Shown here: positions 1 through 64,000 of the stretch, piece by piece
Position numbering within the stretch: the first letter of the stretch is position 1
Layout of the letters: each line of letters opens with the position of its first letter
Assembly: GCF_000186865.1 (NCBI RefSeq)
Contig: NW_008705575.1
Coordinates: 678,125 to 742,124, forward strand
Reading direction: 5' to 3'
Length of the DNA: 64,000 nucleotides
Source of the DNA: Aureococcus anophagefferens
Taxonomy: Eukaryota; Sar; Pelagophyceae; Pelagomonadales; Pelagomonadaceae
Translations under genes and position numbers: made by a program
Notes under the pieces: model-generated
The model's input: only the letters and a program-made list of their open reading frames with translations
Database searches by the model: none
Told to the model about the DNA's origin: nothing

Positions 1-922
1 GGTCCGCCGCGGACATGTGCTCGAAGGCGCGGATGTCCGCGTCGGTGGGGGGATTGATCGCGGGGAAGTTCGCCTTGTCAGCGAACATCGACGGCACGGC
101 CTCGCGCCAGAAGCGGTCCTGGGCGTGCGCTGCCAGTTGCTCTTCGTCATAGTTGCCGAGCCCTTTTCGACGTTTCAAGCCGACCTTGCTCGCTGTTACA
201 AAGACTGTCCAGTGGCGGTGGTAATTATTCCAGCTGACGTTCATGTACTGCGACGACATCTCCGGCTTCGACTGGAGGACGCCGCCGATGTCGGCGTTCG
301 TCGCGCGGCAATGGCTCAGCCCGAGCTTGGCGATCTTGGCGTTGTACGCCCGCGCCGCCGCCTCCTCGTCGTAAAAGTACGCGATGTGGACATCGTTGCC
401 GTATTCGTCGCGATAAATGGCCGCCCATGGATTTTCTTGCCAGTGCCAACAGACCCCGTAGAACCGCGAGGAGAAATGCTTGCCGCGGCGGCCCGCGACG
501 GCGTCGTCGCTCGTCGCGGCGGCGCCGGGCCGCTAACCGGCGCTCGCCGACGTCGTCGCGTCGGGCGCCGAACGCTCGGCGGCGGGCGCGCGCGCGGGCG
601 CCTTGGTGCTCACCGGCGCGGCGTCGAAGTCGGAGTCGGAGGACTCGTCCTCGGAGGCCTCCGACACGCCCGTCGAGGGCGCGAGCGCGCGCTTCTCGCC
701 GCGGGTGCTCGGCTGGCTGTTGGAGGAGCAGAGCCCGCAGACGAACGCTTCGTTGTCGTCGTAGTGTCCGTCCATGATGGGCATCGATTCGAAACACTTG
801 GCGCACTGGTCCTCGTCATCGTCGTCGATGACGACGCATGCTGGCGGGGTGCTCGCGCGCCGAGGAGCTCGGCCCATCGCAGCAATCTCGGAGGCGAGAC
901 TTCTGGCTTTTGAAAATTGCAC
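1..922 (-). CDS. AP2-like domain protein, 3' end outside the window
   Basis: Minus-strand gene whose end lies beyond position 1. The N-terminus holds a CxxC...CxxC cluster (DQCAKC and VCGLC, roughly 858-735), a possible zinc ribbon, then an acidic Ser-rich linker. From about 480 down to 1 the frame encodes SSRFYGVCWH, a DEEAAARAYNAKIA helix and a second repeat starting SSQYMNVSW, matching the two AP2-like units of the plus-strand gene at 19642-20433. AP2 domains bind DNA, so a nuclear transcription factor is likely. A TAG at 533-535 lies in the same frame between the N-terminal part and the AP2 part. It could be removed by a small intron starting at GTTAGC, or be a real break. The AP2 homology is clear; the gene model is not. 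Confidence 0.6.
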
Positions 923-1024
923 TTCACGTTCGGTTCAAGCTTTCGTCGCGTCAGTCCTGCCTGGCGCGGCGCTTCTCTTCGCCTCAGTCGCCCACGGAAA
1001 GATCGACAAAAAAAATAGCCCCCC

Positions 1025-1872
1025 TCATCGGTCGGTCCGGGGCAGCTCGCCGAGCGCGCCGAGCACGAAGATGACGATCGTCGCGTAGAAGAGGAGCTGG
1101 ATGGAGCCGACGAAGCACTTGAAGGAGCCCATGTTGCCCTTGGCGATGGCCGTGCCCGTCCAGGGGCAGGTGTGGTCGAAGTCGAGGAAGGTCGCGTCGC
1201 ACCAGTTGCAGTAGCGGCTCCCCGGCGGCTTGTAGGTCTTCGCCTGGTCGTTCCACGTCCACGCCATGGCGCACTCGGGCACGGCGTCGAAGCGCGGCAG
1301 CATGCCCGGGTTGCGCGTCGCCGTGGACAGGAGCGCGGCGAAGGTGAAGGCGACGATGCACGCGTAGACGACCTGGACCCAGACCGCGAGGCGGTCGCAC
1401 CAGAGGAAGACCGCGAGCGCCGGACAGTAGACCGCGAGCGGGATCTGCGAAAAAAAAGGGCACGTCTCTGCGCGAGCGCCGGCAAAAAACGACAGGGACG
1501 CGGCCGGCGCGCCGTGACGAAGACGAGCATGGTCCAGTAGGGCCCGAGCATGGCCGTCGGCCGGCCCCGGGCGTCGCGCGCGAGCACGAGCATGTTGCCG
1601 ACGAAGCGCTCGCGCGGCACGCCGTACCTCTCGAGCAGGAGCCGCCCGAAGTTGGGGTCCGTCACGTCCTGCGAGGCCTACGCCGCGAGTGTGTATCGGG
1701 CCGAGGAAGGCTGCCACATCGTGTGACGCCGCGGACGCGCCGTGGGCTCGATGATGGGATTCGGGCTCGTCGCGAAGACGATTTCGGGCTGCTTTTGAAG
1801 GCTGGCCTCCTCGTCGCCGTCGGGCGCCTCGCGCGCCATCGGCGCGACTTCGATGTCGAGAGACGGCGCCAT
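1025..1872 (-). CDS. DHHC-type palmitoyltransferase, DHTC variant
   Basis: Membrane S-acyltransferase that transfers palmitate to protein cysteines. The last exon (1444-1025) has paired hydrophobic helices, then the Cys-rich domain with SRYCNWC, DFDHTCPWTG and KGNMGSFKCF, then a C-terminal helix. The catalytic tetrapeptide reads DHTC instead of DHHC; DHYC is known in yeast Akr1-type enzymes, so activity remains possible. A 74-bp intron (1445-1518) ends in a T-rich tract plus CGCAG. The middle exon runs 1668-1519. The first exon probably starts at the ATG at 1872 (MAPSLDIEV); its donor is unresolved, with a GC donor near 1743 keeping the frame. The cytosolic N-terminus looks disordered. Family is certain; the exon 1-2 junction is a guess. 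Confidence 0.75.
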
Positions 1873-1919
1873 GAGCGGCGCCCACTCGATGCTCGATATT
1901 TTTTGCCGCAGGAATGCAT

Positions 1920-1943
1920 GGCTCAACGACTGGCTCAACGACG
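1920..1943. repeat. Two 12-bp direct repeats upstream of the DHHC gene
   Basis: GGCTCAACGACT is followed directly by GGCTCAACGACG. A near-identical pair (GGTTCAACGACT twice) lies at 8361-8384 upstream of the unrelated minus-strand gene at 6037-8304. Its position just 5' of two coding starts suggests a promoter or 5' UTR element; the function is not known. Confidence 0.45.
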
Positions 1944-1969
1944 ACTGCACTTTGGAGCTGCCCCGCATG

Positions 1970-2145
1970 GTGAGTGCTTAGAAAAAATGCACGCCATCGT
2001 CGCCGCGCTGCTCGTGAGTGCCTAGGAAAAATGCACGCCATCGTCGCCGCGCTGCTCGTGAGTGCCTAGGAAAAATGCACGCCATCGTCGCCGCGCTGCT
2101 CGTGAGTGCCTAGGAAAAATGCGCGCCATCGTCGCCGCGCTGCTC
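1970..2145 (+). repeat. 44-bp tandem repeat, four units, carrying three upstream mini-ORFs
   Basis: Units start at 1970, 2014, 2058 and 2102. Each contains GTGAGTGCYTAG-AAAAATG followed by codons for a short hydrophobic start. Units 1-3 each encode the same 12-residue peptide MHAIVAALLVSA and then stop in the next unit. The fourth unit reads MRAIVAALLAAAARARPK and continues as the real protein. The repeat therefore duplicated the start codon and part of the signal peptide of the downstream gene, leaving three upstream ORFs. Confidence 0.85.
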
Positions 2146-3635
2146 GCCGCGGCTGCACGGGCGCGGCCCAAGGTCGGCGTCGCTTACACGCGCAACGGCA
2201 TCGGCGCGAACCGGACGGCGGCGCACCTGCGGCGCGAGCTGCGCAACGTCGTGCTGAGCGCCTGGTCCGTGCGCCGGCGCGAGACGCTGCCCCTGGCGCT
2301 CTTCACGGACGTCGACGCCGCGGCCGTGCACGCCGCGACGCGCGCGCTCTTGGGTTCGACGGAGAAGCTCTTCGACGTCGTGCTGCCCGACGGCCTCGCG
2401 TCCTTCGAGCCGCGCGACGCGCGCGAGCGCGCGCTGCTCTTCGCCGACGGCGGCGCGGACGTCGTCGCCCGGCGGCGCGCGAAGCTCCGGTCGCGCCTCG
2501 GGCGCCTGCTGAACCTCGCGCGCAAGCCCTGGGACCTCACGCTCTTCGTCGACGACGACACGTTCTTCTGCGGCGGCGCGCGGCCCGCGCCGGGCAAGCG
2601 GACGCCCCTCTCGGCGCTCCTGCACCGCCTCGCGCGGTCCAAGGCCTACGACGTCCGCGCCGGCGTCGAGCGACGGGAGTGTTTTTTCGCGCGAATGTCG
2701 CCCGAAGACGCGAAACAATCCGACCTCGTCGCGCTTGGTAGGTCCGCGCCCACGTCTTCGCCCGCGGCGACGACGAGGCCGCGGCGCGCCACGCGGCGAA
2801 GGAGTGCGTCTGGCGCCGCGCGGAGCACGTCGACTTCTCGGCCGTGCTCGAGGCCGGCTGCGCCGAGGAGGCGCGCGCGGCGCCGAGCGCCTGCGGCGGC
2901 GCCCAGGGCGGCGCGCTCGCGCTCGGCGGCGGCGCGCGGTCGCGGGCCTTCGCCCGGGACTGGGCCGACGCGTACCTCGCGCACTGGGCTGTGTGGAAAT
3001 CAACCACTGGTTTGGGACGTGCCGACCAAACTTTGAAATTCCCTAGCTCTGTCAAATCGAAGTCGATTCGGCTGATTTTTGGACGGATCGATTGCTCTCG
3101 TCGAGTCTTCGAAGCACAGCGAAAGTGCTCGTGGCAAAGCATTCGAATACGCGCACATTGAAGTCGGGTTGAAGATTTGATTTCCACACAGGCACTGGGC
3201 CGCGAGGCGGCGCCGCTCGACGGCGCCGCGGAGCGCACGTTCGCCAGCGACCAGCGGCCGCTCCTGGACCTCATGGCGCGGCACTGCGGCGATCTGGGAG
3301 CGGGGGGAGCCTGGGCGAAGACGAAGCACCTGTGGACGCTGGGGCCCCTGCCGGAGACGATGAACGTGCGAAGCCTGGAAGGCCCCGCGTCGTGCGCGAG
3401 CCCGCTCTTCGGCCCGCTGCTCTTCATTCACCACAAGCGCTACGTCAACGGCGGCGGCGTGCGCGACGCGGCGGCGCGGCTCGACGGGCTCTGCGGCGCC
3501 GCGAGCCGGCCCGTCGACGACGGCGGCCGCTGCTGGCTCGGCCGGCGGCCGCGCGGCAACGCGTCCCGGGTGCGCTGCGGCTGGATGACGCCCAAGGGCG
3601 CCGCCGCGGGCGTCGAATTTTCCGATAAGTTTTAG
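2119..3635 (+). CDS. Secreted or Golgi glycosyltransferase-like protein
   Basis: Starts at the ATG of the fourth 44-bp repeat (2119), giving a signal peptide or anchor (MRAIVAALLAAAARARPKVG). The DLTLFVDDDTFF segment looks like the metal-binding DxD region of nucleotide-sugar transferases. Exon 1 ends at 2652. An 89-bp introner intron (2653-2741) is removed exactly, giving KAYD-VRAHVFARGDDE. Exon 2 runs from 2742 to about 2987-2990. A second introner intron reaches 3191, and exon 3 runs 3192-3635 (LDLMARHCGDL...KTKHLWTLGPL). At that junction the frame needs a donor at GC 2988 or GT 2991, not the usual target-duplication donor. The TAG stop overlaps the stop codon of the opposing gene. Specific sugar and acceptor are unknown. 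Confidence 0.6.
2661..2741 (+). mobile_element. Introner family IE-3, 81 bp, forming an 89-bp GT-AG intron
   Basis: Flanked by the duplication GTCCGCGC (2653-2660 and 2742-2749). The donor GT is the first dinucleotide of the upstream duplicate and the acceptor TTGGTAG is the element end. Splicing restores one target copy and the frame. The body (GAGCGACGGGAGTGTTTTTT and so on) matches the element at 40203-40283, also an 89-bp intron. Only a weak inverted relation is visible between the ends (AGCGAC and GTCGCGCT). Confidence 0.85.
2989..3191 (+). mobile_element. Introner family IE-2, 203 bp
   Basis: Termini CTGTGTGGAAATCAA and TTGATTTCCACACAG are perfect inverted repeats. The 8-bp duplication is GCACTGGG (2981-2988 and 3192-3199). 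The acceptor CACACAG is the element end. Unlike the other copies, a donor at the start of the upstream duplicate (2981) would shift the frame. A donor at 2988 (GC) or 2991 (GT) joins AHW or AHWA to ALGREAAPL. Confidence 0.8.
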
Positions 3636-5902
3636 AGCTCCGGACGCGAGGCCACGACGCGCGCCGCGGCGACGTTGCCGGAGTCGTCGGCCGCGCGGAG
3701 GTCGACGGCGCCGAACGCGGCCGGCGGCGCGCCGTGGAGGAGCTGCCAGGGCTCGTCGCCCCAGCGGAGACTCCAGGTCACGTCCGGCGCGATCCTGTCG
3801 AGGGTCGCGAGGTGCCAGCGGCCCGGGGACCAGGACACCTCGACGGCGCCCACGTTCCCGCGCGCGTCCGACGCGCCGCCGGAGAGGACGGCGACGCCGC
3901 CGACGACCGCCGCGGAGCTCAGCGTGACCGCCGGCGGCTCGTCGTCCACCGCATCGTGGACGAGCCGGAGGGTCGGGTCGAGCGTCGCGGGGAGGACGCC
4001 CATGTCCTGGAACACGTTCACCGTCAGCTGCTGCAGGTCGCGGTCGGGACCCCGCGCGTCCTCCTCGACGCGGATGTTGTACTTGTTCGCGCGCTGCGGG
4101 TCGTTGGCGTCGTGCGTGGCGTCCAGCGCCCAGGCCCACTGCACCGTGCCCGCCCCGAACGTCCACGCCTTCGAGGCCGGGTCTCGGAAATAGACCTACC
4201 AGATGTGTCGATTTCCCCTTCGTTGTCACGGTCAAAAATCTCTCTAAAATCGTCACGGCAAAAGGAAGCTGAAACGCACCAAATTGTGCGTCGCGGAGCC
4301 CGAGTCGAACGTCGCGCCGTGGTCCATGATGCACTGCACGTTGTCGACGGACGTCTCCGAGAGCTTCTGGAGCAAAGGCGGCGACGCGCCGTTGTCGACG
4401 ACCTCGTCCCACTCGTGGCCCAGCACGCCGGCGAGCGCGACGCGCGTTTGTTTTCCCGTCCGCACGGCCGTGCCGCGCCACGCGCGGTGCGCGCCGAACC
4501 GCGCGCCGTCGAGGACGACGGGGTCGACGCGCTGCGCGTTGGCGGCGAACATGGTGCCCGTGAGCGCGTTCTCCGGCATCGCGCCCCGGGGGTTGACGGC
4601 CCGCGCGTCGCGGAACGTGCCCGTCCACTCGCCCGGCGCGTCGAGCTTCTCCAGCGACTGCGTCTCCTTGTAGATGACCATGGTCCGCGCGTCGCCCTTC
4701 GGGAAGCGCACGGCCCAGTAGGCCTCGTTCGCGCTCCAGAAATTCAGGTGCAAGCCCCTTGACCGCCAGCGCTCGAGGGCCTCGCGCTGCTCATAAGTCC
4801 AGTACTCGTCGTGCCCCACGGACACGTAGGCCCGGGAGCGCGAGAGGACGTCGTCCGCGGTCGCGGCATCCGCGAGATCCGCGCCCGCGCAGTAGTGGAC
4901 GTCGTAGCCGTTCCTCTCCAGGAAGCGGATCGCCGCGAGCTCCGCCCCAAAGGGCGCGTTCACGCTCCGGTAGTCGCGCGTGATCACGGGCGTGTTCAGG
5001 CTCCGCTTGTAGGCCCGCTTCGTCGCGTGGCTCGGGTCCGACAGGTTCATGAATTGTTTGTCGAAGGGCTCGTGCAAAAAGGGATACGTGAAGGCGCCGT
5101 AGGTCGTGTAGCCGCCGTAGCCGTTGTACGCGTGCCACGTGAGGTCCGCGGTCTGGAACACGAGGTCGCCGCGTTTCCGCGACCGCACGACGAAGAACGC
5201 GAGCGCCGCGCGCGGCTCGCGGAGCCGGAAGCCGTCGCGGAGCGCGTTCTTCCCGCCGGCGCCGTAAGCGTGGGGCAGCGACCCGTCCGGCGGCAGGGCC
5301 GGGTCGCGGCCCGCGACGGCGTGCTGCAGGTCGACGGCCTTGGGCGACGCGTCGGCGCGCCAGCCGACGGCCTGATCGTCGAGGACCATGCGCGCAAAGT
5401 AGAGGCCCGACGTCGCGTCCGACGGGATCGCGAAGCTCGCGCCGACGGCCCAGGGCCCGCAGTCGTAGAGCGCCGTCGCCCGCTCCTCGAGGCACGGCGG
5501 CTGCGCGGCCGACAGCGCCGACGCGTCGGGCCGCAGCGCGAACTCGCCGACGCGCCGCGCGCCCTTGCCGCCGTAGTAGCCGAGGCGGAAGGCGTCCACG
5601 CGCCGCAGCCGCTCGCCGGCGTCGATCTTCATCTTGAGGTCGACGGTCTCGCCGGGCAGGGCCGACGACACCGTGATATAGCCGCGCACGGCGGGACAGC
5701 CGGCGCCGTTCACATCCCAGTGGTCCGACGCGCTGCCGGGCAGCAGGTTCTCCGCGACGATGTCGTTCGTTGCGGCAGCGGCGCGAAGCAGCGATGCGGC
5801 CAATATTGCAGCCCTCGATGCGCTCATAGCTCGCTCGATGTCGTTGGTTGCGGCAGCAATGCCGAGCAATGCGCCCAAAATTGCGGCCCTCGATGCGCTC
5901 AT
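3632..5902 (-). CDS. N,N-dimethylformamidase large-subunit-like secreted protein
   Basis: The family (dimethylformamidase beta-subunit-like C-terminal domain) is known from bacterial amidohydrolases; the substrate here is unknown. Visible family-like segments are AFRLGYYGGKGARRV, DLTWHAYNGYGGYTTYG, VSVGHDEYWTYEQREA and LHLNFWSANEAYW, with TFGAGTVQWAWALD in the second exon, followed by a beta-sandwich-like tail. Exon 1 is 5902-4280. The intron 4196-4279 (84 bp, GTGCG...GGTAG) joins THNL to VYFRDPASKAW. Exon 2 is 4195-3632. The N-terminus is a duplicated signal peptide: MSASRAAIL-TNDI occurs twice in frame (starts at 5902 and 5827), so either Met could be used. The stop overlaps the stop of the plus-strand neighbour. 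Confidence 0.75.
5756..5902 (-). repeat. In-frame tandem duplication of a signal-peptide start, about 75 bp per unit
   Basis: Two units each encode MSASRAAIL, a hydrophobic stretch and AAATNDI. The period is a multiple of three so the frame stays open. The second unit alone would give a normal signal peptide ahead of VAENLLPGSASDHW. Confidence 0.8.
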
Positions 5903-6036
5903 AACTCAGCCGCCGAGAAATGCAACTTGCCGGAAAGGTGGGTGCAACATGGTCGGTGGCAACCTGGTCAACTTGAAGAGTGGCTTACCCGAAGCAATGC
6001 GCGGAGGCCAACTTAGATTGACGCAGCGCTCTCGGT

Positions 6037-8304
6037 CTAGGCGCAGGTCATCGCGGGGACGGAGAACGTGGCCGCGTACAGCGGGATCGTGCAGGCGAGG
6101 TGCGTGGCCCGCGCCGCGCCGGGCGCGAGGAACGCGAGGTCGACGCGCTCGCCCGCGGCGCCGCGGACCGTGACGTGGACGCCCGCGTCGTCGTAGGCGA
6201 TCGCCTCGACGCGGTCGTTGCTGACGGCGATCCACTTGGCCGTCTCGCCGAGGAACGCCCAGCCGTTGGGCAGCACGGGAGCGACGGTGTGGATCTCGAA
6301 GGTCCACTCGTCCGTCGGGGCGACGCGGAGGGGCCGGTCCCTCGAGAAGGCGACGGGCGCGTCCGTGGCGTTCGCCTCGAAGGCGACGAGGTCCCCGGCG
6401 CAGGGCGCCGGCGCGCCCCGGCAGAGCGCGTCCGGCGCCACGACGATCTTTTCCGTGGTGTTGGCGACGAAGAGGTAGCGGTAGTGGAGGCCGTCGACGA
6501 CGGCGGACGTCGCGAGGATCGGCCCGGACGCGAGCGCGGGGTCGGACCCCGCGAGCCCCGCGCGCGCGCGCAGCGCGGCGTCCAGGTACGTCGCCGGCCC
6601 GTCGGCCTGGAGCAGCTTCCCGTCCGCGGCGCACGACTTCAAAATCAGCGCGACGTCGGAGCCGTCGACGGGGTCGCTCGGCGCGACGGGGCCGGAGAGC
6701 GTCGACGCCGCGGCCTCGAGGCGGTTGTGCGGCTCGTGGGCCCCGGGGTAGCGCGGCGCGCCGCGCGTCGCGGGCAGGCTCCAGAAGTTGTCCTTCGTCG
6801 GCGTGACGCCGATGGCGCGCGCGAAGATGGAGCTCAACCCGAGCTGCCACTGGCCGTCGCCCGCGTGGTAGTCGCCGCTCGCGCGGGCCTGCGTCACGGC
6901 CTGGAGCTCGACGCTCTGGAGCATGTGGCGCGACCACGACATGCAGTACTGGATCGTCACGTCGTGGCGCAGCGCCGCGTCGTTCATCGCCGCGAGCCAG
7001 TCGCGCGCGAGCGTCGCGCTCTCGAGCGGCGCGGCCATCGCCGAGAACTCGTTGAAGAGCCAGTCCTGCTCGTAGGTCGCCAGGCCCCAGTCGTCCGCCG
7101 CCGTGCCGATGAGATGATCCCAAAAAGCCGGATCGTCGGGGAAGGCCCAGCTGCCGCCGTGCTTGCCGCCGCGCACGTCTTCGATGATGAAGTCGAAGTC
7201 GCCGCCGTTCTGCTTCGCGTAGACCGTCTCGCCGCTCCAGTAGCGGTTGTGGGCGACGATGGGCCAGCCCGTCGCGTCGCGCACGTGGCGCATGCCGCTG
7301 GGGAAGACGTCGGGCCGCGCGGTCCAGTTCGTGACGCCGCCCGTGTCCGTCGCCTGGTAGTACCACCAGCTGTCGAGCAGCACGTAGCGGTAGGGGATGC
7401 CCGCCGCTTCCGCGTAGGCGTGGACGTCGAGGATCGTGTCCTCCATGGTCTTGTTCTTCTCGGAGCCGTAGTAATAGAACGCGCCGTTGTCCGTGGAATA
7501 GCCCAGGTAATTCACCGTGAAATCCGCCTCGGCGACGACCCGGTCCTTGCCGTAGCGGCCCAGCAGCGCGGCGCCCCACGCGTCCATGGCGCCGTTGACC
7601 CCATCCTTCGAAAAGTGCACGATGGTCTCGACGACGTGGCCCGCGGGCACGGCCTTGACGCGGCCCATGAGGCCGTAGGTGAGGGCCCCGTCGTCGTCGA
7701 GGACGTGATTGACGCTCATGAAGCTCGACGCCGCGGAGACGACGGCCGCCGCGTCGTCGTCGAAGAAGCAGACGGGGCCCGTGTCCTCGAGGCCGCCGGC
7801 GAGGTCCGTGAGATTGCTCGTGTTGCCGACGGCGGCCCGGGACCCGAGCATGTCGCCGCGCCAGTGAACGAAGCCGCGGTCGCCCCGAACGCGCAGCGAC
7901 GGCCAGCCGCTGACGACGTCGTCGGCGTCCTCGAGGCCCGTGCCGTCGAGGCCCGCGGGGAAGCGCTGCGCGAAGATGACGGCGGACGCGTAGGCGCGGA
8001 CCTCGGTGACGAAGGGCGACCCGCCGGCGTCCCAGCTCACGGCCGTGGCCTCGTAGGCCCCGAAGCCGTCGGCGCCGGTTGTCCGCGTGGTGTGGACGTG
8101 CTTGAGCGTCTTCTCCGCGAGCGAGTAGGCCGCGCCGTCGGAACGCACCTTGACGTCGCCGCCGCGGAACCACGCGCTCCCGCCGAAGCGCAGCTCGAAG
8201 GCGCCGTCGTCGCTCACGGACACGTCGAGCGCCTGGCTCGCGCCGATGGGCTTCAGGGACGCGAGCTGGGCCGACGCGCCGGCGACGAGGCAGAGCAATA
8301 GCAT
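6037..8304 (-). CDS. Secreted glycoside-hydrolase-like protein with a TIM-barrel-like core
   Basis: A single long exon. I chose the Met at 8304 because MLLLCLVAGASAQLA is a clear signal peptide; the frame is open upstream to 8400 but that part looks like leader sequence. The N-terminal half is beta-rich. The centre has YRYVLLDSWWYYQ, GWPIVAHNRYW, FDFIIEDVRGGKHGGSW and YEQDWL segments, spaced as in GH36/alpha-galactosidase-type barrels. A beta-rich C-terminal domain follows. NxS/T sites such as NTSNLT and NKT suggest secretion. Family assignment is by motif resemblance only; substrate and catalytic acids were not proven. It could be a raffinose-synthase-like or other clan GH-D protein. Confidence 0.5.
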   Translation of the reverse strand: MLLLCLVAGASAQLASLKPIGASQALDVSVSDDGAFELRFGGSAWFRGGDVKVRSDGAAYSLAEKTLKHVHTTRTTGADGFGAYEATAVSWDAGGSPFVTEVRAYASAVIFAQRFPAGLDGTGLEDADDVVSGWPSLRVRGDRGFVHWRGDMLGSRAAVGNTSNLTDLAGGLEDTGPVCFFDDDAAAVVSAASSFMSVNHVLDDDGALTYGLMGRVKAVPAGHVVETIVHFSKDGVNGAMDAWGAALLGRYGKDRVVAEADFTVNYLGYSTDNGAFYYYGSEKNKTMEDTILDVHAYAEAAGIPYRYVLLDSWWYYQATDTGGVTNWTARPDVFPSGMRHVRDATGWPIVAHNRYWSGETVYAKQNGGDFDFIIEDVRGGKHGGSWAFPDDPAFWDHLIGTAADDWGLATYEQDWLFNEFSAMAAPLESATLARDWLAAMNDAALRHDVTIQYCMSWSRHMLQSVELQAVTQARASGDYHAGDGQWQLGLSSIFARAIGVTPTKDNFWSLPATRGAPRYPGAHEPHNRLEAAASTLSGPVAPSDPVDGSDVALILKSCAADGKLLQADGPATYLDAALRARAGLAGSDPALASGPILATSAVVDGLHYRYLFVANTTEKIVVAPDALCRGAPAPCAGDLVAFEANATDAPVAFSRDRPLRVAPTDEWTFEIHTVAPVLPNGWAFLGETAKWIAVSNDRVEAIAYDDAGVHVTVRGAAGERVDLAFLAPGAARATHLACTIPLYAATFSVPAMTCA

Positions 8305-8360
8305 TGAACGCGATGACGGAGATTGCATTCTTGTCGGCAGCCCCATTCCGTTCTTCCTTT

Positions 8361-8384
8361 GGTTCAACGACTGGTTCAACGACT
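8361..8384. repeat. Two 12-bp direct repeats in a divergent promoter
   Basis: GGTTCAACGACT occurs twice back to back between the divergent genes starting at 8304 (minus) and 8539 (plus). The same tandem 12-mer, with C for T at position 3, lies upstream of the DHHC gene at 1920-1943. Candidate promoter element; no known factor recognised. Confidence 0.45.
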
Positions 8385-8389
8385 GCTGC

Positions 8390-8485
8390 GCAAAAAGCAT
8401 TGGCCGCCCGAATGGGACGCTGAGCGACGATCAGTCGGAGGCAAAAAGCATTGGCCGCCCGAAAATGGGACGCTGAGCGACGAGG
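8390..8485. repeat. Tandem repeat of about 42-45 bp in the 5' region of the transporter
   Basis: GCAAAAAGCATTGGCCGCCC is followed by GAA(AA)TGGGACGCTGAGCGACGA in both copies, which start at 8390 and 8441. The second copy has two extra A. It lies within 150 bp upstream of the transporter ATG and may be part of the 5' UTR or promoter. Confidence 0.7.
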
Positions 8486-8538
8486 TGCAAGGCTGGGCAA
8501 CCATAAGTTTCTGGCGTCGTCGCAACGTCGCGCCGTGC

Positions 8539-9861
8539 ATGAGCGCGGGCGGCGTCGAGTTCTCCTCCGTACCCACCAAGGAGCAGAAGCCCATGGAGGT
8601 GCGCTCCGGCGACGTGGGCAACCCCTTGCTCGTCGCGCCCGAGGACGTGGAAACGCCGACGACGCTCGACGCCGCGCCGGCGCCGGCGCCCGGCGGCACG
8701 CTGAGCCGCGCCGTCGTCGCGCTCGTGCGCTGCATGGTCGGCCCCGCGGCGCTCTACATCCCCAAGGGCTTCAGCGACGCCGGCATCGGCGGGTCGCTGG
8801 TCTGCATCGTGGTCGCGAACGTGCTCTTCGCGTTGGGCATCAGCCGCCTCGTCGACTGCTGGCGCCACGCGCGCGACGAGGGCCTGGACACGGCCCACGG
8901 CATCCAGGGCCTCGCGCGGCGCTTCGCCGGGCCGCGCTGCGACGTGTTGGTGCGGTTCTGCGTCGCGGCCATGCAGTGCGGCGACTGCGTGACCTACTTC
9001 ATCTTCGTCGCGGAGAACGCGGGCGATTTGCTCGGGTCCCGCGCGCCGTCGCTGGCGATCCTCATCGCCGCCATGGCCGTCTTCGAGGCGCCGCTCTCGC
9101 TCACCACGAAGCTCCAGAAGCTCCACTTCCTCAACGCGCTGGGCAACGCGCTCGTCGCCTTCGCGCTCGTCGTCGTCGCCGCCTACGCGTTGAAGACGCT
9201 CGCGCGCGAGGGCCCGCGCGCCGACGTGACCTACGGCTTCGCGCCGCTCGGGTCGACGCTGACGTTCGCCGGGATCACCGTCTTCGCGTTCGAGGGGACC
9301 GCGCCCATCGTCGTCCCCGTCTGCGACGCGACGGCGTCGAAGCACCGGGGCCGCATGACGGCGCTGACCGTGGCGACGGTGGCGTCCGTGGCCGCGGCCT
9401 ACGCCTGCTTCGGCATCGTCTGCTATTTGGCGTTCGGCGACGAAGTGAACGTCATCGCGTCGCAGTCGCTGCCGTCGACGCCGTGGCCGGGCGACGCCGT
9501 GCGCGGCGTTTATGTCGTCGTCGTGTTGCTGACCTTCCCCCTGCAGCTCTTCCCCGTGACGGACATGTTCGACGCGTCGGGCGAGCGGCCGCGGGCCGCG
9601 GCGGCGTCGCGCGTCGGCCTCGTCTTCTTCCTCGCGGCGCTCGCCGTGGCCTTCGAGCACAAGCTCGACCACGTCGTCTCCCTGCTCGGCGCCCTCGCCT
9701 GCGCGCCCCTCGGGCTCATCGTCGGGCCCTGGATGCACCTGTCCATCGCGGCGTCGGCGCGCGACCGCGCGCTCGACTGGCTCTCCATCGCCGCGGGGAG
9801 CGTCATCGCGGTCGCGACGACGGCGAACGCCGTCGCCACGTGGCGCAGCGCGTCGTCCTAA
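8539..9861 (+). CDS. Amino-acid transporter of the AAAP (SLC32/36/38-like) family
   Basis: Intronless gene of 440 residues with about ten or eleven hydrophobic helices after a short hydrophilic N-terminus. Family-like features are the first helix region VRCMVGPAALYIPKGFSDAG, the break around TFAGITVFAFEGTAPIVVP in the middle, and the VIASQSLP loop. AAAP proteins move neutral amino acids with protons or sodium across the plasma or vacuolar membrane. Substrate cannot be read from the sequence. A second, more distant member lies at 59236-60663. The stop codon is two bases from the stop of the minus-strand gene, so the 3' UTRs must overlap. Confidence 0.8.
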   Translation: MSAGGVEFSSVPTKEQKPMEVRSGDVGNPLLVAPEDVETPTTLDAAPAPAPGGTLSRAVVALVRCMVGPAALYIPKGFSDAGIGGSLVCIVVANVLFALGISRLVDCWRHARDEGLDTAHGIQGLARRFAGPRCDVLVRFCVAAMQCGDCVTYFIFVAENAGDLLGSRAPSLAILIAAMAVFEAPLSLTTKLQKLHFLNALGNALVAFALVVVAAYALKTLAREGPRADVTYGFAPLGSTLTFAGITVFAFEGTAPIVVPVCDATASKHRGRMTALTVATVASVAAAYACFGIVCYLAFGDEVNVIASQSLPSTPWPGDAVRGVYVVVVLLTFPLQLFPVTDMFDASGERPRAAAASRVGLVFFLAALAVAFEHKLDHVVSLLGALACAPLGLIVGPWMHLSIAASARDRALDWLSIAAGSVIAVATTANAVATWRSASS

Positions 9862-9863
9862 TG

Positions 9864-10856
9864 TTAGCACCGCGTCGGGCTCGGCGGGGGCGAGCTCGTC
9901 TCGCTGCTGATGTCGTCGCCGCCGCCGTCCCACTCGCAGGGCTCGATGGAGCCGCCGCCGTCGACGTGCGCGTCGAGCGACGCCGGCGACGAGTCGTCGT
10001 CGTCCTCGTCCTCCTCGGGGATGGGCGCGTGGGTCGGCCGGCGGTCGTCGCCGGCGCCGTCGGGGTGCTCCGGCGACGGGCCGCCGTAGGCCAAACCGTG
10101 GAACTCCTCGCAGACGCGGTACATTTTTTCCGTGAGCGCCTCGTAGCGCGCCTTCTCCGCGCCGAGCTCCGCGAGCTCCGCGTCCGCCGACGCGAGCGAG
10201 CTCCGCATGCGCCGCTCCTGCTCCTCGAAGGAGCAGTTCAGGTTCGTGAGCGCGCGCCGCAGCGACTCGCGCTCGACGAGCGCGGCCCGGCCCTCGGCCG
10301 CCGCGGTCTCCGCCGCCGCGAGCCGCGCCCGGAGCTCCTCGGCCTCGGACCGCGCGCGCGCGGCCTTGTCGACGGCGTCCTCGACGAGCCGCCGCGTCGG
10401 CGACGCCGGCGACCGGTCGCCGTCGTCCCGCTCCGGCCGCGGCGCGCGCAGCTCCGCGTGGAGCGACTGCACCTCGCGCTCGAGGGCCAGGCGCGCGCCG
10501 CGCTCGTCGCGGAGGCGCGTCTCCGTCCGCGACAGGCGCTGGTGCACGCGCACGAGCTGCGCGTGCAGCAGGCTCACGAGCCGCTCGTCGGCGTCACCGA
10601 CCATGGCGCGGCCCGCGATGCCGATGGCGCGCGTGGACGACGCGCCGGAGGCCTGGTCGATGCCCGTGCCGTCGCCGTTCGACGGCGAGACGACGGTCGC
10701 GGGCGCGTCGATCGCGCGCGAGCCGTCGAGCGGGCCCGTCGCCGCGGAGGCAGCAGATCGGTGGCTTCCGACTCGAGGGCTGCCGCGCCATTTGTTGCGG
10801 CAGCATCGGGCGACGCTGCCCGTCCCGTGCGTGGTCCGCGCGCGTTGCTTCTTCAC
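9864..10856 (-). CDS. Coiled-coil protein of unknown function
   Basis: 330 residues with no recognised enzyme domain. Residues roughly 85-230 form a long Arg/Glu/Ala-rich coiled coil (ERLVSLLHAQLVRVHQRL, EAEELRARLAAAETAA, ERRMRSSLASADAELAEL). The tail is acidic and Ser/Pro-rich (EEDEDDDDSSPAS, SSPPPSPTRC). The N-terminus before about residue 80 is low complexity, so translation could begin later, at MVGDADERLVSLL. Likely cytosolic scaffold or cytoskeletal protein, by inference only. Convergent with the transporter gene, two bases between the stops. Confidence 0.55.
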   Translation of the reverse strand: MKKQRARTTHGTGSVARCCRNKWRGSPRVGSHRSAASAATGPLDGSRAIDAPATVVSPSNGDGTGIDQASGASSTRAIGIAGRAMVGDADERLVSLLHAQLVRVHQRLSRTETRLRDERGARLALEREVQSLHAELRAPRPERDDGDRSPASPTRRLVEDAVDKAARARSEAEELRARLAAAETAAAEGRAALVERESLRRALTNLNCSFEEQERRMRSSLASADAELAELGAEKARYEALTEKMYRVCEEFHGLAYGGPSPEHPDGAGDDRRPTHAPIPEEDEDDDDSSPASLDAHVDGGGSIEPCEWDGGGDDISSETSSPPPSPTRC

Positions 10857-10918
10857 AACGCGCGCGCGCGCGTATAACCGCGCCGCGCCGCCGCCGCGCG
10901 CCGCCGCGCCGGCGCGCC

Positions 10919-11272
10919 ATGCGGTCGCTGGCGGACGTGACGCGTCTGGTCTTCACGGCCCACTACGTCGTCTCCGCCTGCCTCTGCGCCGCGGCCTTCC
11001 TCGCCGAGCCCGACGCCTTCCTCGCGGCGCTGCTCGGCCTCGCGCTCGTCGGCACGTCCTTCTGGCTCTACGGCGCGCGCGAGTCGAACGCGAGCGTATC
11101 GCACGTCCGCGGCCTCGTCGCGCTCGACGCGTGCGTGGCGCTCTCCTTCGTCGTCGCGGCCTACCGCGCCTGGCACGCGCCGGAGAGCGACGACTCCTCC
11201 GATGGCGCGCCGAAAGCCGTCGTCGCCGCTCCAAAAAGGAAGAAGGCCCGCGAGACGAAGAAGCACAGGTGA
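10919..11272 (+). CDS. Small membrane protein, three predicted helices
   Basis: 117 residues. Hydrophobic helices lie at about 10-28 (LVFTAHYVVSACLCAAAF), 33-50 (FLAALLGLALVGTSFWLY) and 64-82 (GLVALDACVALSFVVAAY). The C-terminus is highly basic (PKRKKARETKKHR), as expected for a cytosolic tail. No family recognised. The start ATG follows a very GC-rich leader. It is divergent from the coiled-coil gene, with only about 60 bp between the two starts, so they may share a promoter. Confidence 0.5.
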   Translation: MRSLADVTRLVFTAHYVVSACLCAAAFLAEPDAFLAALLGLALVGTSFWLYGARESNASVSHVRGLVALDACVALSFVVAAYRAWHAPESDDSSDGAPKAVVAAPKRKKARETKKHR

Positions 11273-11531
11273 TATAAGCTTCTTTTCTTAATGGCGTGGG
11301 GAGGTGTGGAGCGGCGGCCAAAAGAAGCGCGAGGGCGAGTGGCGAGTGGGGCAGGTGTGGGTCGCGCAGAGCGATTTTGGATGCGTCGAAGCGCGGATGG
11401 TTCAACTTTGAATGCTTCTTGACGTTGCCTTTCAGACGCTATCTCACAGCCGGAAACGTCCAGCCTCGACTGACACCGGCGCTGAAGCAGCGCATCTCCG
11501 GCGCATCTGCAACCGCGCGCAGCCTCTCGCC

Positions 11532-12008
11532 ATGTCGCTGAAAGCCGTCGCCGCCATGATCACGCCCGGCGTCGCCGTCAAGGCCATCACGGTGCCCATG
11601 GCGCTCGCCGGCGTCGCCCTGAGCTCGGACGCGCTGCACGGCAACATCTCCAAGGGCTTCCGCGAGACGTTCGGCTTCGGCCGCTGGTTCGCGCCGCTCG
11701 TCGGCGTCTACGAAGGCGCCGTCGCGGTCCTGCTCTGGTACAACGGCGGCGCACACCGCGCGCTCGCGCTGCGGATGCTCGCCGTCGTGCTAGGCGGCGT
11801 CAACTACGCGCACCTGGTCTGCGAGGGCAACCCGGGCGGGTGCGTGGTGCCGCTGGCGCTCAACGCCCTCGCCGTCGTCGCGCTCCAGGACCTGACGGGC
11901 GGCGGCTGGGCCGACGTCGCCAAGGCCCAGGCGCTGCTCGGCGTCGCCGGCGCGGTCGTCGGCGTCGTCGTGTCCGCGCTCTCTCCCGGGAAGCCCAAGG
12001 ACGAGTAG
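11532..12008 (+). CDS. Small four-helix membrane protein of unknown function
   Basis: 158 residues from MSLKAVAAMITPG, the first Met in an open frame that extends back to 11412. About four hydrophobic segments are visible: AITVPMALAGVALSS, FAPLVGVYEGAVAVLLWY, ALRMLAVVLGGVNYAHLV and ALLGVAGAVVGVVVSAL. The pattern loosely recalls DoxX-like or SPW-type small membrane proteins, but I cannot assign a family. The stop lies 27 bp from the stop of the large minus-strand gene. Confidence 0.5.
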   Translation: MSLKAVAAMITPGVAVKAITVPMALAGVALSSDALHGNISKGFRETFGFGRWFAPLVGVYEGAVAVLLWYNGGAHRALALRMLAVVLGGVNYAHLVCEGNPGGCVVPLALNALAVVALQDLTGGGWADVAKAQALLGVAGAVVGVVVSALSPGKPKDE

Positions 12009-12035
12009 GGTCGGCGCGCGCTTTTTAATCTCGGG

Positions 12036-15000
12036 CTAGTAGTCGGACAGATCGTCGCTGGAACGCGAACGCGACGACCCGCGCGACGACGGCCAGCGCG
12101 GGGAGCCCGCCTCGAACGCGTCGGAGAAACCGCCGTCGTCCGACGACGGCCAGTGCGGGGAGCCCGCCTCGAACGCGTAGGAGAAGCCGCCGTCGTCGCG
12201 CGCGTCGCGCCGCTTGCTCGGCCGCTTCGAAAGCGGATCGGCGTCGCCCTTCGTCCAGCGCGCGGCGCGAGGCCCGGCGTGCGCCACGAGCGCGTCGTAG
12301 AAGGCGCGCGTGTCGCGCGCGCCGCGGACGGACTGGAGCTGGAGGTGCCAGCGCGCGTGGCGGCCCGGCACGCCGCGGGGCGTGATCGTCACCGTGCCCG
12401 TGCGCTCGGCAGGGTCGAGGTAGGACGGGCTCGACGCCGCCGCGGACTCGTCGAGCTCCACGTCGAAGTCGTCCAACACGAGCTTCTTCAGCGGGCCGTC
12501 GGCCGTCGTGCCGCCGCCCTGGATCACGAAGGGGTCCGCGACGCGCCCGCCGTGCGAGTTGACGCAGGCCGCGTGGCGGCAGTAGAAGAGGGCCGCGTCG
12601 CCGGAAACGCCGCGGAGCGTCACGTAGGAGTAGTGCCAGCTGGAGCCGCCGGCGACGCGGCGCGTCCGCTTCCGCATGTAGCCCCGGAAGAGGCACGGCG
12701 CGGCGAGCCGCGAAGCGTCCGCGGGCCCCGCGTAGACGTGGCGCTCGCGCGCGCGCGTGTTGAAGACGTAGCGCCGCAGCGCCGACGTCGCCCGCCGCGC
12801 CACGTAGAAGGCGTGGAGCGCGTTGGCGACGCGCGTCGCGAGGATCGTCCGCGCCGCGCCGTCGCTGCTGAACAGCGTCGTCGCGACGTCCCACTCGAAG
12901 TTGCTGTCGTTGCGGAGCTGGCGCAGCGCCTCGTCGATGAGCCGGCGCGTCGCGGCGCGCTGGCTGAGCGCCTCGACGGTCCCCGCGTCCCGCTCGCCGT
13001 CGACGATGGTCCGCGCGGCCGCCGCGAGCGACGCTCGTCGCCGAGAGTGGACCGAAATCACCGAAGCGCTCCCTGTCGGCGACGTCGGCGACGCGCCGGC
13101 GCCGTCGCGGACGCCGTCGCTCAGGTCCATGATGGGCACGTAGAAGACCGCCTTGCCGCGGAGCTGCTCGAGCCGCGCGAGCCGCGAGAGCCCGACCGCG
13201 TCGTCGTCGCGCGCGGCCTCGACGGCCTGGCGGACGGCCCGGTGGCTCCGCTTGCGGCGCACGGTCCGCGTGACCTCCTCGAAGCTCCGCTGGCGCGCCG
13301 CGGTGCCCGCGGCGAGGTCCGCGAAGGACTCGGGCCCCAGGCTCTCGCGCGCCCCGTCGGCCGCGCGCGGCGTGAGCAGGCTCCCGCGCGACGGCCGGCG
13401 CGCGAGCGCCGGTTCGCGCGGCGAGTCGCCGGGCGCCTCGGGGATCTTCTCCAGGAGGTCCTTGACGCCCAGGCGGACGTCGGAGACGATGCAGCGGCGG
13501 ATGCGGAAGAGGATCCTGTCGCGCTTCGGCGGCCGCAGCTTCTTAAAGGCCGAGAGCTCGCTCATCGCCAAGCTCAGCTGCTCGAGGGGCGTGAGCGCGC
13601 GCGACGGCGCCCGGAGCTGCGCCGCGACGTCCGGCGCGTCGGGCGCGCGCGAGAGCCGCAGCGACAGCTCGAGGACGCCCGCCGGCGGCTCGTCCGCGGG
13701 CGCCCACGCGCCGTCCGTGCGCACGGCGCCGTCGAAGCAGAGGACGGGCCCGCCGCCGTGGCCCACGAAGGCCGCGTCGTCGTCGAGGACGCCGACGGTC
13801 CCGGAGACGATGCCGAAGCGCGCGCGGTCCGCGGGCGACACGTCGTGGGACCCGCGGCCGTAGCCGGCGACGAGCGCCGCGAAGTCCTGCGCGCGGATGG
13901 ACCAGGCGCCGAGGCGCGGCGCTTTTTTGCCGTAGACCCGCTTCTTCAGCCGCAGCGCGTCGTCGACGCGGAAGCTGATGTTCGCCGCGAGGTCCGGGCA
14001 CGGCAGCCGGAACTGCTCGCAGAAGGCCGCGAAACCGCCGCCGGCGGCGACGGCCGGCCCCCGGGCCGTGCGGCTCGCGAGCTCGCGGACGCGCACGGCG
14101 ACGACGGGCCGCGCGGGCCGCCGGGGCGCGCCGTCGCCGCGCGGCGGCGCGCGCGTCCATTTCGCGACGCGACACGACGCGCGGTTCGGGAAGTCGCGCC
14201 GGGGGAGCGCGCGCGCGACGGCGTCCTCCGCGACGGCGCGCTTGAAGCGCCGGTAGTTGAGCTCGCCGTTCGCGGTCTGCGCGGCGCCCTCGCAGCCCTC
14301 GGCGTGCAGGGCGTCGACGCGCACGACCGCGGGCGGGCCCGGCCGCCGCGCGAGGACCCGGAGCAGCGCGGCGAAATCGCGGCGGCCGAACGAGAAGTTC
14401 GCGCGCGCGCGCTCCGCGTAGCAGAGGAACGTCGGCTCGTAGCCGTCGAGCGCGTCGTGGGTCATGTAGCAGCCGCCGAAGGTGCACTCGACGCGGAGCA
14501 TGACCTCGTCGTCGCACGCGGCCGAGCCGTCGTCGCGCGAGAGCCACGCGGCGACGCGCATCGACGTCACGCGGTAGCCGTCCGCGGGGTAGAGCGTCCG
14601 TAGCAGCCGCGTCGCGACCCAGCCGAGGATCAACGGGGCGGCGCACGACGCGGCGGCGAGCGCCAGCGCGAGCGCGACGAGCGCCCAAAGGCTCCGGGAG
14701 ACGAGGCACAGGCACGAGGCGAGGAGCGGCGAGCAAAAGAGCGCGAGCGTGAAACGGTCGACGGCGCCGCGTTTTATGGTGTCCTCGTGGTGGATGCGTC
14801 GTGGGGGTGGTCCATCGTGTAGTTTAGGAGGCACACCTTTTTGGGCTCGACCGTCCTCGAAGTCGAGCGGTCGGCCCGGTGGGTGCGACCGTGCTTCTTC
14901 TCGAAGAGTAGCCACACGCGACGCGGCGCGGTCGGGCAGCGCCGCCCTCGTGGCGACGAGGTGAAGTCGGAACAGGCGCTCGCGGCGCTCGCGGCGTGAA

Positions 15001-15050
15001 GACGCCGTCGAGCGCCAAAGGCAAAATTCACAATCGCTCAAAAACCGCAT
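12036..15050 (-). CDS. Large N-terminally anchored protein with a C-terminal PH-like domain
   Basis: One open frame of 1,004 residues. Around residues 100-150 two hydrophobic stretches (FTLALFCSPLLASCLCLV, WALVALALALAAASCAA) look like a membrane hairpin or anchor, followed by WVATRLLRTLYPADGYRV. Long region of unknown fold follows. A PH-like segment near the C-terminus starts GYMRKRTRRVAGG with WHYSYVTLRG and ends WHLQLQSVRG...FYDALVAH. The tail has two copies of DDGGFSxAFEAGSPxWPSS. This layout (anchor, lipid-transfer-like body, PH) suggests a membrane-contact-site protein, but that is speculation. The first about 95 residues look like leader sequence and the true start may be an upstream exon. 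Confidence 0.55.
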   Translation of the reverse strand: MRFLSDCEFCLWRSTASSRRERRERLFRLHLVATRAALPDRAASRVATLREEARSHPPGRPLDFEDGRAQKGVPPKLHDGPPPRRIHHEDTIKRGAVDRFTLALFCSPLLASCLCLVSRSLWALVALALALAAASCAAPLILGWVATRLLRTLYPADGYRVTSMRVAAWLSRDDGSAACDDEVMLRVECTFGGCYMTHDALDGYEPTFLCYAERARANFSFGRRDFAALLRVLARRPGPPAVVRVDALHAEGCEGAAQTANGELNYRRFKRAVAEDAVARALPRRDFPNRASCRVAKWTRAPPRGDGAPRRPARPVVAVRVRELASRTARGPAVAAGGGFAAFCEQFRLPCPDLAANISFRVDDALRLKKRVYGKKAPRLGAWSIRAQDFAALVAGYGRGSHDVSPADRARFGIVSGTVGVLDDDAAFVGHGGGPVLCFDGAVRTDGAWAPADEPPAGVLELSLRLSRAPDAPDVAAQLRAPSRALTPLEQLSLAMSELSAFKKLRPPKRDRILFRIRRCIVSDVRLGVKDLLEKIPEAPGDSPREPALARRPSRGSLLTPRAADGARESLGPESFADLAAGTAARQRSFEEVTRTVRRKRSHRAVRQAVEAARDDDAVGLSRLARLEQLRGKAVFYVPIMDLSDGVRDGAGASPTSPTGSASVISVHSRRRASLAAAARTIVDGERDAGTVEALSQRAATRRLIDEALRQLRNDSNFEWDVATTLFSSDGAARTILATRVANALHAFYVARRATSALRRYVFNTRARERHVYAGPADASRLAAPCLFRGYMRKRTRRVAGGSSWHYSYVTLRGVSGDAALFYCRHAACVNSHGGRVADPFVIQGGGTTADGPLKKLVLDDFDVELDESAAASSPSYLDPAERTGTVTITPRGVPGRHARWHLQLQSVRGARDTRAFYDALVAHAGPRAARWTKGDADPLSKRPSKRRDARDDGGFSYAFEAGSPHWPSSDDGGFSDAFEAGSPRWPSSRGSSRSRSSDDLSDY
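12063..12182 (-). repeat. Two-copy coding repeat at the C-terminus
   Basis: A block of about 57 bp is repeated once, encoding DDGGFSYAFEAGSPHWPSS and DDGGFSDAFEAGSPRWPSS. Recent in-frame duplication in the tail of the PH-like protein. Confidence 0.75.
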
Positions 15051-15117
15051 CCTAAGCCCCCCTCTACCTCCTCTAGAACATCGCGTTCATGTCGTTCTCC
15101 ATGCCCGCCTCGGCGGC

Positions 15118-15290
15118 TCATTCCTTGCGCCAGGCAGGCTTCGCGTTCAAGAACGCCAGGCACCAGACCGCGAAGGTCGGCGCGGAAAGGAACGCGGCGG
15201 CGACGTCGCGAAGGCCAAGCACGACTCGCCCGCGCGCAAGCGCAGCATCTCGGGCTCGGGCGACGACGCGGCGTAAAGATTGTTAGGCTA
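15118..15290 (-). other. Short conserved ORF with a hydrophobic segment, copy 1
   Basis: Directly 3' of the Sel1 gene on the same strand, a frame encodes GLRDVAAAFLSAPTFAVW followed by CLAFLNAKPAWRKE and TGA (15118-15120). The same peptide, with longer acidic tail, occurs after the second Sel1 gene at 16423-16668. Codon positions are conserved between copies, which hints at coding selection or at a recent duplication. It could be the last exon of an alternative transcript or a remnant of another gene. No ATG is evident. Confidence 0.35.
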
Positions 15291-16334
15291 TACTTGCGCG
15301 TCGAGGCGCGCGAGCTCGTTTGTAGCTTTCTGGTAGCCCTTGGCAGCGGCGCGCTCGAACCAGTATCGGGCTTTGCCGAGGTCGACTTCCGTGCCTCCTC
15401 CGTCCCTGTAAGAAATGCCAAGGCAAGTCTCTCCAGAGGTTAGACCTTGATTCGCCGCGAGCACGAAGTACCGGAACGCCTCTTCAAATCTGTTCTCAGA
15501 ATGAAGTAAAATCCCTAAATTGTTTTGCGCGGTCGCGACGCCGCGATCTGCGGCCGCGCGATACAGCCGCTCCGCCTTCTTCTTGTCCAGCTTGACGCCA
15601 CTTCCAGTCATGTACAATGCCGCAAGGTGTGCCATCGCAGCCACGTCCCCGAGCTCCACGGCGCGCCGGTAAATCTTCGCGGCTTTCTTATCGGATTTCA
15701 CGAGGCCGAAGTCACCGCGGCAGTACGCATTTCCCAAAAACGAAACCGCTTCCGGCACCTCGTTCTCCACATGGCGACGAAGACGCGCGAGGTCTTCTGC
15801 ATCGGTTGTGCGCGGTAATCGACAGAGGGGACACGCGTTTCCGATCTTGTCCTCGCACGATTGGCAGACCTTTCGGCAGCAACAGACGCGAAGCACGCCC
15901 GGAGTATTCACTTCCCACTCCTCGAGGCAGATCGGGCACCGCGAGCCGTACCGCGCCGACGTCGGCTCGGGCTCCGGATTCGCCTCGCGCCGCACGCGGG
16001 CCGCCTCGTGTTCCGCCGCGATGCGCGCGCGGATTACGTCGGCGTCCGACCGAGGCGCGGGGCCGTAGACCGGGAGCGACGGCGGGGGCGTCGGCGCTTC
16101 CGCCCGCGCCGCCTCCGCCGCGCGCTCGTCCCGGATCTTCTTGCACGCCTTCCGGTGGCCTCGGTCGCGCCAATCGATGCGTTGACAATCCGTCGAACAG
16201 TAGGCCGTCGTGCCGCAACCGGCGCAAGGCCGGGCATCCTTCTTCCCGCAAATCGTGCATATGTTGAGCGCCAGCTTCGTACGGGTTTTTCGCGCCTCGT
16301 ACTCTCGCTTCTTCTTCATCAATTCCGGGTCCAT
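15288..16334 (-). CDS. MYND zinc finger, RING-like and Sel1-repeat protein, copy 1
   Basis: 348 residues. N-terminal MYND finger (CTICGKKDARPCAGCGT, YCSTDCQRIDW, HRKAC), a charged linker, then a RING-like cluster (RCPICLEEWEV, CCCRKVCQSC, ACPLCRLP), then about four Sel1 repeats (FLGNAYCRGDFG, AMAHLAALYMTG, AQNNLGILLHSEN, CLGISYRDGGG). MYND and Sel1 modules bind other proteins; the RING-like part may give E3 ligase activity, which is inference. I start at MDPELM because upstream sequence loses the frame relative to copy 2. It is one half of a direct tandem duplication with 16668-17756. Such MYND/Sel1 genes form large families in pelagophytes. Confidence 0.8.
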   Translation of the reverse strand: MDPELMKKKREYEARKTRTKLALNICTICGKKDARPCAGCGTTAYCSTDCQRIDWRDRGHRKACKKIRDERAAEAARAEAPTPPPSLPVYGPAPRSDADVIRARIAAEHEAARVRREANPEPEPTSARYGSRCPICLEEWEVNTPGVLRVCCCRKVCQSCEDKIGNACPLCRLPRTTDAEDLARLRRHVENEVPEAVSFLGNAYCRGDFGLVKSDKKAAKIYRRAVELGDVAAMAHLAALYMTGSGVKLDKKKAERLYRAAADRGVATAQNNLGILLHSENRFEEAFRYFVLAANQGLTSGETCLGISYRDGGGTEVDLGKARYWFERAAAKGYQKATNELARLDAQV

Positions 16335-16422
16335 GATCTCTGACCGCGCGCGTCCTCTTCGCTCTCTGCGACGTCTCCTCTAGCTCGATCGGCGCAAAAT
16401 CGCTCAAAATCTTACCTCAGGG

Positions 16423-16668
16423 CTAGCCCACCTCAAGAGGCGTCTCTAGATAGAGCATCGCGTTCATGTCGTTCTCCATGCCCGCCTCGGCGGCGTCGTC
16501 CTCCTTGTGCCAGGCGGGCTTCGCGTTCAAGAACGCCAGAATCCAGACCGCGAAGGTCGGCGCAGATAGGAACGCCGCGACGACGACGCCAAGGCCAAGC
16601 ACGACTCGCCCGCGCGCAAGCGCAGCATCTCGGGCTCGGGCGACGACGCGGCGTGAAGATCGTTAGGC
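16423..16668 (-). other. Short conserved ORF with a hydrophobic segment, copy 2
   Basis: Frame read on the minus strand: RVVLGLGVVVAAFLSAPTF, then AVWILAFLNAKPAWHKEDD, ending GMENDMNAMLYLETPLEVG and TAG at 16423-16425. The hydrophobic block is long enough for one or two membrane helices. Counterpart of 15118-15290, which stops earlier after KPAWRKE. No start codon seen; possibly a terminal exon. Confidence 0.35.
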
Positions 16669-17756
16669 TATACTCGCGCGTCGAGGCGCGCGAGGTTCCT
16701 TGTCGCTGACTCGTGGCCCTTGGCAGCGGCGCGCTCGAACCAGTATCGGGCTTTGCCGAGGTCGACTTCCGTGCCTTTTCCGTCCATGAAACAGCAGCCA
16801 AGGTTATTCTCTCCAGGGTTAAAGCCTTGATCAGCCGAGAGCGCGTAGTACCGGAACGCCTCTTCAAATTTTTCCTCAGACTCAAGCAGACTCCCTAAAC
16901 AAACCTGCCCGACCGCGTCGCCCCGATCTGCGGCCATGCGATACAGCCTCTCCGCCTTCTTCTTGTCCAGCTTGACGCCCAACCCCTTCTCGTACAATAT
17001 CCCAAGGCAATTCATCGCGTCCACGTTCCCGAGCTCCACGGCGCGCCGGTAAATCTTCGCGGCTTTCTTATCAGATTTCACGAGGCCGAAGTCACCGCGG
17101 CAGTACGCATTTCCCAAAAACGTAATCGCTTCCGGCACCTCGTTCTCCACATGGCGACGAAGACGCGCGAGATCTTCCGCATCGTCTTCTGGGCACGGTA
17201 TGCGACAGAGGGGACACGCGCCGGCGCCGATCTTGTTATCGCACGATCGGCAGACCTTTCGGCAGCAACAGACGCGAAGCACGCCCGGAACATTCACGTC
17301 CCACTCCTCGAGACAGATCGGGCAACGCGGGCCGTACCGCGCAGACAGCGGCTCCCGCTCCGGGTTCGCCTCGCGCCGCGCCCGCGCCGCCTCGTGCTCC
17401 GCCGCGATGCGCGCGCGGACCTCGTCGGCGTGCGACCGCGGCGCGGGGCCGTAGACGACCTCCTCCGGCGGCGACGGCGGCGCCTCGGCCCGCGCCGCCT
17501 CCGCCGCCCGCTCCGCACGGATCTTTTTGCACGCCTTCCGGTGGCCGCGGTCGCGCCAGTCGATGCGTTGGCAGTCCGTCGAACAGTAGGTCGTCGTGCC
17601 GCACCCTTTGCAGGGCCGGGCATCCTTCTTCCCGCAAATCGTGCATATGTTGAGCGCCAGCTTCGTACGGGTTTTTCGCGCCTCGTACTCTCGCTTCTTC
17701 TTGATCAATTCCGGGTCCATGATCTCTGACCGCGCGTCCTCTTCGCTTGAGCTCAT
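16668..17756 (-). CDS. MYND zinc finger, RING-like and Sel1-repeat protein, copy 2
   Basis: Paralogue of 15288-16334. MYND finger (CTICGKKDARPCKGCGT, YCSTDCQRIDW), RING-like cluster (RCPICLEEWDV, CCCRKVCRSC, ACPLCRIP) and about four Sel1 repeats (FLGNAYCRGDFG, AMNCLGILYEKG, GQVCLGSLLESEE, NLGCCFMDGKG). I start at MSSSEEDARSEIMDPEL (17756), which adds 12 residues relative to copy 1; the frame is open further to 17816. The solvent-exposed positions of the Sel1 helices differ between the copies much more than the MYND finger, suggesting different binding partners. Confidence 0.8.
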   Translation of the reverse strand: MSSSEEDARSEIMDPELIKKKREYEARKTRTKLALNICTICGKKDARPCKGCGTTTYCSTDCQRIDWRDRGHRKACKKIRAERAAEAARAEAPPSPPEEVVYGPAPRSHADEVRARIAAEHEAARARREANPEREPLSARYGPRCPICLEEWDVNVPGVLRVCCCRKVCRSCDNKIGAGACPLCRIPCPEDDAEDLARLRRHVENEVPEAITFLGNAYCRGDFGLVKSDKKAAKIYRRAVELGNVDAMNCLGILYEKGLGVKLDKKKAERLYRMAADRGDAVGQVCLGSLLESEEKFEEAFRYYALSADQGFNPGENNLGCCFMDGKGTEVDLGKARYWFERAAAKGHESATRNLARLDARV

Positions 17757-17904
17757 AGATCGTCTCTCCTCGCTCGCGGGTCGAACAAGGCGCTCGCTGT
17801 TTTGCCTTGTCCACAAGTGTGGATATTTTTTGCAGACGCGGAGCCGCGCTCAACCTCTAAGGCGAGCCGTTCTAAAGTCGCGCAACACATCGCCGGCATC
17901 GTCG

Positions 17905-18720
17905 ATGGCCCGGCGTTGCGTGCTGCTCCTCGTCGCCCTCGGCGGCGCGTTCGCTCGCAAGGAGATCGACCTGAACAAGCTCGACAAGGAGTACCGCGCC
18001 GACGACGACGACGCCGCCTGGGAGACGGCGGCCCAGAAGCGTCGCCGCGAGGCGGCGAAAGCGGCGGCCCCCGGCGCCGGCTTCCCCGGAACGGGCGCGC
18101 CGGGCGAGACGATCTCGAACGACGTCATGCAGGAGATGATCGCGCGGGCCAAGGCGAACGGCAAGTTCACGCAGGGCGGCACGGGCGGGCTCGGCGCGGC
18201 GGCGCCGCCGACGGACGACGACGACGACGGCGACGATGCCGCGAAGCTCCCGTTCGACGCGGAACCCGACGGCGTTTGGAAGGACGCCGACAACTCGATG
18301 AAGCTGATGTCCGCGTTCCTCCGGGACGGTCAGTGCGACGACGTCGCCTGCTGCGCCGAGGCCACGCGGCTGTTCGTGGCGCTCCTGCGCACGGGCGGCG
18401 TGACCCAGCTCATGCCCAAGTGCATGGCGCCGAACGAGCTCCTGCTCGTGCTCCAGGGGTCGTCCGCCGCGGCGTCTTCTTTTTTTCAGGCGGACCGCAT
18501 CACCGATCGTCCACGTAGGTCGCAGATCTCGCAGATGGGCCAGATCACCGACTTCTTCCTCGAGCGGCCCGAGATCGGCTTCGTGCAGCACGGCGGCACG
18601 CGCCACTACCCGAACGGCACGACGGGCCCCATTCCGCCGCCGACGCCCCGGCCCGCGCCGCCCAAGAAGAAGAAGCGCCGGAAGAAGAAGAAGGCCGCCG
18701 ACGAGGCGCCGGACCTCTAG
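17905..18720 (+). CDS. Secretory-pathway protein, MESD-like chaperone candidate
   Basis: Signal peptide MARRCVLLLVALGGAFA, then an acidic N-terminus (DLNKLDKEYRADDDD). The C-terminal half resembles the MESD/Boca fold: FVALLRTGGVTQLMP, NELLLVLQ, then after splicing GSQISQMGQITDFFLERP, VQHGGTRHYPNG and a Lys-rich tail. MESD folds LDL-receptor-type beta-propellers in the ER. A 60-bp intron at 18459-18518 (GTCGTC...CGTAG) restores the strand order expected for the family. It is a multiple of three and free of stops, so an unspliced form would add 20 residues. The match rests on pattern and length, not on invariant residues. Confidence 0.45.
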   Translation: MARRCVLLLVALGGAFARKEIDLNKLDKEYRADDDDAAWETAAQKRRREAAKAAAPGAGFPGTGAPGETISNDVMQEMIARAKANGKFTQGGTGGLGAAAPPTDDDDDGDDAAKLPFDAEPDGVWKDADNSMKLMSAFLRDGQCDDVACCAEATRLFVALLRTGGVTQLMPKCMAPNELLLVLQGSSAAASSFFQADRITDRPRRSQISQMGQITDFFLERPEIGFVQHGGTRHYPNGTTGPIPPPTPRPAPPKKKKRRKKKKAADEAPDL

Positions 18721-18796
18721 GCGGGGAGGCGGGAAGGAGTACTTAGTAATATGTGTCAAAACCAGAGCGCACGCGCGTCCACAAGAGGAGCGTCCT

Positions 18797-19448
18797 CTAG
18801 AGCTTACGCAGGTGCTCGGCGCAGAACCAGCAGAGGAACGAGGGCCGTTTCCCTCTAAAGCCGCCGCCGGCGGAGGGCCGAGTCGTCTCCGCCGCGCGCT
18901 GGAGCGCGTCCGCGACGTCGCGGAGCCCGCGGCCGTCGGCGAGCTCGAGCGGGTTCGTATCGGGCGGCGCCGCGAGGACGAGGTGCGCGACGTCCGCGCC
19001 GAAGACCTCGACGAAGGCCTGCCCGGAGGTCCTCGGCGTCGACGGCGTACCAGAGCATGGACCGGCCGCGGCCGTCCGGGTGCGCGCAGAGCGCGGAGCT
19101 CCCGAGGATCGCGCTCGTCGACCGGAGCCGCTCGCGAAAGGCGCGCGCGTCGGCCTCGCTCTCCAGCGGCAGCAGCTCGAGCGCGCGCGAGATGAGGTCG
19201 TCGCTGCGGAACGAGCGGCCCGTCGTCGATCCGTCCGCGGAGATCGTCACGTCGATCTTCGGCCAGATCGCCCGCTCGCGGCGGCCGCGCGCGGCCTCGC
19301 TCCGCGCCCGCGCCAGGTCCGCGGCGCCGTCTTCGTCCTCCGCGATGACTCGGAAGCCCTTGCGCGTCGAGGGCGTTTTATCTTCCGGCGGCGAGGGCTT
19401 TGGCTCGGGAAACCACCAGTTCATGTTCATGATCCAGCGCGACGTCAT
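18797..19448 (-). CDS. Unknown conserved-looking protein with a one-base frame break
   Basis: Starts at ATG 19448 (MTSRWIMNMNWWFPEP). The first frame runs through KIDVTISADGSTTGRSF and LWYAVDAEDLR. It then continues convincingly only in another frame as AFVEVFGADVAHLVLAAPP, ELADGRGLRDVADALQ and FLCWFCAEHLRKL, stopping at 18797-18799. The switch falls at a CCC run (19022-19024 on the plus strand). With two C instead of three the protein reads EDLRQAFVEVFGADV without interruption. No canonical intron fits such a short gap. This is either an assembly or sequencing indel or a genuine frameshift. Family not recognised; a C-terminal CxxC is present. Confidence 0.5.
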
Positions 19449-19641
19449 GGGCGCTTAAGCTCTGAGTTAGAGCGTCAGATGAGCTCGTCCGCGATATGTT
19501 CTTCGGTCTTTTGCTACGACGCACCGGTTTTGGCCCTCGCCGCGTGTCGGCGCCGCAGGCTAATTTTGCCACTAATCGGCGATCTTGGATAGCTGTATTT
19601 GAGAGGAGAGAGACGCGGGACTCGACCGGCTGTGCGCGACC

Positions 19642-20433
19642 ATGAGCGCGGGCGAGAAGCGAAAACGGGACGCGGCGCCCGTCGTCACCGTGAAGCGCCG
19701 CGGCAAGGCGTGCTCGTCGCGGTTCTTCGGGGTTCGTTGGCATGATCGAGATGGCAAGTGGCGAGCTATGTACACCGACGAGAAAGGCAAGCTGATCCAC
19801 ATCGCGTACTTCGACGACGAGGAGGCGGCGGCCCGCGCCTACAACGCCAAGATCGCCGATCTCGGCCTGAATCGGAGGACGAACTTGGAGTTATTGGGGG
19901 TGCTCGTCGAGAAGCCGGCCAGTTCGTCCGAGTTCCACGGCGTCAACTGGCACATACAAAGGGAAAAGTGGCAGGTCCGAGTGTACCGCTCCAAAAGGTG
20001 CGGCCTCGACGGCGGAGATCAGGACCTCGGCCGCTACGATGACGAGCGTTCCGCGGCGCTCGCGGCCGACGCCTTCCGCCGCGTCGCGATGCCGGGCCAC
20101 GAGCCCCACAAAATCAATTTTCCCACGCTCCCGGAGCTCACGACGCAACGCCTCAAGACGCCGACCGAAGTCATCCTCACCCTCGACTTCAACGGGACGC
20201 GCCGGACGATCCGCGGCCGTTTCACCGAGGTCAAATACGACCCGTCGGTGCAGAACCGCTCCGCGTGGTCGTACCGCGTGGAGTTCGAGGGTCACGAGGA
20301 GGAAGCCGCGGCCCTTGGACTCGAGACGCGGCCCTGGCCCAGAGTCTGGGACACGCTCGTCGGCGACGACTCGAAGTTCGTGAGCTGCACCTTGGCGCCC
20401 GACGAGAAGAAGAAGAAGCGCGCGCGCGCGTAA
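19642..20433 (+). CDS. AP2-like domain transcription factor candidate
   Basis: 263 residues with a basic N-terminus (MSAGEKRKRDAAPVV, a likely nuclear signal). The first AP2-like unit (SSRFFGVRWHDRDGKWRAM, IAYFDDEEAAARAYNAKIA) follows the three-strand plus helix pattern. A second unit follows (SSEFHGVNWHIQREKWQV, DLGRYDDERSAALAADAF). The C-terminal region (ILTLDFNGTRRTIRGRFTE) looks like a small beta domain, and the end is KKKKRARA. AP2 domains bind GC-rich DNA. No intron. It shares both units with the partial gene at 1-922, so the window holds two members of one family about 19 kb apart on opposite strands. Confidence 0.75.
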   Translation: MSAGEKRKRDAAPVVTVKRRGKACSSRFFGVRWHDRDGKWRAMYTDEKGKLIHIAYFDDEEAAARAYNAKIADLGLNRRTNLELLGVLVEKPASSSEFHGVNWHIQREKWQVRVYRSKRCGLDGGDQDLGRYDDERSAALAADAFRRVAMPGHEPHKINFPTLPELTTQRLKTPTEVILTLDFNGTRRTIRGRFTEVKYDPSVQNRSAWSYRVEFEGHEEEAAALGLETRPWPRVWDTLVGDDSKFVSCTLAPDEKKKKRARA

Positions 20434-20578
20434 GCAGTTTTGTCCTCTCGGCAGAGGCCTCTCGATAGATGAGGAAGCCGACGTCTATCTACGATTAGAA
20501 TTAGACGATGAAGAAGAGCTCCTGAGCGATGGTAACGCGCCTTGAGAACTCGGCCAATCGAAGCAACCACTATCGAAT

Positions 20579-22403
20579 TTAGGCCGGGCACCCGTGCAGG
20601 GCCGCGTTGTGCTCGTGGACGGGGGTGCAGCCGCGGAAGAGGAGCTGGCCGTAGTTGCCCTGGTGCGCGGCGATCATGGCCAGGGAGCCGTCGTACTTGA
20701 CGAGGCGCAGCGCGGGCGCGTCGACCTTCCAGGGCGACCAGGTCGCGCGGCTGCCCATGACGCCCGGCGCGCCGTCGCAGCGCGCGCGCCCCACGCAGCA
20801 CATGTCGTGCGGCGCGCCCGCGGGCACCTCCGTGACGTTGTCGTAGTCTCCCACGTTGCGGATGCGCCGGAGGTCGTCGCGGCTCCAGCGCGGGAGCCAG
20901 AGCTGGTTCGCCTTGACGGCGAGCGCGGGCAGGTCCACGGGGTGCGCGAGGGGCTGCATGCGGTGCGGCGACACGTAGTGGCCCTCGTCGACGACGGCGA
21001 TGACGCGCCGCGCGTCGCGGACGTGGAGCACCTTGGCAGGATAATGGTGATTCAACGTCGCCTCAACGTGAGTGTTCCGCGCGCGCGCGTTCCAAAAAAG
21101 CATCCACGCTTCGAGGACGCTCCGAGGGATGATCGCTCGTCCAAAAATCAGCCGAAACGAGTGGAAAGCGGTCGAGATAGGGAGCCTTTGAGGTTGGGGA
21201 TTTCGCACCTGGTCCGCCTCGCTGTAGTAGACGTAGTGGAAGGGCGCCCAGGCCTTGGCGCTCTTGAGCTTCTCGCGGACGCGCGCGACGGTCAGCGCGC
21301 CGAGGAGCGACCTGCGTCCGGCGGACGGGTTCGCCGCGCGCCGCTCGGCGAGAACGACTCGCGCCGGCGCGCGCGGCTTGAAGAAGCGGCCGCGCTTCTG
21401 GCTGTCGAGGTGGCAGTCGCTCAGGAGCACGTCGAAGAAGGGCAGGCCGCTCGACGTCCGCGCGAAGGCCGCGTCCGCCGCGGAGCACGTCGACAGCACG
21501 ACCTGCGCGGACCCGCTCGACCCGGTTCGTCCCGCGGGGGGTACGCGGCGCGCCGCGCGTGCGGCGTCAGCGCCGCGTGGACGCTCCAGAACGTCGCGTT
21601 GAGGACTGCGCGGGGGGTCGATCTTACGGTCAGTCGAACGTCGAGAGCCGCGCCGCGCCCGCGCAGTGGCGGCGCATGGCCGGCGCGGACGAGCCCGTGT
21701 TGCAGGAGGCGGATTTCGCGCCGCCTGGGCAGGAAAAGAGTGCGAAATGTCCAACTTTGGAGGCTCCTATCTCGGTCGATTTCCACTCGTTTCGGCTCAT
21801 TTTTGGACGAGCGATCATCTCTCGGAGCGCTCTCGACGCGTGGACGCTTTCTCCGGCACGCGCGCGCGCGGAACACTCACGTTGAAGCAAACTTGAATCA
21901 CTCTTTTCCTGCCCTGGGCGCCGCAGTCCGGCGACGTCGCGAAGAAGGGGAAGACGGCGACGGTCGAGAGGCGGTGCGGGCTCGCCGTGCGCGCCCGGGC
22001 GCTGCGCCGGCGGAGCCGCTCCGCGCGCGCGCCGAGGTGGTCCAGGAGCTCCGCGTCGAGCGTCTCCTTGGCCTCGCCGCGCGCGTCGCGGAGGCCGATG
22101 CGCCGCTCGAGCCAGGAGAGGTGCTCGACGCCGCAGTCGTAGAGGTCCACGGACTGGCGCGGCGTCGCGAGCTCCCGCGGGATCCAGCCGCCCGTCTCCA
22201 TGTTCGTGTTCTCGGCGATCTTTTTGTCGATGCGGTGGGCCAGCACCGTGTCGCGGTGGGCGAGCCAGGCGGCGCCGTAGGCCTCGCCGCTCGGGTCGAC
22301 GCAGTCGTACCAGCGCTTCAGCTGGTGCGACTGGAGCGCGTCCTGCTGCTCGTGCCTCGGCGCCGCCGCGACGAGCGCGAGGCAGCCCCAGGCCGCGCGC
22401 ATC
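20579..22403 (-). CDS. Secreted glycosyltransferase-like protein interrupted by two introners
   Basis: Exon 1 (22403-21925) starts MRAAWGCLALVAAAP (signal peptide) and contains YDCVDPSGEAYGAAWLAHRD. An exact 200-bp introner intron (21725-21924) joins SPDC to GAKSASCNTGSS. Between about 21654 and 21502 at least one more intron is needed; a GC donor after RRHCAG and the acceptor CGCGCAG before 21502 keep the frame (VVLSTCSAADAAF). Then LPFFDVLLSDCHLD and HYVYYSEADQ, a motif reminiscent of glycosyltransferases. A degenerate introner intron (21032-21208) is followed by VLHVRDARRVIAVVDEGHYV and the Cys-rich end HDMCCVGRARC. Function is a weak inference; exon structure in the middle is unresolved. 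Confidence 0.5.
21032..21208 (-). mobile_element. Degenerate introner IE-1, 177 bp, now a GT-AG intron
   Basis: The body matches the other IE-1 copies (AATCAGCCGAAACGAGTGGA on the plus strand). The donor-side terminus has lost the CAGGGCAGCAAAAG end, so the intron begins GTGCGAAAT directly after GACCAG. The acceptor is CTGCCAAG. Splicing joins SEADQ to VLHVRDARR. Only GTGC remains of any flanking duplication. The length is a multiple of three and the frame is open through all 59 codons. Confidence 0.8.
21725..21916 (-). mobile_element. Introner IE-1, 192 bp, 200-bp GC-AG intron
   Basis: Termini contain perfect 16-bp inverted repeats (GGGCAGGAAAAGAGTG). Flanking duplication on the coding strand is GCGGCGCC/GCGGCGCG, one mismatch. 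The donor is the GC that opens the upstream duplicate and the acceptor is CTGCCCAG. Splicing gives DCGAKSASC in frame. Body orientation is opposite to transcription. Confidence 0.85.
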
Positions 22404-22480
22404 GTCACTTCGGATAACAAAGGCTTCAACTTTGTACATTTACCCCGATCTTCGGGGCAGCCTCCGAGGCCAACGTTCCG

Positions 22481-23317
22481 ATGCTCCGAAGATTGCTCCC
22501 GCGGCGGCCGCCGTCGGCCCCCCTCCGGCGCCTCTGCGGCGGGCCGGACCCCGCGCTCGTATCGACGCTGCGCGCGCTGCCCGCGGCGGAGCGCGCGGCG
22601 CTCTTCGAGGCCGTCGCCGCCGGGGCCGAGGGCGCGGCGGCGGCGCCGTCGGCGGCGCCGTCGAGCGCGCAGCTGCGCCGGCTCTTCGTCGCGACGGCCA
22701 TCCCCATGGTGGGCTTCGGGTTCGTGGACAACAGCGTCATGATCGCGAGCGGCGAGTTCCTCGAGGTCCAGCTCGGCGCGCTCTTCGCGGTGTCCACGCT
22801 CGCGGCCGCGGGGCTTGGCAACCTCGTGAGCGACGTCGTGGGCCTCGGGGCCGGCGGCGTCATCGAGGCCGGCGCGGCCAAGGCCGGCGTCGAGGCGCCG
22901 GCGCTGACGGCGGCGCAGGCCGCGAGCCGCGGCGCCGCGGTCGCGCGGCACTCGGGAAGCGCGCTCGGCATCTCGCTCGGCTGCCTCCTGGGCATGTTCC
23001 CGCTGCTCTTCTACGACGAGGACACGGCGCGGCTCCGGACCATCTTCGCGCGCTACGACGCCGACGGCAACGGGTCCCTGGACCGGAGCGAGCTGCGGTC
23101 CGCCTTCGCGGACGCGAAGACGTTCCCGAGCGACGCGGACCTCGACGGCCTCCTCCGGCGCTACGACGTCGACGGCGACGGCTGCATCGGCTACGACGAG
23201 TTCGAGAAGATGGTCAAGGACATCGAGGACAAGTGCCGCTGCGACGCGCGGCTCGACGCGCGGTCCGTCATGGCCCAGGTCGCGACCGCGGAGCGCGCGG
23301 ACGACGGCGGCCCGTAA
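22481..23317 (+). CDS. TMEM65-family membrane protein fused to an EF-hand pair
   Basis: 278 residues. Arg-rich N-terminus (MLRRLLPRRPPSAPLRRL) looks like a mitochondrial presequence. Residues about 65-180 match TMEM65: FVATAIPMVGFGFVDN, MIASGEFLEVQLG, STLAAAGLGNLVSD and a final helix LGISLGCLLGMFPLLF. Two EF hands follow: DADGNGSLDRSE and DVDGDGCIGYDE, each with acidic residues at the loop positions needed for calcium. Animal TMEM65 is an inner-membrane protein linked to mitochondrial sodium/calcium exchange. The calcium sensor in the same chain, and the Na+/Ca2+ exchanger gene next door, support a calcium role. No intron needed. Confidence 0.8.
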   Translation: MLRRLLPRRPPSAPLRRLCGGPDPALVSTLRALPAAERAALFEAVAAGAEGAAAAPSAAPSSAQLRRLFVATAIPMVGFGFVDNSVMIASGEFLEVQLGALFAVSTLAAAGLGNLVSDVVGLGAGGVIEAGAAKAGVEAPALTAAQAASRGAAVARHSGSALGISLGCLLGMFPLLFYDEDTARLRTIFARYDADGNGSLDRSELRSAFADAKTFPSDADLDGLLRRYDVDGDGCIGYDEFEKMVKDIEDKCRCDARLDARSVMAQVATAERADDGGP

Positions 23318-23467
23318 GGGGACGGCGGGCGTTTTTTTTTTTTTTGAACGATAGAGCTTGGGGGGGGGGGGCGCCCGGGGCGGCGCGTCGGCGCCCGGGG
23401 GCGCTCTTGGTGCTTGGGGGACAGCGGCGCCGCGGCCTCGGCGAGGCCGCGGCGCGCGGGCGCGGGC

Positions 23468-26330
23468 CTAGACGATGCCCTCGGAGGCGAGGATGCTCAT
23501 GGCGACGTAGAGGAACCAGAGCATGACGAAGAGCGTCGCGTGTCGGTTCGCCATGGTCCGGTCGCCGCCGAGCTCCGCGCCGTAGGCCTTCCTCCGGTAC
23601 GCGAGGACGCCGAGGCACGTGCAGGCGCAGAAGACGAAGACGCCGACGCTCAGGCCCAGGTTGCCCGCGGGCACGATGAAGGCCACGTCCTCCGTGAAGC
23701 CGATGTTCCGCGAGCCGTCCGGGCCCTTGGTGCCGCGCTTCTTGACGCCGTCGACCTTGCCGCCGTACTTGATGCGCCACTGCTTCTCCGCGGAGCCCCC
23801 GGCGAAGCCGCCGGACCAGTAGATGGCGGCGATGGACCAGGGCAGGCCGAGGCCGAGGAAGACGTTCACGCTGTTGGAGCCCGTGACGTTGCCGACGGCC
23901 GCGTCCGCGGAGTCGTCGTTGATCGTCGCGGCCTTGGACGCGAACGCGTCCGGGAGCGACGTGCCCAGAGCGACGAAGGTGATGGCCGTCACCGTGTCCT
24001 TGAGCCCGAGGCAGCAGCCCATGAGCGCGGCGAGGTCGCCGATGAAGGCCGTGACGATGCCGATGAACGTCAGCGCGACGTAGAAGCAGACCCAGCCGCC
24101 GCCGTAGGACGTCGGCGGCACGAAGGCGAAGGCGACCTTCCAGGGCAGCGTGATGATGTGCATGACCCAGTCGCCGGCGGACGCCTTGAAGTCGTCGTCC
24201 GCGTCGCCGCCGCCGACCTTGAGCGCGTCCGAAAACTGCTGGCCCCACGTCGAGCCGACGTTGTAGGACGCGTCGTTGGATTCCAAATACTTCTGGACGT
24301 TGTCGATCATGTCCTTGGTCTCCGTGTCCGCGACGATGACGACCTTCAATTCCGTGTGCTTGCCGAACTTGGCGCGCTCGACGGCGCACTTGAAGTTCTT
24401 GAGCACGATCGTGAACTCGGACTCGCCCTCGTAGCGGTTCGTGTTGATGACGGGGATCTCGATGAACTTCTCGACCTCCGTGTTCTCGAAGACGAAGGTG
24501 CCCTCGCGCTCGAAGCCCACGGTGCCCCCGAAGTCCTTGCCGCAACACGCGGTACCGTCGACGAGCTCGTAGTCGCACTGGACCTGGCCCGCGCTTCCGT
24601 TGTAGCGGCCGACCTTGACGCGCGCCTTGCCGCAGGTCTCGGCCATGGTCAGCACGGGCCCGCCCTCGGCGCCCTCCTTGGGCGGCTCGAAGCTCAGCTC
24701 GCCGGGCTCGTCGTCGTCGATGATCGTGACCTCGCACGTCGACGCGTCGCCGAAGGCCCCCGGCGCGTAGGCCTTGCCGCCGTGGGCCACCTCGAGCAAG
24801 TCCACGTAGAAGACCTCGTCGTCCTCCGTCTCGTTGTCGTCGAAGACCTTGATGACGATGGTCTTGAAGTTCTCCTTGTCCGCGAACGTCAATTCGCCGG
24901 AGCACGTCTCGTAGTCGCCCGTCCCGCCGACCTCGGAGCCCTTGGCCGTGCCGTCGCGCGTCGCCCACTTGATGGTCATGGGCCCCTCGGCGGGGCTGCG
25001 CATGACGTGGAGCGTGACGGCCTTGTCGCTCTCGAGGAGCGCGTACTTCGTGTTGATCTTGCCGTTGACGTCGGAGAAGAAGGCGACGACGTCCTCGGGC
25101 CGGTGCTTGGGGCCGGCGGCCCCCTCGAGGTACTTGGCGAGCACCTTGGGGTCCGGGCCGTCGGCCTTGATGACCTTCTGGCCCGTCGCGGCGCGGACCG
25201 CGTTCATCCGGAGCACCGCGCGGCTCGGCTTCGCCTTCTGGCCCATCGCGAGCTTCTTCACGAGGTCGTGGCGCTCGCTCTCCTCCAACGTCGGGTCCTG
25301 GAGCTTCTTGAGCAGGTCGCTGAACTCGTAGGGCCGGAAGGGCGTACTGCCGACCTGGATGACGTGCGCGCTCGACACGGGCGAGATCTTCGCCGTGTCG
25401 AAGTAGCCCCGGTCCGCCGCGTAGGCGAGGGCCACGAGGATGGGGAAGAAGAGGAAGGTGAAGATGGCCTCCCAGATCTCCACGACGTCCGGCGACGTGA
25501 CCATGAGGATGAAGAGGAGCCAGACGTACGCGAAGACGGAGAAGAACGCCGTGACCGTGTAGACGGACATGTCCTCGATCTTGCGCGTCTCCGTGCCGGG
25601 CAGCGACACCATGCAGATGGCGATGATGCAGAACATGTTGAAGGCCGCGGACCCGACGATCGTCGACGGGCCCAGGTCCCCCGTGAAGAACGAGTTCGTC
25701 AATATCTCGATGACGCTCAGCAGGATCTCCGGCGCCGACGAGCCCAGGGCCATGAGCGTCAGGTTCGCGACCGTGGCGTTCCAGACCTGGGGGCGCGAAC
25801 GGTCGAGGGGCGCGACGGTCGGGGCGCGTCCCGCGCGCGCGCGCGCGCGCCGCGGGCGCCGCGGCCGGGGACGCGGGCGCCGCGCCTTGTAGGACACGTC
25901 CGTGCCCGGGACCTTCTTCTCCTTGGACGTGATGGTCTCGATGGCGGCCATGAAGACGTCGGCGATGATGGACACGCCGAGGAAGAACCAGAGGAGGCCC
26001 AGGAGGTAGAGCACGGCGCGGCCGTAGCGCGAGTTCGACCCCTCGTCCCACGTGCGCTGCTCCTTGTTGCCGAAGAGGGGCAGGAACAGGCCGCTCTGGC
26101 CCTGCGACGCGGCGGACGCGCGAGTGACGATGCCTGGCGCGCGGATACCCGGCGCGCGGCCCCGGCGGGGGCAGCCCGGCGGCAGGGAGGTCCGTCGGGC
26201 TGCCGGCGCGCGGGCGATCGGCGCGGCGACGCACCTTGTGACAGATGCTGTCCCGCGCGGCCGCGACGAGGACGGGCGCAGCGATGGCCAGCAGCCCGCG
26301 CGCGAGCCGGTTGTCCCGGCGCGGCGCCAT
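23468..26330 (-). CDS. Na+/Ca2+ exchanger with Calx-beta region
   Basis: Three exons. 26330-26235 encodes a signal peptide (MAPRRDNRLARGLLAIAAP...DSICHK). 26101-25886 starts GQSGLFLPLFGNKEQ. 25786-23468 holds the rest. Intron 1 (26102-26234) is GTGCGT...CGCAG. Intron 2 (25787-25885) is GC-AG, 99 bp and stop-free. The alpha-1 repeat (ANLTLMALGSSAPEILLSV) and alpha-2 repeat (AITFVALGTSLPDAFASK, GNVTGSNSVNVFLGLGLPW) carry the ion-binding motifs. The loop has two Calx-beta-like segments (DDNETEDDEVFYVDLLEV, ending VTIIDDDEPG). Exports calcium against sodium at a membrane. Length and layout fit animal NCX. Adjacent to the TMEM65/EF-hand gene. Confidence 0.9.
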
Positions 26331-26586
26331 GGGACGACGCAGTGCGCAAACAACGCTAGCGCGTCGCTGTCCGCTGATGAGAGTAGATCGAGATAGAGAA
26401 TAGTGAGTTCAACACCTGTAGGTTCAGATATCTTTTGTGCGCGTTAACCCGCGCGCTCGACAAACCCGCGCCCGGGGGGCATTCCGGCGCGGCGCGGCCG
26501 GACGCGCTCGCCGGCGCCTCGGGGACCATCTCAGGAGCCCGAAACGCGCCGCGCCCCGCCGAGTCGGGCGCGTTACGCGACGCGGC

Positions 26587-27825
26587 CTAGCCCGTGGACC
26601 GCTTCTTCTTGCCCTCCTTCGTGCGCGTCTTGCGCTTCTCGGCGATCATCCTGTTGTAGTCCTGGACGCGCTGGGAGTAGTTCTTGTCGAGCTTCTGCTG
26701 GTGGTTCGTCTGGCCGATGATCTGGAAGACGTCCTCGTCCTGGAGCACGTGGGAGAGGCCGACGCGCTGGGGGCTGTGCTTCGTCGACGTGCCCCAGACC
26801 TCGGCGTAGTTGAAGACGACGAGCAGCTCCTTGGAGATGCGCGCCGTCGCGGCCTCGACCGTGATGCCGTGGCGCTGCGACGAGAGCACGACCGGCTCGT
26901 CGAGGTCCGGGGGGCAGCCGCGGCGCTTGCAGAAGACGCGCACGAGGCCCATGGCGTCCCACATGCGCGCCAGCAGGTAGTCGAGGTTCAGCTTGAGGTG
27001 CACGGACATGACGATCGTGTCCGGCTGCCGCGCGAGCTTCTCGACGTCCTCGAGCGGGATCATGTCGATCTTGTTGTAGACGTAGAGGCACCGCACGTAC
27101 TTGCGGTTCCCGTTGATGACGTCGATGAGCTCGTCCGTGCCGTAGTCGCCGCGGAACAGGACCTCGCAGTTGTGGAGCCGGAACTCGTGCAGGATCGAGT
27201 TCACCGTCTTCGCCGGGTCGTCGCCGAGCTTCGTCAGCGGCACCGTCGCGTTGAACTTGACGCCGCCCGTCGCCTTCTTCACGAGCGCGATGTTCGGCGG
27301 CGTCTTGTTCAGCCGCAGCCCCACGGTCTCGAGCTCCCGCTCCAGGATGCCCTTGTGGTCGTCGACGCCCTCCTTGCCCGCGTCCAGGACGATCAAGACG
27401 AGGTCCGACGTCCGCGCGACCGCGATGACCTCCTTGCCCCGGCCCTTGCCGTGGGCCGCGCCCTCGATGATGCCCGGCAGATCCAGCAGCTGGATCTTCG
27501 TGTCGTTGTAGAGGATGTTGCCGGGGATGCACGTGAGCGTCGTGAACTCGTAGCCCGCGGCCTCGCTCTGCGTGCTCGTCAGCGTGGACAGCAGGCTCGA
27601 CTTGCCGACGGAGGGGAAGCCGATGAGCGCCACGCGGCCGTCGCCCGACTTCTTGACGTCGAAGCCGTCGCCGCCGCCGCCGGACGACGACTGCTCCTCC
27701 AGCAGGGAGCTGCGCAGCTTGCTGAGCTTCGCCTTGATGATGCCGAGGTGGCCCTCCGTCGCCTTGTTCTTCTGCGTCCGCGCGTACTCCGCCTCCAACT
27801 CCTTGATCTTGTCGACGATGCCCAT
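26587..27825 (-). CDS. DRG2: Developmentally regulated GTP-binding protein 2
   Basis: 412 residues, no intron. Order as in the Obg-HflX/DRG family: N-terminal helix pair (MGIVDKIKELEAEYARTQKN), G1 GFPSVGKSS, the switch region YEFTTLTCIPG, G3 DLPGIIEGAAHGKGRG, G4 NKID, and a TGS domain (VWGTSTKHSPQRVGLSHVL). The N-terminus MGI, LTCIPG, KLNLDYLL and WGTSTKHSPQRVGL point to DRG2 rather than DRG1. A basic tail after the TGS domain (KRKTRTKEGKKKRSTG) is longer than usual. DRG proteins bind ribosomes and need a DFRP partner; none is seen in this window. Confidence 0.9.
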   Translation of the reverse strand: MGIVDKIKELEAEYARTQKNKATEGHLGIIKAKLSKLRSSLLEEQSSSGGGGDGFDVKKSGDGRVALIGFPSVGKSSLLSTLTSTQSEAAGYEFTTLTCIPGNILYNDTKIQLLDLPGIIEGAAHGKGRGKEVIAVARTSDLVLIVLDAGKEGVDDHKGILERELETVGLRLNKTPPNIALVKKATGGVKFNATVPLTKLGDDPAKTVNSILHEFRLHNCEVLFRGDYGTDELIDVINGNRKYVRCLYVYNKIDMIPLEDVEKLARQPDTIVMSVHLKLNLDYLLARMWDAMGLVRVFCKRRGCPPDLDEPVVLSSQRHGITVEAATARISKELLVVFNYAEVWGTSTKHSPQRVGLSHVLQDEDVFQIIGQTNHQQKLDKNYSQRVQDYNRMIAEKRKTRTKEGKKKRSTG

Positions 27826-28308
27826 GGTCGCGGCGGCGTCTGCGCCAGAGGCGGAGGCCGGCGAGGACTTGGCACCAAGTGGTGGGACGAGCTAAAAACT
27901 CAAGCTTTGGGGCCCTGAAGCCCGATTGCAGTTAAGTTGAAGTGTGTGTGATAGGAAGAAAATCGAAACAGAGCCCGCCGTCGGTCGACCTCGCTGCTGC
28001 GACGGGCGTCGTCGCGCGGGCTGTGTTTTCCCGTGCCCTCGCGCCGCGGCGATCCGGCCGCGAACTTCGGTTCGTTGCCGCAGCGCGCATGCCACCGTCG
28101 AGCTCCCAGGGCTCGCTCGGCCCCGGGGCGCTGCGCGCTGAGAGCGGATCTCTTATGTGACAACGAAGGGGAGGGGGTAGCGGGCCGAGGGTGCGGGCCG
28201 GGGCTCGCGCGCCGGAGGCGGCGGCCACGCGCGGCTCGCGCGACTCGGGTGCTGCTCCGCGGCGGGCCCGCCGCTCGACCTTGGGGCGGCGGCGCCGCGC
28301 GCGCGGGT
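27826..28308. other. Intergenic region, 483 bp, no gene seen
   Basis: Lies between the 5' end of DRG2 and the 3' end of the minus-strand gene at 28309-28937. It must hold the DRG2 promoter and the neighbour's 3' UTR. I see no RNA gene and no recognisable repeat; open frames here are short, GC-driven and without family signals. Confidence 0.5.
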
Positions 28309-28937
28309 CTAGTTGACGACGGACTTGCAGACCGCCGGGAGGAGGCCGAGCGTGCCGAAGGAGTCGGAGAGGTGCTTCGCGAGGCGGCCGCACTCGCCGT
28401 GCGTGATCTCGCCGCCCGTGACGTGCTCCTCGGGGTGCTGCTGGATCGTGCCCTCGGGCCACTCGACGGCGTGCGCGTTCTTCGTGGAGCGGCGCGCGAT
28501 GAAGCCGAAGATGGCACTGCCGTGGTAGGGCACGGGCGCCTCGCCCTCGGCGGCGTTCGTGCAGCTGTGGGGCACGGCGTCGAGGTTGCCGTGGGTCGAC
28601 GTCGACGAGAGGAGCACCTAGGGAGGGTGGGGTTGCTTTCCTTCGCCGCGGACGAACGCGCACGCGGTCGAGTGGCCCGAGGGCACGATCCAGCGGCGCC
28701 CCGAGGAGCGCGTATCTTTCTTTCGCCGCGGACCGGCGTTCCTCTCCACCCCGCCCCCATAGACGAAAACCGGGCTGTGTGTCCAGTCGGACGCGGGCGC
28801 CGGACCCTGTTGATCATCTGGCACTCGCCCTTGGTGACCATGCCGACGACGATGGGGTTGTCGTCGACGGTGATCTTGCCAGCGCTCTCGAGCTGGTTCT
28901 GCGTGTTGCGGCGCGTGAGCTTCGACGTGTTGAACAT
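28309..28937 (-). CDS. Small conserved-looking protein of unknown function
   Basis: Two exons: 28937-28806 (MFNTSKLTRRNTQNQLESAGKI..., ending CQMINR) and 28617-28309 (VLLSSTSTHGNLDAVPHSC, GSAIFGFIARRSTKNAHAV, ending LLPAVCKSVVN). The intron 28618-28805 is GTCCGG...CCTAG. The product is 146 residues with several His and Cys but no motif I can name. The intron contains an inverted copy of part of exon 2. Divergent from the zinc-cluster gene at 29321. Confidence 0.55.
28654..28713 (+). repeat. Inverted copy of exon 2 sequence inside the intron of the same gene
   Basis: These 60 bases match the reverse complement of exon positions 28421-28480 with about five mismatches (shared core GTCGAGTGGCCCGAGGGCAC). 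An 18-bp direct repeat (CTTTCYTTCGCCGCGGAC, at 28636-28653 and 28716-28733) brackets it. The pre-mRNA could fold intron onto exon over about 60 bp. Confidence 0.8.
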
Positions 28938-29320
28938 GGTCGACCTGCGCGCGCGCGAGCGTCGTCAGAGGGCCTGCCGATGCGCTGGGTCGCGGGGGGC
29001 GCTGGCGCGCGCGGGCAAGAAAGCGGTCCAAGCACTTGTGTTCTCGCTTCCTTCGGCTGTGCGGCTGTGGAGGCCCTCTGCTCTGGATCGGCACAGCAGG
29101 CGCCAGCGGCACCGTCGACGGTAAACAGCAGCGAAGGTCGATGCCAAACCTCGGCTGCCCCATCATCGTTGGCGCCGGCAGCGCTCCCGATCGGCATGGG
29201 CAGCGTCGCGCGGCTCGAAGCGCCATCCGGAGCGAGGTGATCCAAGATGACGAGCCACGCGCCTCTGCGGAGATAACGATTTTTGCGGGCGACGTCTCCT
29301 ACCCCGGTTGACGCGCCGCC
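28938..29320. other. Divergent promoter region, 383 bp
   Basis: Between two divergent starts (28937 minus, 29321 plus). No TATA box or repeat stands out. It probably holds both 5' UTRs. Open frames across it carry no family signal. Confidence 0.4.
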
Positions 29321-30528
29321 ATGGTGCTGCTCGAGAGCGAGAAGAAGGTGCGGCGGCGCTGCTGGTGCGGCAGCAAGATCCAGACGGCGACGCTCCCCGA
29401 CGGCAACACGACGACGGACTTCCAGAACTGGCGCGTGTCCTTCGGCGCGGCGAAGCCCAAGCGGAAGCGCACGAAGGTCGTCATGGGCCTGACGAAGGAG
29501 GCCATCGAGGCGGACCGCACGGGCGGCTACCTCCACGAGCGGCTCCTGGAGGTCGTCGCGCCGCAGAATTTCTTCGGGGCCGACTACTACTTCATCGAGT
29601 ACCGCATGCCCGAGGCGCCCTTCACGGTCCGCGTCGCCATCGACCGCGTCGACCAGGTCGTCCGCGCGTACAAGGAGTTTGCGACGATCCCGACGAAGAT
29701 CCAGCGGCGGCTCATCCTCAAGGTCATCCCGCGGGACCCCGACCCGGACACGCCCGTCTTCGACCACCGGCCGGCGAAGACGGTGAAGACTCAGCTCAAG
29801 ACGCGCGCGGCGATGACGCGCTACCTCGTCGACCTCTACACGCGCGACGAGTTCTCGCTCAAGCAGCTCGGCGAGTGCATGACGCACAAGATGCCCGACC
29901 TGCGGGGCGTCGTCCACGACCAGGTCCCGGCCCACGAGAAGGAGGAGCACGACTACCTCATCGCGGCCAACAGGGCAGCAAAAGAGAGCGAAATTCCCAA
30001 CTTCAAAGGCTCATATCTCGGCCGTTTTCCACTCGTTTCGGCTGATTTTTGGACGAGCGATCATCTCTCGGAACGGTCTCGAAGCGTGGATGGTTTTTCT
30101 GGAACGCGCGCGCGCGGAACACTCACGTTGAAGCGACGTTGAATCACCCTTGTCCTGCCCAGGCGGCCAAGGACAAGAACAAGCGGCTCACGCTCGAGCA
30201 GCGCTACATGAGCGACGAGATCGACCTCCTCGCCTACGGCGACCTGAGGGACCCCGAGCGCAAGGAGAAGCGGCTCCACGACATGGCCGTCTACCCGCTG
30301 CCGGAGCGCATGTACACGTGCGTCGTCTGCGCGAAGCCCGAGTCCGCCGTGATCAAGTGCATGGAGTGCAACAACCGCACGTGCCGCGACTGCATGTACG
30401 CCAAGTTCATCAACTGCCCGGACGACCGCGCCTTCGTCCTCCTCCACCACATCTACTGCCTCAAGCTCGGCGAGCCCATCCTCCACCAGTCCAAGCACAA
30501 GCGCGCGCCGAAGAAGGCCGAGCACTAG
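29321..30528 (+). CDS. Protein with a C-terminal zinc-binding Cys cluster, split by an introner
   Basis: Exon 1 29321-29962, exon 2 30163-30528; the introner intron is removed exactly so that DYLI joins AAKDKNKRLTLEQRY. The N-terminus has a basic patch with CWCGSK; the middle is helical and charged (VDQVVRAYKEFATIPTKIQ). The C-terminal cluster is MYTCVVCAKPE, CMECNNRTCRDCMY and a later C/H (CPDD...LLHHIYC), consistent with a zinc-binding domain of B-box or LIM type. The end is Lys-rich. I do not recognise the family. Convergent with the gene at 30625-31586, with a perfect palindrome between them. Confidence 0.6.
29971..30162 (+). mobile_element. Introner IE-1, 192 bp, 200-bp GC-AG intron
   Basis: Begins CAGGGCAGCAAAAG and ends CTTGTCCTGCCCAG. 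Exact 8-bp duplication GCGGCCAA (29963-29970 and 30163-30170). The donor GC is the first dinucleotide of the upstream duplicate; the acceptor is the element end. Splicing restores ATC GCG GCC AAG in frame. Confidence 0.9.
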
Positions 30529-30541
30529 GAACGGGCCGGCC

Positions 30542-30569
30542 TACCATATCCCGCCGGCGGGATATGGTA
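30542..30569. repeat. Perfect 28-bp palindrome between convergent genes
   Basis: TACCATATCCCGCC is followed directly by its reverse complement with no loop. It sits 14 bp after the stop of the plus-strand gene and 56 bp before the stop of the minus-strand gene. It could form a cruciform or a hairpin at both transcript ends, acting in 3'-end formation, or be a site for a dimeric protein. Confidence 0.8.
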
Positions 30570-30624
30570 AACGCCGCTTCAACGTGGGCTTCAACCTCAA
30601 ACCTTGCACTGTTAGGCCTCCGAG

Positions 30625-31586
30625 TCACGGGTCCACGGCGACGGCCTTGGCGACCGGCGGCGCGCCCGCGGGCTCCGGCTGGTCCGCGACGACGACGGTC
30701 GCCGCCGCGAGGGGCTCCGGCGCCACGCGCATCTCGAGGCCCGCCTCGGCGTCGACGTAGGCCGTCGCGACGGGCGGCGCGAGGTAGTAGGGCACGAGGA
30801 CGTACACGGGCGCGCCCGCCGGCGGCGGCGCCGGCGGCGGGCCGCGGCGCAGCTGCGCCATGAACGCGATGATCCGCGCCGTCGTCACGTTCGCGAACGC
30901 GCAGACGCCTGCGCCGCGCGGCGAAATCTCTCTTGAGGAAAAAAAGGGTCGCCGCGGGGACGCGGGCGCGCGCAGGGGCAGAAGTAGCACTGCCAGGCGA
31001 AGAACGAGGCCGTCGTGAGCAGATTGGGGACGCAGAGGCAGCCCGCGCAGGCGCAGCAGGCCCAGCCGCAGACCCCGAAGAGCGCGCGCGGCACCGCGAC
31101 GCCCGTGCGGCAGCCCCGCGACTGGCCGCAGCAGCCCGGGTAGAACGCGAAGAGCAGGAACGCGACGAGGTGGAGGCCCGCGCCCGCGAGGCCGACCTGG
31201 ATCTTGCGCTTCGACTGGCCGAAGACGACGAAGAGCGCCGTGCCCGCGACCAGGTACGCCAGCGCGGCGCGGCCCTGCCGCCCGCCGAGGGCCCGGCACA
31301 ACGCGGCGTCGCACGGCGACGCGATCCCGTCGTCGCGGATGGGGCCGTCGCAGCCCGCGGCCCGGACGAAGGCGCCGGCGCCGAGGAGCCCCGCCGCGCA
31401 GATCGCCGCGTTGACGCCCCAGTAGACGGGGCGGCGGCGGTGCGCGCGGTACCAGCGGTCGTCGTCGTAGTAGACGGTGGTGTTCGAGGGCGTGAACGGC
31501 GACGTCGGCGCGGCCGTCGGCGCCGGGCTGCTCCCGGTCGCGCAAAGGCAGCCGCCCCAGGCGACGAGCCACGCCAGCAAATGCAT
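30625..31586 (-). CDS. Secreted or plasma-membrane Cys-rich multi-helix protein
   Basis: I start at the Met at 31586 because MHLLAWLVAWGGCLCATG is a signal peptide. Four further hydrophobic stretches follow (VNAAICAAGLLGAGAFV, ALAYLVAGTALFVVFG, GAGLHLVAFLLFAFY, LFGVCGWACCACAGCLCV), then FFAWQCYFCPC. A 65-bp GC-AG intron (30909-30973) joins CPC to VCAFANVTTARII. The proline-rich cytosolic tail (PPPAPPPAGAPVYVLVPYY) ends the protein. The many cysteines in and around helix four suggest lipidation or metal binding. Family unknown. Confidence 0.55.
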
Positions 31587-31778
31587 CCGGGCGGGGTCGT
31601 TGTCAGGACGCGGGGCTGCGGGCCATGCTCTTGCAAGAGCGGAATGCCGCAGCGCGGTAAACAACACTTCACGGAGACCTTCACGATTAGGACGGCTCCT
31701 CGCGGTTCAAGGCCTTGAAGTCGGAGGCCGCGCCGACGCTCGTCGCCGTCGCGCACCGAGCCACCCGCAACGAACGCC

Positions 31779-32423
31779 ATGCTGCGCCGCCTCGTCGCGT
31801 TCGTCGCGCTGGCCGCGCTGCCGCGCGGCGCGCCCCTGTCCCTGCGGGAGGTCGCCGGCGCCCCGCTGCGCCTCGTGGGCCTCGGCGGGCGCGAGGAGCC
31901 CTACCTCGTCGAGTTCTACGGCATCATGTGCGAGCAGTGCGACGAGATGCTCGGCCCCATGCGGCGCCTCGAGAAGAAGCTGGGCACGAAGATCCTCAAG
32001 TACGAGGTCTGGAACGACCCCGCGGCCTACAAGCTCATGCAGTTCCTCGACAAGACGCCCGCGGGCCGGAGCCAGTGCGGCGGGCTGCCCTTCTTCTACA
32101 ACCGGAAGACGGGCGCCGTCGTCTGCGGCGCGACGACGGAGGCGAACCTCGAGGACTGGGCCGCGGGCCGCAAGCACGCCGTCGTGCTCACGCCGCCGCC
32201 GTCGCCCGACCAGATCAAGGTCCAGGGCCGCGTCACGGGCGCCAAGGCCCGCCAGCAGCGCGTCGCCAACGAGAAGAAGCGCAAGGCCGTCGAGGACATG
32301 CGCGACCGCCAGCTCGAACCCGGCGCCGCCGCGGGCCTCGGGAGCAAGCTCCCGGCGAACCCGCGGCTGCCCAAGGGCCTCAAGCCCCTCGGCGGCGACC
32401 CGGCGGCGGACGCGGCGCCGTGA
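31779..32423 (+). CDS. Secretory or plastid thioredoxin-fold protein
   Basis: 214 residues. MLRRLVAFVALAALPRGAPL is a signal peptide or anchor. The core EPYLVEFYGIMCEQCDEM places a CxxC redox motif after a strand as in thioredoxins, followed by KILKYEVWNDPAAYKLM and GGLPFFYNRKTGAVVCG, where a Pro precedes the next strand as expected for the cis-Pro loop. The C-terminus is basic and low complexity. Thiol-disulfide exchange on an unknown partner is likely. No intron. Convergent with the Cys-rich repeat gene, which might be a client, but that is speculation. Confidence 0.65.
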   Translation: MLRRLVAFVALAALPRGAPLSLREVAGAPLRLVGLGGREEPYLVEFYGIMCEQCDEMLGPMRRLEKKLGTKILKYEVWNDPAAYKLMQFLDKTPAGRSQCGGLPFFYNRKTGAVVCGATTEANLEDWAAGRKHAVVLTPPPSPDQIKVQGRVTGAKARQQRVANEKKRKAVEDMRDRQLEPGAAAGLGSKLPANPRLPKGLKPLGGDPAADAAP

Positions 32424-32522
32424 CCGCGCGAGCGCGCCTAAGCCGGGAGCCGCGTCTCTTACGGGTCGGGGGGCGGGGTTCGGGGGCGGGGGGTCGGCCG
32501 CCGCGCGGCGCCGCCGGCGGGC

Positions 32523-34440
32523 CTAGCGGCGCTTCCGGCAGTAGCACGTCGCGAGCTCGAGCTTCTTGACGAGGAGGCCCGCGGCGGAGCAGTAGGCCTT
32601 GCACGCCTTGCGCGCCGTGCGGCCCGTGACCGTCTCGTCGGAGGCGAAGGTCTCGCCGTCGATGGTGCACAGCTGGGGCGCGACGTAGAAGGGCTCGTCG
32701 CCGGCGGCGGCGTGGCCGACCGTCGGGCCGAGCGCGCACTGGCCCTGCGCGGCGTTGGCGACCATGGCGACGGCGAGCCCGCCGAGCGTCGTCGCGGCGG
32801 ACCAAAGGCCGACGGCGGAGAGGAGCAGGCCCGTCATGTCGCCGCCGCCGTCGTCGTCGTCCTCGTCTTCTTCGTGGTACCAGCAGCCCTCGCCGTTGTT
32901 CTCGCAGTTCGAGATGTAATTTTCGCACGAGTACCCGTTGTCCCAATGACAGCGAGAATCGGACACGCACGCGTCGTAGTCGTACTGGTACATCGCATCG
33001 CACTTCGGCTCGCAGCCGTAGTAGCTCGCGGCGTTGTGGCCGTACCAGCCGGCCGTGCACTCGTAATTCCAATCGCAGGTCTCGCCCGTGTCCCAGCCGC
33101 AAGTCTCCCCACAGTGCTGCCACGCTTGGTAGTAAAGGCACGAGTCGTCACTCGCGCACGAGTCGTAGTCGCTATGCTTCGCCTCACACTTCATCTCGCA
33201 GGAATCCCCGTTCCACGCACAGTGATCGCTGCACTCCCATTGGCCCTTCGTCCAACACACATCCCGGCATTCGGACCAGGCGGAGGCCCATTGGCACGCG
33301 CCGTCCGCGGCGCACTCGTCTTCGCCGCTCAACACGCGGCAGCCCGTCTCGCAGACGCCGTCCTCGTAGTCCCAGGAGCAGTAGTCATCCCTACACTGCC
33401 ATTCCTCGAATTGGGAGCACGCCGTTTGGCAGCTGTGCCAGGAGTCGATCCACTGGCACAGCGAGCCGTCCGCGTCGCACTCGTCTTCGCTCAAGGTGCC
33501 ACATCCCGCCTCGCAGACGCCGTCCTCGTAGCTCCAGGAGCAGTAGTCATCCCTGCACTCCCATTCCTCCTCGAATAGGGAGCACGCCGTTTGGCAGCTG
33601 TCCCAGGAGTCGATGAACTCGCACATGGGCTCCGCGTCGCACGCGTCTTCGCTCAAGCTGCTGCAGCTCGTCTCGCAGACGCCGTCCTCGTAGGACCACG
33701 AGCAGTAGCTGCCGTCGCACGCCCAGTCCTCCGTGTATTCGGAGCACGCGTTTTCGCAGTTGTCCCATTTGTCGACCCACTCGCACGCATCGTCCGCGTC
33801 GCACCTCCCCTGGAACGCCCCGTGCTTCGCTTCGCAGCTTTCCGGTTCCTCGTAGTCGTAGCCGTCCGGCACGGTCGCGCAGCAGGCGTAGGAGCAGGAA
33901 GACATCGTGGGATAGGCCGGCACGGGATAGTAGCCCTCGACGCACGTCGCGGGCTCGTCCCAGTCCATCGACGCGCAGCAGTCGTTCCCGGAGCTCGTAC
34001 CTACCCGCGCGCGACGACGACATTTTGCGGGGCCTCGAAGTCGCCACGGGACGCAGGTGTATACATATGTCGGAGAAGCAGTCGCGGTGGTCGTCGTCGA
34101 CGTCGTAGCTCCCGTCTTCGAACCAGCACCCGTCGTCGTCGCTGTACTCGCAGCTCGTCTCGCAGACGCCGTCGTCGTAGTCCCAGGAACACTGGTCATG
34201 GCAATTCTCCTCCTCGCGCCCCTCACAAGTCTCCTTACACTCATGCCAGTCTTGCACCCACACGCACCCGTCGTCCTCGCCTGTGTGGAAATCAACCACT
34301 TGTTTGGGAAGTCCCGACCAAACTTACGCCCACATTGAAGTCGGGTTGAAGATTTGATTTCTACACGGGTGCTCGCCGCACTCGTCCTCGTCGCCGTACT
34401 TGGCCTCGCAGCCCGCCTCGCAGACGCCGTCCTCGTAGCG
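32523..34440 (-). CDS. Large Cys-rich repeat protein with C-terminal hydrophobic segment
   Basis: Repeats of about 45 residues with the pattern WxCxDxYCSWxYEDGVCExxC, CxADGxCQWIDSWxSCQTAC. At least six units span 34440-33000, followed by acidic GCWYHEEDEDDDD, a hydrophobic segment (MTGLLLSAVGLWSAATTL) and a final Cys-rich part (LELATCYCRKRR). Exons: an incomplete first exon down to 34377, then 34280-34065, then 34000-32523. Intron 34281-34376 is an introner (96 bp, GC-AG) and 34001-34064 is GTATAC...GGTAG. Both junctions restore the repeat pattern (DECGEDDGCVW; SDICTSSGNDCC). The 5' end is not resolved; the frame fades near 34440-34480. Likely extracellular or cell-surface. Confidence 0.65.
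34281..34368 (-). mobile_element. Short introner IE-2, 88 bp, 96-bp GC-AG intron
   Basis: Plus-strand termini CTGTGTGGAAATCAACC and GGTTGAAGATTTGATTTCTA. Flanks GTCCTCGC and GTGCTCGC match at 7 of 8 positions. On the coding strand the donor is GC of GCGAGCAC and the acceptor is CACACAG. It shares both ends with the 203-bp copy at 2989 but lacks about 115 bp of the body, so it looks like an internal deletion derivative. Confidence 0.85.
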
Positions 34441-34548
34441 AAGCGGCGCTCGATCATTGTACTGTATAAGGCTGCCTTGTACAACAACGCGCCAACATTG
34501 TCAACAAAAGGGGCATGCCGGCAACATCGGCGCCGCCTCTTCCGCAGG

Positions 34549-36228
34549 ATGGCTCCAGCGCAGCTTCGGCCAGCGCTGCTCTCCTGCCTGCTCTCCGGCG
34601 CTGCGGCGCTCTCCTCGTCGATCGCCGCGCCGCGCGCCGCCGCCTCCTGGCGGAGCGCGGACTGGTCGTCGTGCTTCCGGTCGGCGACGGAGTGCCGCGA
34701 CCGGGTGGACCTCGACGTGCTGCGCGGCGCCGTGCCGCCCGCGCTCGAGGGCACGGTCTACAAGGTCGGCCCCGGCCGCTTCGAGGCCGGGGACGAGCCC
34801 TTCGCGCACTGGCTCGACGGCGACGGCTTCGCGTTCGCCGTCGAGTTCAGCGGCGGCGCGGCGTCGTTCGTCGCGCGCTTCGTCGAGACCGCGGGCTTCG
34901 CCGACGAGGCGCGCGCCGGGGCCGTCGTCTGGCGCACGACCTTCGGCACGAACCGGCGCGGCGGCCCGCTGGCGAACGCCTTCGACCTGCGCCTCAAGAA
35001 CCCCGCGAACACGGCGATGCTGCCGCTGCCGGGCCGCGGCGTCGTCCTCGCGCTCTGGGAGGCGGGCCCGCCCCACGCGCTCGACGCGCGCACGCTCGAG
35101 ACGCTCGGCCCGGACGACCTCGGCGGCGCGCTCGCCGTCGGCCCGCCCGGCGCGCTGCCGCTCGCCGCGCCGGCCGCGGTGCCCCTCGCGACGGGCGACG
35201 CGCTGAGCGCGCACGCCAAGACCTGCGCGGCGACGGGGCGCACGGTCTGCTGGTCCTGGCGGAACGCGGCCGTCGGCGACGACCTCGCCGTGCGCATCCT
35301 CGAGCTCGACGCCGGCGGCGCCGTCGCGGAGCGCCGCGCGGCGTCGACGCTCGAGGGCGCCGCGTTCGCGCCGCACGATTTCGCCGTGACGCGCGACGCG
35401 TGCTCCTGGGTCACGTGCCCGACGAAAGTCGAGCCGCTCCCCTACATCCTGGGCCTCCGGGGCCCCGCGCAGACCGCGTTCTTCGACGGAGCGAAGATCG
35501 CCGCGGGCGAGGGCGCGACGGTGCACCGCGTCGGCCGGCGCGGCGGCGGGCCCGCGGAGCGGGTCCCCTGCGCGGGCGCGTACCACGCCGTCCACGTCGC
35601 CGCGGCCTGGGACCGGACGGTCCTCGCGTGCTGCTGGCCGCCGGCGGCCGTCGCGTCCATGGCCGAGCGGCGCGCCGACGTGCTCGGGGACTGGGGGCAG
35701 CTGCTCGCCGGCGACTTCTCGAGCGTCGCGGTGACGCAGCTCGTCCGCTTCGACCTCGACCGCCGCGTCGGCGGCCGCGTCGCGCCCGAGGTGCTCTGCG
35801 GCGGCGCGCACTTGGACCACGCGAAGCAGCACCCGCGCTACGTCGGCCTCGAGGCGCGCTACGTCTTCGCGTCCGCGGGCGACGGCGTCGCCCGCGGCGA
35901 CGCGGCGGACCCGGCCTACGCGGCGCCCCAGCCGCCCCAGGCCTTCGTGCGCGTCGACGTGGCCGGCGCCGGCGCCGTCGCCGACGCGTGGCGCTGCGGC
36001 CCGCGGCGCTTCGTCGACGACGCGGTCCTCGTGGACGTCGGCGACGGCGAGCTCGACGTCTTCGTCGTCGCGCCCGTCTTCGACGCGGCGACGAAGACGT
36101 CGACGATCGTCGTCCTCGACGGCGGCGACCTCGCGGCCGGCCCCGTCTGCGAGCTCGCGCTCCCCGGCGACATGTTCATCCCCTGGGGCCTCCACGGCGC
36201 CTGGGCGCCCAGGCGTAAGCGACGGTGA
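34549..36228 (+). CDS. Carotenoid cleavage oxygenase (RPE65/CCD family)
   Basis: 559 residues, no intron. The N-terminus (MAPAQLRPALLSCLLSGAAA-LSSSIAAP) resembles a signal peptide followed by a plastid transit start. Family segments in order: LEGTVYKVGPGRFEAGD, HWLDGDGFAFAVEF, SAHAKTCAATG, PHDFAVTRDACSWV, YHAVHVAAAW and the final IPWGLHGAW. Four His (in AHAK, PHD, YHAVH and LHG) occupy the places of the iron ligands. Cleaves carotenoid double bonds with O2 to give apocarotenoids. Substrate unknown. Starts about 100 bp from the 5' end of the Cys-rich gene, so a bidirectional promoter is likely. Confidence 0.85.
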   Translation: MAPAQLRPALLSCLLSGAAALSSSIAAPRAAASWRSADWSSCFRSATECRDRVDLDVLRGAVPPALEGTVYKVGPGRFEAGDEPFAHWLDGDGFAFAVEFSGGAASFVARFVETAGFADEARAGAVVWRTTFGTNRRGGPLANAFDLRLKNPANTAMLPLPGRGVVLALWEAGPPHALDARTLETLGPDDLGGALAVGPPGALPLAAPAAVPLATGDALSAHAKTCAATGRTVCWSWRNAAVGDDLAVRILELDAGGAVAERRAASTLEGAAFAPHDFAVTRDACSWVTCPTKVEPLPYILGLRGPAQTAFFDGAKIAAGEGATVHRVGRRGGGPAERVPCAGAYHAVHVAAAWDRTVLACCWPPAAVASMAERRADVLGDWGQLLAGDFSSVAVTQLVRFDLDRRVGGRVAPEVLCGGAHLDHAKQHPRYVGLEARYVFASAGDGVARGDAADPAYAAPQPPQAFVRVDVAGAGAVADAWRCGPRRFVDDAVLVDVGDGELDVFVVAPVFDAATKTSTIVVLDGGDLAAGPVCELALPGDMFIPWGLHGAWAPRRKRR

Positions 36229-36345
36229 GTCGTCCGACGGTGCGCCCAGACTGCCGGGGCCGCGCGCGCGAGCGAGTCTCCGAGTCCGGGGCCGTCACGG
36301 TCGGCCGCGCGCGCGCGCGCGCGAGCCCACACGACGGCGGCGGCG

Positions 36346-37218
36346 TTACCCCAGGAACCCCCCGGGCAGGGCGAGGCAGCCCGCGTCGCAGAGGCCGACG
36401 TCGAGGACCTGGTCCGGGTCGTCGTAGGCGAAGGCCTGGTACTCGAGGCGCTTCGCGAGCTCGTCGTCGCGGCCGTCGACGGCCGTGTCGTAGATCTGGT
36501 CGATCTCGAGGCGGCGGTAGGCGGCGCGCTCGCTGACGGCGTGGGCCATGTCCGCCTCGTCGTCGTAGGTCTCGTGCCACGACTCGTCGTCGCTCTCGGC
36601 GCGCGCGACGTCGAGGTCGACCGCGCGCGCGGCCTTGGCGTCGCCGTCGAAGCCGAAGGCGAAGAGGTCGTAGGCGAAGCGCGCGTAGGGCGCGCCGGAG
36701 TCGTCGAGCATGGACCCGAAGACGACGCGGCACCCCGGCAGGAGCCGAGTCGCGGACTCGGCGTCGAGCGTCGCGCCGTCGACGTAGACGCGCGCGAGGG
36801 ACCCGTCGGAGCGCCGCAGGGCGCGCGCGTAGACGGCGTCGCCGTCGGCGCGCCGCACGCACCGGATCTTCGCGTGCTTCCGGCTCACGAAGGACAGCTT
36901 GCCCGCGGCCTTGCGCTCGTGGTCGACGAGGCGCACGTCGGCCCGCGAGTCGCGGCCCAGGAGCACCGTGGACCCGCTGACGAGCTCGATCTCCCTGGGC
37001 TGCAGCCCGCAGACGCTCCGCAGCACGAAGGCCACGCGCCGCGCCGGCGGGCCGGCCTCGCTCGCGGCGTCGTCGTCGTCGCGGCGCGCCGGCTGCGGTG
37101 CCGGGTGCGGCTCCTCCGGCGGCGGCGCGGTCGCGGGCGCGTCCTTCGCCATCGCTTCGGGCGCGTCCTCGTCGTGGTCCTCCTCGCCGAAGGATCCCGA
37201 CCGCGCCTTCGTCGTCAT
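36346..37218 (-). CDS. FHA-domain protein
   Basis: 290 residues. Acidic, low-complexity N-terminus, then an FHA-like domain at about 60-175: STVLLGRDSRADVRLVDHE, FVSRKHAKIRCVRR and VYVDGATLDA correspond to the conserved GR, SRxH and NG-type loops. FHA domains bind phosphothreonine, so this is likely a signalling or DNA-damage adaptor. The C-terminal region (YDDEADMAHAVSERAAYRR) is acidic and helical, with a hydrophobic end (CLALPGGFLG). No kinase or other domain attached. Convergent with the carotenoid oxygenase gene. Confidence 0.7.
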   Translation of the reverse strand: MTTKARSGSFGEEDHDEDAPEAMAKDAPATAPPPEEPHPAPQPARRDDDDAASEAGPPARRVAFVLRSVCGLQPREIELVSGSTVLLGRDSRADVRLVDHERKAAGKLSFVSRKHAKIRCVRRADGDAVYARALRRSDGSLARVYVDGATLDAESATRLLPGCRVVFGSMLDDSGAPYARFAYDLFAFGFDGDAKAARAVDLDVARAESDDESWHETYDDEADMAHAVSERAAYRRLEIDQIYDTAVDGRDDELAKRLEYQAFAYDDPDQVLDVGLCDAGCLALPGGFLG

Positions 37219-37313
37219 GGATCTACCAAAAGTAGTTGGCCATCGGCTGCCCGGGGCTTTCGCGCCGACGGTGCCGTTTTGGGTGCCGATGGGCTGCCTC
37301 TAGGCAGCGCCCC

Positions 37314-37616
37314 ATGGACGCGCTCGCGTCGCGCGCGCTCCCGACGGGCCGCTGCGTGGCCCTCGCCACGCGCTGCAGCGGCTGCGCGCACCGCGAGGGC
37401 ACGCGGCGCTGCTCGCGCTGCGGCGTGGCGACGTACTGCGACCGGCGCTGCCAGGCGCGCCACTGGCCGGACCACCGGCGCACCTGCGACCCGGCGCGGC
37501 GGCGGCGCCAGCCGCCGAACTACTACGACCTGCGCCAGCGGCGGCCGGCGCCGCCGGACGCGGCGGCGGCGGCGTGCCCGCCCTGCCCGCCCGCGGCGGT
37601 GCTCGAGACCGAGTGA
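37314..37616 (+). CDS. Small MYND zinc-finger protein
   Basis: 100 residues. The MYND pattern is complete: CSGCAHREGTRRCSRCG, TYCDRRCQARHW, HRRTC. The rest is Pro/Arg/Ala-rich without structure. MYND fingers bind proline-rich partners. The start follows an upstream stop closely. Compared with the MYND-Sel1 genes at 15-18 kb, this one has no repeats. Divergent from the FHA gene with under 100 bp between starts. A compact single-domain adaptor is the likeliest role. Confidence 0.65.
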   Translation: MDALASRALPTGRCVALATRCSGCAHREGTRRCSRCGVATYCDRRCQARHWPDHRRTCDPARRRRQPPNYYDLRQRRPAPPDAAAAACPPCPPAAVLETE

Positions 37617-37850
37617 CCGCGCGGCGCGGAGCGCTCCGGCGGCGCCCACCGGTGGTTTTCGTCGCGGGCGGCGTCCGCTGGGGCCGCCGCCGACGGCGTG
37701 TGCGTCTCCGGCCTTTCTCGGGGGACGCGGCCCGGGCCGCCGCGCCGGCGACGCGTCCCGGGCCCGCGCGCGTCCCCGCGAGCGCCTCCGCGTAAGCGGT
37801 GCGAGTCTGCCCAGCGGCGCCGGCCGGCACATCGAGACACTGAGCCGTAT

Positions 37851-39488
37851 TTACGCGTCGAGGCGGAGCCGGTTCGTCGCGAGGAGCGCGTCGAGGGCGC
37901 CGGAGACGCCGAGGAGCGCGGTCATCGCGCCGACCTCCGTCGTCGCGTTCTTGTGGATCTTCGCGAAGAGCTCGTCGAGGGACGGGTGGGCGCCGAGGTC
38001 GCCGCCGTAGATGTCGAGGAGCGCGTCGACGACGGGCACGAGGCGCGACCCGTAGCGCGGGTGCGCGACGTGCGCGGCGGCGAAGGAGAGCACGGGCTCG
38101 AGGCGCTTCTCGTCGCGGTCGCCGAGGGCGATGGCCCGGCCGCCGCGGCGGTCGAGCTCCTCAAGCACGGCGACGACGACCGTCGGGTCCCGCGTCTTGA
38201 GCGCCTCGTCGAGCGCGTCCTTGTAGCGGAAGCCGCGGAGCGCGTCGTCGTGCGCGGCCAGCTTCGGCGCGCGCGCGCGCTTCGCGACCCTGCCGTCGTC
38301 GACGCAGGCGCCGACGACGACGAGCGGCTCGGAGCCCTCGGGGGCGCCCGGCGAGAAGGCCTTGCCGCGGCCGAAGTGGCGGAACGTGCCCGGCGGCGGC
38401 TTGAGCGTCTGCCGCCGGTCGTCGCGGCGCGCGGAGACGTCGCGCGCGCGGCCGTCCAATAAACCGGCGTTCGTGCCGACGCAGAGCACGCGGTTCAGCA
38501 GGCGCGCGTCGCCCGCCGCGTCGCCGCCGGCGACCGCGATCGCGTTCACGGGCGCCGCGTAGCGGCCGCACCGCGCGACCGTCGCGTGGTCCGCGAGCGA
38601 GTGGACCTTGACCAGACCGTCGAGGCCGCCGCTCAGCAAGCGCGTGCGCGCGCCGTCGACGGCGAGGCACGTCGCCGACTTGGCGTGCGCGTCGCGGAAG
38701 CGGTGCAGCACGGCGTCGTCCAAACCGTCCCAGAGCGCGACGTCGCGGCCGCCGGCCGTCGCGAAGAGGTTGCCCCCGGGCACGGCCACGATGGTCTCGC
38801 AGCGCGTGCCGTGGTCCCAGGTCCGCGCGGCGCGCGCGCCGCCCTGGCGCAGGTCCCAGAGCTTGGCCAGCCCGTCGTAGCCGCACGACGCGACCATGCC
38901 GTCGCCGCGCGACGCGAGGCCCGTCGCCGCGTCGGCGTGGGCGTTCTCGACGCGCCGCACGCCCGCGCCCGTCGTCACGTCCCAGAGCACGAGCGTGCCG
39001 TCCGCGCCCGCGGAGCACACGGAGTTGTCGTGGCCCCAGCACGCGGCCTTGGCCGCGCGGCCCGCGCCGTGGCCCTTGGCCAGCCTGCGCAGCGTCGCGC
39101 CGCTCGCGGCGTCGACGAGGTGCACCGCGCCCTCGGCGTCGCCGACGGCGATCAGGCGGCCGTCGCCCCGCCAGCACGCGCCCTGGGCGACTGCCTTGAA
39201 CCTCCCGACGGACTTCCGCCGCGGCGCGTCCCAGCTGCTGCCGAGGCGCGCGCCCACGGACAACACGTGGACGTCCAGGCCCGCGGCGACGCAGACGCGG
39301 TACACGGGCGCGCCGTCGGGGCCGCGCACCTCGCCGGGCGCGAAGGCGACGGCGCTGATGGGGCTCGGGAAGTCGCAGGCGAAGGACGGCTTCAGGCGGC
39401 CCCAGTAGCGGCTCTCGCCCGCCTCCTGCGTCGACGTCGACGCGAAGGCCGCGAAGCGCTCCGCGCGCGTGCGCTTGAAGGCGGACAT
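37851..39488 (-). CDS. UTP15: UTP15-like U3 snoRNP WD40 protein
   Basis: 545 residues, no intron. About six or seven WD40 repeats (SVCSAGADGTLVLWDVTTG, MVASCGYDGLAKLWDL, RLLSGGLDGLVKVHSL). After FRHFGRGKAF comes the UTP15 C-terminal domain: LRGFRYKDALDEALKTRDP, VVVAVLEELDRRGG, EKRLEPVLSFAAAHVAHP, VVDALLDIYGG. UTP15 belongs to the t-UTP subcomplex that starts small-subunit processome assembly in the nucleolus. SOF1/DCAF13, another processome WD40 protein, lies at 56136-57536. Both are minus-strand genes in the window, but not neighbours. Confidence 0.88.
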   Translation of the reverse strand: MSAFKRTRAERFAAFASTSTQEAGESRYWGRLKPSFACDFPSPISAVAFAPGEVRGPDGAPVYRVCVAAGLDVHVLSVGARLGSSWDAPRRKSVGRFKAVAQGACWRGDGRLIAVGDAEGAVHLVDAASGATLRRLAKGHGAGRAAKAACWGHDNSVCSAGADGTLVLWDVTTGAGVRRVENAHADAATGLASRGDGMVASCGYDGLAKLWDLRQGGARAARTWDHGTRCETIVAVPGGNLFATAGGRDVALWDGLDDAVLHRFRDAHAKSATCLAVDGARTRLLSGGLDGLVKVHSLADHATVARCGRYAAPVNAIAVAGGDAAGDARLLNRVLCVGTNAGLLDGRARDVSARRDDRRQTLKPPPGTFRHFGRGKAFSPGAPEGSEPLVVVGACVDDGRVAKRARAPKLAAHDDALRGFRYKDALDEALKTRDPTVVVAVLEELDRRGGRAIALGDRDEKRLEPVLSFAAAHVAHPRYGSRLVPVVDALLDIYGGDLGAHPSLDELFAKIHKNATTEVGAMTALLGVSGALDALLATNRLRLDA

Positions 39489-39663
39489 GTGCGCGTGAGC
39501 GGAGCTAGCAGCTCGGCGGGCCGGCCATCGATCGCCGGAGGCAAGGAGCCGGAGGTGAAGAGATGGTGAAGTGGAGTATAATGAGCATGGGCTGGCTCAG
39601 GAAACGCAGCCCGAGTCGATGAAAGCTTCGCGGGCTGATGGCAGCGCAGCCCACGCGTAGTCG

Positions 39664-40763
39664 ATGGCAGCGCACTTGCTTCGGCTCCACGTGCTCGGAG
39701 CACTATTCTCCGATGCCGCGGAGCTGCCCTGCCTCGACGCCGCGACGACGGTGCGCTGCGACCTCGCCATGCAACGACCGCGCACGACCGCCGTCCACGT
39801 CGCCTTCCGCGGCGACTCGTTCCGCGGGTTGAGCTACGGCGCCCCCGGGAAGCTCTCGCACGCGTGCGGCGCCGACGCCGAGGCCATCCAGGCGGCGACG
39901 GCGAGAGCGCAGCTTCTCTTTCTCGTCGAACCCTTCGAAGATCGCGGCGTCCGCGTCGACGTCTCGCTCCACACCTACGCCTGCGGCGCGAACTCGCGCC
40001 TCGCGGACGCCCTCGTCGCGGCCTACCGCGCCGGCGACGCGAACCGCACCGTGTCGCTGCGCCTCCTCGAGCGGCGCGGCTCGAACCAGGGCACGCTCCT
40101 CCGGTCCGCGGCCGAGGCCGCCGCCGGCGGGTCCTACGCGGCCGCGCTGCTGTGGCGCTTCGACGTCGTGCCCAGCGCCGAGCTGCGCGACTGGGCGCCG
40201 AGCAGCGTCGAGCGACAGGAGTGTTTTTTCGCGTGAATTTCGCCTGAAGATGTGAAGAAATCCGACCCCGTCGCACTTGGTAGGCGCCGGGGCTCCAACC
40301 GTTCGTCGCCTACGCCGGAGATTGGGCGCTCCAGTTTCCGGGTTGGTTCGCCGCGTGCGCGGCGGCCATCTTCCGCTCGGACTGCGTCGTGGCGTCGACG
40401 TCCAAGTTCCACGGCATGCTCGCGTGCACCTGCCGGTCCAACGTCCAGGCCGCGCTCGACGCCGCGGGCGGCGACGTTTCGCTCCAGAACGCGGGCTGCG
40501 CGAACCCGACGGGCTGCCGCGCGCCGCCCGGCGAGCTCCCGCGGTTCGCGGTCTACCGCGACGACTTCACGCACGTCGGCGCCGCGACGTGCCGCTTCCT
40601 CGAGGGCCTCGGCGGGCCGCCGTGCCTGGACCCCGTCGCCGCGAAGCAGCGCGCGTGCGCGCTGGCCGCCGCCCCGTGGCCCCGGGCCTGCGCGCCCAAG
40701 GACGACGAGGCCGGGCCGCGGGACGCCATGGTCTGCGCGCGGGGCTGGCGCTGCCGACGGTAA
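39664..40763 (+). CDS. Secreted protein of unknown function with an introner
   Basis: Exon 1 39664-40194 and exon 2 40284-40763 join exactly as ELRDW-APGLQPFVAYAGDW. The N-terminus (MAAHLLRLHVLGALFSDA) is a possible signal peptide. Motifs that look structured are TTAVHVAFRGDSFRGLSYG, YAAALLWRFDVVPSAEL and CVVASTSKFHGMLACTC; the last recalls the STSRFHG region of polysaccharide pyruvyltransferase-like enzymes, a weak hint only. The C-terminal third is Cys-rich. Stop codon is one base away from the stop of the convergent EF-hand gene. Confidence 0.55.
40203..40283 (+). mobile_element. Introner family IE-3, 81 bp, 89-bp GC-AG intron
   Basis: Second copy of the element at 2661-2741, with the shared segments GTCGAGCGAC, GGAGTGTTTTTTCGCG and CTTGGTAG. 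Flanks GCGCCGAG and GCGCCGGG match at 7 of 8 positions. The intron runs 40195-40283, with donor GC in the upstream duplicate and acceptor GGTAG in the element. Intron length equals that of the other copy. Confidence 0.85.
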
Positions 40764-40764
40764 C

Positions 40765-43181
40765 TTAGGACCCCGCCTTCGCGTCGGCCTTGTCCGCGGC
40801 CTTCTTCTTGTGGCGCGGCGACGACCGCGCGTGGAAGGGCGTGTACATGGAGCCCGCGTTCGACCGCGAGAACATGCGCCGGGGCGTCACGCGCGCGGTC
40901 CGCGGCGTCGACGAGGACCGCGGCGTCGGGTTCACGGAGGACCGCGCGGAGCCCAGGGCCGCCTTGAGCGCCGCGGCGCTGGCCTCGCCGATGGAGAGCG
41001 TCGGCAGGGACTGGGAGCTTTGCGGGAACGCGCGCGGCGACGCGTCGGGCGACGCGCCCGACGACCGCGGGGACCCGGCGCCGCTCGCGCCGGCCGCGCC
41101 GCTCCGGGGCGTCGCCGACGGGGACGCGCCGCGGCTCCGGGGGCTCCGGGGGCTCGTCAGCGGCGACCGGTTCTTGGCGACGCCGCCCTTGGGCAGCTGC
41201 GCGCGCGACGCGGAGAAGCGGCGCCGCGACGCGGACGGCGAGCCCGGGGGCTGGCCGTGGAGGCCCCGCGCGCCGCCGCCCTTGGGGCTGCCGCGCGCGC
41301 CGTCGAGCGACGCGCCGGGGAGCGCGCGCGGCAGGCCGCCGGGCACCTTCGGGCTGCCCGGCGGCTTGGGCTTCGGGCTGCCCGGCGCGTCCGGCGGCGT
41401 CGCGGGGCGGCTCCCCGGCCGGATGTCGTCGTGGGACCCGGAGAGCGACCGGCGCCGGCCGCTCGGCTGCGGAGACGCGGCGCCCGGCGCGAGCGTGTCG
41501 CCCGAGTTGGCGCCGCGGTACTTGAAGGGCCCGCCGCCGCGCGCGGAGTTGAGCCGCGAGCTGTCGAGGCGGCCGCTGTCGAGGAGCTCGCGGGGCGTCG
41601 GGTCGTCGCGCGTCGGGAGGTTCGAGCTCCGCTTGTCGCCGGGCTTGACGTCCTTGCGCGGCGTGAGGTGGAGCCGGAGCGACTTGCCGCTCCGCGAGCT
41701 CCGCGGCGTGCGCCGGCCCGAGAGCCCGCCCGACGGCCGCCGCCGCGCGGACTGGGGCCGCACGCCCTGGAGCGCGGGCACGGCCGCGCCGCCCGACGCC
41801 TTCTGCATCGACTCCTTGCGCTTGAGCTCGTAGGCCTCGGACATCTTGTTGCCCCGGAGGCGCAGCAGGTTCTCGAAGGTGATGAGGCACGCCTCGACGC
41901 CCGTCTCGCCGACGCCCTTGCCCATGAGGTCGAAGAAGAGGCGGAACTCCTCCTTGGTGATCGTGTCGTCCTCGTCGATGTTGTCGAGGAGCGGCATGAT
42001 CTCCGCGGAGACCTCGTCGTCCTGGATGAGCTCCGCGAGCTCCTCCTTCTCGATGGTGCCGTTGCCGTCGAAGTCCATGCCCTCGAAGACGGCGTCCATG
42101 CGCTCGTACAGGCCGATGGACGCGGCCTCCGTGTAGCGGTCCTCAACGATGCCCGACATGTCGAGCGACGACCGCCGCTTCGCCTCCGCGCCGCCGCCCC
42201 CCTCGAGCATGGACCCCGTCGGCAGCGCCGACCGCTGGGCCGCCTCGGCCTCGAGCAGGGCGCGCTCCATGGCCTCGATCTCCGCGTTCTCCCGGAAGGA
42301 GATCAGGTTCTCGAAGTTCGTCAGCGTCGACTCCACGAGGTCGTCGCCGCCAAAGTGCCAGAGGTTCGCGAGGAACTGGACCCACTCCTGCATGGTGATG
42401 GAGCCGTCCTGGTCGATGCAGTCCACGACCTCGAAGAGGCGCCGCACGGAGCTCGAGCCCTCGCGGCCCTCCAATAGTTCGAAGTCGTAGAGCGTGATCT
42501 CGCCGTCCGCGTCCGTGTCGACGCCTGGGCGGGAAACGAAATATTCAACACGACTTCAATGTGAGCTTATTCGACAGTTTCGACGCGAGGCTTTCTGCCG
42601 TGCTTCGAGAACTCGACGAGAGCGATCGATTCGTCCACAAAGTAGCCGAAACGACTTCGATTTGACCGAGCTGGAGAGGTTTGAAGTTTGGCTGGACAGG
42701 GCCATGCCACTGGTTGATTTCGGCACAGGTCGACGCCGGCGAAGACCTCCTCGACCCAGACCTCCATCTCCGTCGCCGCGATGTGGGCGCAGAAGCTCGT
42801 GTACTTCTCGCGCTCGCTCTCGTCGTCGTCCATGAGCTTGGCCATGTACGCCTCCTCGGCCGCGAGGCGCGCCTTCGACTTCGTCATGGCCTTCCAGCTC
42901 CTCCCGTCGGTCCCCAGGGCCGCGGCCTCGGCCTCCTTCTTCGCCGCGTGCTCCTTCTTCAGGTCGCGGATACTCTGGCGGCTGCCCGCGCCGGGCTTCT
43001 TGTTCTTGCCCGCCTCGCGGCGCTGCTGCGCCGCGGCCTCGCGCTCCTTGCGCACGCGGTCCCGCTCGGCGATCTGCGCCTCCCGCGCCTTGGCCAGGAG
43101 CTCGGCCTGCGACGGGCCCGAGGGCTTCTTCTCCTCCTTCTTGCTCGCCTTCGACGCCTTGCCATAGCGCGGCGGCGGCAT
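40765..43181 (-). CDS. EF-hand protein with a long disordered Ser/Pro-rich tail
   Basis: Exon 1 43181-42737, exon 2 42524-40765. The 212-bp introner intron is removed exactly inside the first EF loop, restoring FAGVDTDADGEITLYDFEL. Further EF hands: CIDQDGSITMQEW, DFDGNGTIEKEE and NIDEDDTITKEE, with a helix (FENLISFRENAE; FENLLRLRGNKM) after each pair. The N-terminus is a charged helix (KAREAQIAERDRVRKERE). Residues after about 390 are disordered with many SPRS/TPRS sites, typical of proline-directed phosphorylation. A calcium sensor on a scaffold is likely. It could be cytoskeletal or ciliary; no motif decides. Confidence 0.75.
42525..42728 (-). mobile_element. Introner IE-2 variant, 204 bp, 212-bp GC-AG intron
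   Basis: Exact 8-bp duplication GTCGACGC (42517-42524 and 42729-42736). One terminus is IE-2-like (CCACTGGTTGATTTCGGCACAG on the plus strand). The other starts CTGGGCGGGAAACGAAATAT, closer to IE-1 ends, and the inner body carries AGCCGAAACGACTTCGATTT, as in the IE-2 copy at 2989. Coding-strand donor is GC of GCGTCGAC and acceptor CCGCCCAG. Splicing falls inside an EF-hand loop and restores it. Confidence 0.88.
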
Positions 43182-43351
43182 CGTGGGCAGCCCGCAGAAC
43201 TGCAGCGCCGTTCCTGAAGGGCACCATCGGCAAGTTCAAGGTGCCTACAAAATCTCTCGAGCAGCTCACGCTCGCGAGAAGGGCTCCCCAGTTGCAACCG
43301 CTTTCAAAACCGGGCGTCTCTCGCTGCCCCGCGCGCGACACGAGAGGGGAC

Positions 43352-44929
43352 ATGGCGTCGGGGAGCGACGCGATCCTGCCGCCGGCGCCGCCGGGCGGGA
43401 AGGACGAGGCCCTCGCGGGGCCCGACGCGCCGCCGGCGCCGCCGGCGCCGCCGGCGGCCGGCGGCAGCCCCGACGCGGCCCAGGACGAGGCCGAGGACCA
43501 GGAGGCGGACATCGAGAAGGTCTACCGCTTCCGGGACGCCATCATGAAGGGCGCCGAGGGCCTCGGCGTCGAGACCAAGGGCGACCTCCTCTCCCTGTTC
43601 CTCGCGCGGGGCGTCGCCTGCGCGGCGCCGGACGCGCCGGCCAAGGTCGTGCCGCGGCCGCACTTCGACGACCTGCTCGGCGAGCTCGGCATCGACGCGT
43701 CCGAGGGAAGTGTGACGTGGATCGCGTCCCACTTCGCCGTGCCCGACGCCGTTTCGGCCGACGACGCGCCCGAGGCGCCCGGCGCGCCGCCCGTCGACGT
43801 CGTCGGCCTCCTCGACTACCTCCAGCTGACGCCCGAGGCCGAGGAGCAGACGATCCTGGCGAACCTCCACGACAAGCTCTGCGACGGCGCCGCCGCCGTG
43901 GGCATCTCGACGAAGGAGGAGCTCTGCGCGTTCTTGATGGACTCGGACGCGTGTACGGAAGGCGGCGCGGTGGACGCGGGCAAGCTCGGCGACCTCGCCA
44001 AGGCGCTGGCCGACGCCGTCGCCGCGGGCGGCGGCTGGGACGAGGGCGAGGCCGTGGACCCGCTCAAGTTCTGGGCGGCCGTCGCGGCCGTCGACGGGTC
44101 GCTCGCGGACGACGACGAGGCGCAGCGGACGCGCGCGCTCGTGGGCCAGGTCTACACGAACGACGACGGGTCCGTCGACGCCGTGCACCTGCTCCACGAT
44201 TTACGCTTGTGGCCGGGCGTCGAGGAGAGCGAGCACTGGAACGCGCTCGCGGAGGACCTCCGCGCGAAATTGTGCGAGGGCGCGGCGGCCGCGGGCATCA
44301 AGACCAAGGAGGCGCTCTGCGCGCTCTTCGCGGACGACGAGGGCCACCCGAAGAAGATGCGCGTCGACGAGTTCGTCGAGGTCTGCCGCGAGTCGCTGGG
44401 CGTCGACGTCGCGGCGCCGGACGACGACGAGGACGTCGACGACGGCGACGACCCGGGCCAGGGCGAGCTCGTGGCCTTCGTGCGGTGCTTCGTCGTCGAG
44501 GACGGGGGCCACGTCGACGTCGGCGAGCTGCTCTGGAAGCTCCTGCTCTGGCCGGGGTCCGAGGAGGAGCACCGGTCGCTCGTCGCGGGGCGGTCGCTCC
44601 GCCAGGACCTGCTGACGACGGCCGAGGACCAGGGCCTCGAGACCGTCGGCGACTTGTGCGCGTCGCTCATGGGCCGCTGCCACCAGCTGTTGACGGGCGA
44701 CGCGCCCGACGACCACCTGGCCAAGGAGGTGCCCGTGCCCGCGCTGCTGACGGTGCTCACGGAGAGCTTCGGCGTCGAGGAGACGGCGGACCTGACCATG
44801 TACCTCCAGCACTTTGCGACGCCAGAGTCCAAGGCGGCGCTCGAGGCCGGCGAGGCCGACGCCCAGCCCGTCGTCGACCTCGAGAAGCTCCTCCAGCACC
44901 TCGAGCTCTTCGACCACGACGCCGCGGAC

Positions 44930-44960
<31 letters not shown>

Positions 44961-44992
44961 CGGACACCGTCGACGCGGCCGACGTCAACTGA
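43352..44992 (+). CDS. Acidic internally repeated protein, EF-hand-like folds
   Basis: 546 residues, strongly acidic, no intron. A unit of about 130 residues recurs four times, each with a helix such as KLCDGAAAVGISTKEELCAF, KLCEGAAAAGIKTKEALCAL, LLTTAEDQGLETVGDLCASL and IMKGAEGLGVETKGDLLSLF. Each is followed by an acidic loop and a Leu-rich segment (LLDYLQLTPEAEEQ; LLHDLRLWPGVEESE; LLWKLLLWPGSEEE). The spacing suggests degenerate EF-hand pairs without intact calcium loops. The tail is poly-Asp. The start follows a leader that is open to 43241. Role unknown; divergent from the EF-hand gene, about 170 bp between starts. Confidence 0.6.
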
Positions 44993-45198
44993 CGCGGCGG
45001 CGCTCGCGCCACCTCCCCGGCCGCCCAAGTTCCCGCGCGCCGGAGCGCCGCGCGCCCTTTTTAAACCACACCACATCTGCAACTAGAACGAGGCATGTTG
45101 GACAAGTTATCGAAGGGGGTTTGCACCCGAGGATGCCGCCGGGGACAAGTTGTTGAACAGATGTTGAACCATTCTTGACCCGGGCGAGGATTACAGCC

Positions 45199-47000
45199 AT
45201 GGTCATGGCCGTGCAGAATCGACGACCGCTGGGTCCAGCGCGGCGCGCTCCTCGACCGCTGGGTCCAGCGCGGCGCGCTCCAGCGCCCTCGCGTGCGCCG
45301 CGGCGCTCCTGGCGTTGCCCGCCGCGGCGCTGGTGCCGCAGCGGAGGCCCGCGCCGCGCCGATTGCCGCTCCAGGCGTCCGCCGCGGACTTCAGCGTCGC
45401 GGAGATCCCGCACCTGCGCGAGCGCGTGCGCTACGAGACCTTCGACTCGCCCATCGGCCGCGCGGTGGGCAGCGACATGTCGTTCGTGCCCCACCCGGAC
45501 TTCTTCGTCGACGAGCGCACGTACGTGAGCAGTCAGGTCGTCACGGGGCGACCCGTCGAGGTCCCGCCGACGGCGTTCCACCGCGCGGGCCCGCGGTCGA
45601 CGGTCTGCTTCGGCCCCGGCGAGGCGCGGGCCGCCATCGTCACCTGCGGCGGCGTCTGCCCGGGCCTGAACACGGTCGTGCGCGAGCTCTACCTCTGCCT
45701 CTCGCGCCAGTACGGCGTCGATTCCGTGCTCGGCGTGCAGGACGGCTACGCGGGCTTCAAGGACCTCGCGAAGAGCGGCGTGCGCCTCGACGACGCCTTC
45801 GTCGAGGGCATCCACGCGCGCGGCGGCACGGTGCTCCGGTCGTCGCGCGGCGGCCACGAGACGTCGGCCATCTGCGACGCTTTGGAGGCCGCGGGCGTGA
45901 ACATGCTCTTCCTCGTGGGCGGCGACGGCACGATGAAGGGCGCGCCTTCCCCGCGTCCGCGGCGCTCCCCCCCCCCTCGATGATGACGACACACCGTATT
46001 GAATTCCGGATCACGATGACGGTTCAAACTGATTTTTTCCCCGAATTCGAGGACGCGCGCCGCGAAAGGTCGTCGAACCGCCGCTGGTGCGCGCCCTCGA
46101 CCGCCCGCGCGCGCAGGCGCGTGCAAGGTCGACGCGGAGATGGCGCGCCGCGGCCTCAAGTGCGCCGTCGCGGTCGTGCCGAAGACCATCGACAACGACG
46201 TGCCGGTCATCGACAAGTCCTTTGGGTTCGCGACGGCCGTCGAGGCCGCCGTGCCCCACATCGTCGCCGCGGCGACCGAGGCCGCGGCGTGCCCGAACGG
46301 CGTCGGCGTCGTCAAGCTCATGGGCCGCCACAGCGGCTTCATCGCCATGCACGCGACGCTGGCCTCGGGCGACGTCGACCTCTGCCTCATCCCCGAGTCG
46401 GAGTTCGACGTGCCGTCGATCCTCGACCACGTCGAGCGGAAGCTGCGGAAGCACCAGCACGCGCTCGTCGTCGTCGCCGAGGGCGCGGGGCAGACGCAGA
46501 TGGGCGCCGAGGGCCGCGTCGACGCGAGCGGCAACACGCTCAACGAGGACGTCGGGCCCTGGCTGAAGAAGACGATCACGGACCACTTCGCGTCGCCGGC
46601 CTACGACGGCGACGCGGATTTCGGCGTCCACCGCGCCAAGGTCTTCTTCGTCGACCCGACCTACACGATCCGCGCCTGCGCCGCGAACGCCCAGGACCAG
46701 GTCTACTGCTCGTCCCTCGCGCACGCGGCGGTCCACGGCGCGATGGCCGGCTACACGCGATTTCTCGTCGGCAACGTGAACACGCGCCTCGCGCTGTTGC
46801 CCCTGGACCTCGTCGTCAACCGGCGGAACATCGTGTCCATCCGCGACCGCATGTGGACGCGGCTGCTCTTCTCCACGTCCCAGCCGCCCTTCGAGGCCGC
46901 GACGGGCCACGGCGGCGAGGAGGAGTGCGACCCCTACCAGCTCTACCGCGCGGAGACCGCGTCCGGGGGCTGCACCGTCGTGCTGCCCGACGATTACTAA
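45199..47000 (+). CDS. Phosphofructokinase, probably plastid-targeted
   Basis: Exon 1 ends at 45939 and exon 2 runs 46117-47000; the 177-bp GC-AG intron between them joins GGDGTMKGA to CKVDAEMARRG. Motifs: IVTCGGVCPGLNTVVREL, LVGGDGTMKGA, VPKTIDNDVPVIDKSFGF, KLMGRHSGFIAMHA. The GGDGT Asp followed by TMKGA, and PKTIDND, are typical of plant-type ATP-PFK. The N-terminus in the PFK frame (SALACAAALLALPAAALVPQ) is a signal peptide plus ASAFAP-like transit start. The start codon is unresolved: ATG 45199 lies in another frame, so an upstream exon or a small intron is required. A 30-bp tandem repeat occupies 45224-45283. The stop overlaps the opposing gene's stop. Confidence 0.85.
45224..45283. repeat. 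30-bp tandem repeat, two units, at the PFK start
   Basis: GACCGCTGGGTCCAGCGCGG CGCGCTCCT(C) is repeated once in direct orientation. It lies in or just upstream of the signal peptide. It keeps the frame and so is compatible with coding sequence. Confidence 0.8.
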
Positions 47001-48523
47001 GAGCCATGGGCGTGTCTGGCGTCGCGGAGCGTCTTCTTGGGCGGCGCCGCCGACGCGGGCCTCGTCGGTGGCGCCGCGGTCCACTCGTAGAGGTCCGGGA
47101 GCAGCCCGGCGGCGACGGGCGCGCCTTCGAGGCGCCGCGCGTCGTCGCGGAGCAGCTCGCGGCAATAGTAATAGAGCTCGAGGGCGAGCTGGGCGGCGTC
47201 GGCGACGGCGGCGAACTGGTCCGGCGTGTAGCGGTTCTCGGCGAGGACGCCGGCGAGGCTTTTCGCGGCCGTCGCGTGCGTCGGCCGCGGCGGCGCTTCG
47301 CACGTCGCCCAGCCGAACGTGTCGCAGAAGAAGCGGAGGCCCGCGTGGAGGTCGTCCAAGTCCGCGACGACGGCGAAGGAGCGCGCGCGCGCCTTGGCGC
47401 GCTCGAGGTCGTCGCGGTCGAACGCGCTCCGCCCGCCGGGCCGGCCGTCTTTTTCGTAGACCGCGGCCTCGCCGAAGTCGTCGCACCGCGTCCGCGGCGC
47501 CCACCAGTCGAAGCACGACGCGGCGTCGCGGGCCCCGTGGCAGCACGGCTGCAGCTCGTGCTTGCCGCCGTCCTCGCACCGCGGCCGCGGCTCGAACCAC
47601 GGCGCGCAGGACGCGTGTTTTCGGAACGCCGCGAGGCAGCAGTGGTGGTCGCGCGGCGGCCGTGCCTCGGGCTCGAAGCCGAGCCAGGCCGCGAGCGTGA
47701 CGACGGGCGTGTACATGTTCGTCGCGGCGCCGGGCGAGCTTCCCGGCGCGCGGCCGACGGTGAAGAGCGCGGGGTTCCGCACGATCGTCGACCACGCGAC
47801 GCGGTCCAACGCGAGGGGCGCGAGCGCGGGCAGCGCTCCCTCGAATTCGCCAAAGTCGACGAATCGGCTCGACTTGGGCCGCGACGGGTCCGCGCTCCGC
47901 ACGTCGAGCACGCGCGCCGCGAACGACGCGCGGAGCGCCGCCTCGCCGTCGACGGCCTCGCCGCGGCTCAGCGCGCGGTCGACCGCGGTCCGGTCCGCCG
48001 TCCCCGCGTACGTCGCCGTCGCGAGCGCGCGCCGGCTGAAGCAGCTGCACAGCGAGCCCGTCGGCCGCGCGAGGCCGTTCGTCCGCGCGACGGCGCCGAG
48101 CGTCGTCCCGGCGTGGTTCCGCAGGTGGAAGTGCGCGTGGAGCGTCGCGCTGCGGTTCCCGCGGCCGCGCGCGCCGGCGCGGTGGCGCGCGAGCGCCGCG
48201 GCGATGGCCGCGCGGTCGCCGGCCGACCGCGCGTCGCGCGTCCTCGCGCGCGCGGCGACCGCGAGCGACCGCTCGAGGTCCGCGAGGGGCGCGGCGAACG
48301 CGCCGGCGGCCGCGCCGGCTTTCAGTTGGAACGCGCGCGCGTAGGCGAGCGCGAGGTCGTCGGCGGAGTCCGCCGCCTCGTCGACGCAGGCGCGGACCCG
48401 GCCGATGCCCTCCTCACTCACGTTGCGCTGCGAGAATGCCTCGGGATGGCGCCGCAGCCGGCGGCACGCCGTCGCGGCCACGGCGACGTCCTGTAGCAGG
48501 AGCAGGAGTGCCACCAACCTCAT
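46997..48523 (-). CDS. Secreted or Golgi sulfotransferase-like protein
   Basis: 508 residues, no intron. Signal peptide or anchor MRLVALLLLLQDVAVAATA. LHAHFHLRNHAGTTLGAVA resembles the 5'-phosphosulfate loop of membrane sulfotransferases (HxHKTGGTT), and AWSTIVRNPALFTVG resembles the 3'-phosphate loop (TxLRDPV). Between and after these are Cys-rich segments (GSLCSCFSRRAL, HHCCLAAFRKHASC, LQPCCHGARDAASCFDWW). The C-terminus is FFCDTFGWATC then a helical end. If right, it would sulfate polysaccharides or glycoproteins in the Golgi, common in marine algae. The loop Lys is not obvious, so the call is tentative. Confidence 0.45.
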   Translation of the reverse strand: MRLVALLLLLQDVAVAATACRRLRRHPEAFSQRNVSEEGIGRVRACVDEAADSADDLALAYARAFQLKAGAAAGAFAAPLADLERSLAVAARARTRDARSAGDRAAIAAALARHRAGARGRGNRSATLHAHFHLRNHAGTTLGAVARTNGLARPTGSLCSCFSRRALATATYAGTADRTAVDRALSRGEAVDGEAALRASFAARVLDVRSADPSRPKSSRFVDFGEFEGALPALAPLALDRVAWSTIVRNPALFTVGRAPGSSPGAATNMYTPVVTLAAWLGFEPEARPPRDHHCCLAAFRKHASCAPWFEPRPRCEDGGKHELQPCCHGARDAASCFDWWAPRTRCDDFGEAAVYEKDGRPGGRSAFDRDDLERAKARARSFAVVADLDDLHAGLRFFCDTFGWATCEAPPRPTHATAAKSLAGVLAENRYTPDQFAAVADAAQLALELYYYCRELLRDDARRLEGAPVAAGLLPDLYEWTAAPPTRPASAAPPKKTLRDARHAHGS

Positions 48524-48655
48524 GACGAGTTAAAAAAGGGCTGCCCCCCCCCCCATGGCGCGGAATCAAGGCGAGGGGCAACAATAAAATGAATCCACGG
48601 CAACTTTGACTCAAAAGAAACGACTTCTCTGCGAGAAGCAGCCCCTCTCGACGGC

Positions 48656-49314
48656 ATGGCGCCGGGCAAGCGGCGCCGGTCGCGGGCGCGGTCCATCTCG
48701 GCGCCGGCGAAGGAGGCGCAGAAGGACCCCTTCGCGGCGGTGGAGAAGAGCCGGCGCGAGAGCCAGGCGCCGCGGCAGCGGACGCCGGAGCCGGAGCCCG
48801 AGCCCGACGACGACGACGACGTCGCCGTCGACGCCGTGAGCGGCGCGACGGGCGTCACCGACGCCGTCATGCTCAACGTGCGCCGCGCCGCGCCCCCGCC
48901 GCGCCGCGCGCGAGACCCCCGCGCGCCATCCCGTAGGTCTGCACCATGGCCAAGGAGCACCTGAACAGCGACATCGTCACGATCTTTTTGTACGCGCCGA
49001 AGAAGCGCCAGCTCTGGAGCCGCTGGGGCACGAACCTGCCGTCGGACATCACGACGGGCAAGACGCGGCCCATCCGCGTGCCGGCGAACGCGGGCATCAC
49101 GGGCCAGGCCTTCAGCTCCCAGGAGATATTGAACGTCAAGGACGCGTACGAGACCGCGTACTTCAACCAGAAGGTGGACCAGATGACGGGCTACGTGACG
49201 CGGTCCGTGCTCTGCCTGCCCTTATTTCGCCCCTACGACGCGTCGCGGCCCGGCGGCGGCGCGGGCGCGCCGCCCATGGGCGTCGTCCAGTTCATCAACA
49301 AGCTCGCCGCGGAC

Positions 49315-49345
<31 letters not shown>

Positions 49346-52022
49346 GCGAGAGCGACGACGAACCCGCGGACAAGGACCACGCCCTGCGGCTCGCGGAGAA
49401 GCGCGCCGTGCGCGCCGCCGTCGAGGACCTCGAGGTGCGGCGGGACCGCGAGACGACCGAAAAAATCCGCGTGTGCCCCTTCGCGAAGGAGGACCTCGAG
49501 CTCGCGTCCGGCTTCGGGAAGATCGCGTCGCGCGCCATCGCGACGGCCATCGACCACGACGAGGACCGCAAGGCGCGCGAGGAGATGAAGGAGGCGAACA
49601 AGGAGGAGGAGAAGAAGGCGAACTTCCAGTCGCACGTCGAGTCGATCTTCGACTTCTTCGAGCGGCGCCTCGACTTTGGGGGGACCCAGGTGTCGCCCGG
49701 CGGCATGGAGGCGGCGCACACGGCCTTCAAGCTGAAGCAGCGCGAGGGCGAGCTCAGCGTGAAGATGAACGCGATGATCCGCGGGTATTTGACGCGGCGC
49801 AAGGTCGTCAAGGAGCTCAAGAAGAACGGCATGATCGTCCGGTCCATCACGGGCGCGGCGCGCGAGAAGACGGACACCATGCGCGCCAAGCTGAAGGACC
49901 AGGAGAAGATCCGGAAGCGCGCGTTCGCGACGCAGCAGCTCCTCCGGAGGCAGAAGGCGCGGGACCAGGCCAGGGCCGCGGAGGCGTCCGACGACGCCCT
50001 GCGCGCCGAGGCGGACCGCGCCGTCGACCGCGCCCGCGCGACGGCCGCCGCGGCCGCGGCCGGAGCGCTGCTCGAGCGGCGCGCGACGGAGTTCAAGCTG
50101 GAGCGCGACGCGGCCATCGCCAAAATCATGGCCGGCGGCCGCGAGGCCGCCGAGGCCGCGGCCCTCGCCCAGGACGCCGAGGACGCGCGCGAGGCCATCC
50201 GCGAGGCCGTGAACGTCGCCGCCTACGAGAAGGAGGAGAAGTTCGCCAAGAATTTTTCCGCGAAGAAGGTCCAGGGCATGGCGCGGCGCCGGTCGTCGCT
50301 CATCATGGTCGAAAAGCAGCGCGAGGAGGCCGTCGCCGCCGCGGCGCGGGCCACGAGCCGGCGGTCCCTCTTCCGGAGCGCGATCCGCAAGGTCTGGTGC
50401 GCTCTGGCGTTCCGCGACAACGTGAAAATCCACAAGGACCGCGAACAGGCGGCGGACGTCGCGGCCTTCGCGGCCGCGGAGCTCGAGGAATTGCAGGGCG
50501 CGGAGAGCGTGAGCCCGACGCCGCGGTCGACGCCCATGGGCGGCCGGCGGTCCATCGCGGCCGTGCACGAGGTCCGCGTGAAGAAGCACGGGAGGCACGC
50601 GCGGCCGCCCGGCCTCCTCTCCGGCGAGAACATCTACGAGTACGGCTGGCGCCGGTGCCAGGCCCGCGTGCGCAGCGGGCAGGCGCGGCGGCGCGTGCGC
50701 CTGCTCTGGGCCGAGTTCTACGCGAGGATCGGCGCCGCGGACGACGGCTCCGTGGGGTCGACGTCCTTCAAGGACACGTACGCGCGGCTCCAGCGCAGCG
50801 ACCCGCCGGCGCCGACGCCCTGGGTGCGGGGGTTTACGAAGTTCCAGGCCGTGGCGCGGGGCGCGCTGCTCCGCGTCGTGCGGCGGCGCTACGGCGCGCA
50901 CGAGACGCCCTTCGGCGTGGAACTGGAGAAGTTCCTCCCGCCGGAGCACGGGCCCCTGGGCGCGACGCCCGCGCGGTCGCCGCGGGGCACGCCGCGCCAG
51001 CCGTCGCGCACGCTCGCCGAGCACCGGCGGGCCCTCGCGGAGCAGCGCCGCGCCGCGCAGCCGCCGCCGCGGACCGGCGTGGGCAACATGGGCACGTTCG
51101 CGCCGCCGCGGACGGGCAAGGTCTCCAAGGGCGCCCTCATCGCCGCGCACCGCGGGGCCTACAACGCGGACGTGAGCCCGAGCCGCTTCGGCGGGCCCCT
51201 GGACATCCTCGACTGCCGCGACGACCAGGGCAGCAAAAGAGAGCGAAATTCCCAACTTCAAAGGCTCCGATCTCGGCCGTTTTCCACTCGTTTCGGCTGA
51301 TTTTTGGACGAGCGATCGTCTCTCGGAACGGTCTCGAAGCGTGGGTGCTTGTTTTGGAACGCGCGCGCGCGAAACACTCACGTTGAAGCGACGTTGAATC
51401 ACTCTTGTGCTGCCCAGGCGACGACGGCGACGTCGACTTCCGGTCGCACCGCGTCGCGAGCACGGCGCCGCGGGCCGTGTCCGGCGCCTACGGCGGCGGC
51501 GGCCGCCAGGGGCGCATCGAGGCGCAGCTGCTGGCGGAGCTGCGCGACGACCTGGCGGAGAACGACGTGCCGACGCTCGGCCGCGTCGACGAGGCGCTCT
51601 ACACCGCGACGCCTTTGGCATCGCGCGCGACGACGCCCTACAGCGCGGCGAAGCTCCTCACGTCCCAGCTGCTGTCGACGACGGACGAGGGCGACGACGA
51701 GTCGAACGACGGGCGGCGCGTCTACGTGCAGCACGCGTACCACGTGCCCATCGACGCGTCCGTGTCCGGCTCCGTGCCTTCGTACTACCCCGCGCGGCCG
51801 AGCGGCGACCCCATCTACGTCCACTCGCCCCACAAGGACCGCTGGCTCAGCGCCCACGCGGGCGTCGTGAAGAAGTCGTTCAAGAACGACAAGCTCTACC
51901 GCGAGGCGCGGCGCAACGTGTCCCGCCTCGTGCGCCAGAACCGGCGCCTCGAGTACACGTCGGGCCTCGAGCGGCCCGCGACGACGCGGACGACGAGCCT
52001 GCCGAGCCCGCGAAGGGCCTAG
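48656..52022 (+). CDS. GAF-domain protein with IQ-like motifs
   Basis: Exons 48656-48877, 48937-51217 and 51418-52022. The 59-bp first intron joins VMLN to VCTMAKEHLNSDI inside the GAF domain. The second is an exact introner removal joining LDC-RDDGDVDFRS. The GAF domain runs ADIVTIFLY-type strand (DIVTIFLYAPKKRQLWSRW), RVPANAGITGQAF, LNVKDAYETAYFNQKVD and RSVLCLPLF...GVVQFINK, as in cyclic-nucleotide phosphodiesterases and cyclases. No catalytic domain follows. Instead there is a long charged helix, IQ-like segments (AMIRGYLTRRKVVKEL; FQAVARGALLRVVRRRY) that may bind calmodulin, and a disordered tail. A cNMP- or redox-regulated scaffold is a reasonable inference. Confidence 0.75.
51226..51417 (+). 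mobile_element. Introner IE-1, 192 bp, 200-bp GC-AG intron
   Basis: Begins CAGGGCAGCAAAAG and ends TTGTGCTGCCCAG. Exact 8-bp duplication GCGACGAC (51218-51225 and 51418-51425). Same length and orientation relative to transcription as the copy at 29971. Donor GC lies in the duplicate, acceptor in the element. Splicing restores TGC CGC GAC GAC GGC in frame. Confidence 0.9.
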
Positions 52023-52027
52023 AAGTG

Positions 52028-53047
52028 TTAGTCCGAGTCGCTTGCTTCCTTGGGCGGCTTCGGCGGCGGCTTGGCGAGCCCCGCGGCCTCGAGCTTCGCC
52101 TCGACCAAATCCCGGAGCCGCGGGAAGGACGCGTCGCAGGGCAACAGCGCGGAGTTGTGGCGCAGGCACGCCGCGTGCGCGACCTCCGTCGGCGGCTCCT
52201 CTAGGTTCAGGTTGTAGACCGTCACGTCGGCCTCCTTGGCCCGGCGCAGCGCCTCGCGCGTCATCTGCACGGCGAAGGACGTGCCCGCGAAGACGATGGC
52301 GTCGGCGTCGTCGAGCCAGCCGTCCCACGCGTCCGCCTCGAAGAAGAAGTGCGCGTCGTAGTTCTCGTCGAACAATAAACTCAGCGGCGCGAGCGCCGCG
52401 CCGCAGCGCGGGCAGCGCGGGCAGCGGGCCACGGCCACGGCGCGGTCCCGCGTGGCGGCGTCGACGACGGCCCGGTCCTCGGCCTCGAGCTCGGCCGTCT
52501 CGTACCACTCCGTCGTCGCCGTCTTTAGGGAGCACCGGCTCCGGCCGCCCGTCGCGCTGCCGAACATGGCGCAGCGGAAGAGGCCGCTCCGCCCGTGGGC
52601 CTCGACGAGCTGCATGTCCGGCACGGAGCCCACGTGCAGCCCGTCGACGTTTTGCGTGACGACCTTGACCTCGGGCGCGAGCGTCGCGATCGCGCCCAGC
52701 GCGTCGTGCGCGCGCGTGCGCCGCGCGTTGCGCAGGCGGCCGCACTCGAAGGTCGGCAGCCAGAAGGTCTCGTACCAGTGCACGGGGTCCTTGCGCAGCG
52801 CCTTGCGCGTGCCCATCTCGACGACGGTCTGCGTCCACACGGCGTCGACGCCCGTGCGGAACGCCGGGATCCCGGCGGACACGGAGATGCCCGCGCCCGT
52901 GACGAAGAGCACGTTCGAGCCGCCCGCGATGAGCGACGCGATCTCGTCGAGGAGCTCGCCCGCGGGCCGCGGCCGCGAGTCCGCGATTTTCTTGCGCCGC
53001 TTGCGCATGACGCGCGACATGATGGCGCTGCGGTCGACCTTCGTCAT
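52028..53047 (-). CDS. Sirtuin (Sir2-family NAD-dependent deacylase)
   Basis: 339 residues, no intron. NAD-binding motif FVTGAGISVSAGIPAFR, catalytic region VTQNVDGLHV and VEAHGRSG (His of the EAHG motif), zinc-ligand pair CPRCPRC, then SLLFDEN and VFAGTSFAVQMTREAL. The first zinc pair expected after EAHG is unclear (LFRCAM...SRCSLK), so the zinc site may be atypical. The N-terminus is very basic (MRKRRKKIADSRPRP), suggesting nuclear location. Target unknown. Could be a cytosolic class like cobB-type or an alga-specific branch. Stop is five bases from the GAF gene's stop. Confidence 0.85.
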   Translation of the reverse strand: MTKVDRSAIMSRVMRKRRKKIADSRPRPAGELLDEIASLIAGGSNVLFVTGAGISVSAGIPAFRTGVDAVWTQTVVEMGTRKALRKDPVHWYETFWLPTFECGRLRNARRTRAHDALGAIATLAPEVKVVTQNVDGLHVGSVPDMQLVEAHGRSGLFRCAMFGSATGGRSRCSLKTATTEWYETAELEAEDRAVVDAATRDRAVAVARCPRCPRCGAALAPLSLLFDENYDAHFFFEADAWDGWLDDADAIVFAGTSFAVQMTREALRRAKEADVTVYNLNLEEPPTEVAHAACLRHNSALLPCDASFPRLRDLVEAKLEAAGLAKPPPKPPKEASDSD

Positions 53048-53359
53048 TTCTTTTGGTGGTTTTAGTCGCTTCGAGCGCCCGAAACTGGCGCCAAGCAGCC
53101 TAATTACGCGGGGTCAGCCCAAGTCTCGCGCTGCACTCGCTCGCCAAGGTCGCCCCGAATGTCTGTATTTGCCACAGGGTGCTGCGGCCTCTGATCGCGT
53201 ATGGTGCGCCGCAAGTAGCGTTTTAACACCGCGCCGACCGCCCCGGCCCTTGCGGAGCCCCCCCGCCGCGCCCAAGACGCCGCGCCGCTCTCGGACGGCG
53301 CCCCGCCGCGCCGCCTCAGCCGCCCCGCCGCCGCCGCGCCGCCGGCACCCCGGACGACC

Positions 53360-53843
53360 ATGGCGCCGCGCGCCCGCGCCAACCAGAGCTACACCTGGGC
53401 CCAGGTCAAGAGCGTGCAGTCGCTCATCGAGCGGTGCCTGAACCAGTACATGACCCAGGCGGAGATCATCGCCACGCTCCAGGTCCAGGCCGACGTCGAG
53501 CCCGCGCTGACGTGCCTCGTCTGGTCCAAGCTCGAGGAGCAGAACCCGGACTTCTTCCTCAGCTACGACATCCAGCTGCGACTCAAGGACCAGATCGCGC
53601 GGCCCCGCGTCCCGCTTCGCGCGCGCGCGCGCGCCGCTCGCTTCCGGTTCCGCCACGTGCCGCGCGCGCGAGCTTTCCGGTTCCCTTCAGGTCGCGTTCA
53701 ACTACCTCGTTGAGCAGCAGACGCGGCTCCTGCAGAAGCTCCAGTTTTCCCTGCCGGCCGGCGCCCAGCCGCCGGAGGCGTGGAGCGGCGCGCCCCAGCT
53801 CGAGGAGCCGCCGATGAGCGCGCCACCGTCGAACTGGGACTAG
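53360..53843 (+). CDS. Plant-type TIGR01589 domain protein
   Basis: Exon 1 53360-53596 and exon 2 53691-53843; the 94-bp GC-AG intron joins LRLKDQI to VAFNYLVEQQTRLL. The domain is recognisable: VKSVQSLIERCLNQYMTQAE, IATLQVQADVEPALTCLVW, KLEEQNPDFFLSYDIQLRL, matching the plant family whose consensus runs LIERCLQLYM...VEPGFTxLVWQKLEEEN. Product of 129 residues. Function of the family is not established; a protein-interaction or transcription-related role is often assumed. The tail is Pro-rich and ends SNWD. Start ATG is close to a very GC-rich leader. Divergent from the sirtuin gene. Confidence 0.75.
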
Positions 53844-54060
53844 GCTCGGCTCGCACGACGCGCGCTGAGGCACACGCGTAACTCCCCAAGTACGCGATCC
53901 ACGCCCGGGTCTCGATGCGCGTCGGCGGCCGCCGGACGGACGAACTCGCGCGCGACGAGCCGCTCGAGGCCGGCCGTGCCGCTCGTCGAGCGGCCTCTCT
54001 CGGGAGCATCTCGAGCAGCAGCCCACCATCTGCATCGGCCGGCGCGGGCGGCGTGCGACA

Positions 54061-54141
54061 CGTCCACGAGCCCTGCGACGCGCTGCGACACAGCAGCCGG
54101 CGTACGACGCGTCGACGAGCCCTGCGACGCGCTGCGACACA
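54061..54141. repeat. 32-bp direct repeat in a 315-bp intergenic region
   Basis: CGTCSACGAGCCCTGCGACG CGCTGCGACACA occurs at 54061-54092 and 54110-54141. It ends 17 bp before the ATG of the lumenal-protein gene, so it lies in that gene's 5' UTR or promoter. Nothing else is seen between 53844 and 54158. Confidence 0.75.
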
Positions 54142-54158
54142 CACGCGAGCGCTACAAG

Positions 54159-55052
54159 ATGCGCGCATGGCTGCGATGCGTCGCCGCGCTCGCCGCGGCC
54201 CGCGCGCTCAGCCTCGTGCCGCGGCGGCGCGCGCTCGCCTGCGGCGTCGCGTCGCTCGCGGCGCCCGCCGTCGCCGCGGACTCGCCGGACACGACGCGCG
54301 TCGGCCGGGGCATGCGCGCCGTGGGGACGCCCAACGAGTCGCTCGACATCGACGCGGCGCTGGGCATCCCCTGGGGCGGCGCGCGTCGCTGCGACGCCGC
54401 GGACCGCGACTGCGTCACCGACGGCGGCGACGGCGCGGCGGCGACGGTCGCGCCGCCGCCGGGCCTGGGCGATCGGACCCTCGCGGGCGTCGCGACGCTG
54501 AAGATCTCCGTCGCCGGCCGCGACGAGGGCGCGCTCCGCGTGGGCCTCTTCGACTCGTCGGGCGCGCGCGTCTTCGCGGACCTCGCCGCCGGCGCCTACA
54601 AGCCCGACGGCTCCGACGCGACGCCCGCCGCGTGGGCCCGGGGCGCGTGCTTCTGCATCGAGGACGGCCTCGTGAAACTGTCGGAGAACGCGGACGCGCA
54701 GGAGGTCGCCTACCGGAAGCGCTTCGGCCTGCGGAAGACGCCCGAGGAGTTCCAGCCGGCGAGGGCGCCGAAGATCGCCGACGACGGCGGCGCCGCGCCG
54801 AAGCTGCCGCCGGGCACGCTCTCGACGGGCCGCGGCGGGCCCGGCGCGAGCCTCGAGTTCGGATTGGCGGTCGCCGAGGTCGACGGGCGGAACCGCGTCC
54901 CCGTGGGCGTGCTCCTCGACGACGAGTCCATGGCCCTGCTCGCCTATCTGGGGAGCCGGCCCGTCGTGTCGCAGCGCGCGAAGCTCGGCGGCAAGGCCGG
55001 CCAGCCCATCGTCAAGGTCGTCGTCGAGGCGAGCGGCTACGTAACTGTGTAA
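54159..55052 (+). CDS. Probable thylakoid-lumen protein of unknown function
   Basis: 297 residues from MRAWLRCVAALAAARALSLV. The N-terminus reads as a tripartite stramenopile plastid signal: ER signal with an ALSLVP cleavage region, basic PRRRALACG, then a second hydrophobic stretch (VASLAAPAVAADS) like a Tat/lumen signal. The mature part is beta-rich (TLAGVATLKISVAG, ALRVGLFDSSG) with FGLRKTPEEFQPARAP. It resembles algal lumenal proteins of unknown function; a peptidyl-prolyl isomerase or PsbP-like fold cannot be shown. No intron. Eleven bases separate its stop from the stop of the opposing SDR gene. Confidence 0.5.
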   Translation: MRAWLRCVAALAAARALSLVPRRRALACGVASLAAPAVAADSPDTTRVGRGMRAVGTPNESLDIDAALGIPWGGARRCDAADRDCVTDGGDGAAATVAPPPGLGDRTLAGVATLKISVAGRDEGALRVGLFDSSGARVFADLAAGAYKPDGSDATPAAWARGACFCIEDGLVKLSENADAQEVAYRKRFGLRKTPEEFQPARAPKIADDGGAAPKLPPGTLSTGRGGPGASLEFGLAVAEVDGRNRVPVGVLLDDESMALLAYLGSRPVVSQRAKLGGKAGQPIVKVVVEASGYVTV

Positions 55053-55063
55053 ATCGGAAAAAC

Positions 55064-55933
55064 CTAGGCCATCCCGCCGGCGACGACGAGGGACGTGCCC
55101 GTGATGTAGGACGCGTCCTCGCTCAGCAGGAACGCGACGGCCTCGACGACCTCCTCGACCTCGCCGAGGCGCTTCAGCGGCACGCCGCCGACCTTCTTCT
55201 TCGCCAACACGTCGGCGTCGCGGTCGAAGTAGGGCGACCCCGACGCGGCGTGGAGCTCGTTCTGCCGCTTCCACATGAAGCCGTCCTCCGGCCCGATCAG
55301 CGCGGGCATGACCGTGTTCACGCGGATCTTGTGCGGCGCCAGGTCCTTCGCGGCCGTCATCGTCAGCCCGTGGACGGCGGCCTTCGACGCGACGTAGGCG
55401 TTCATCGTCGGCGTGCCGCGCAGGCCCGCGACGCTGCCCGTCTGCACGACGGCGCCGCCGCCGCGACCGGCCATGTCGCGCGCGCACGCTTGCAGCACGT
55501 TGAAGCCGCCGACGACGTTGATGTCCATGACGAGCTGCACGTCCTTGGCGGAGTACTCGAGGAGGGGCTTCATCTGGCCCTGGTAGCCCGCGTTGTTCCA
55601 GAGCAGGTCCACGCCGCCGAACTTTTGCGCGGTCCGCACGACGGCGGCGACGGAGTCCGCGTCGCGGACGTCGCACGCGACGGCCTCGACGTTGGCGCCC
55701 GGCAGCGTCGCCATGGCCTCGTCGAGCGCCTTGCGGTTCACGTCCACGAGCACGACGTTGGCGCCCTCCTTGGCGAAGTACTTGGCGCCGACGCGGCCGA
55801 AGGTGCCGCCGCCGCCGGTGATCACGATCGTCTTGCCGGCGAAGCGCGGCTGCTTCTCCTCGCAGGAGCTGAAATTGAGGGTCGCGGACACGGCCGCTAC
55901 ACCAATCGAGCCGACGCGGCGCAGGGCGAGCAT
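55064..55933 (-). CDS. Short-chain dehydrogenase/reductase
   Basis: 289 residues, classical SDR order: TIVITGGGGTFGRVGAKYF (TGxxxGxG cofactor loop), VACDVRDADSVA, LLWNNAGYQGQ (NNAG), VVQTGSVAG with the catalytic Ser, YVASKAAVHG (YxxxK) and RVNTVMPALIG. The Asp in VDVNRKAL after the second strand favours NAD(H). The C-terminus EDASYITGTSLVVAGGMA is typical of the FabG/2,3-butanediol-dehydrogenase-like branch. The N-terminus (MLALRRVGSIGVAAVSATLN) may be a mitochondrial or signal sequence. Substrate not inferable. No intron. Confidence 0.85.
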   Translation of the reverse strand: MLALRRVGSIGVAAVSATLNFSSCEEKQPRFAGKTIVITGGGGTFGRVGAKYFAKEGANVVLVDVNRKALDEAMATLPGANVEAVACDVRDADSVAAVVRTAQKFGGVDLLWNNAGYQGQMKPLLEYSAKDVQLVMDINVVGGFNVLQACARDMAGRGGGAVVQTGSVAGLRGTPTMNAYVASKAAVHGLTMTAAKDLAPHKIRVNTVMPALIGPEDGFMWKRQNELHAASGSPYFDRDADVLAKKKVGGVPLKRLGEVEEVVEAVAFLLSEDASYITGTSLVVAGGMA

Positions 55934-55969
55934 GATGCGAGAATAACTTTCGCACAGGCACCAGCTCGA

Positions 55970-56150
55970 GGCCCGACGTGCCGCTTCGTTGACCCGAGGT
56001 TGAAGCCACCCAAGTCTTTACGTCTGCTCTAGCTCGATCGCGAGCTGTGGCAATTAATTAGCGAGGCCCGACGTGCCGCTTCGTTGAGTGCTTCGAAGTG
56101 CTTCGTTGACCCGAAGTTGAAGCCATGTAAAAGCCTTACGTCTGCTCCTT
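55970..56150. repeat. Partial duplication of the SOF1 gene 3' end
   Basis: GAGGCCCGACGTGCCGCTTC GTTGA occurs at about 55970 and 56063. CTTCGTTGACCCGARGTTGA AGCCA and TTACGTCTGCTC follow in both. The right copy includes the SOF1 stop codon and last codons (EQT). The left copy carries the same last codons with no gene attached, so the 3' end of SOF1 was duplicated downstream. Confidence 0.75.
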
Positions 56151-57536
56151 CAGCACGACCTTGGACCGCGCGGCCTTGGGCGCGACGGCGCCCGGCCGGG
56201 AGTGGTCCATGGTCTTCTGGAGCTTGGCGCGCGCGCGGTCCTTCTCCTCGTCGCGGCGGTCGCGCATCTTCTTGACCATCTTCGGCAGGTTCCGCGACTT
56301 GACGATGCGCTTCACCGTGGGCATGTGCGCGTGGCGGTCCAGGAGCGCCGCGCGGTAGTCCAGCGCCGCGCGCTCCCGGGAGCTCACGGGCCCGAGCTTC
56401 TTCGAGGCCCGCGCCTTCCAGACCCGGAGGTTGAAGTCCTCCGACGCGGTGAGCACGAAGGACGCGTCGGCCGTGAAGCGCACGGCGGCCAACGCCTGCA
56501 TGCGCAGGGCGTGGTAGGTCTCGCGCGCGCGGCCGCAGCCCGCGCCGCGGCTCGCAAAGATTCGGGTGGTGCGGTCCGCGGACGCCGACGCGAATTCGAG
56601 GCCGCTCGGCGCGAACGACACGTCGTTGACGGCGCCGACGTGGCCCTCGTGGATCATCTTCGGCTGCTTGAGGTTGCGCACGTCGAAGGTGTAGCACATG
56701 GTGTCCTCGGACCCGACGACGAAGTGCGTCGGGTCCCGCGGGTTCCAGGCCAAAGCCCGGCACGGCGCCGCGAGCACGCAGCGTCTTAGCGGCGTCTTCG
56801 CGCGCGTGTCGTAGAGCGTCGCCGCGCGGTCCCGGGACGTCGAGGCGACGAGCGACGGCTCCGCCGGGTTCCAGCGCGCCTTGTAGACCGCGTCCGTGCC
56901 CCAAGACCACGACCGCACGGCCGCGGACCGCTCCGGGTCCCACAGTTCGACGACCCCCTCGGAGCCGCAGCTCACGAGCGCGCCGTCGCCGCCGCCCTGC
57001 CAGGAGGCATCGACATCATTCACCGTGCCCCGCGACGTCCAGACGTTCAGGGGCTCCGGCCGCCGGTCGTCGCCGCCCCGCCGCTCGTCGCCCTCGAGGC
57101 TCCCGCCGGACGTCGCCGCGACCTCCAGCGCCCACCGCTTGATGGACCGCTCGCCGCAGGAGAAGAAGGAGTCGCCGGCCCGCGCCAACACGACGCCGGC
57201 CACGGGCCCCGCGTGGGCCGGCGCGCGCCAGACGCACTTGCGGCTCGCGAGGTCCCACGCGCGGCACTCGCCGTCCGCGCCGCCGGAGACGACCTGGACG
57301 AGCTGGCCGCGCCGCGGCGTGCCCAGGCACGTGATGGCGTCGCGGTGGCCGTCCAAAGCGCAGACGAAGGGCTTGGCCATCATGCGGTCGAGCTTCGCGG
57401 CGACGACGGCGCGCTGGTGCTCCCGGGCCGCGGCGAAGGGGTGCGCCGCCGGGTCGAGGTTGCGCCGCACGTACTTGTGGTCCGCCGTGTCCCGGGCCTC
57501 CTTCTTCGCGCTGCGCGACACCGTCTTGATCTTCAT
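56136..57536 (-). CDS. SOF1: SOF1/DCAF13 WD40 ribosome-biogenesis protein
   Basis: 466 residues, no intron. N-terminus MKIKTVSRS and NLDPAAHPFAAAREHQRA are typical of SOF1. Seven WD40 repeats follow (VVSGGADGECRAWDLASRK, LVASTSRDRAATLYDTR, FASASADRTTRIFAS, VLTASEDFNLRVWKA). The C-terminal Sof1-like domain is present: MPTVKRIVKSRNLPKMVKK and KDRARAKLQKTMDHSRPG. SOF1 associates with U3 snoRNP and is needed for 18S rRNA processing. Human DCAF13 also serves as a CUL4 substrate receptor. Shares the processome pathway with UTP15 at 37851-39488. Confidence 0.9.
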   Translation of the reverse strand: MKIKTVSRSAKKEARDTADHKYVRRNLDPAAHPFAAAREHQRAVVAAKLDRMMAKPFVCALDGHRDAITCLGTPRRGQLVQVVSGGADGECRAWDLASRKCVWRAPAHAGPVAGVVLARAGDSFFSCGERSIKRWALEVAATSGGSLEGDERRGGDDRRPEPLNVWTSRGTVNDVDASWQGGGDGALVSCGSEGVVELWDPERSAAVRSWSWGTDAVYKARWNPAEPSLVASTSRDRAATLYDTRAKTPLRRCVLAAPCRALAWNPRDPTHFVVGSEDTMCYTFDVRNLKQPKMIHEGHVGAVNDVSFAPSGLEFASASADRTTRIFASRGAGCGRARETYHALRMQALAAVRFTADASFVLTASEDFNLRVWKARASKKLGPVSSRERAALDYRAALLDRHAHMPTVKRIVKSRNLPKMVKKMRDRRDEEKDRARAKLQKTMDHSRPGAVAPKAARSKVVLKEQT

Positions 57537-57696
57537 CGCGTGTTGCGGCAGCCGCGCTCAGTGATGCTCTCTATCGTCGCCCACTTTTGCTTCGGCACTC
57601 AACCTTCAGCCATCGATGTTGCAGTACCGCGAGCGTACGGAGGAAGTGGCGGAAGCGAAGTCTACAGCGAAGGGGAAGGGAGCGTCCGGCGTCGGC

Positions 57697-59079
57697 CTAG
57701 GGCGCTTCGGACGCGCCGTCGCCGTCGCGCCCGTCGCACGCGCCGTCGCCGCCGGAGAGGACGGGGTCCAGGATGAGCGCGAGCTCCTCGTCGTTGACGT
57801 AGGGCGCGGCGTCGGAGTCGTCGGAGCAGTCCGAGGCGTCGTCGTCGAGGCCGTCGTAGCGCCGGACGCCCCGGTCGAGGTCCACGAGCCGCGTGCCCGC
57901 CCGCTCGCGGCCGTCGTCGTCGAGGTCCGCGGCGCACGAGCACGCGGGGAGCCAGCCGGGACCCGCGCCCGCGCCGCAGCAGAGCTCCTCGACCCAGGGC
58001 GGCGCGCTCCCGCTGTCCTCGAAGAGGGCCGGCCAGCCGCCCGCGAGCACGGGCGACAGCGCGATCTCGCGCACGGTCTGCGTCGCGACGGGCGTCCCGA
58101 ACGACAGCGGCCGTCGCGGCGGCGCGGACGGCGCGACCTCGCGGACGGCCGCGGGCGTCGCGGGCGTCGAGGACATGGCCGAGAGCGTGACCTCGCGGAC
58201 CGTCGACGGCGCGGGCGTGGAGGGCGACGCCGACGTCGCCGAGAGCGCGACCTCCCGGGAAGGCGCGGGCGCGCCGACGGACGAGCGCGGCGTTCCCGGG
58301 TCGCTCCGCGGGCTCGGCGCGCACTCGGATCGGACCTCCGCCTCGAGCAACGTGATGTCGAGCACGGCCTCGAGCACCGCGGACAGCGCGAGGCGCAGCG
58401 GCGACGGCGTCGCGCCGTCGGCGGGCGCGGCGGCCGCCGCCGGCGTCGTCGTCGCGCCTCCGGGCGTCGCGCCTCCCGGCGTCATGCCTCCCGGCGTCAT
58501 CCCCCCTCCCGGCGCCCAGACGTCCGAATGGCGGTTCGGCGTCGCGCGGCGCGACAGGTCGTCGAGCGTGTAGATGGCGTCGACCTCGAGCCTGGGCAGC
58601 AAAAGGGTGCGAAATTCCCAACTTCAAAGGCTCCTATCTCGGTCGTTTTCCGCTCGTTTCGGCTGATTTTTGGACGAGCGATCATCTCTCGGAGCGCTCT
58701 CGAAGCGTGGGTGCTGTTTTTGAAACGCGCGCGCGGAACACTCACGTTGAAGCTACGTTGAATCACCCTTTTGCTGCCCTGCCTCGAGCATGGACTGGCG
58801 CAGCTTCGTCGCGGAGCTCGGGAGCCTCGCGATGTCCTTCGTGATGGAGTCCTCGCGGTCGCTCGCGGGCGACGGGCCCCAGGACACGCGGCGGCGGCTC
58901 GCCTTCTTCGGCGGCGTGCGCCGCGGCGACAGCGGGCCCTTGGGCGACGGCTTGGGCGACGGCAGCGCCGCGCCCTTGGGCGGCGGCGCCGCGGCGCCCC
59001 GGGGATCGGGCGCGGCGACGTTCGGCGGCGCGTTCTCGTCGCCCCGGTGCATGAGGAGCGACGGGCTCGCGGGGATCAT
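57697..59079 (-). CDS. Low-complexity Ser/Pro/Thr-rich protein with an introner
   Basis: Exon 1 59079-58790, exon 2 58591-57697; the introner intron is removed exactly, joining KLRQSM to LEVDAIYTLDDLSRR. 394 residues. Exon 1 is Pro/Lys-rich with SRRRVSWGPSP, an RVxW-like site. Exon 2 has short tandem repeats (GGGMTPGGMTPGGATPGGAT) and variants of SREVALSAT, VREVTLSAM, VREVAPSAP, VREIALSP repeated four times. Acidic end with VNDEELALILDPVL. No known domain. Likely a disordered regulator, possibly of a phosphatase given the RVxF-like motif, but this is speculative. Confidence 0.6.
58592..58781 (-). mobile_element. Introner IE-1, 190 bp, 198-bp GC-AG intron
   Basis: Exact 8-bp duplication CCTCGAGC (58584-58591 and 58782-58789). 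Perfect 16-bp terminal inverted repeats GGGCAGCAAAAGGGTG. On the coding strand the intron opens GCTCGAGG then CAGGGCAG, and closes CTGCCCAG. Body orientation is opposite to transcription. It is the least degraded IE-1 copy in the window. Confidence 0.92.
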
Positions 59080-59235
59080 CGTGATACGCCTCGGGCTGCG
59101 ACAGGACCGACGCGACGACGACCAAAATCAAACTGGCGTGGATGGCGGGCTGCTAGGCTAGGAGAGGTTAACAGCTAGAGGGCCTACCCGGGGGGTCATT
59201 GCTGCTTATTAGACGCGCTGCAACACGAGTGCACC

Positions 59236-60663
59236 ATGCAGCGCCACAAGCTCGTCCGAGGAGGCAATAAAGCGAGCTCGAGCCGATTGCCGCGGCGATT
59301 GTCGTCACGTGCAACCATGACCAGCGAAAAGGCGGCGCTCGTCGACGACGTTGAGGCCGGCGGCCGCGGCGGCGGCGACGCGACGTTCGGCATGACGGTC
59401 ATCACGCTCATGAAGATCTGCGTCGGCACGGGCGTCCTCGCCGTGCCCCACGCCTTCTCCGGCGCGGGCGTCGTGCCGGGCTTCGGCATGCTCTTCGCTT
59501 TATTGTGCTGGAACGACTGGTCCGCGAACCGGCTGCTGGCCTGCCGCGACCTGCTGAGCGACGACGAGCGGCGCCGCTTCGAGGCGCCCGGCGGCGAGTC
59601 GCCGCTCGGAGCATTGGCGCGCGTCGTCGCGGGCCCGCGCGTGGCGACGTCCGTGGAGGTCTGCCTCTGCGTCCTCATGTTCGGCGTCGCGACGGCGTAT
59701 TTCGTGGCGCTGCACGATTTCCTCGCGGCGACGCCGCTGGGGCCGGCGTTGGCGCGGGCGCCGCGGGGCGTCGACACGTTCGCGGCGGCGTGCCTCGCCC
59801 TGCCGCTGTCGCTCGTCGACGACATCGGCGCGCTGGCCTACGCCGGCGCCGCGGGGCTCTGCGCGATTTTTGTTTCCTTCGCGTGCATCGTCACCTACGG
59901 CGTGGAAGAACGGACGGCCGTGGGCTGGGCGCAGGCGGACGGCTTCACGTGGATGACGCCGACGTCCGTGTCCGCCCTGGCGAGCGGCTTCGGCGTGCTG
60001 GCCTTTTGCTTCGGCGTCGCGCCGCTGGCGCTGCAACTGGAGGCGTCGATGGCGGAGCCGCGGCGGTTCGCGAGCGCCCAGCGGTACGCGTTGGGCGTCG
60101 CGTTCCTCGCCTACGCGGCGACGGGCGCGGGCGTGGCGCGTCTCTACGACGGCCTCCCCTGCGCGCCGGACGGCGTCGCGGGCAACGTGCTCGACGATCT
60201 GCCGCGGGGCGCGCCGTGGACGACGGCGCCGTCGGCGGTGCGGGTCGCGATGTCCGTGGTCTGCGTCTTCTCGGCGCCCATCGGCGTCGTGAGCTCGGGC
60301 GAGATCCTCGAGGCGGCGCTGCCGCCGCTGGCCCCGGGGCGGCGGCCCCTCTTCCTGCGGCGGCTGGCGGTCCGGGGCGGCGTGGCGTTCGGGGCCGCGA
60401 CGGTCGCGGCGGCCGTGCCCGTCTTCGCGCTCATCGTCGCCCTCGTCGGCTGCCTCGCCGTGTCCTTCCTGAGCTTTGTGTTGCCGCCCTACCTGCACCT
60501 CAAGCTCGCGCTGTCCCGGGAGCCGGCCGCGGTCGCGCTGGACGCGGCCGCGACGGTGCTCGGCGTCGTCGTCGTCGTCTTCACGACGTCCCTCACGGCC
60601 CTCACGACGGCCGCCGAGGTCGCGCGCGCCGCCGCGCCGCCGCCCGTGGTCCAGTCGGGGTAA
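59236..60663 (+). CDS. Amino-acid transporter of the AAAP family, second member
   Basis: 475 residues from ATG 59236; a second Met at 59317 (MTSEKAALVDDVEAG) is equally good and gives a typical short N-terminus. About eleven helices. Family-like start TVITLMKICVGTGVLAVPHAFSG (G-x-G-x-L-x-x-P) and later GFGVLAFCFGVAPLALQLEASM. No intron. Compared with the transporter at 8539-9861 the first helix keeps the GxGVLAxPxAF consensus more faithfully, so substrate or direction may differ. Localisation unknown. Convergent with the DUF1118 gene, 31 bp between the stops. Confidence 0.8.
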   Translation: MQRHKLVRGGNKASSSRLPRRLSSRATMTSEKAALVDDVEAGGRGGGDATFGMTVITLMKICVGTGVLAVPHAFSGAGVVPGFGMLFALLCWNDWSANRLLACRDLLSDDERRRFEAPGGESPLGALARVVAGPRVATSVEVCLCVLMFGVATAYFVALHDFLAATPLGPALARAPRGVDTFAAACLALPLSLVDDIGALAYAGAAGLCAIFVSFACIVTYGVEERTAVGWAQADGFTWMTPTSVSALASGFGVLAFCFGVAPLALQLEASMAEPRRFASAQRYALGVAFLAYAATGAGVARLYDGLPCAPDGVAGNVLDDLPRGAPWTTAPSAVRVAMSVVCVFSAPIGVVSSGEILEAALPPLAPGRRPLFLRRLAVRGGVAFGAATVAAAVPVFALIVALVGCLAVSFLSFVLPPYLHLKLALSREPAAVALDAAATVLGVVVVVFTTSLTALTTAAEVARAAAPPPVVQSG

Positions 60664-60694
60664 TTTTACGTGGGTATTGGTGGGTCTCGACCGC

Positions 60695-61491
60695 CTAGGC
60701 GAGCGCGCCGGGCGCGAGCTTGGACGTGGCGACGCCGAGGCCGCCGAAGAGCACGGGGAAGAGCGTGCCCAGGGGCACGGCGAGGAACGTCTGGAGCGCC
60801 ACGGACGCGACGGAGTCGTCGGGCTGGCCCGTGACGACGACGGCGCCGCCGAGCGACGCGAGGGCGAGGGCGAAGTACGCGGGCGACGGGACGTTGATGA
60901 GCACGCCGAGGAGGGGCGTCGCCGGGCCCGCGAGGGCGATGAGGGTCGGGAGGATCGGGAGGAGCTCGTCGTTGAGGTCGCCGAGCGTGCCGAGGAGGCC
61001 CTGCTCCTCGGCGAAGACGAGGAGGGGCTCGACGTCGGCCAATTTCACGCCCGCGCGGTCGAGCTTCGACAGCAGGCCCGTCTTGGCGACCTTGGTGAGG
61101 AGGCCCGACGTGTCGACGGCGTCGATGGTCTTCTCGATCTGCTCGAAGGGGTCCATGAGGCCCGGCTCGAGGCCCTGGACGGGCGTCCCGACGGGCGCGT
61201 AGCCCCACCAGACCTTCTTCGTTTTTCCCTCGCCCGCGTAGCCCTCGTAGAGCCGCGTCTGCGACGGGGAGAGGCGTGTGCGCGGTGGCGGTGGGACGAG
61301 GGGAGCCGGGGGCGGCGCGCGAACGTTCAAGATCCAGTCCAGCAACCCTATCGCTCGCCCGGGGGCCGGCGCGCGCGCGCGGTCGCGAGATTTCGCGCGG
61401 GCCGGTTACGCACCGACGTCTTAGGCGCGCGCGGCGCCTGGAGCGCCGAAGCGCTCGCGAGCAGTGCACAGAGAGCCATTGCGCGAGCCAT
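60695..61491 (-). CDS. DUF1118-family plastid membrane protein
   Basis: Exon 1 (61491-61414) encodes exactly 26 residues, MARAMALCALLASASALQAP and RAPKTS: a signal peptide ending in an ASALQAP motif, the stramenopile plastid-entry signal. The intron 61259-61413 (GTGCGT...CGCAG) leads to exon 2 (61258-60695), TRLYEGYAGEGKTKKVWWGY. The mature protein has IDAVDTSGLLTKVAKTGLLS, RAGVKLADVEPLL and EEQGLLGTLGD amphipathic repeats, then two helices (LALASLGGAVVVTG, TFLAVPLGTLFPVLFGG), matching plant DUF1118 chloroplast proteins. Precise function is unknown; thylakoid or envelope location is likely. Confidence 0.75.
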
Positions 61492-61605
61492 TGCGATGGA
61501 TTGCGTCGTCAGCGTCAAGCGTGGCCGGGGATCGGGTCATCCGTGCCGAGGCTCTTGCGGCAAGACCGGCATGATGGTCTTGACCTGAGGCACGTCTCCG
61601 TGCTG

Positions 61606-62979
61606 ATGGCCTCCTTCGAGGAAGACTCCGACCTCCAGGAGGAGTCGGACGACTACAGCTACGAGTCCGGGGAGGACGACAACGCCTCCGACTCGGAGGC
61701 GGAGACGTCGCCGCCGCAGCAGCCCTACCCGGTGTCCTTGTCGGAAGAGGAGGTCGCGTCGGAGGCGCGCCGCCGCGCGACGGCCGTGCAGCGCGCCCTC
61801 GGCTGCTCGGCCTTCGCGGCGCGCGTCGCGCTGCGCCTCGGCCGCTGGCAGCACGCCGCGGCCGTCCGCGACGCCGCGGCGCCGGACGCGGCGGCCGCGG
61901 ACGACGGGAACTCGTGCGCCGTCTGCTACGGCGACGGCCTCGCGCTCGTCGCCAACGAGCGCTGCGGCCACGGCTTCTGCGGCGACTGCTGGCGCGGCTT
62001 CCTCGCCGTGGCGCCGGGCCTCGACGCCGGCTGCCCGTCCGCGGGCTGCGGTCGGCTGCCGTCCGACGCCGTCGTCGCGCGCGTCTTCGGCGCGGATTCC
62101 CCGGAGGCGGCGCGGCGCGCGGCGCTCTGGGCGAACTCGCTCGTCGACGACGGGGCCGACGCGCGCTGGTGCCCGCGGGGCTGCGGCCGCGCCGTGCTCT
62201 TCGACGCGTCGGGCGACGCCGCGCGGTGCGCGGAAGCGCGGTGCGACTGCGACGACTCCAACCGCTTCTGCGGCCGCTGCGGCCTCGACGCCCACGCGCC
62301 GGCGACCTGCGAGGACGCCGTCACGTGGGTGCGCAAGCGCGAGGAGGACGCGACCGTCGCCGCGGACGCCGCGGTCGCGGCCAAAGTAAAACGATGCCCG
62401 AACCCGGCGTGCGGCTGCGCCGTCGAGAAGAACGGCGGCTGCAACTACATGCGCTGCGCGTCCTGCCGCGAGTTCTGGTGCTGGCACTGCGGCGCCTGGG
62501 GCGGCGGGCCGAGCCGCCGCGACCCGCCGCACCACCTCTTCTTCTGCAACGACCCCGCGACGTCCTTCGCGACGCTGGAGGACGACGGCCGCTACGCGTT
62601 CTACTCGGAGCGGAGCGCGGCCCACGGCGCCTCGCGCGCCTTCGCAACGACGCAGCTCGAGAAGTCCCACAAGCTGGCGAAAAAAATCGCCGCCGGGTCC
62701 GCGGACCCGGACGCGAGCTTCCTGCCGAACGCCGTGGCGCTCGTCGTCCGCTGCCGCGCGACGCTCGAGTGGTCCTACTGCTTCGCCTACTACGAGCGCG
62801 ACGACGACAAGCGCCGGCTCTTCGCCTTCGCGCAGAAGCAGCTCGAGACCTTCACGGAGGAGCTCAGCGGCCTGACGGAGCAGAAGGCCGCGGACGTCGC
62901 GGACGCGCGGCGCCGCATCGTCTTCCTCGCGGCCGCGCTGACCAAGTACCGCGCGAACATCGCCGACTGGGGCGCGTAA
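61606..62979 (+). CDS. Ariadne-type RBR E3 ubiquitin ligase
   Basis: 457 residues, no intron. Acidic N-terminus (MASFEEDSDLQEESDDYSYE) as in Ariadne proteins, a UBA-like helix region, then RING1 (CAVCYGDGLALV...ERCGHGFCGDCW), IBR (RWCPRGCGRAVLF...RFCGRCGLDAHAPATC) and RING2 (KRCPNPACGCAVEKNGGCNYMRC). The catalytic Cys is the one in GGCNYMRC, HC(A/S)-type CGAW follows, and the C-terminal Ariadne helices (YFAYYERDDDKRRLF-like, QLETFTEELSGLTEQ) complete the fold. Transfers ubiquitin via a thioester, usually activated by neddylated cullins. Start at the first Met of the acidic run. Stop is 16 bp from the opposing gene's stop. Confidence 0.9.
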   Translation: MASFEEDSDLQEESDDYSYESGEDDNASDSEAETSPPQQPYPVSLSEEEVASEARRRATAVQRALGCSAFAARVALRLGRWQHAAAVRDAAAPDAAAADDGNSCAVCYGDGLALVANERCGHGFCGDCWRGFLAVAPGLDAGCPSAGCGRLPSDAVVARVFGADSPEAARRAALWANSLVDDGADARWCPRGCGRAVLFDASGDAARCAEARCDCDDSNRFCGRCGLDAHAPATCEDAVTWVRKREEDATVAADAAVAAKVKRCPNPACGCAVEKNGGCNYMRCASCREFWCWHCGAWGGGPSRRDPPHHLFFCNDPATSFATLEDDGRYAFYSERSAAHGASRAFATTQLEKSHKLAKKIAAGSADPDASFLPNAVALVVRCRATLEWSYCFAYYERDDDKRRLFAFAQKQLETFTEELSGLTEQKAADVADARRRIVFLAAALTKYRANIADWGA

Positions 62980-62995
62980 CGTGTGTGTGTGTGTG

Positions 62996-64000
62996 TTACA
63001 GCGCGCGCGCGCTTTTGAGCTTGCCGTCGAGCTCGCCGGCTTTGTCGAGGGGGACGAGGCCCGGCGCGCCGTCGTTGAGGCCGCCGACGTACTCGTCGCC
63101 GATCCAGACCGCGGGCACGGACGTGCGGCCCGTGCGCTTGCCGAGCCTCGCCCGGAGCGCCGCGCCGTCCTCGCGCTCGTCGAGCGCGATCTCCGTGTAC
63201 GTCGCCCCCTTGTCGTCCAACAGCTCCTTCGCCTTCTTGCAAAAGGGGCACGACGTGAACGTGTACATGGTCACGCCGCCGTTGCCGAGCGCGGCGTCGA
63301 TGGACGCGTCGACGGCGGCCGCGTCGAAGTCGCCCGCGACCGTCTCCGCGACGAACTGCTTGAAGCCCGCCGCGTATTTTTGCGTGGCGCCGCTCAGCTG
63401 CTGCGTGAACGAGTCCTCGTCGGCCCAGGCCGACGGCTCGCCCGTCCAGCCGTCGGCCTCGGCCTCGGGCAGCGCGCCCAGCGCCCGCGCGGCGGCGACG
63501 AGCGGGCCCGCGATGGGGTCCTGCGTGCCCAGGGGCGACGCGGCCTTCTTTGTGGCTTCGTCCTCGCCGCGCGACGTCGTAGCGGTGGCCTTTGACGGGC
63601 TGACATTCTCCTTTTTTCGCGACAGCGGCCCCGGCGGCCCCGCGCGGAAGAGCTGGCGCACGCCCTCGGCCGCGGACACGTCCCAGCTCTCGAGGTGCCG
63701 CACGACCACGACCTCGTCCTCCCGTACGTCCAGCACGTGCTCGACGCCCCAGGGCCAGGCGAGCACGGGCTGCCAGGGCAGCGCGAGGCGCAGCTTCACC
63801 ATGAGCTTCGTCGTGTAGCTCGACGCCGTCCGCTCCGTGCCGAGCGTCCGGATGCTCGCGTCGCTAATGAAACCGCCGCCCAGATTCGCCAAATTCTCCT
63901 CGAAGCGCGCGCGGCCCTTGAAGGACACGAATGGGTCCGCGAACTCGCAGTCGTCGTCGTAGCACGCCGCGTCCATGATTCCCGTGAGGAAGTAGGGGCC
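62996..64000 (-). CDS. DUF2358 (SnoaL-like)-glutaredoxin fusion, 5' end outside the window
   Basis: Open to the right edge; the frame continues upstream of Met 63976 as YFLTGI, so the true start lies beyond 64000. The N-terminal half matches DUF2358: YFLTGIMDAACYDDDCEFAD, PFVSFKGRARFEENLANLG and a beta-rich part ending VRHLESWDVS. A linker follows, then a C-terminal glutaredoxin: GVTMYTFTSCPFCKKAKELL with active site CPFC, TSVPAVWIGDEYVGG (cis-Pro and glutathione site) and a terminal helix. DUF2358 proteins are plastid proteins in plants and algae. Fusion to glutaredoxin suggests redox control of a small-molecule-binding fold in the plastid. Confidence 0.8.
   Translation of the reverse strand, partial: GPYFLTGIMDAACYDDDCEFADPFVSFKGRARFEENLANLGGGFISDASIRTLGTERTASSYTTKLMVKLRLALPWQPVLAWPWGVEHVLDVREDEVVVVRHLESWDVSAAEGVRQLFRAGPPGPLSRKKENVSPSKATATTSRGEDEATKKAASPLGTQDPIAGPLVAAARALGALPEAEADGWTGEPSAWADEDSFTQQLSGATQKYAAGFKQFVAETVAGDFDAAAVDASIDAALGNGGVTMYTFTSCPFCKKAKELLDDKGATYTEIALDEREDGAALRARLGKRTGRTSVPAVWIGDEYVGGLNDGAPGLVPLDKAGELDGKLKSARAL

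Follow-up and report, generated by a model that had tools for sequence, protein, structure and literature searches.

The window analysed here is a stretch of 64,000 nucleotides from the brown-tide alga Aureococcus anophagefferens, positions 678,125 to 742,124 of contig C15; the genome searched comprises 49.05 Mb in 86 contigs. An earlier note on this DNA had claimed ten short elements, and all ten were located: five of the type called IE-1, three of IE-2 and two of IE-3 (Table 1). The elements were also said to have copied 8 bp of coding sequence on insertion. Indeed, both copies of such a duplicate are found at nine of the ten sites, with seven or eight of the eight letters equal. Read in the sense of the gene, the upstream duplicate at these nine sites begins with GT at 2661 and with GC at the eight others, and the element ends in CAG or TAG.

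Table 1. Introner-like elements of the window, with their target duplicates (TSD) and predicted splice sites (donor and acceptor in gene sense)
Element	Span	Strand	TSD	Letters equal	Donor	Acceptor	Predicted intron
IE-3 2661-2741 (81 bp)	2653..2749	+	GTCCGCGC at 2653-2660 and 2742-2749	8/8	GT	TAG	2653-2741
IE-2 2989-3191 (203 bp)	2981..3199	+	GCACTGGG at 2981-2988 and 3192-3199	8/8	GC	CAG	
IE-1 at 21032, donor-side end deleted	21024..21208	-	downstream duplicate GTGCTCCA at 21024-21031		GT		21032-21208
IE-1 21725-21916 (192 bp)	21717..21924	-	CGCGCCGC / GGCGCCGC	7/8	GC	CAG	
IE-1 29971-30162 (192 bp)	29963..30170	+	GCGGCCAA	8/8	GC	CAG	
IE-2, internally deleted, 34281-34368 (88 bp)	34273..34376	-	GTCCTCGC / GTGCTCGC	7/8	GC	CAG	
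IE-3 40203-40283 (81 bp)	40195..40291	+	GCGCCGAG / GCGCCGGG	7/8	GC	TAG	
IE-2, diverged, 42525-42728 (204 bp)	42517..42736	-	GTCGACGC	8/8	GC	CAG	
IE-1 51226-51417 (192 bp)	51218..51425	+	GCGACGAC	8/8	GC	CAG	
IE-1 mirror form 58592-58781 (190 bp)	58584..58789	-	CCTCGAGC	8/8	GC	CAG	

Exact splicing had been proposed to restore the frame at eight of the ten sites, and codon scoring gave the same number. Seven of them keep the frame when scored with 150-bp flanks, 34281 with weak scores; at 21725 the spliced frame is continuous with 90-bp flanks and unclear with 150-bp flanks. The exceptions are 2989 and 21032. At 2989, the frame is shifted by one base after exact splicing; use of another donor, an indel, or a misassembled run of G would each explain this. 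The element at 21032 has lost its donor-side end together with most of the upstream duplicate. The leftover GTGC matches the first letters of GTGCTCCA, the downstream duplicate, and is also present inside IE-1 relatives; the GT donor could come from the duplicate or from the element. Splicing from this remaining GT is predicted to give ...YYSEADQ-VLHVRDARRV..., in frame. The gene on the minus strand that hosts the 42525 element, an IE-2 copy with one IE-1-like end, encodes an EF-hand protein. By Pfam search of the predicted spliced protein, its best EF-hand stretch covers residues 291-316, away from the junction at about residue 148; two other predicted spliced proteins had no Pfam match above the cut-off.

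IE-1 elements are about 192 bp long with ends C(A/T)GGGCAG, and IE-2 elements about 203 bp with ends that are typically CTGTGTGGAAATCAA; the 81-bp IE-3 starts with C(A/G)GCGTCGAGCGA and ends with CTTGGTAG. The element ends, C-G...(C/T)AG, lie a few letters outside those quoted in the earlier note. Terminal inverted repeats are clear in IE-1 and IE-2 and weak in IE-3. The proposal of three families is less well supported: IE-1 and IE-2 have about 55 bp of core in common (alignment score 49 vs 17 for shuffled sequence, SD 2.3, maximum 27 in 500 shuffles), while IE-3 matches neither (score 17 against shuffle means of 15-16). There are therefore two sister families, plus IE-3 without visible relation to them.

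A search of the genome with each family, using end patterns that exclude ends whose ninth following letter is A, gave exact matches to 924 right ends of IE-1, 60 right ends of IE-3 and 1,055 ends of IE-2, where one element can match twice. Near-identical copies are numerous genome-wide, and intron position was examined on samples. The places listed are the first 100 of IE-1 and the first 100 of IE-2, all on contigs C1 and C2, and all 60 of IE-3. The DNA read consists of the window with the 200 kb preceding it (264 kb), eight loci and 100 further short loci. Of the latter, 60 were drawn from the best-scoring lists, plus one IE-2 end pair from another listing, and 40 are IE-1 loci, twenty per mirror form (see below), from the C1 part of the listed right ends; the sampled copies overlap the listed ends. 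Two candidate larger structures were rejected. A 1.4-kb repeat (L011 2589-3971), considered as a long IE-2 relative, is actually repetitive coding-like sequence, and IE-2 ends about 730 bp apart (L088), considered as one element, belong to two separate copies.

The duplications were assessed with the element length preset and nothing optimised. For IE-1, taken as 192 bp, the flanks agree in 8/8 letters at 31 of 40 copies and in at least 7/8 at 32 of 40; among 1,560 mismatched control pairs, none reached 8/8 and 0.4% at least 7/8. For IE-3, taken as 81 bp, they agree in 8/8 letters at 14 of 20 copies and in at least 7/8 at 18 of 20, against 1.3% at 7/8 or better in 380 control pairs. The 8-bp duplications are not chance, and the target duplication is constant at 8 bp in all three families.

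Among the matches listed, 258 of 260 element ends (100 IE-1, 100 IE-2 and 60 IE-3) fit a GT or GC donor in the duplicate together with an AG acceptor in the element; the background GC+GT frequency, by dinucleotide count, is 0.175. The two misfit ends fit after a one-letter shift, as judged by eye. For IE-1, 65 of the 100 listed right ends are CAG, with GC or GT next in 65/65, and 35 are CTG; AC or GC closes the 8-mer in 34/35 of these, which gives GT or GC when the opposite strand is read. For IE-3, GY follows all 60 ends (GC 35, GT 25). For IE-2, 99 of the 100 listed ends fit one or the other strand, some elements being entered at both ends, and the seven listed ends lacking AG all fit the opposite strand. 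Copies outside a splice-fit arrangement are almost absent in the listed ends.

Agreement between these letters and the coding sequence was scored with a codon model. Its seeds were four stretches of exon: one came from the public protein P0001, and the other three from genes whose frame is backed by related proteins or a Pfam domain. The model found the correct frame in 32/32 seed windows. Its training set is the 264 kb, which contains 23 of the 87 scored copies. Of 94 sampled copies, 79 fit one strand only; the 15 excluded comprise eight that fit both strands and seven that fit neither as delimited (truncated, diverged or shifted by a letter). The coding strand is the splice-letter strand in 79/79 copies (IE-1 32, IE-2 25, IE-3 22), and the frame is continuous after removal of the element and one duplicate in 78/79, the exception being 2989.

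Taken as a whole, the elements are very probably introners, that is, non-autonomous DNA transposons that would draw the donor from the 8-bp duplicate and the acceptor from the element end, with the message restored. A short non-autonomous DNA transposon would insert into a coding exon and duplicate 8 bp of its target. The element end would supply the 3' splice site (CAG or TAG) and, where the duplicate as read along the coding strand opens with GT or GC, its upstream copy would become the 5' splice site. Splicing would then take out the element together with one duplicate, leaving the message restored letter for letter. Unfit insertions would be lost by selection, and mobilisation would presumably be effected in trans by a transposase. 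This mechanism, already claimed in the earlier note, is supported by what is observed in the sequence: the duplications, the ends with their splice letters, the coding strand, the continuous reading frame and, at two sites, protein restoration as judged by related proteins. Splicing itself at these sites we infer.

The two sites are 2661 and 29971. At 2661, the seven outgroup rows (P0008-P0014, 7/7) of a protein alignment covering P0007-P0014 run gap-free to ...KAYD-VRAHVFAR..., where the dash marks the junction expected from exact splicing. The remaining row, the same-species protein P0007, runs unspliced into the element. At 29971, in an alignment covering P0016-P0031, the four closest proteins that lack element sequence, P0016 (98% identical) and P0018-P0020, have YLI-A(A/S)KDKNKR across the junction with no gap; P0022, P0024, P0028, P0030 and P0031 are gap-free there too. 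Four more distant relatives (P0023, P0025-P0027) have two extra residues near this junction, and P0029 begins at it. IE-3 is a one-way family of 81 bp, and the protein restoration at 2661 is exact.

An alternative arrangement would place both splice sites in the element, with the donor at an internal GT near the left end, so that the mRNA keeps the duplicate and a few letters of the element. IE-3 does have a GT at element position 5, and 81 - 4 = 77 bp is a published intron length: family 4 of the Aureococcus sp. TARA_AOS_82_MAG_00129 introners is described as a 77-bp intron with an 8-bp duplication (Gozashti et al. 2022, PMC9860276), and the Fig. 2F legend gives 12 bp added to the message. 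This Aureococcus introner of matching length, likened by length and genus, weakens the hint in the earlier note that IE-3 is little described. Family 4 resembles IE-3 in its genus, its 8-bp duplication and its size (77-bp intron + 4 bp = 81 bp), and is unlike it in having both splice sites inside the element, with 12 bp added. IE-3 here has its predicted donor in the duplicate, with exact restoration; the two are compared by description. An internal donor would not need the GY with which IE-3 duplicates begin in 60/60 listed copies, and no four-residue insertion is present in the seven outgroup proteins at 2661. We consider an internal donor unlikely, and these letters favour an IE-3 donor in the duplicate in the present strain.

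The location of the copies bears on how they spread. Of the 87 scored copies, two (2989 and 21725) have flanks scored as non-coding (score <0.2), vs 25.5% of 4,000 random 200-bp windows in the 264 kb (copy windows in the 264 kb were 300 bp). Since unfit copies are nearly absent from non-coding DNA in the samples, insertion appears biased to gene bodies; uniform insertion with selection acting in genes alone would leave many unfit non-coding copies. Introners are enriched in genes in 161/175 genomes, according to PMC9860276.

That the sampled copies lie almost only in coding exons, in spliceable arrangement, would also suit introns spread by RNA reverse splicing and gene conversion instead of DNA transposition. 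That route predicts neither the 8-bp target duplication of the three families nor the inverted repeats of IE-1 and IE-2. Moreover, AG stands directly before the duplicate in 4/79 upstream flanks, a count independent of the codon model; an AG proto-splice site upstream of the duplicate was rejected on this figure, and its absence also speaks against reverse splicing, which we regard as very improbable. Ordinary MITEs that happen to lie in genes, and that stay in the mRNA or sit in pseudogenes with coincidental splice letters, would account for the MITE anatomy (inverted repeats in IE-1 and IE-2, 8-bp duplications, many copies) and for the unspliced passage of P0007 through the element, but they are barely credible against 258/260 listed ends with a splice pair, a coding strand matched in 79/79 copies and a frame kept in 78/79.

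The preferred reading, DNA transposition with a donor from the duplicate, calls for a mobiliser. All three families share the 8-bp duplication with hAT-type MITEs. The donor-side end of IE-1, CAGGG, resembles the ends of hAT elements, and the ends of IE-2 and IE-3 do not follow that pattern. The check for a transposase suggested in the earlier note came back empty for the five Pfam families searched in the genome. The hAT domains PF05699 and PF14372, as well as PF18758, had no match in the genome and none in the control genomes either, so their absence carries little weight; PF10551 and PF12762 had no match in the genome, while control genomes matched.

Introners of Aureococcus anophagefferens and Micromonas pusilla, with the same mechanism, were reportedly described by Huff et al. 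in Nature in 2016, with one splice site said to lie in the element and the other to come from the duplicate. The match to published Aureococcus and Micromonas introners drawn in the earlier note was to the right system, the window species being Aureococcus anophagefferens itself. As the same mechanism has already been reported in this species, the phenomenon is known, and so is the introner mechanism in A. anophagefferens. A second-hand account (PMC7789003) describes these introners as short and as having both inverted repeats and direct repeats whose length is constant. It speaks of canonical splicing motifs, whereas GC donors make up over half of the cases here. Some published introner families lack terminal inverted repeats (PMC9860276). 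The IE-1 mirror forms and the GC donors apparently missed by public gene models, two of which contain element-encoded peptide, are details that we have not seen in print. The wider interest lies in transposon-made introns that would be nearly letter-perfect in a living genome, hardly any listed or sampled copy falling outside the spliceable arrangement.

IE-1 comes in a pair of mirror forms, and the splice letters of each form allow splicing in a single direction. Of 53 copies, 27 are sense, beginning C(A 22, G 4, C 1)G and ending CAG, and 26 are antisense, beginning CTG and ending CTG (25) or CCG (1); the symmetric form, CTG...CAG, is not found among the 53. The next most divided column of these copies reaches 0.74 of a full split, and the cores of opposite forms differ by a minimum of 2 in 168 letters. 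The form labels are partly defined by acceptor-side letters, and 40 copies were chosen by their right end. Two observations are independent of the labels: T occurs in none of the 27 left ends of sense copies, and 0/65 listed CAG-ended IE-1 copies fit only the opposite strand, vs 31/93 listed AG-ended IE-2 ends.

At position 2, the acceptor end has T, so that the message reads CAG, whereas no copy seen has T at the donor end; the ends therefore cannot pair at this position, and the acceptor A would lie outside the inverted-repeat stem. In predicted folds of 40 IE-1 copies, the acceptor A is unpaired at 0.907 as found, vs 0.017 when T is placed at donor-side position 2. The G next to it is predicted to be mostly paired in both cases (unpaired 0.321 as found, 0.047 with T). 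In IE-2, for which the folds used made-up flanks, 21/31 copies have T at that donor-side position, a tolerance that weakens the hypothesis of hairpin sequestration of the acceptor A. On a core tree, the forms change six times (4-6 in bootstrap trees), with one change forced by well-supported branches. They are clustered on it, shuffling giving a mean of about 18 changes; an earlier 36-row core tree had two form changes, both forced. It is conceivable, though we hold it tentatively, that IE-1 acts as an intron in one direction only, with a single base switching its polarity, the mirror forms carrying the mismatch in opposite senses and the polarity having switched more than once. The mirror forms possibly arose by core inversion; single changes from a symmetric CTG...CAG ancestor would explain them equally well. 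In the literature searched, which covered few subscription papers, no title or abstract opening dealt with IE-1 mirror forms.

GC donors account for just over half of cases among the listed ends: 57/100 of listed IE-1, 35/60 of IE-3 and 18/34 of the listed IE-2 ends fitting that strand only. For A. anophagefferens, PMC3033335 puts GC-AG introns at 39.6% and calls their origin an enigma. Introners with GC donors are a possible source of them, and Huff et al. 2016 may already say so.

These donors seem to be missed by public gene models. A. anophagefferens models choose other donors both at 29971 (P0017, P0021) and at 51226 (P0001-P0003), which we read as predictors rejecting GC donors. At 29971, the two A. 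anophagefferens proteins P0017 (JL721_8614) and P0021 (SO694_00131069) contain AANRAAKESEIPNFKGS(F/Y)LGRFPL, the translation of duplicate plus element. At the protein level, these two carry the element, and P0016 crosses the site gap-free. Predictors that refuse GC can in this way put transposon-encoded peptide into public protein models, as in the two at 29971. At 51226, where P0001-P0003 are the models of P0001-P0005 that could be compared at the donor, all three fit the predicted acceptor and none has the residues preceding the GC donor. The protein predicted from 48.9-51.2 kb has six matches, five of them named Aureococcus anophagefferens. Two parts of P0001, 75 and 200 residues long, match window exons at 100% identity, which places the DNA in A. 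anophagefferens or a very close strain; the part between them aligns at 87%, and it is there that the public model has other exon borders.

The peptide translated from the introner at 29971, an IE-1 copy on the forward strand, is present in two public A. anophagefferens gene models, P0017 (JL721_8614) and P0021 (SO694_00131069).

Two diverged IE-2 copies, one in the window and one at the genomic locus L027, each have one end that is IE-2-like and another that is nearer to IE-1, and perhaps constitute an intermediate subfamily. At a further locus, L088, a single long element was considered and rejected; the locus holds two IE-2 copies in opposite orientation, approximately 550 bp apart. The IE-1 copy at locus L057 lacks a direct duplicate, and the reverse complement of its upstream 8-mer is a near match to the downstream 8-mer.

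Several other repeats were observed in the window. In the array of 44-bp units located where the glycosyltransferase-like gene begins, every unit contains a possible start codon and also GTGAGTGC(C/T)TAG, which looks like a donor with a stop after it. The coding repeats, with a cysteine-rich translation, lie within or adjoin the gene carrying the internally deleted IE-2 copy at 34281. Two duplications, one side by side and one inverted, are also listed below.

Coordinates of diverged introner copies and repeats
Feature	Sequence	Position
44-bp unit, four copies	window	1970-2145
Coding repeats, ~162-bp period	window	33288-34440
Diverged IE-2	window	42525-42728
Diverged IE-2	L027	2431-2628
~1.3 kb, two adjacent copies, ~90% identity	window	15074-17747
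~175 bp, inverted duplicate, ~80% identity	window	316-490 vs 19696-19870
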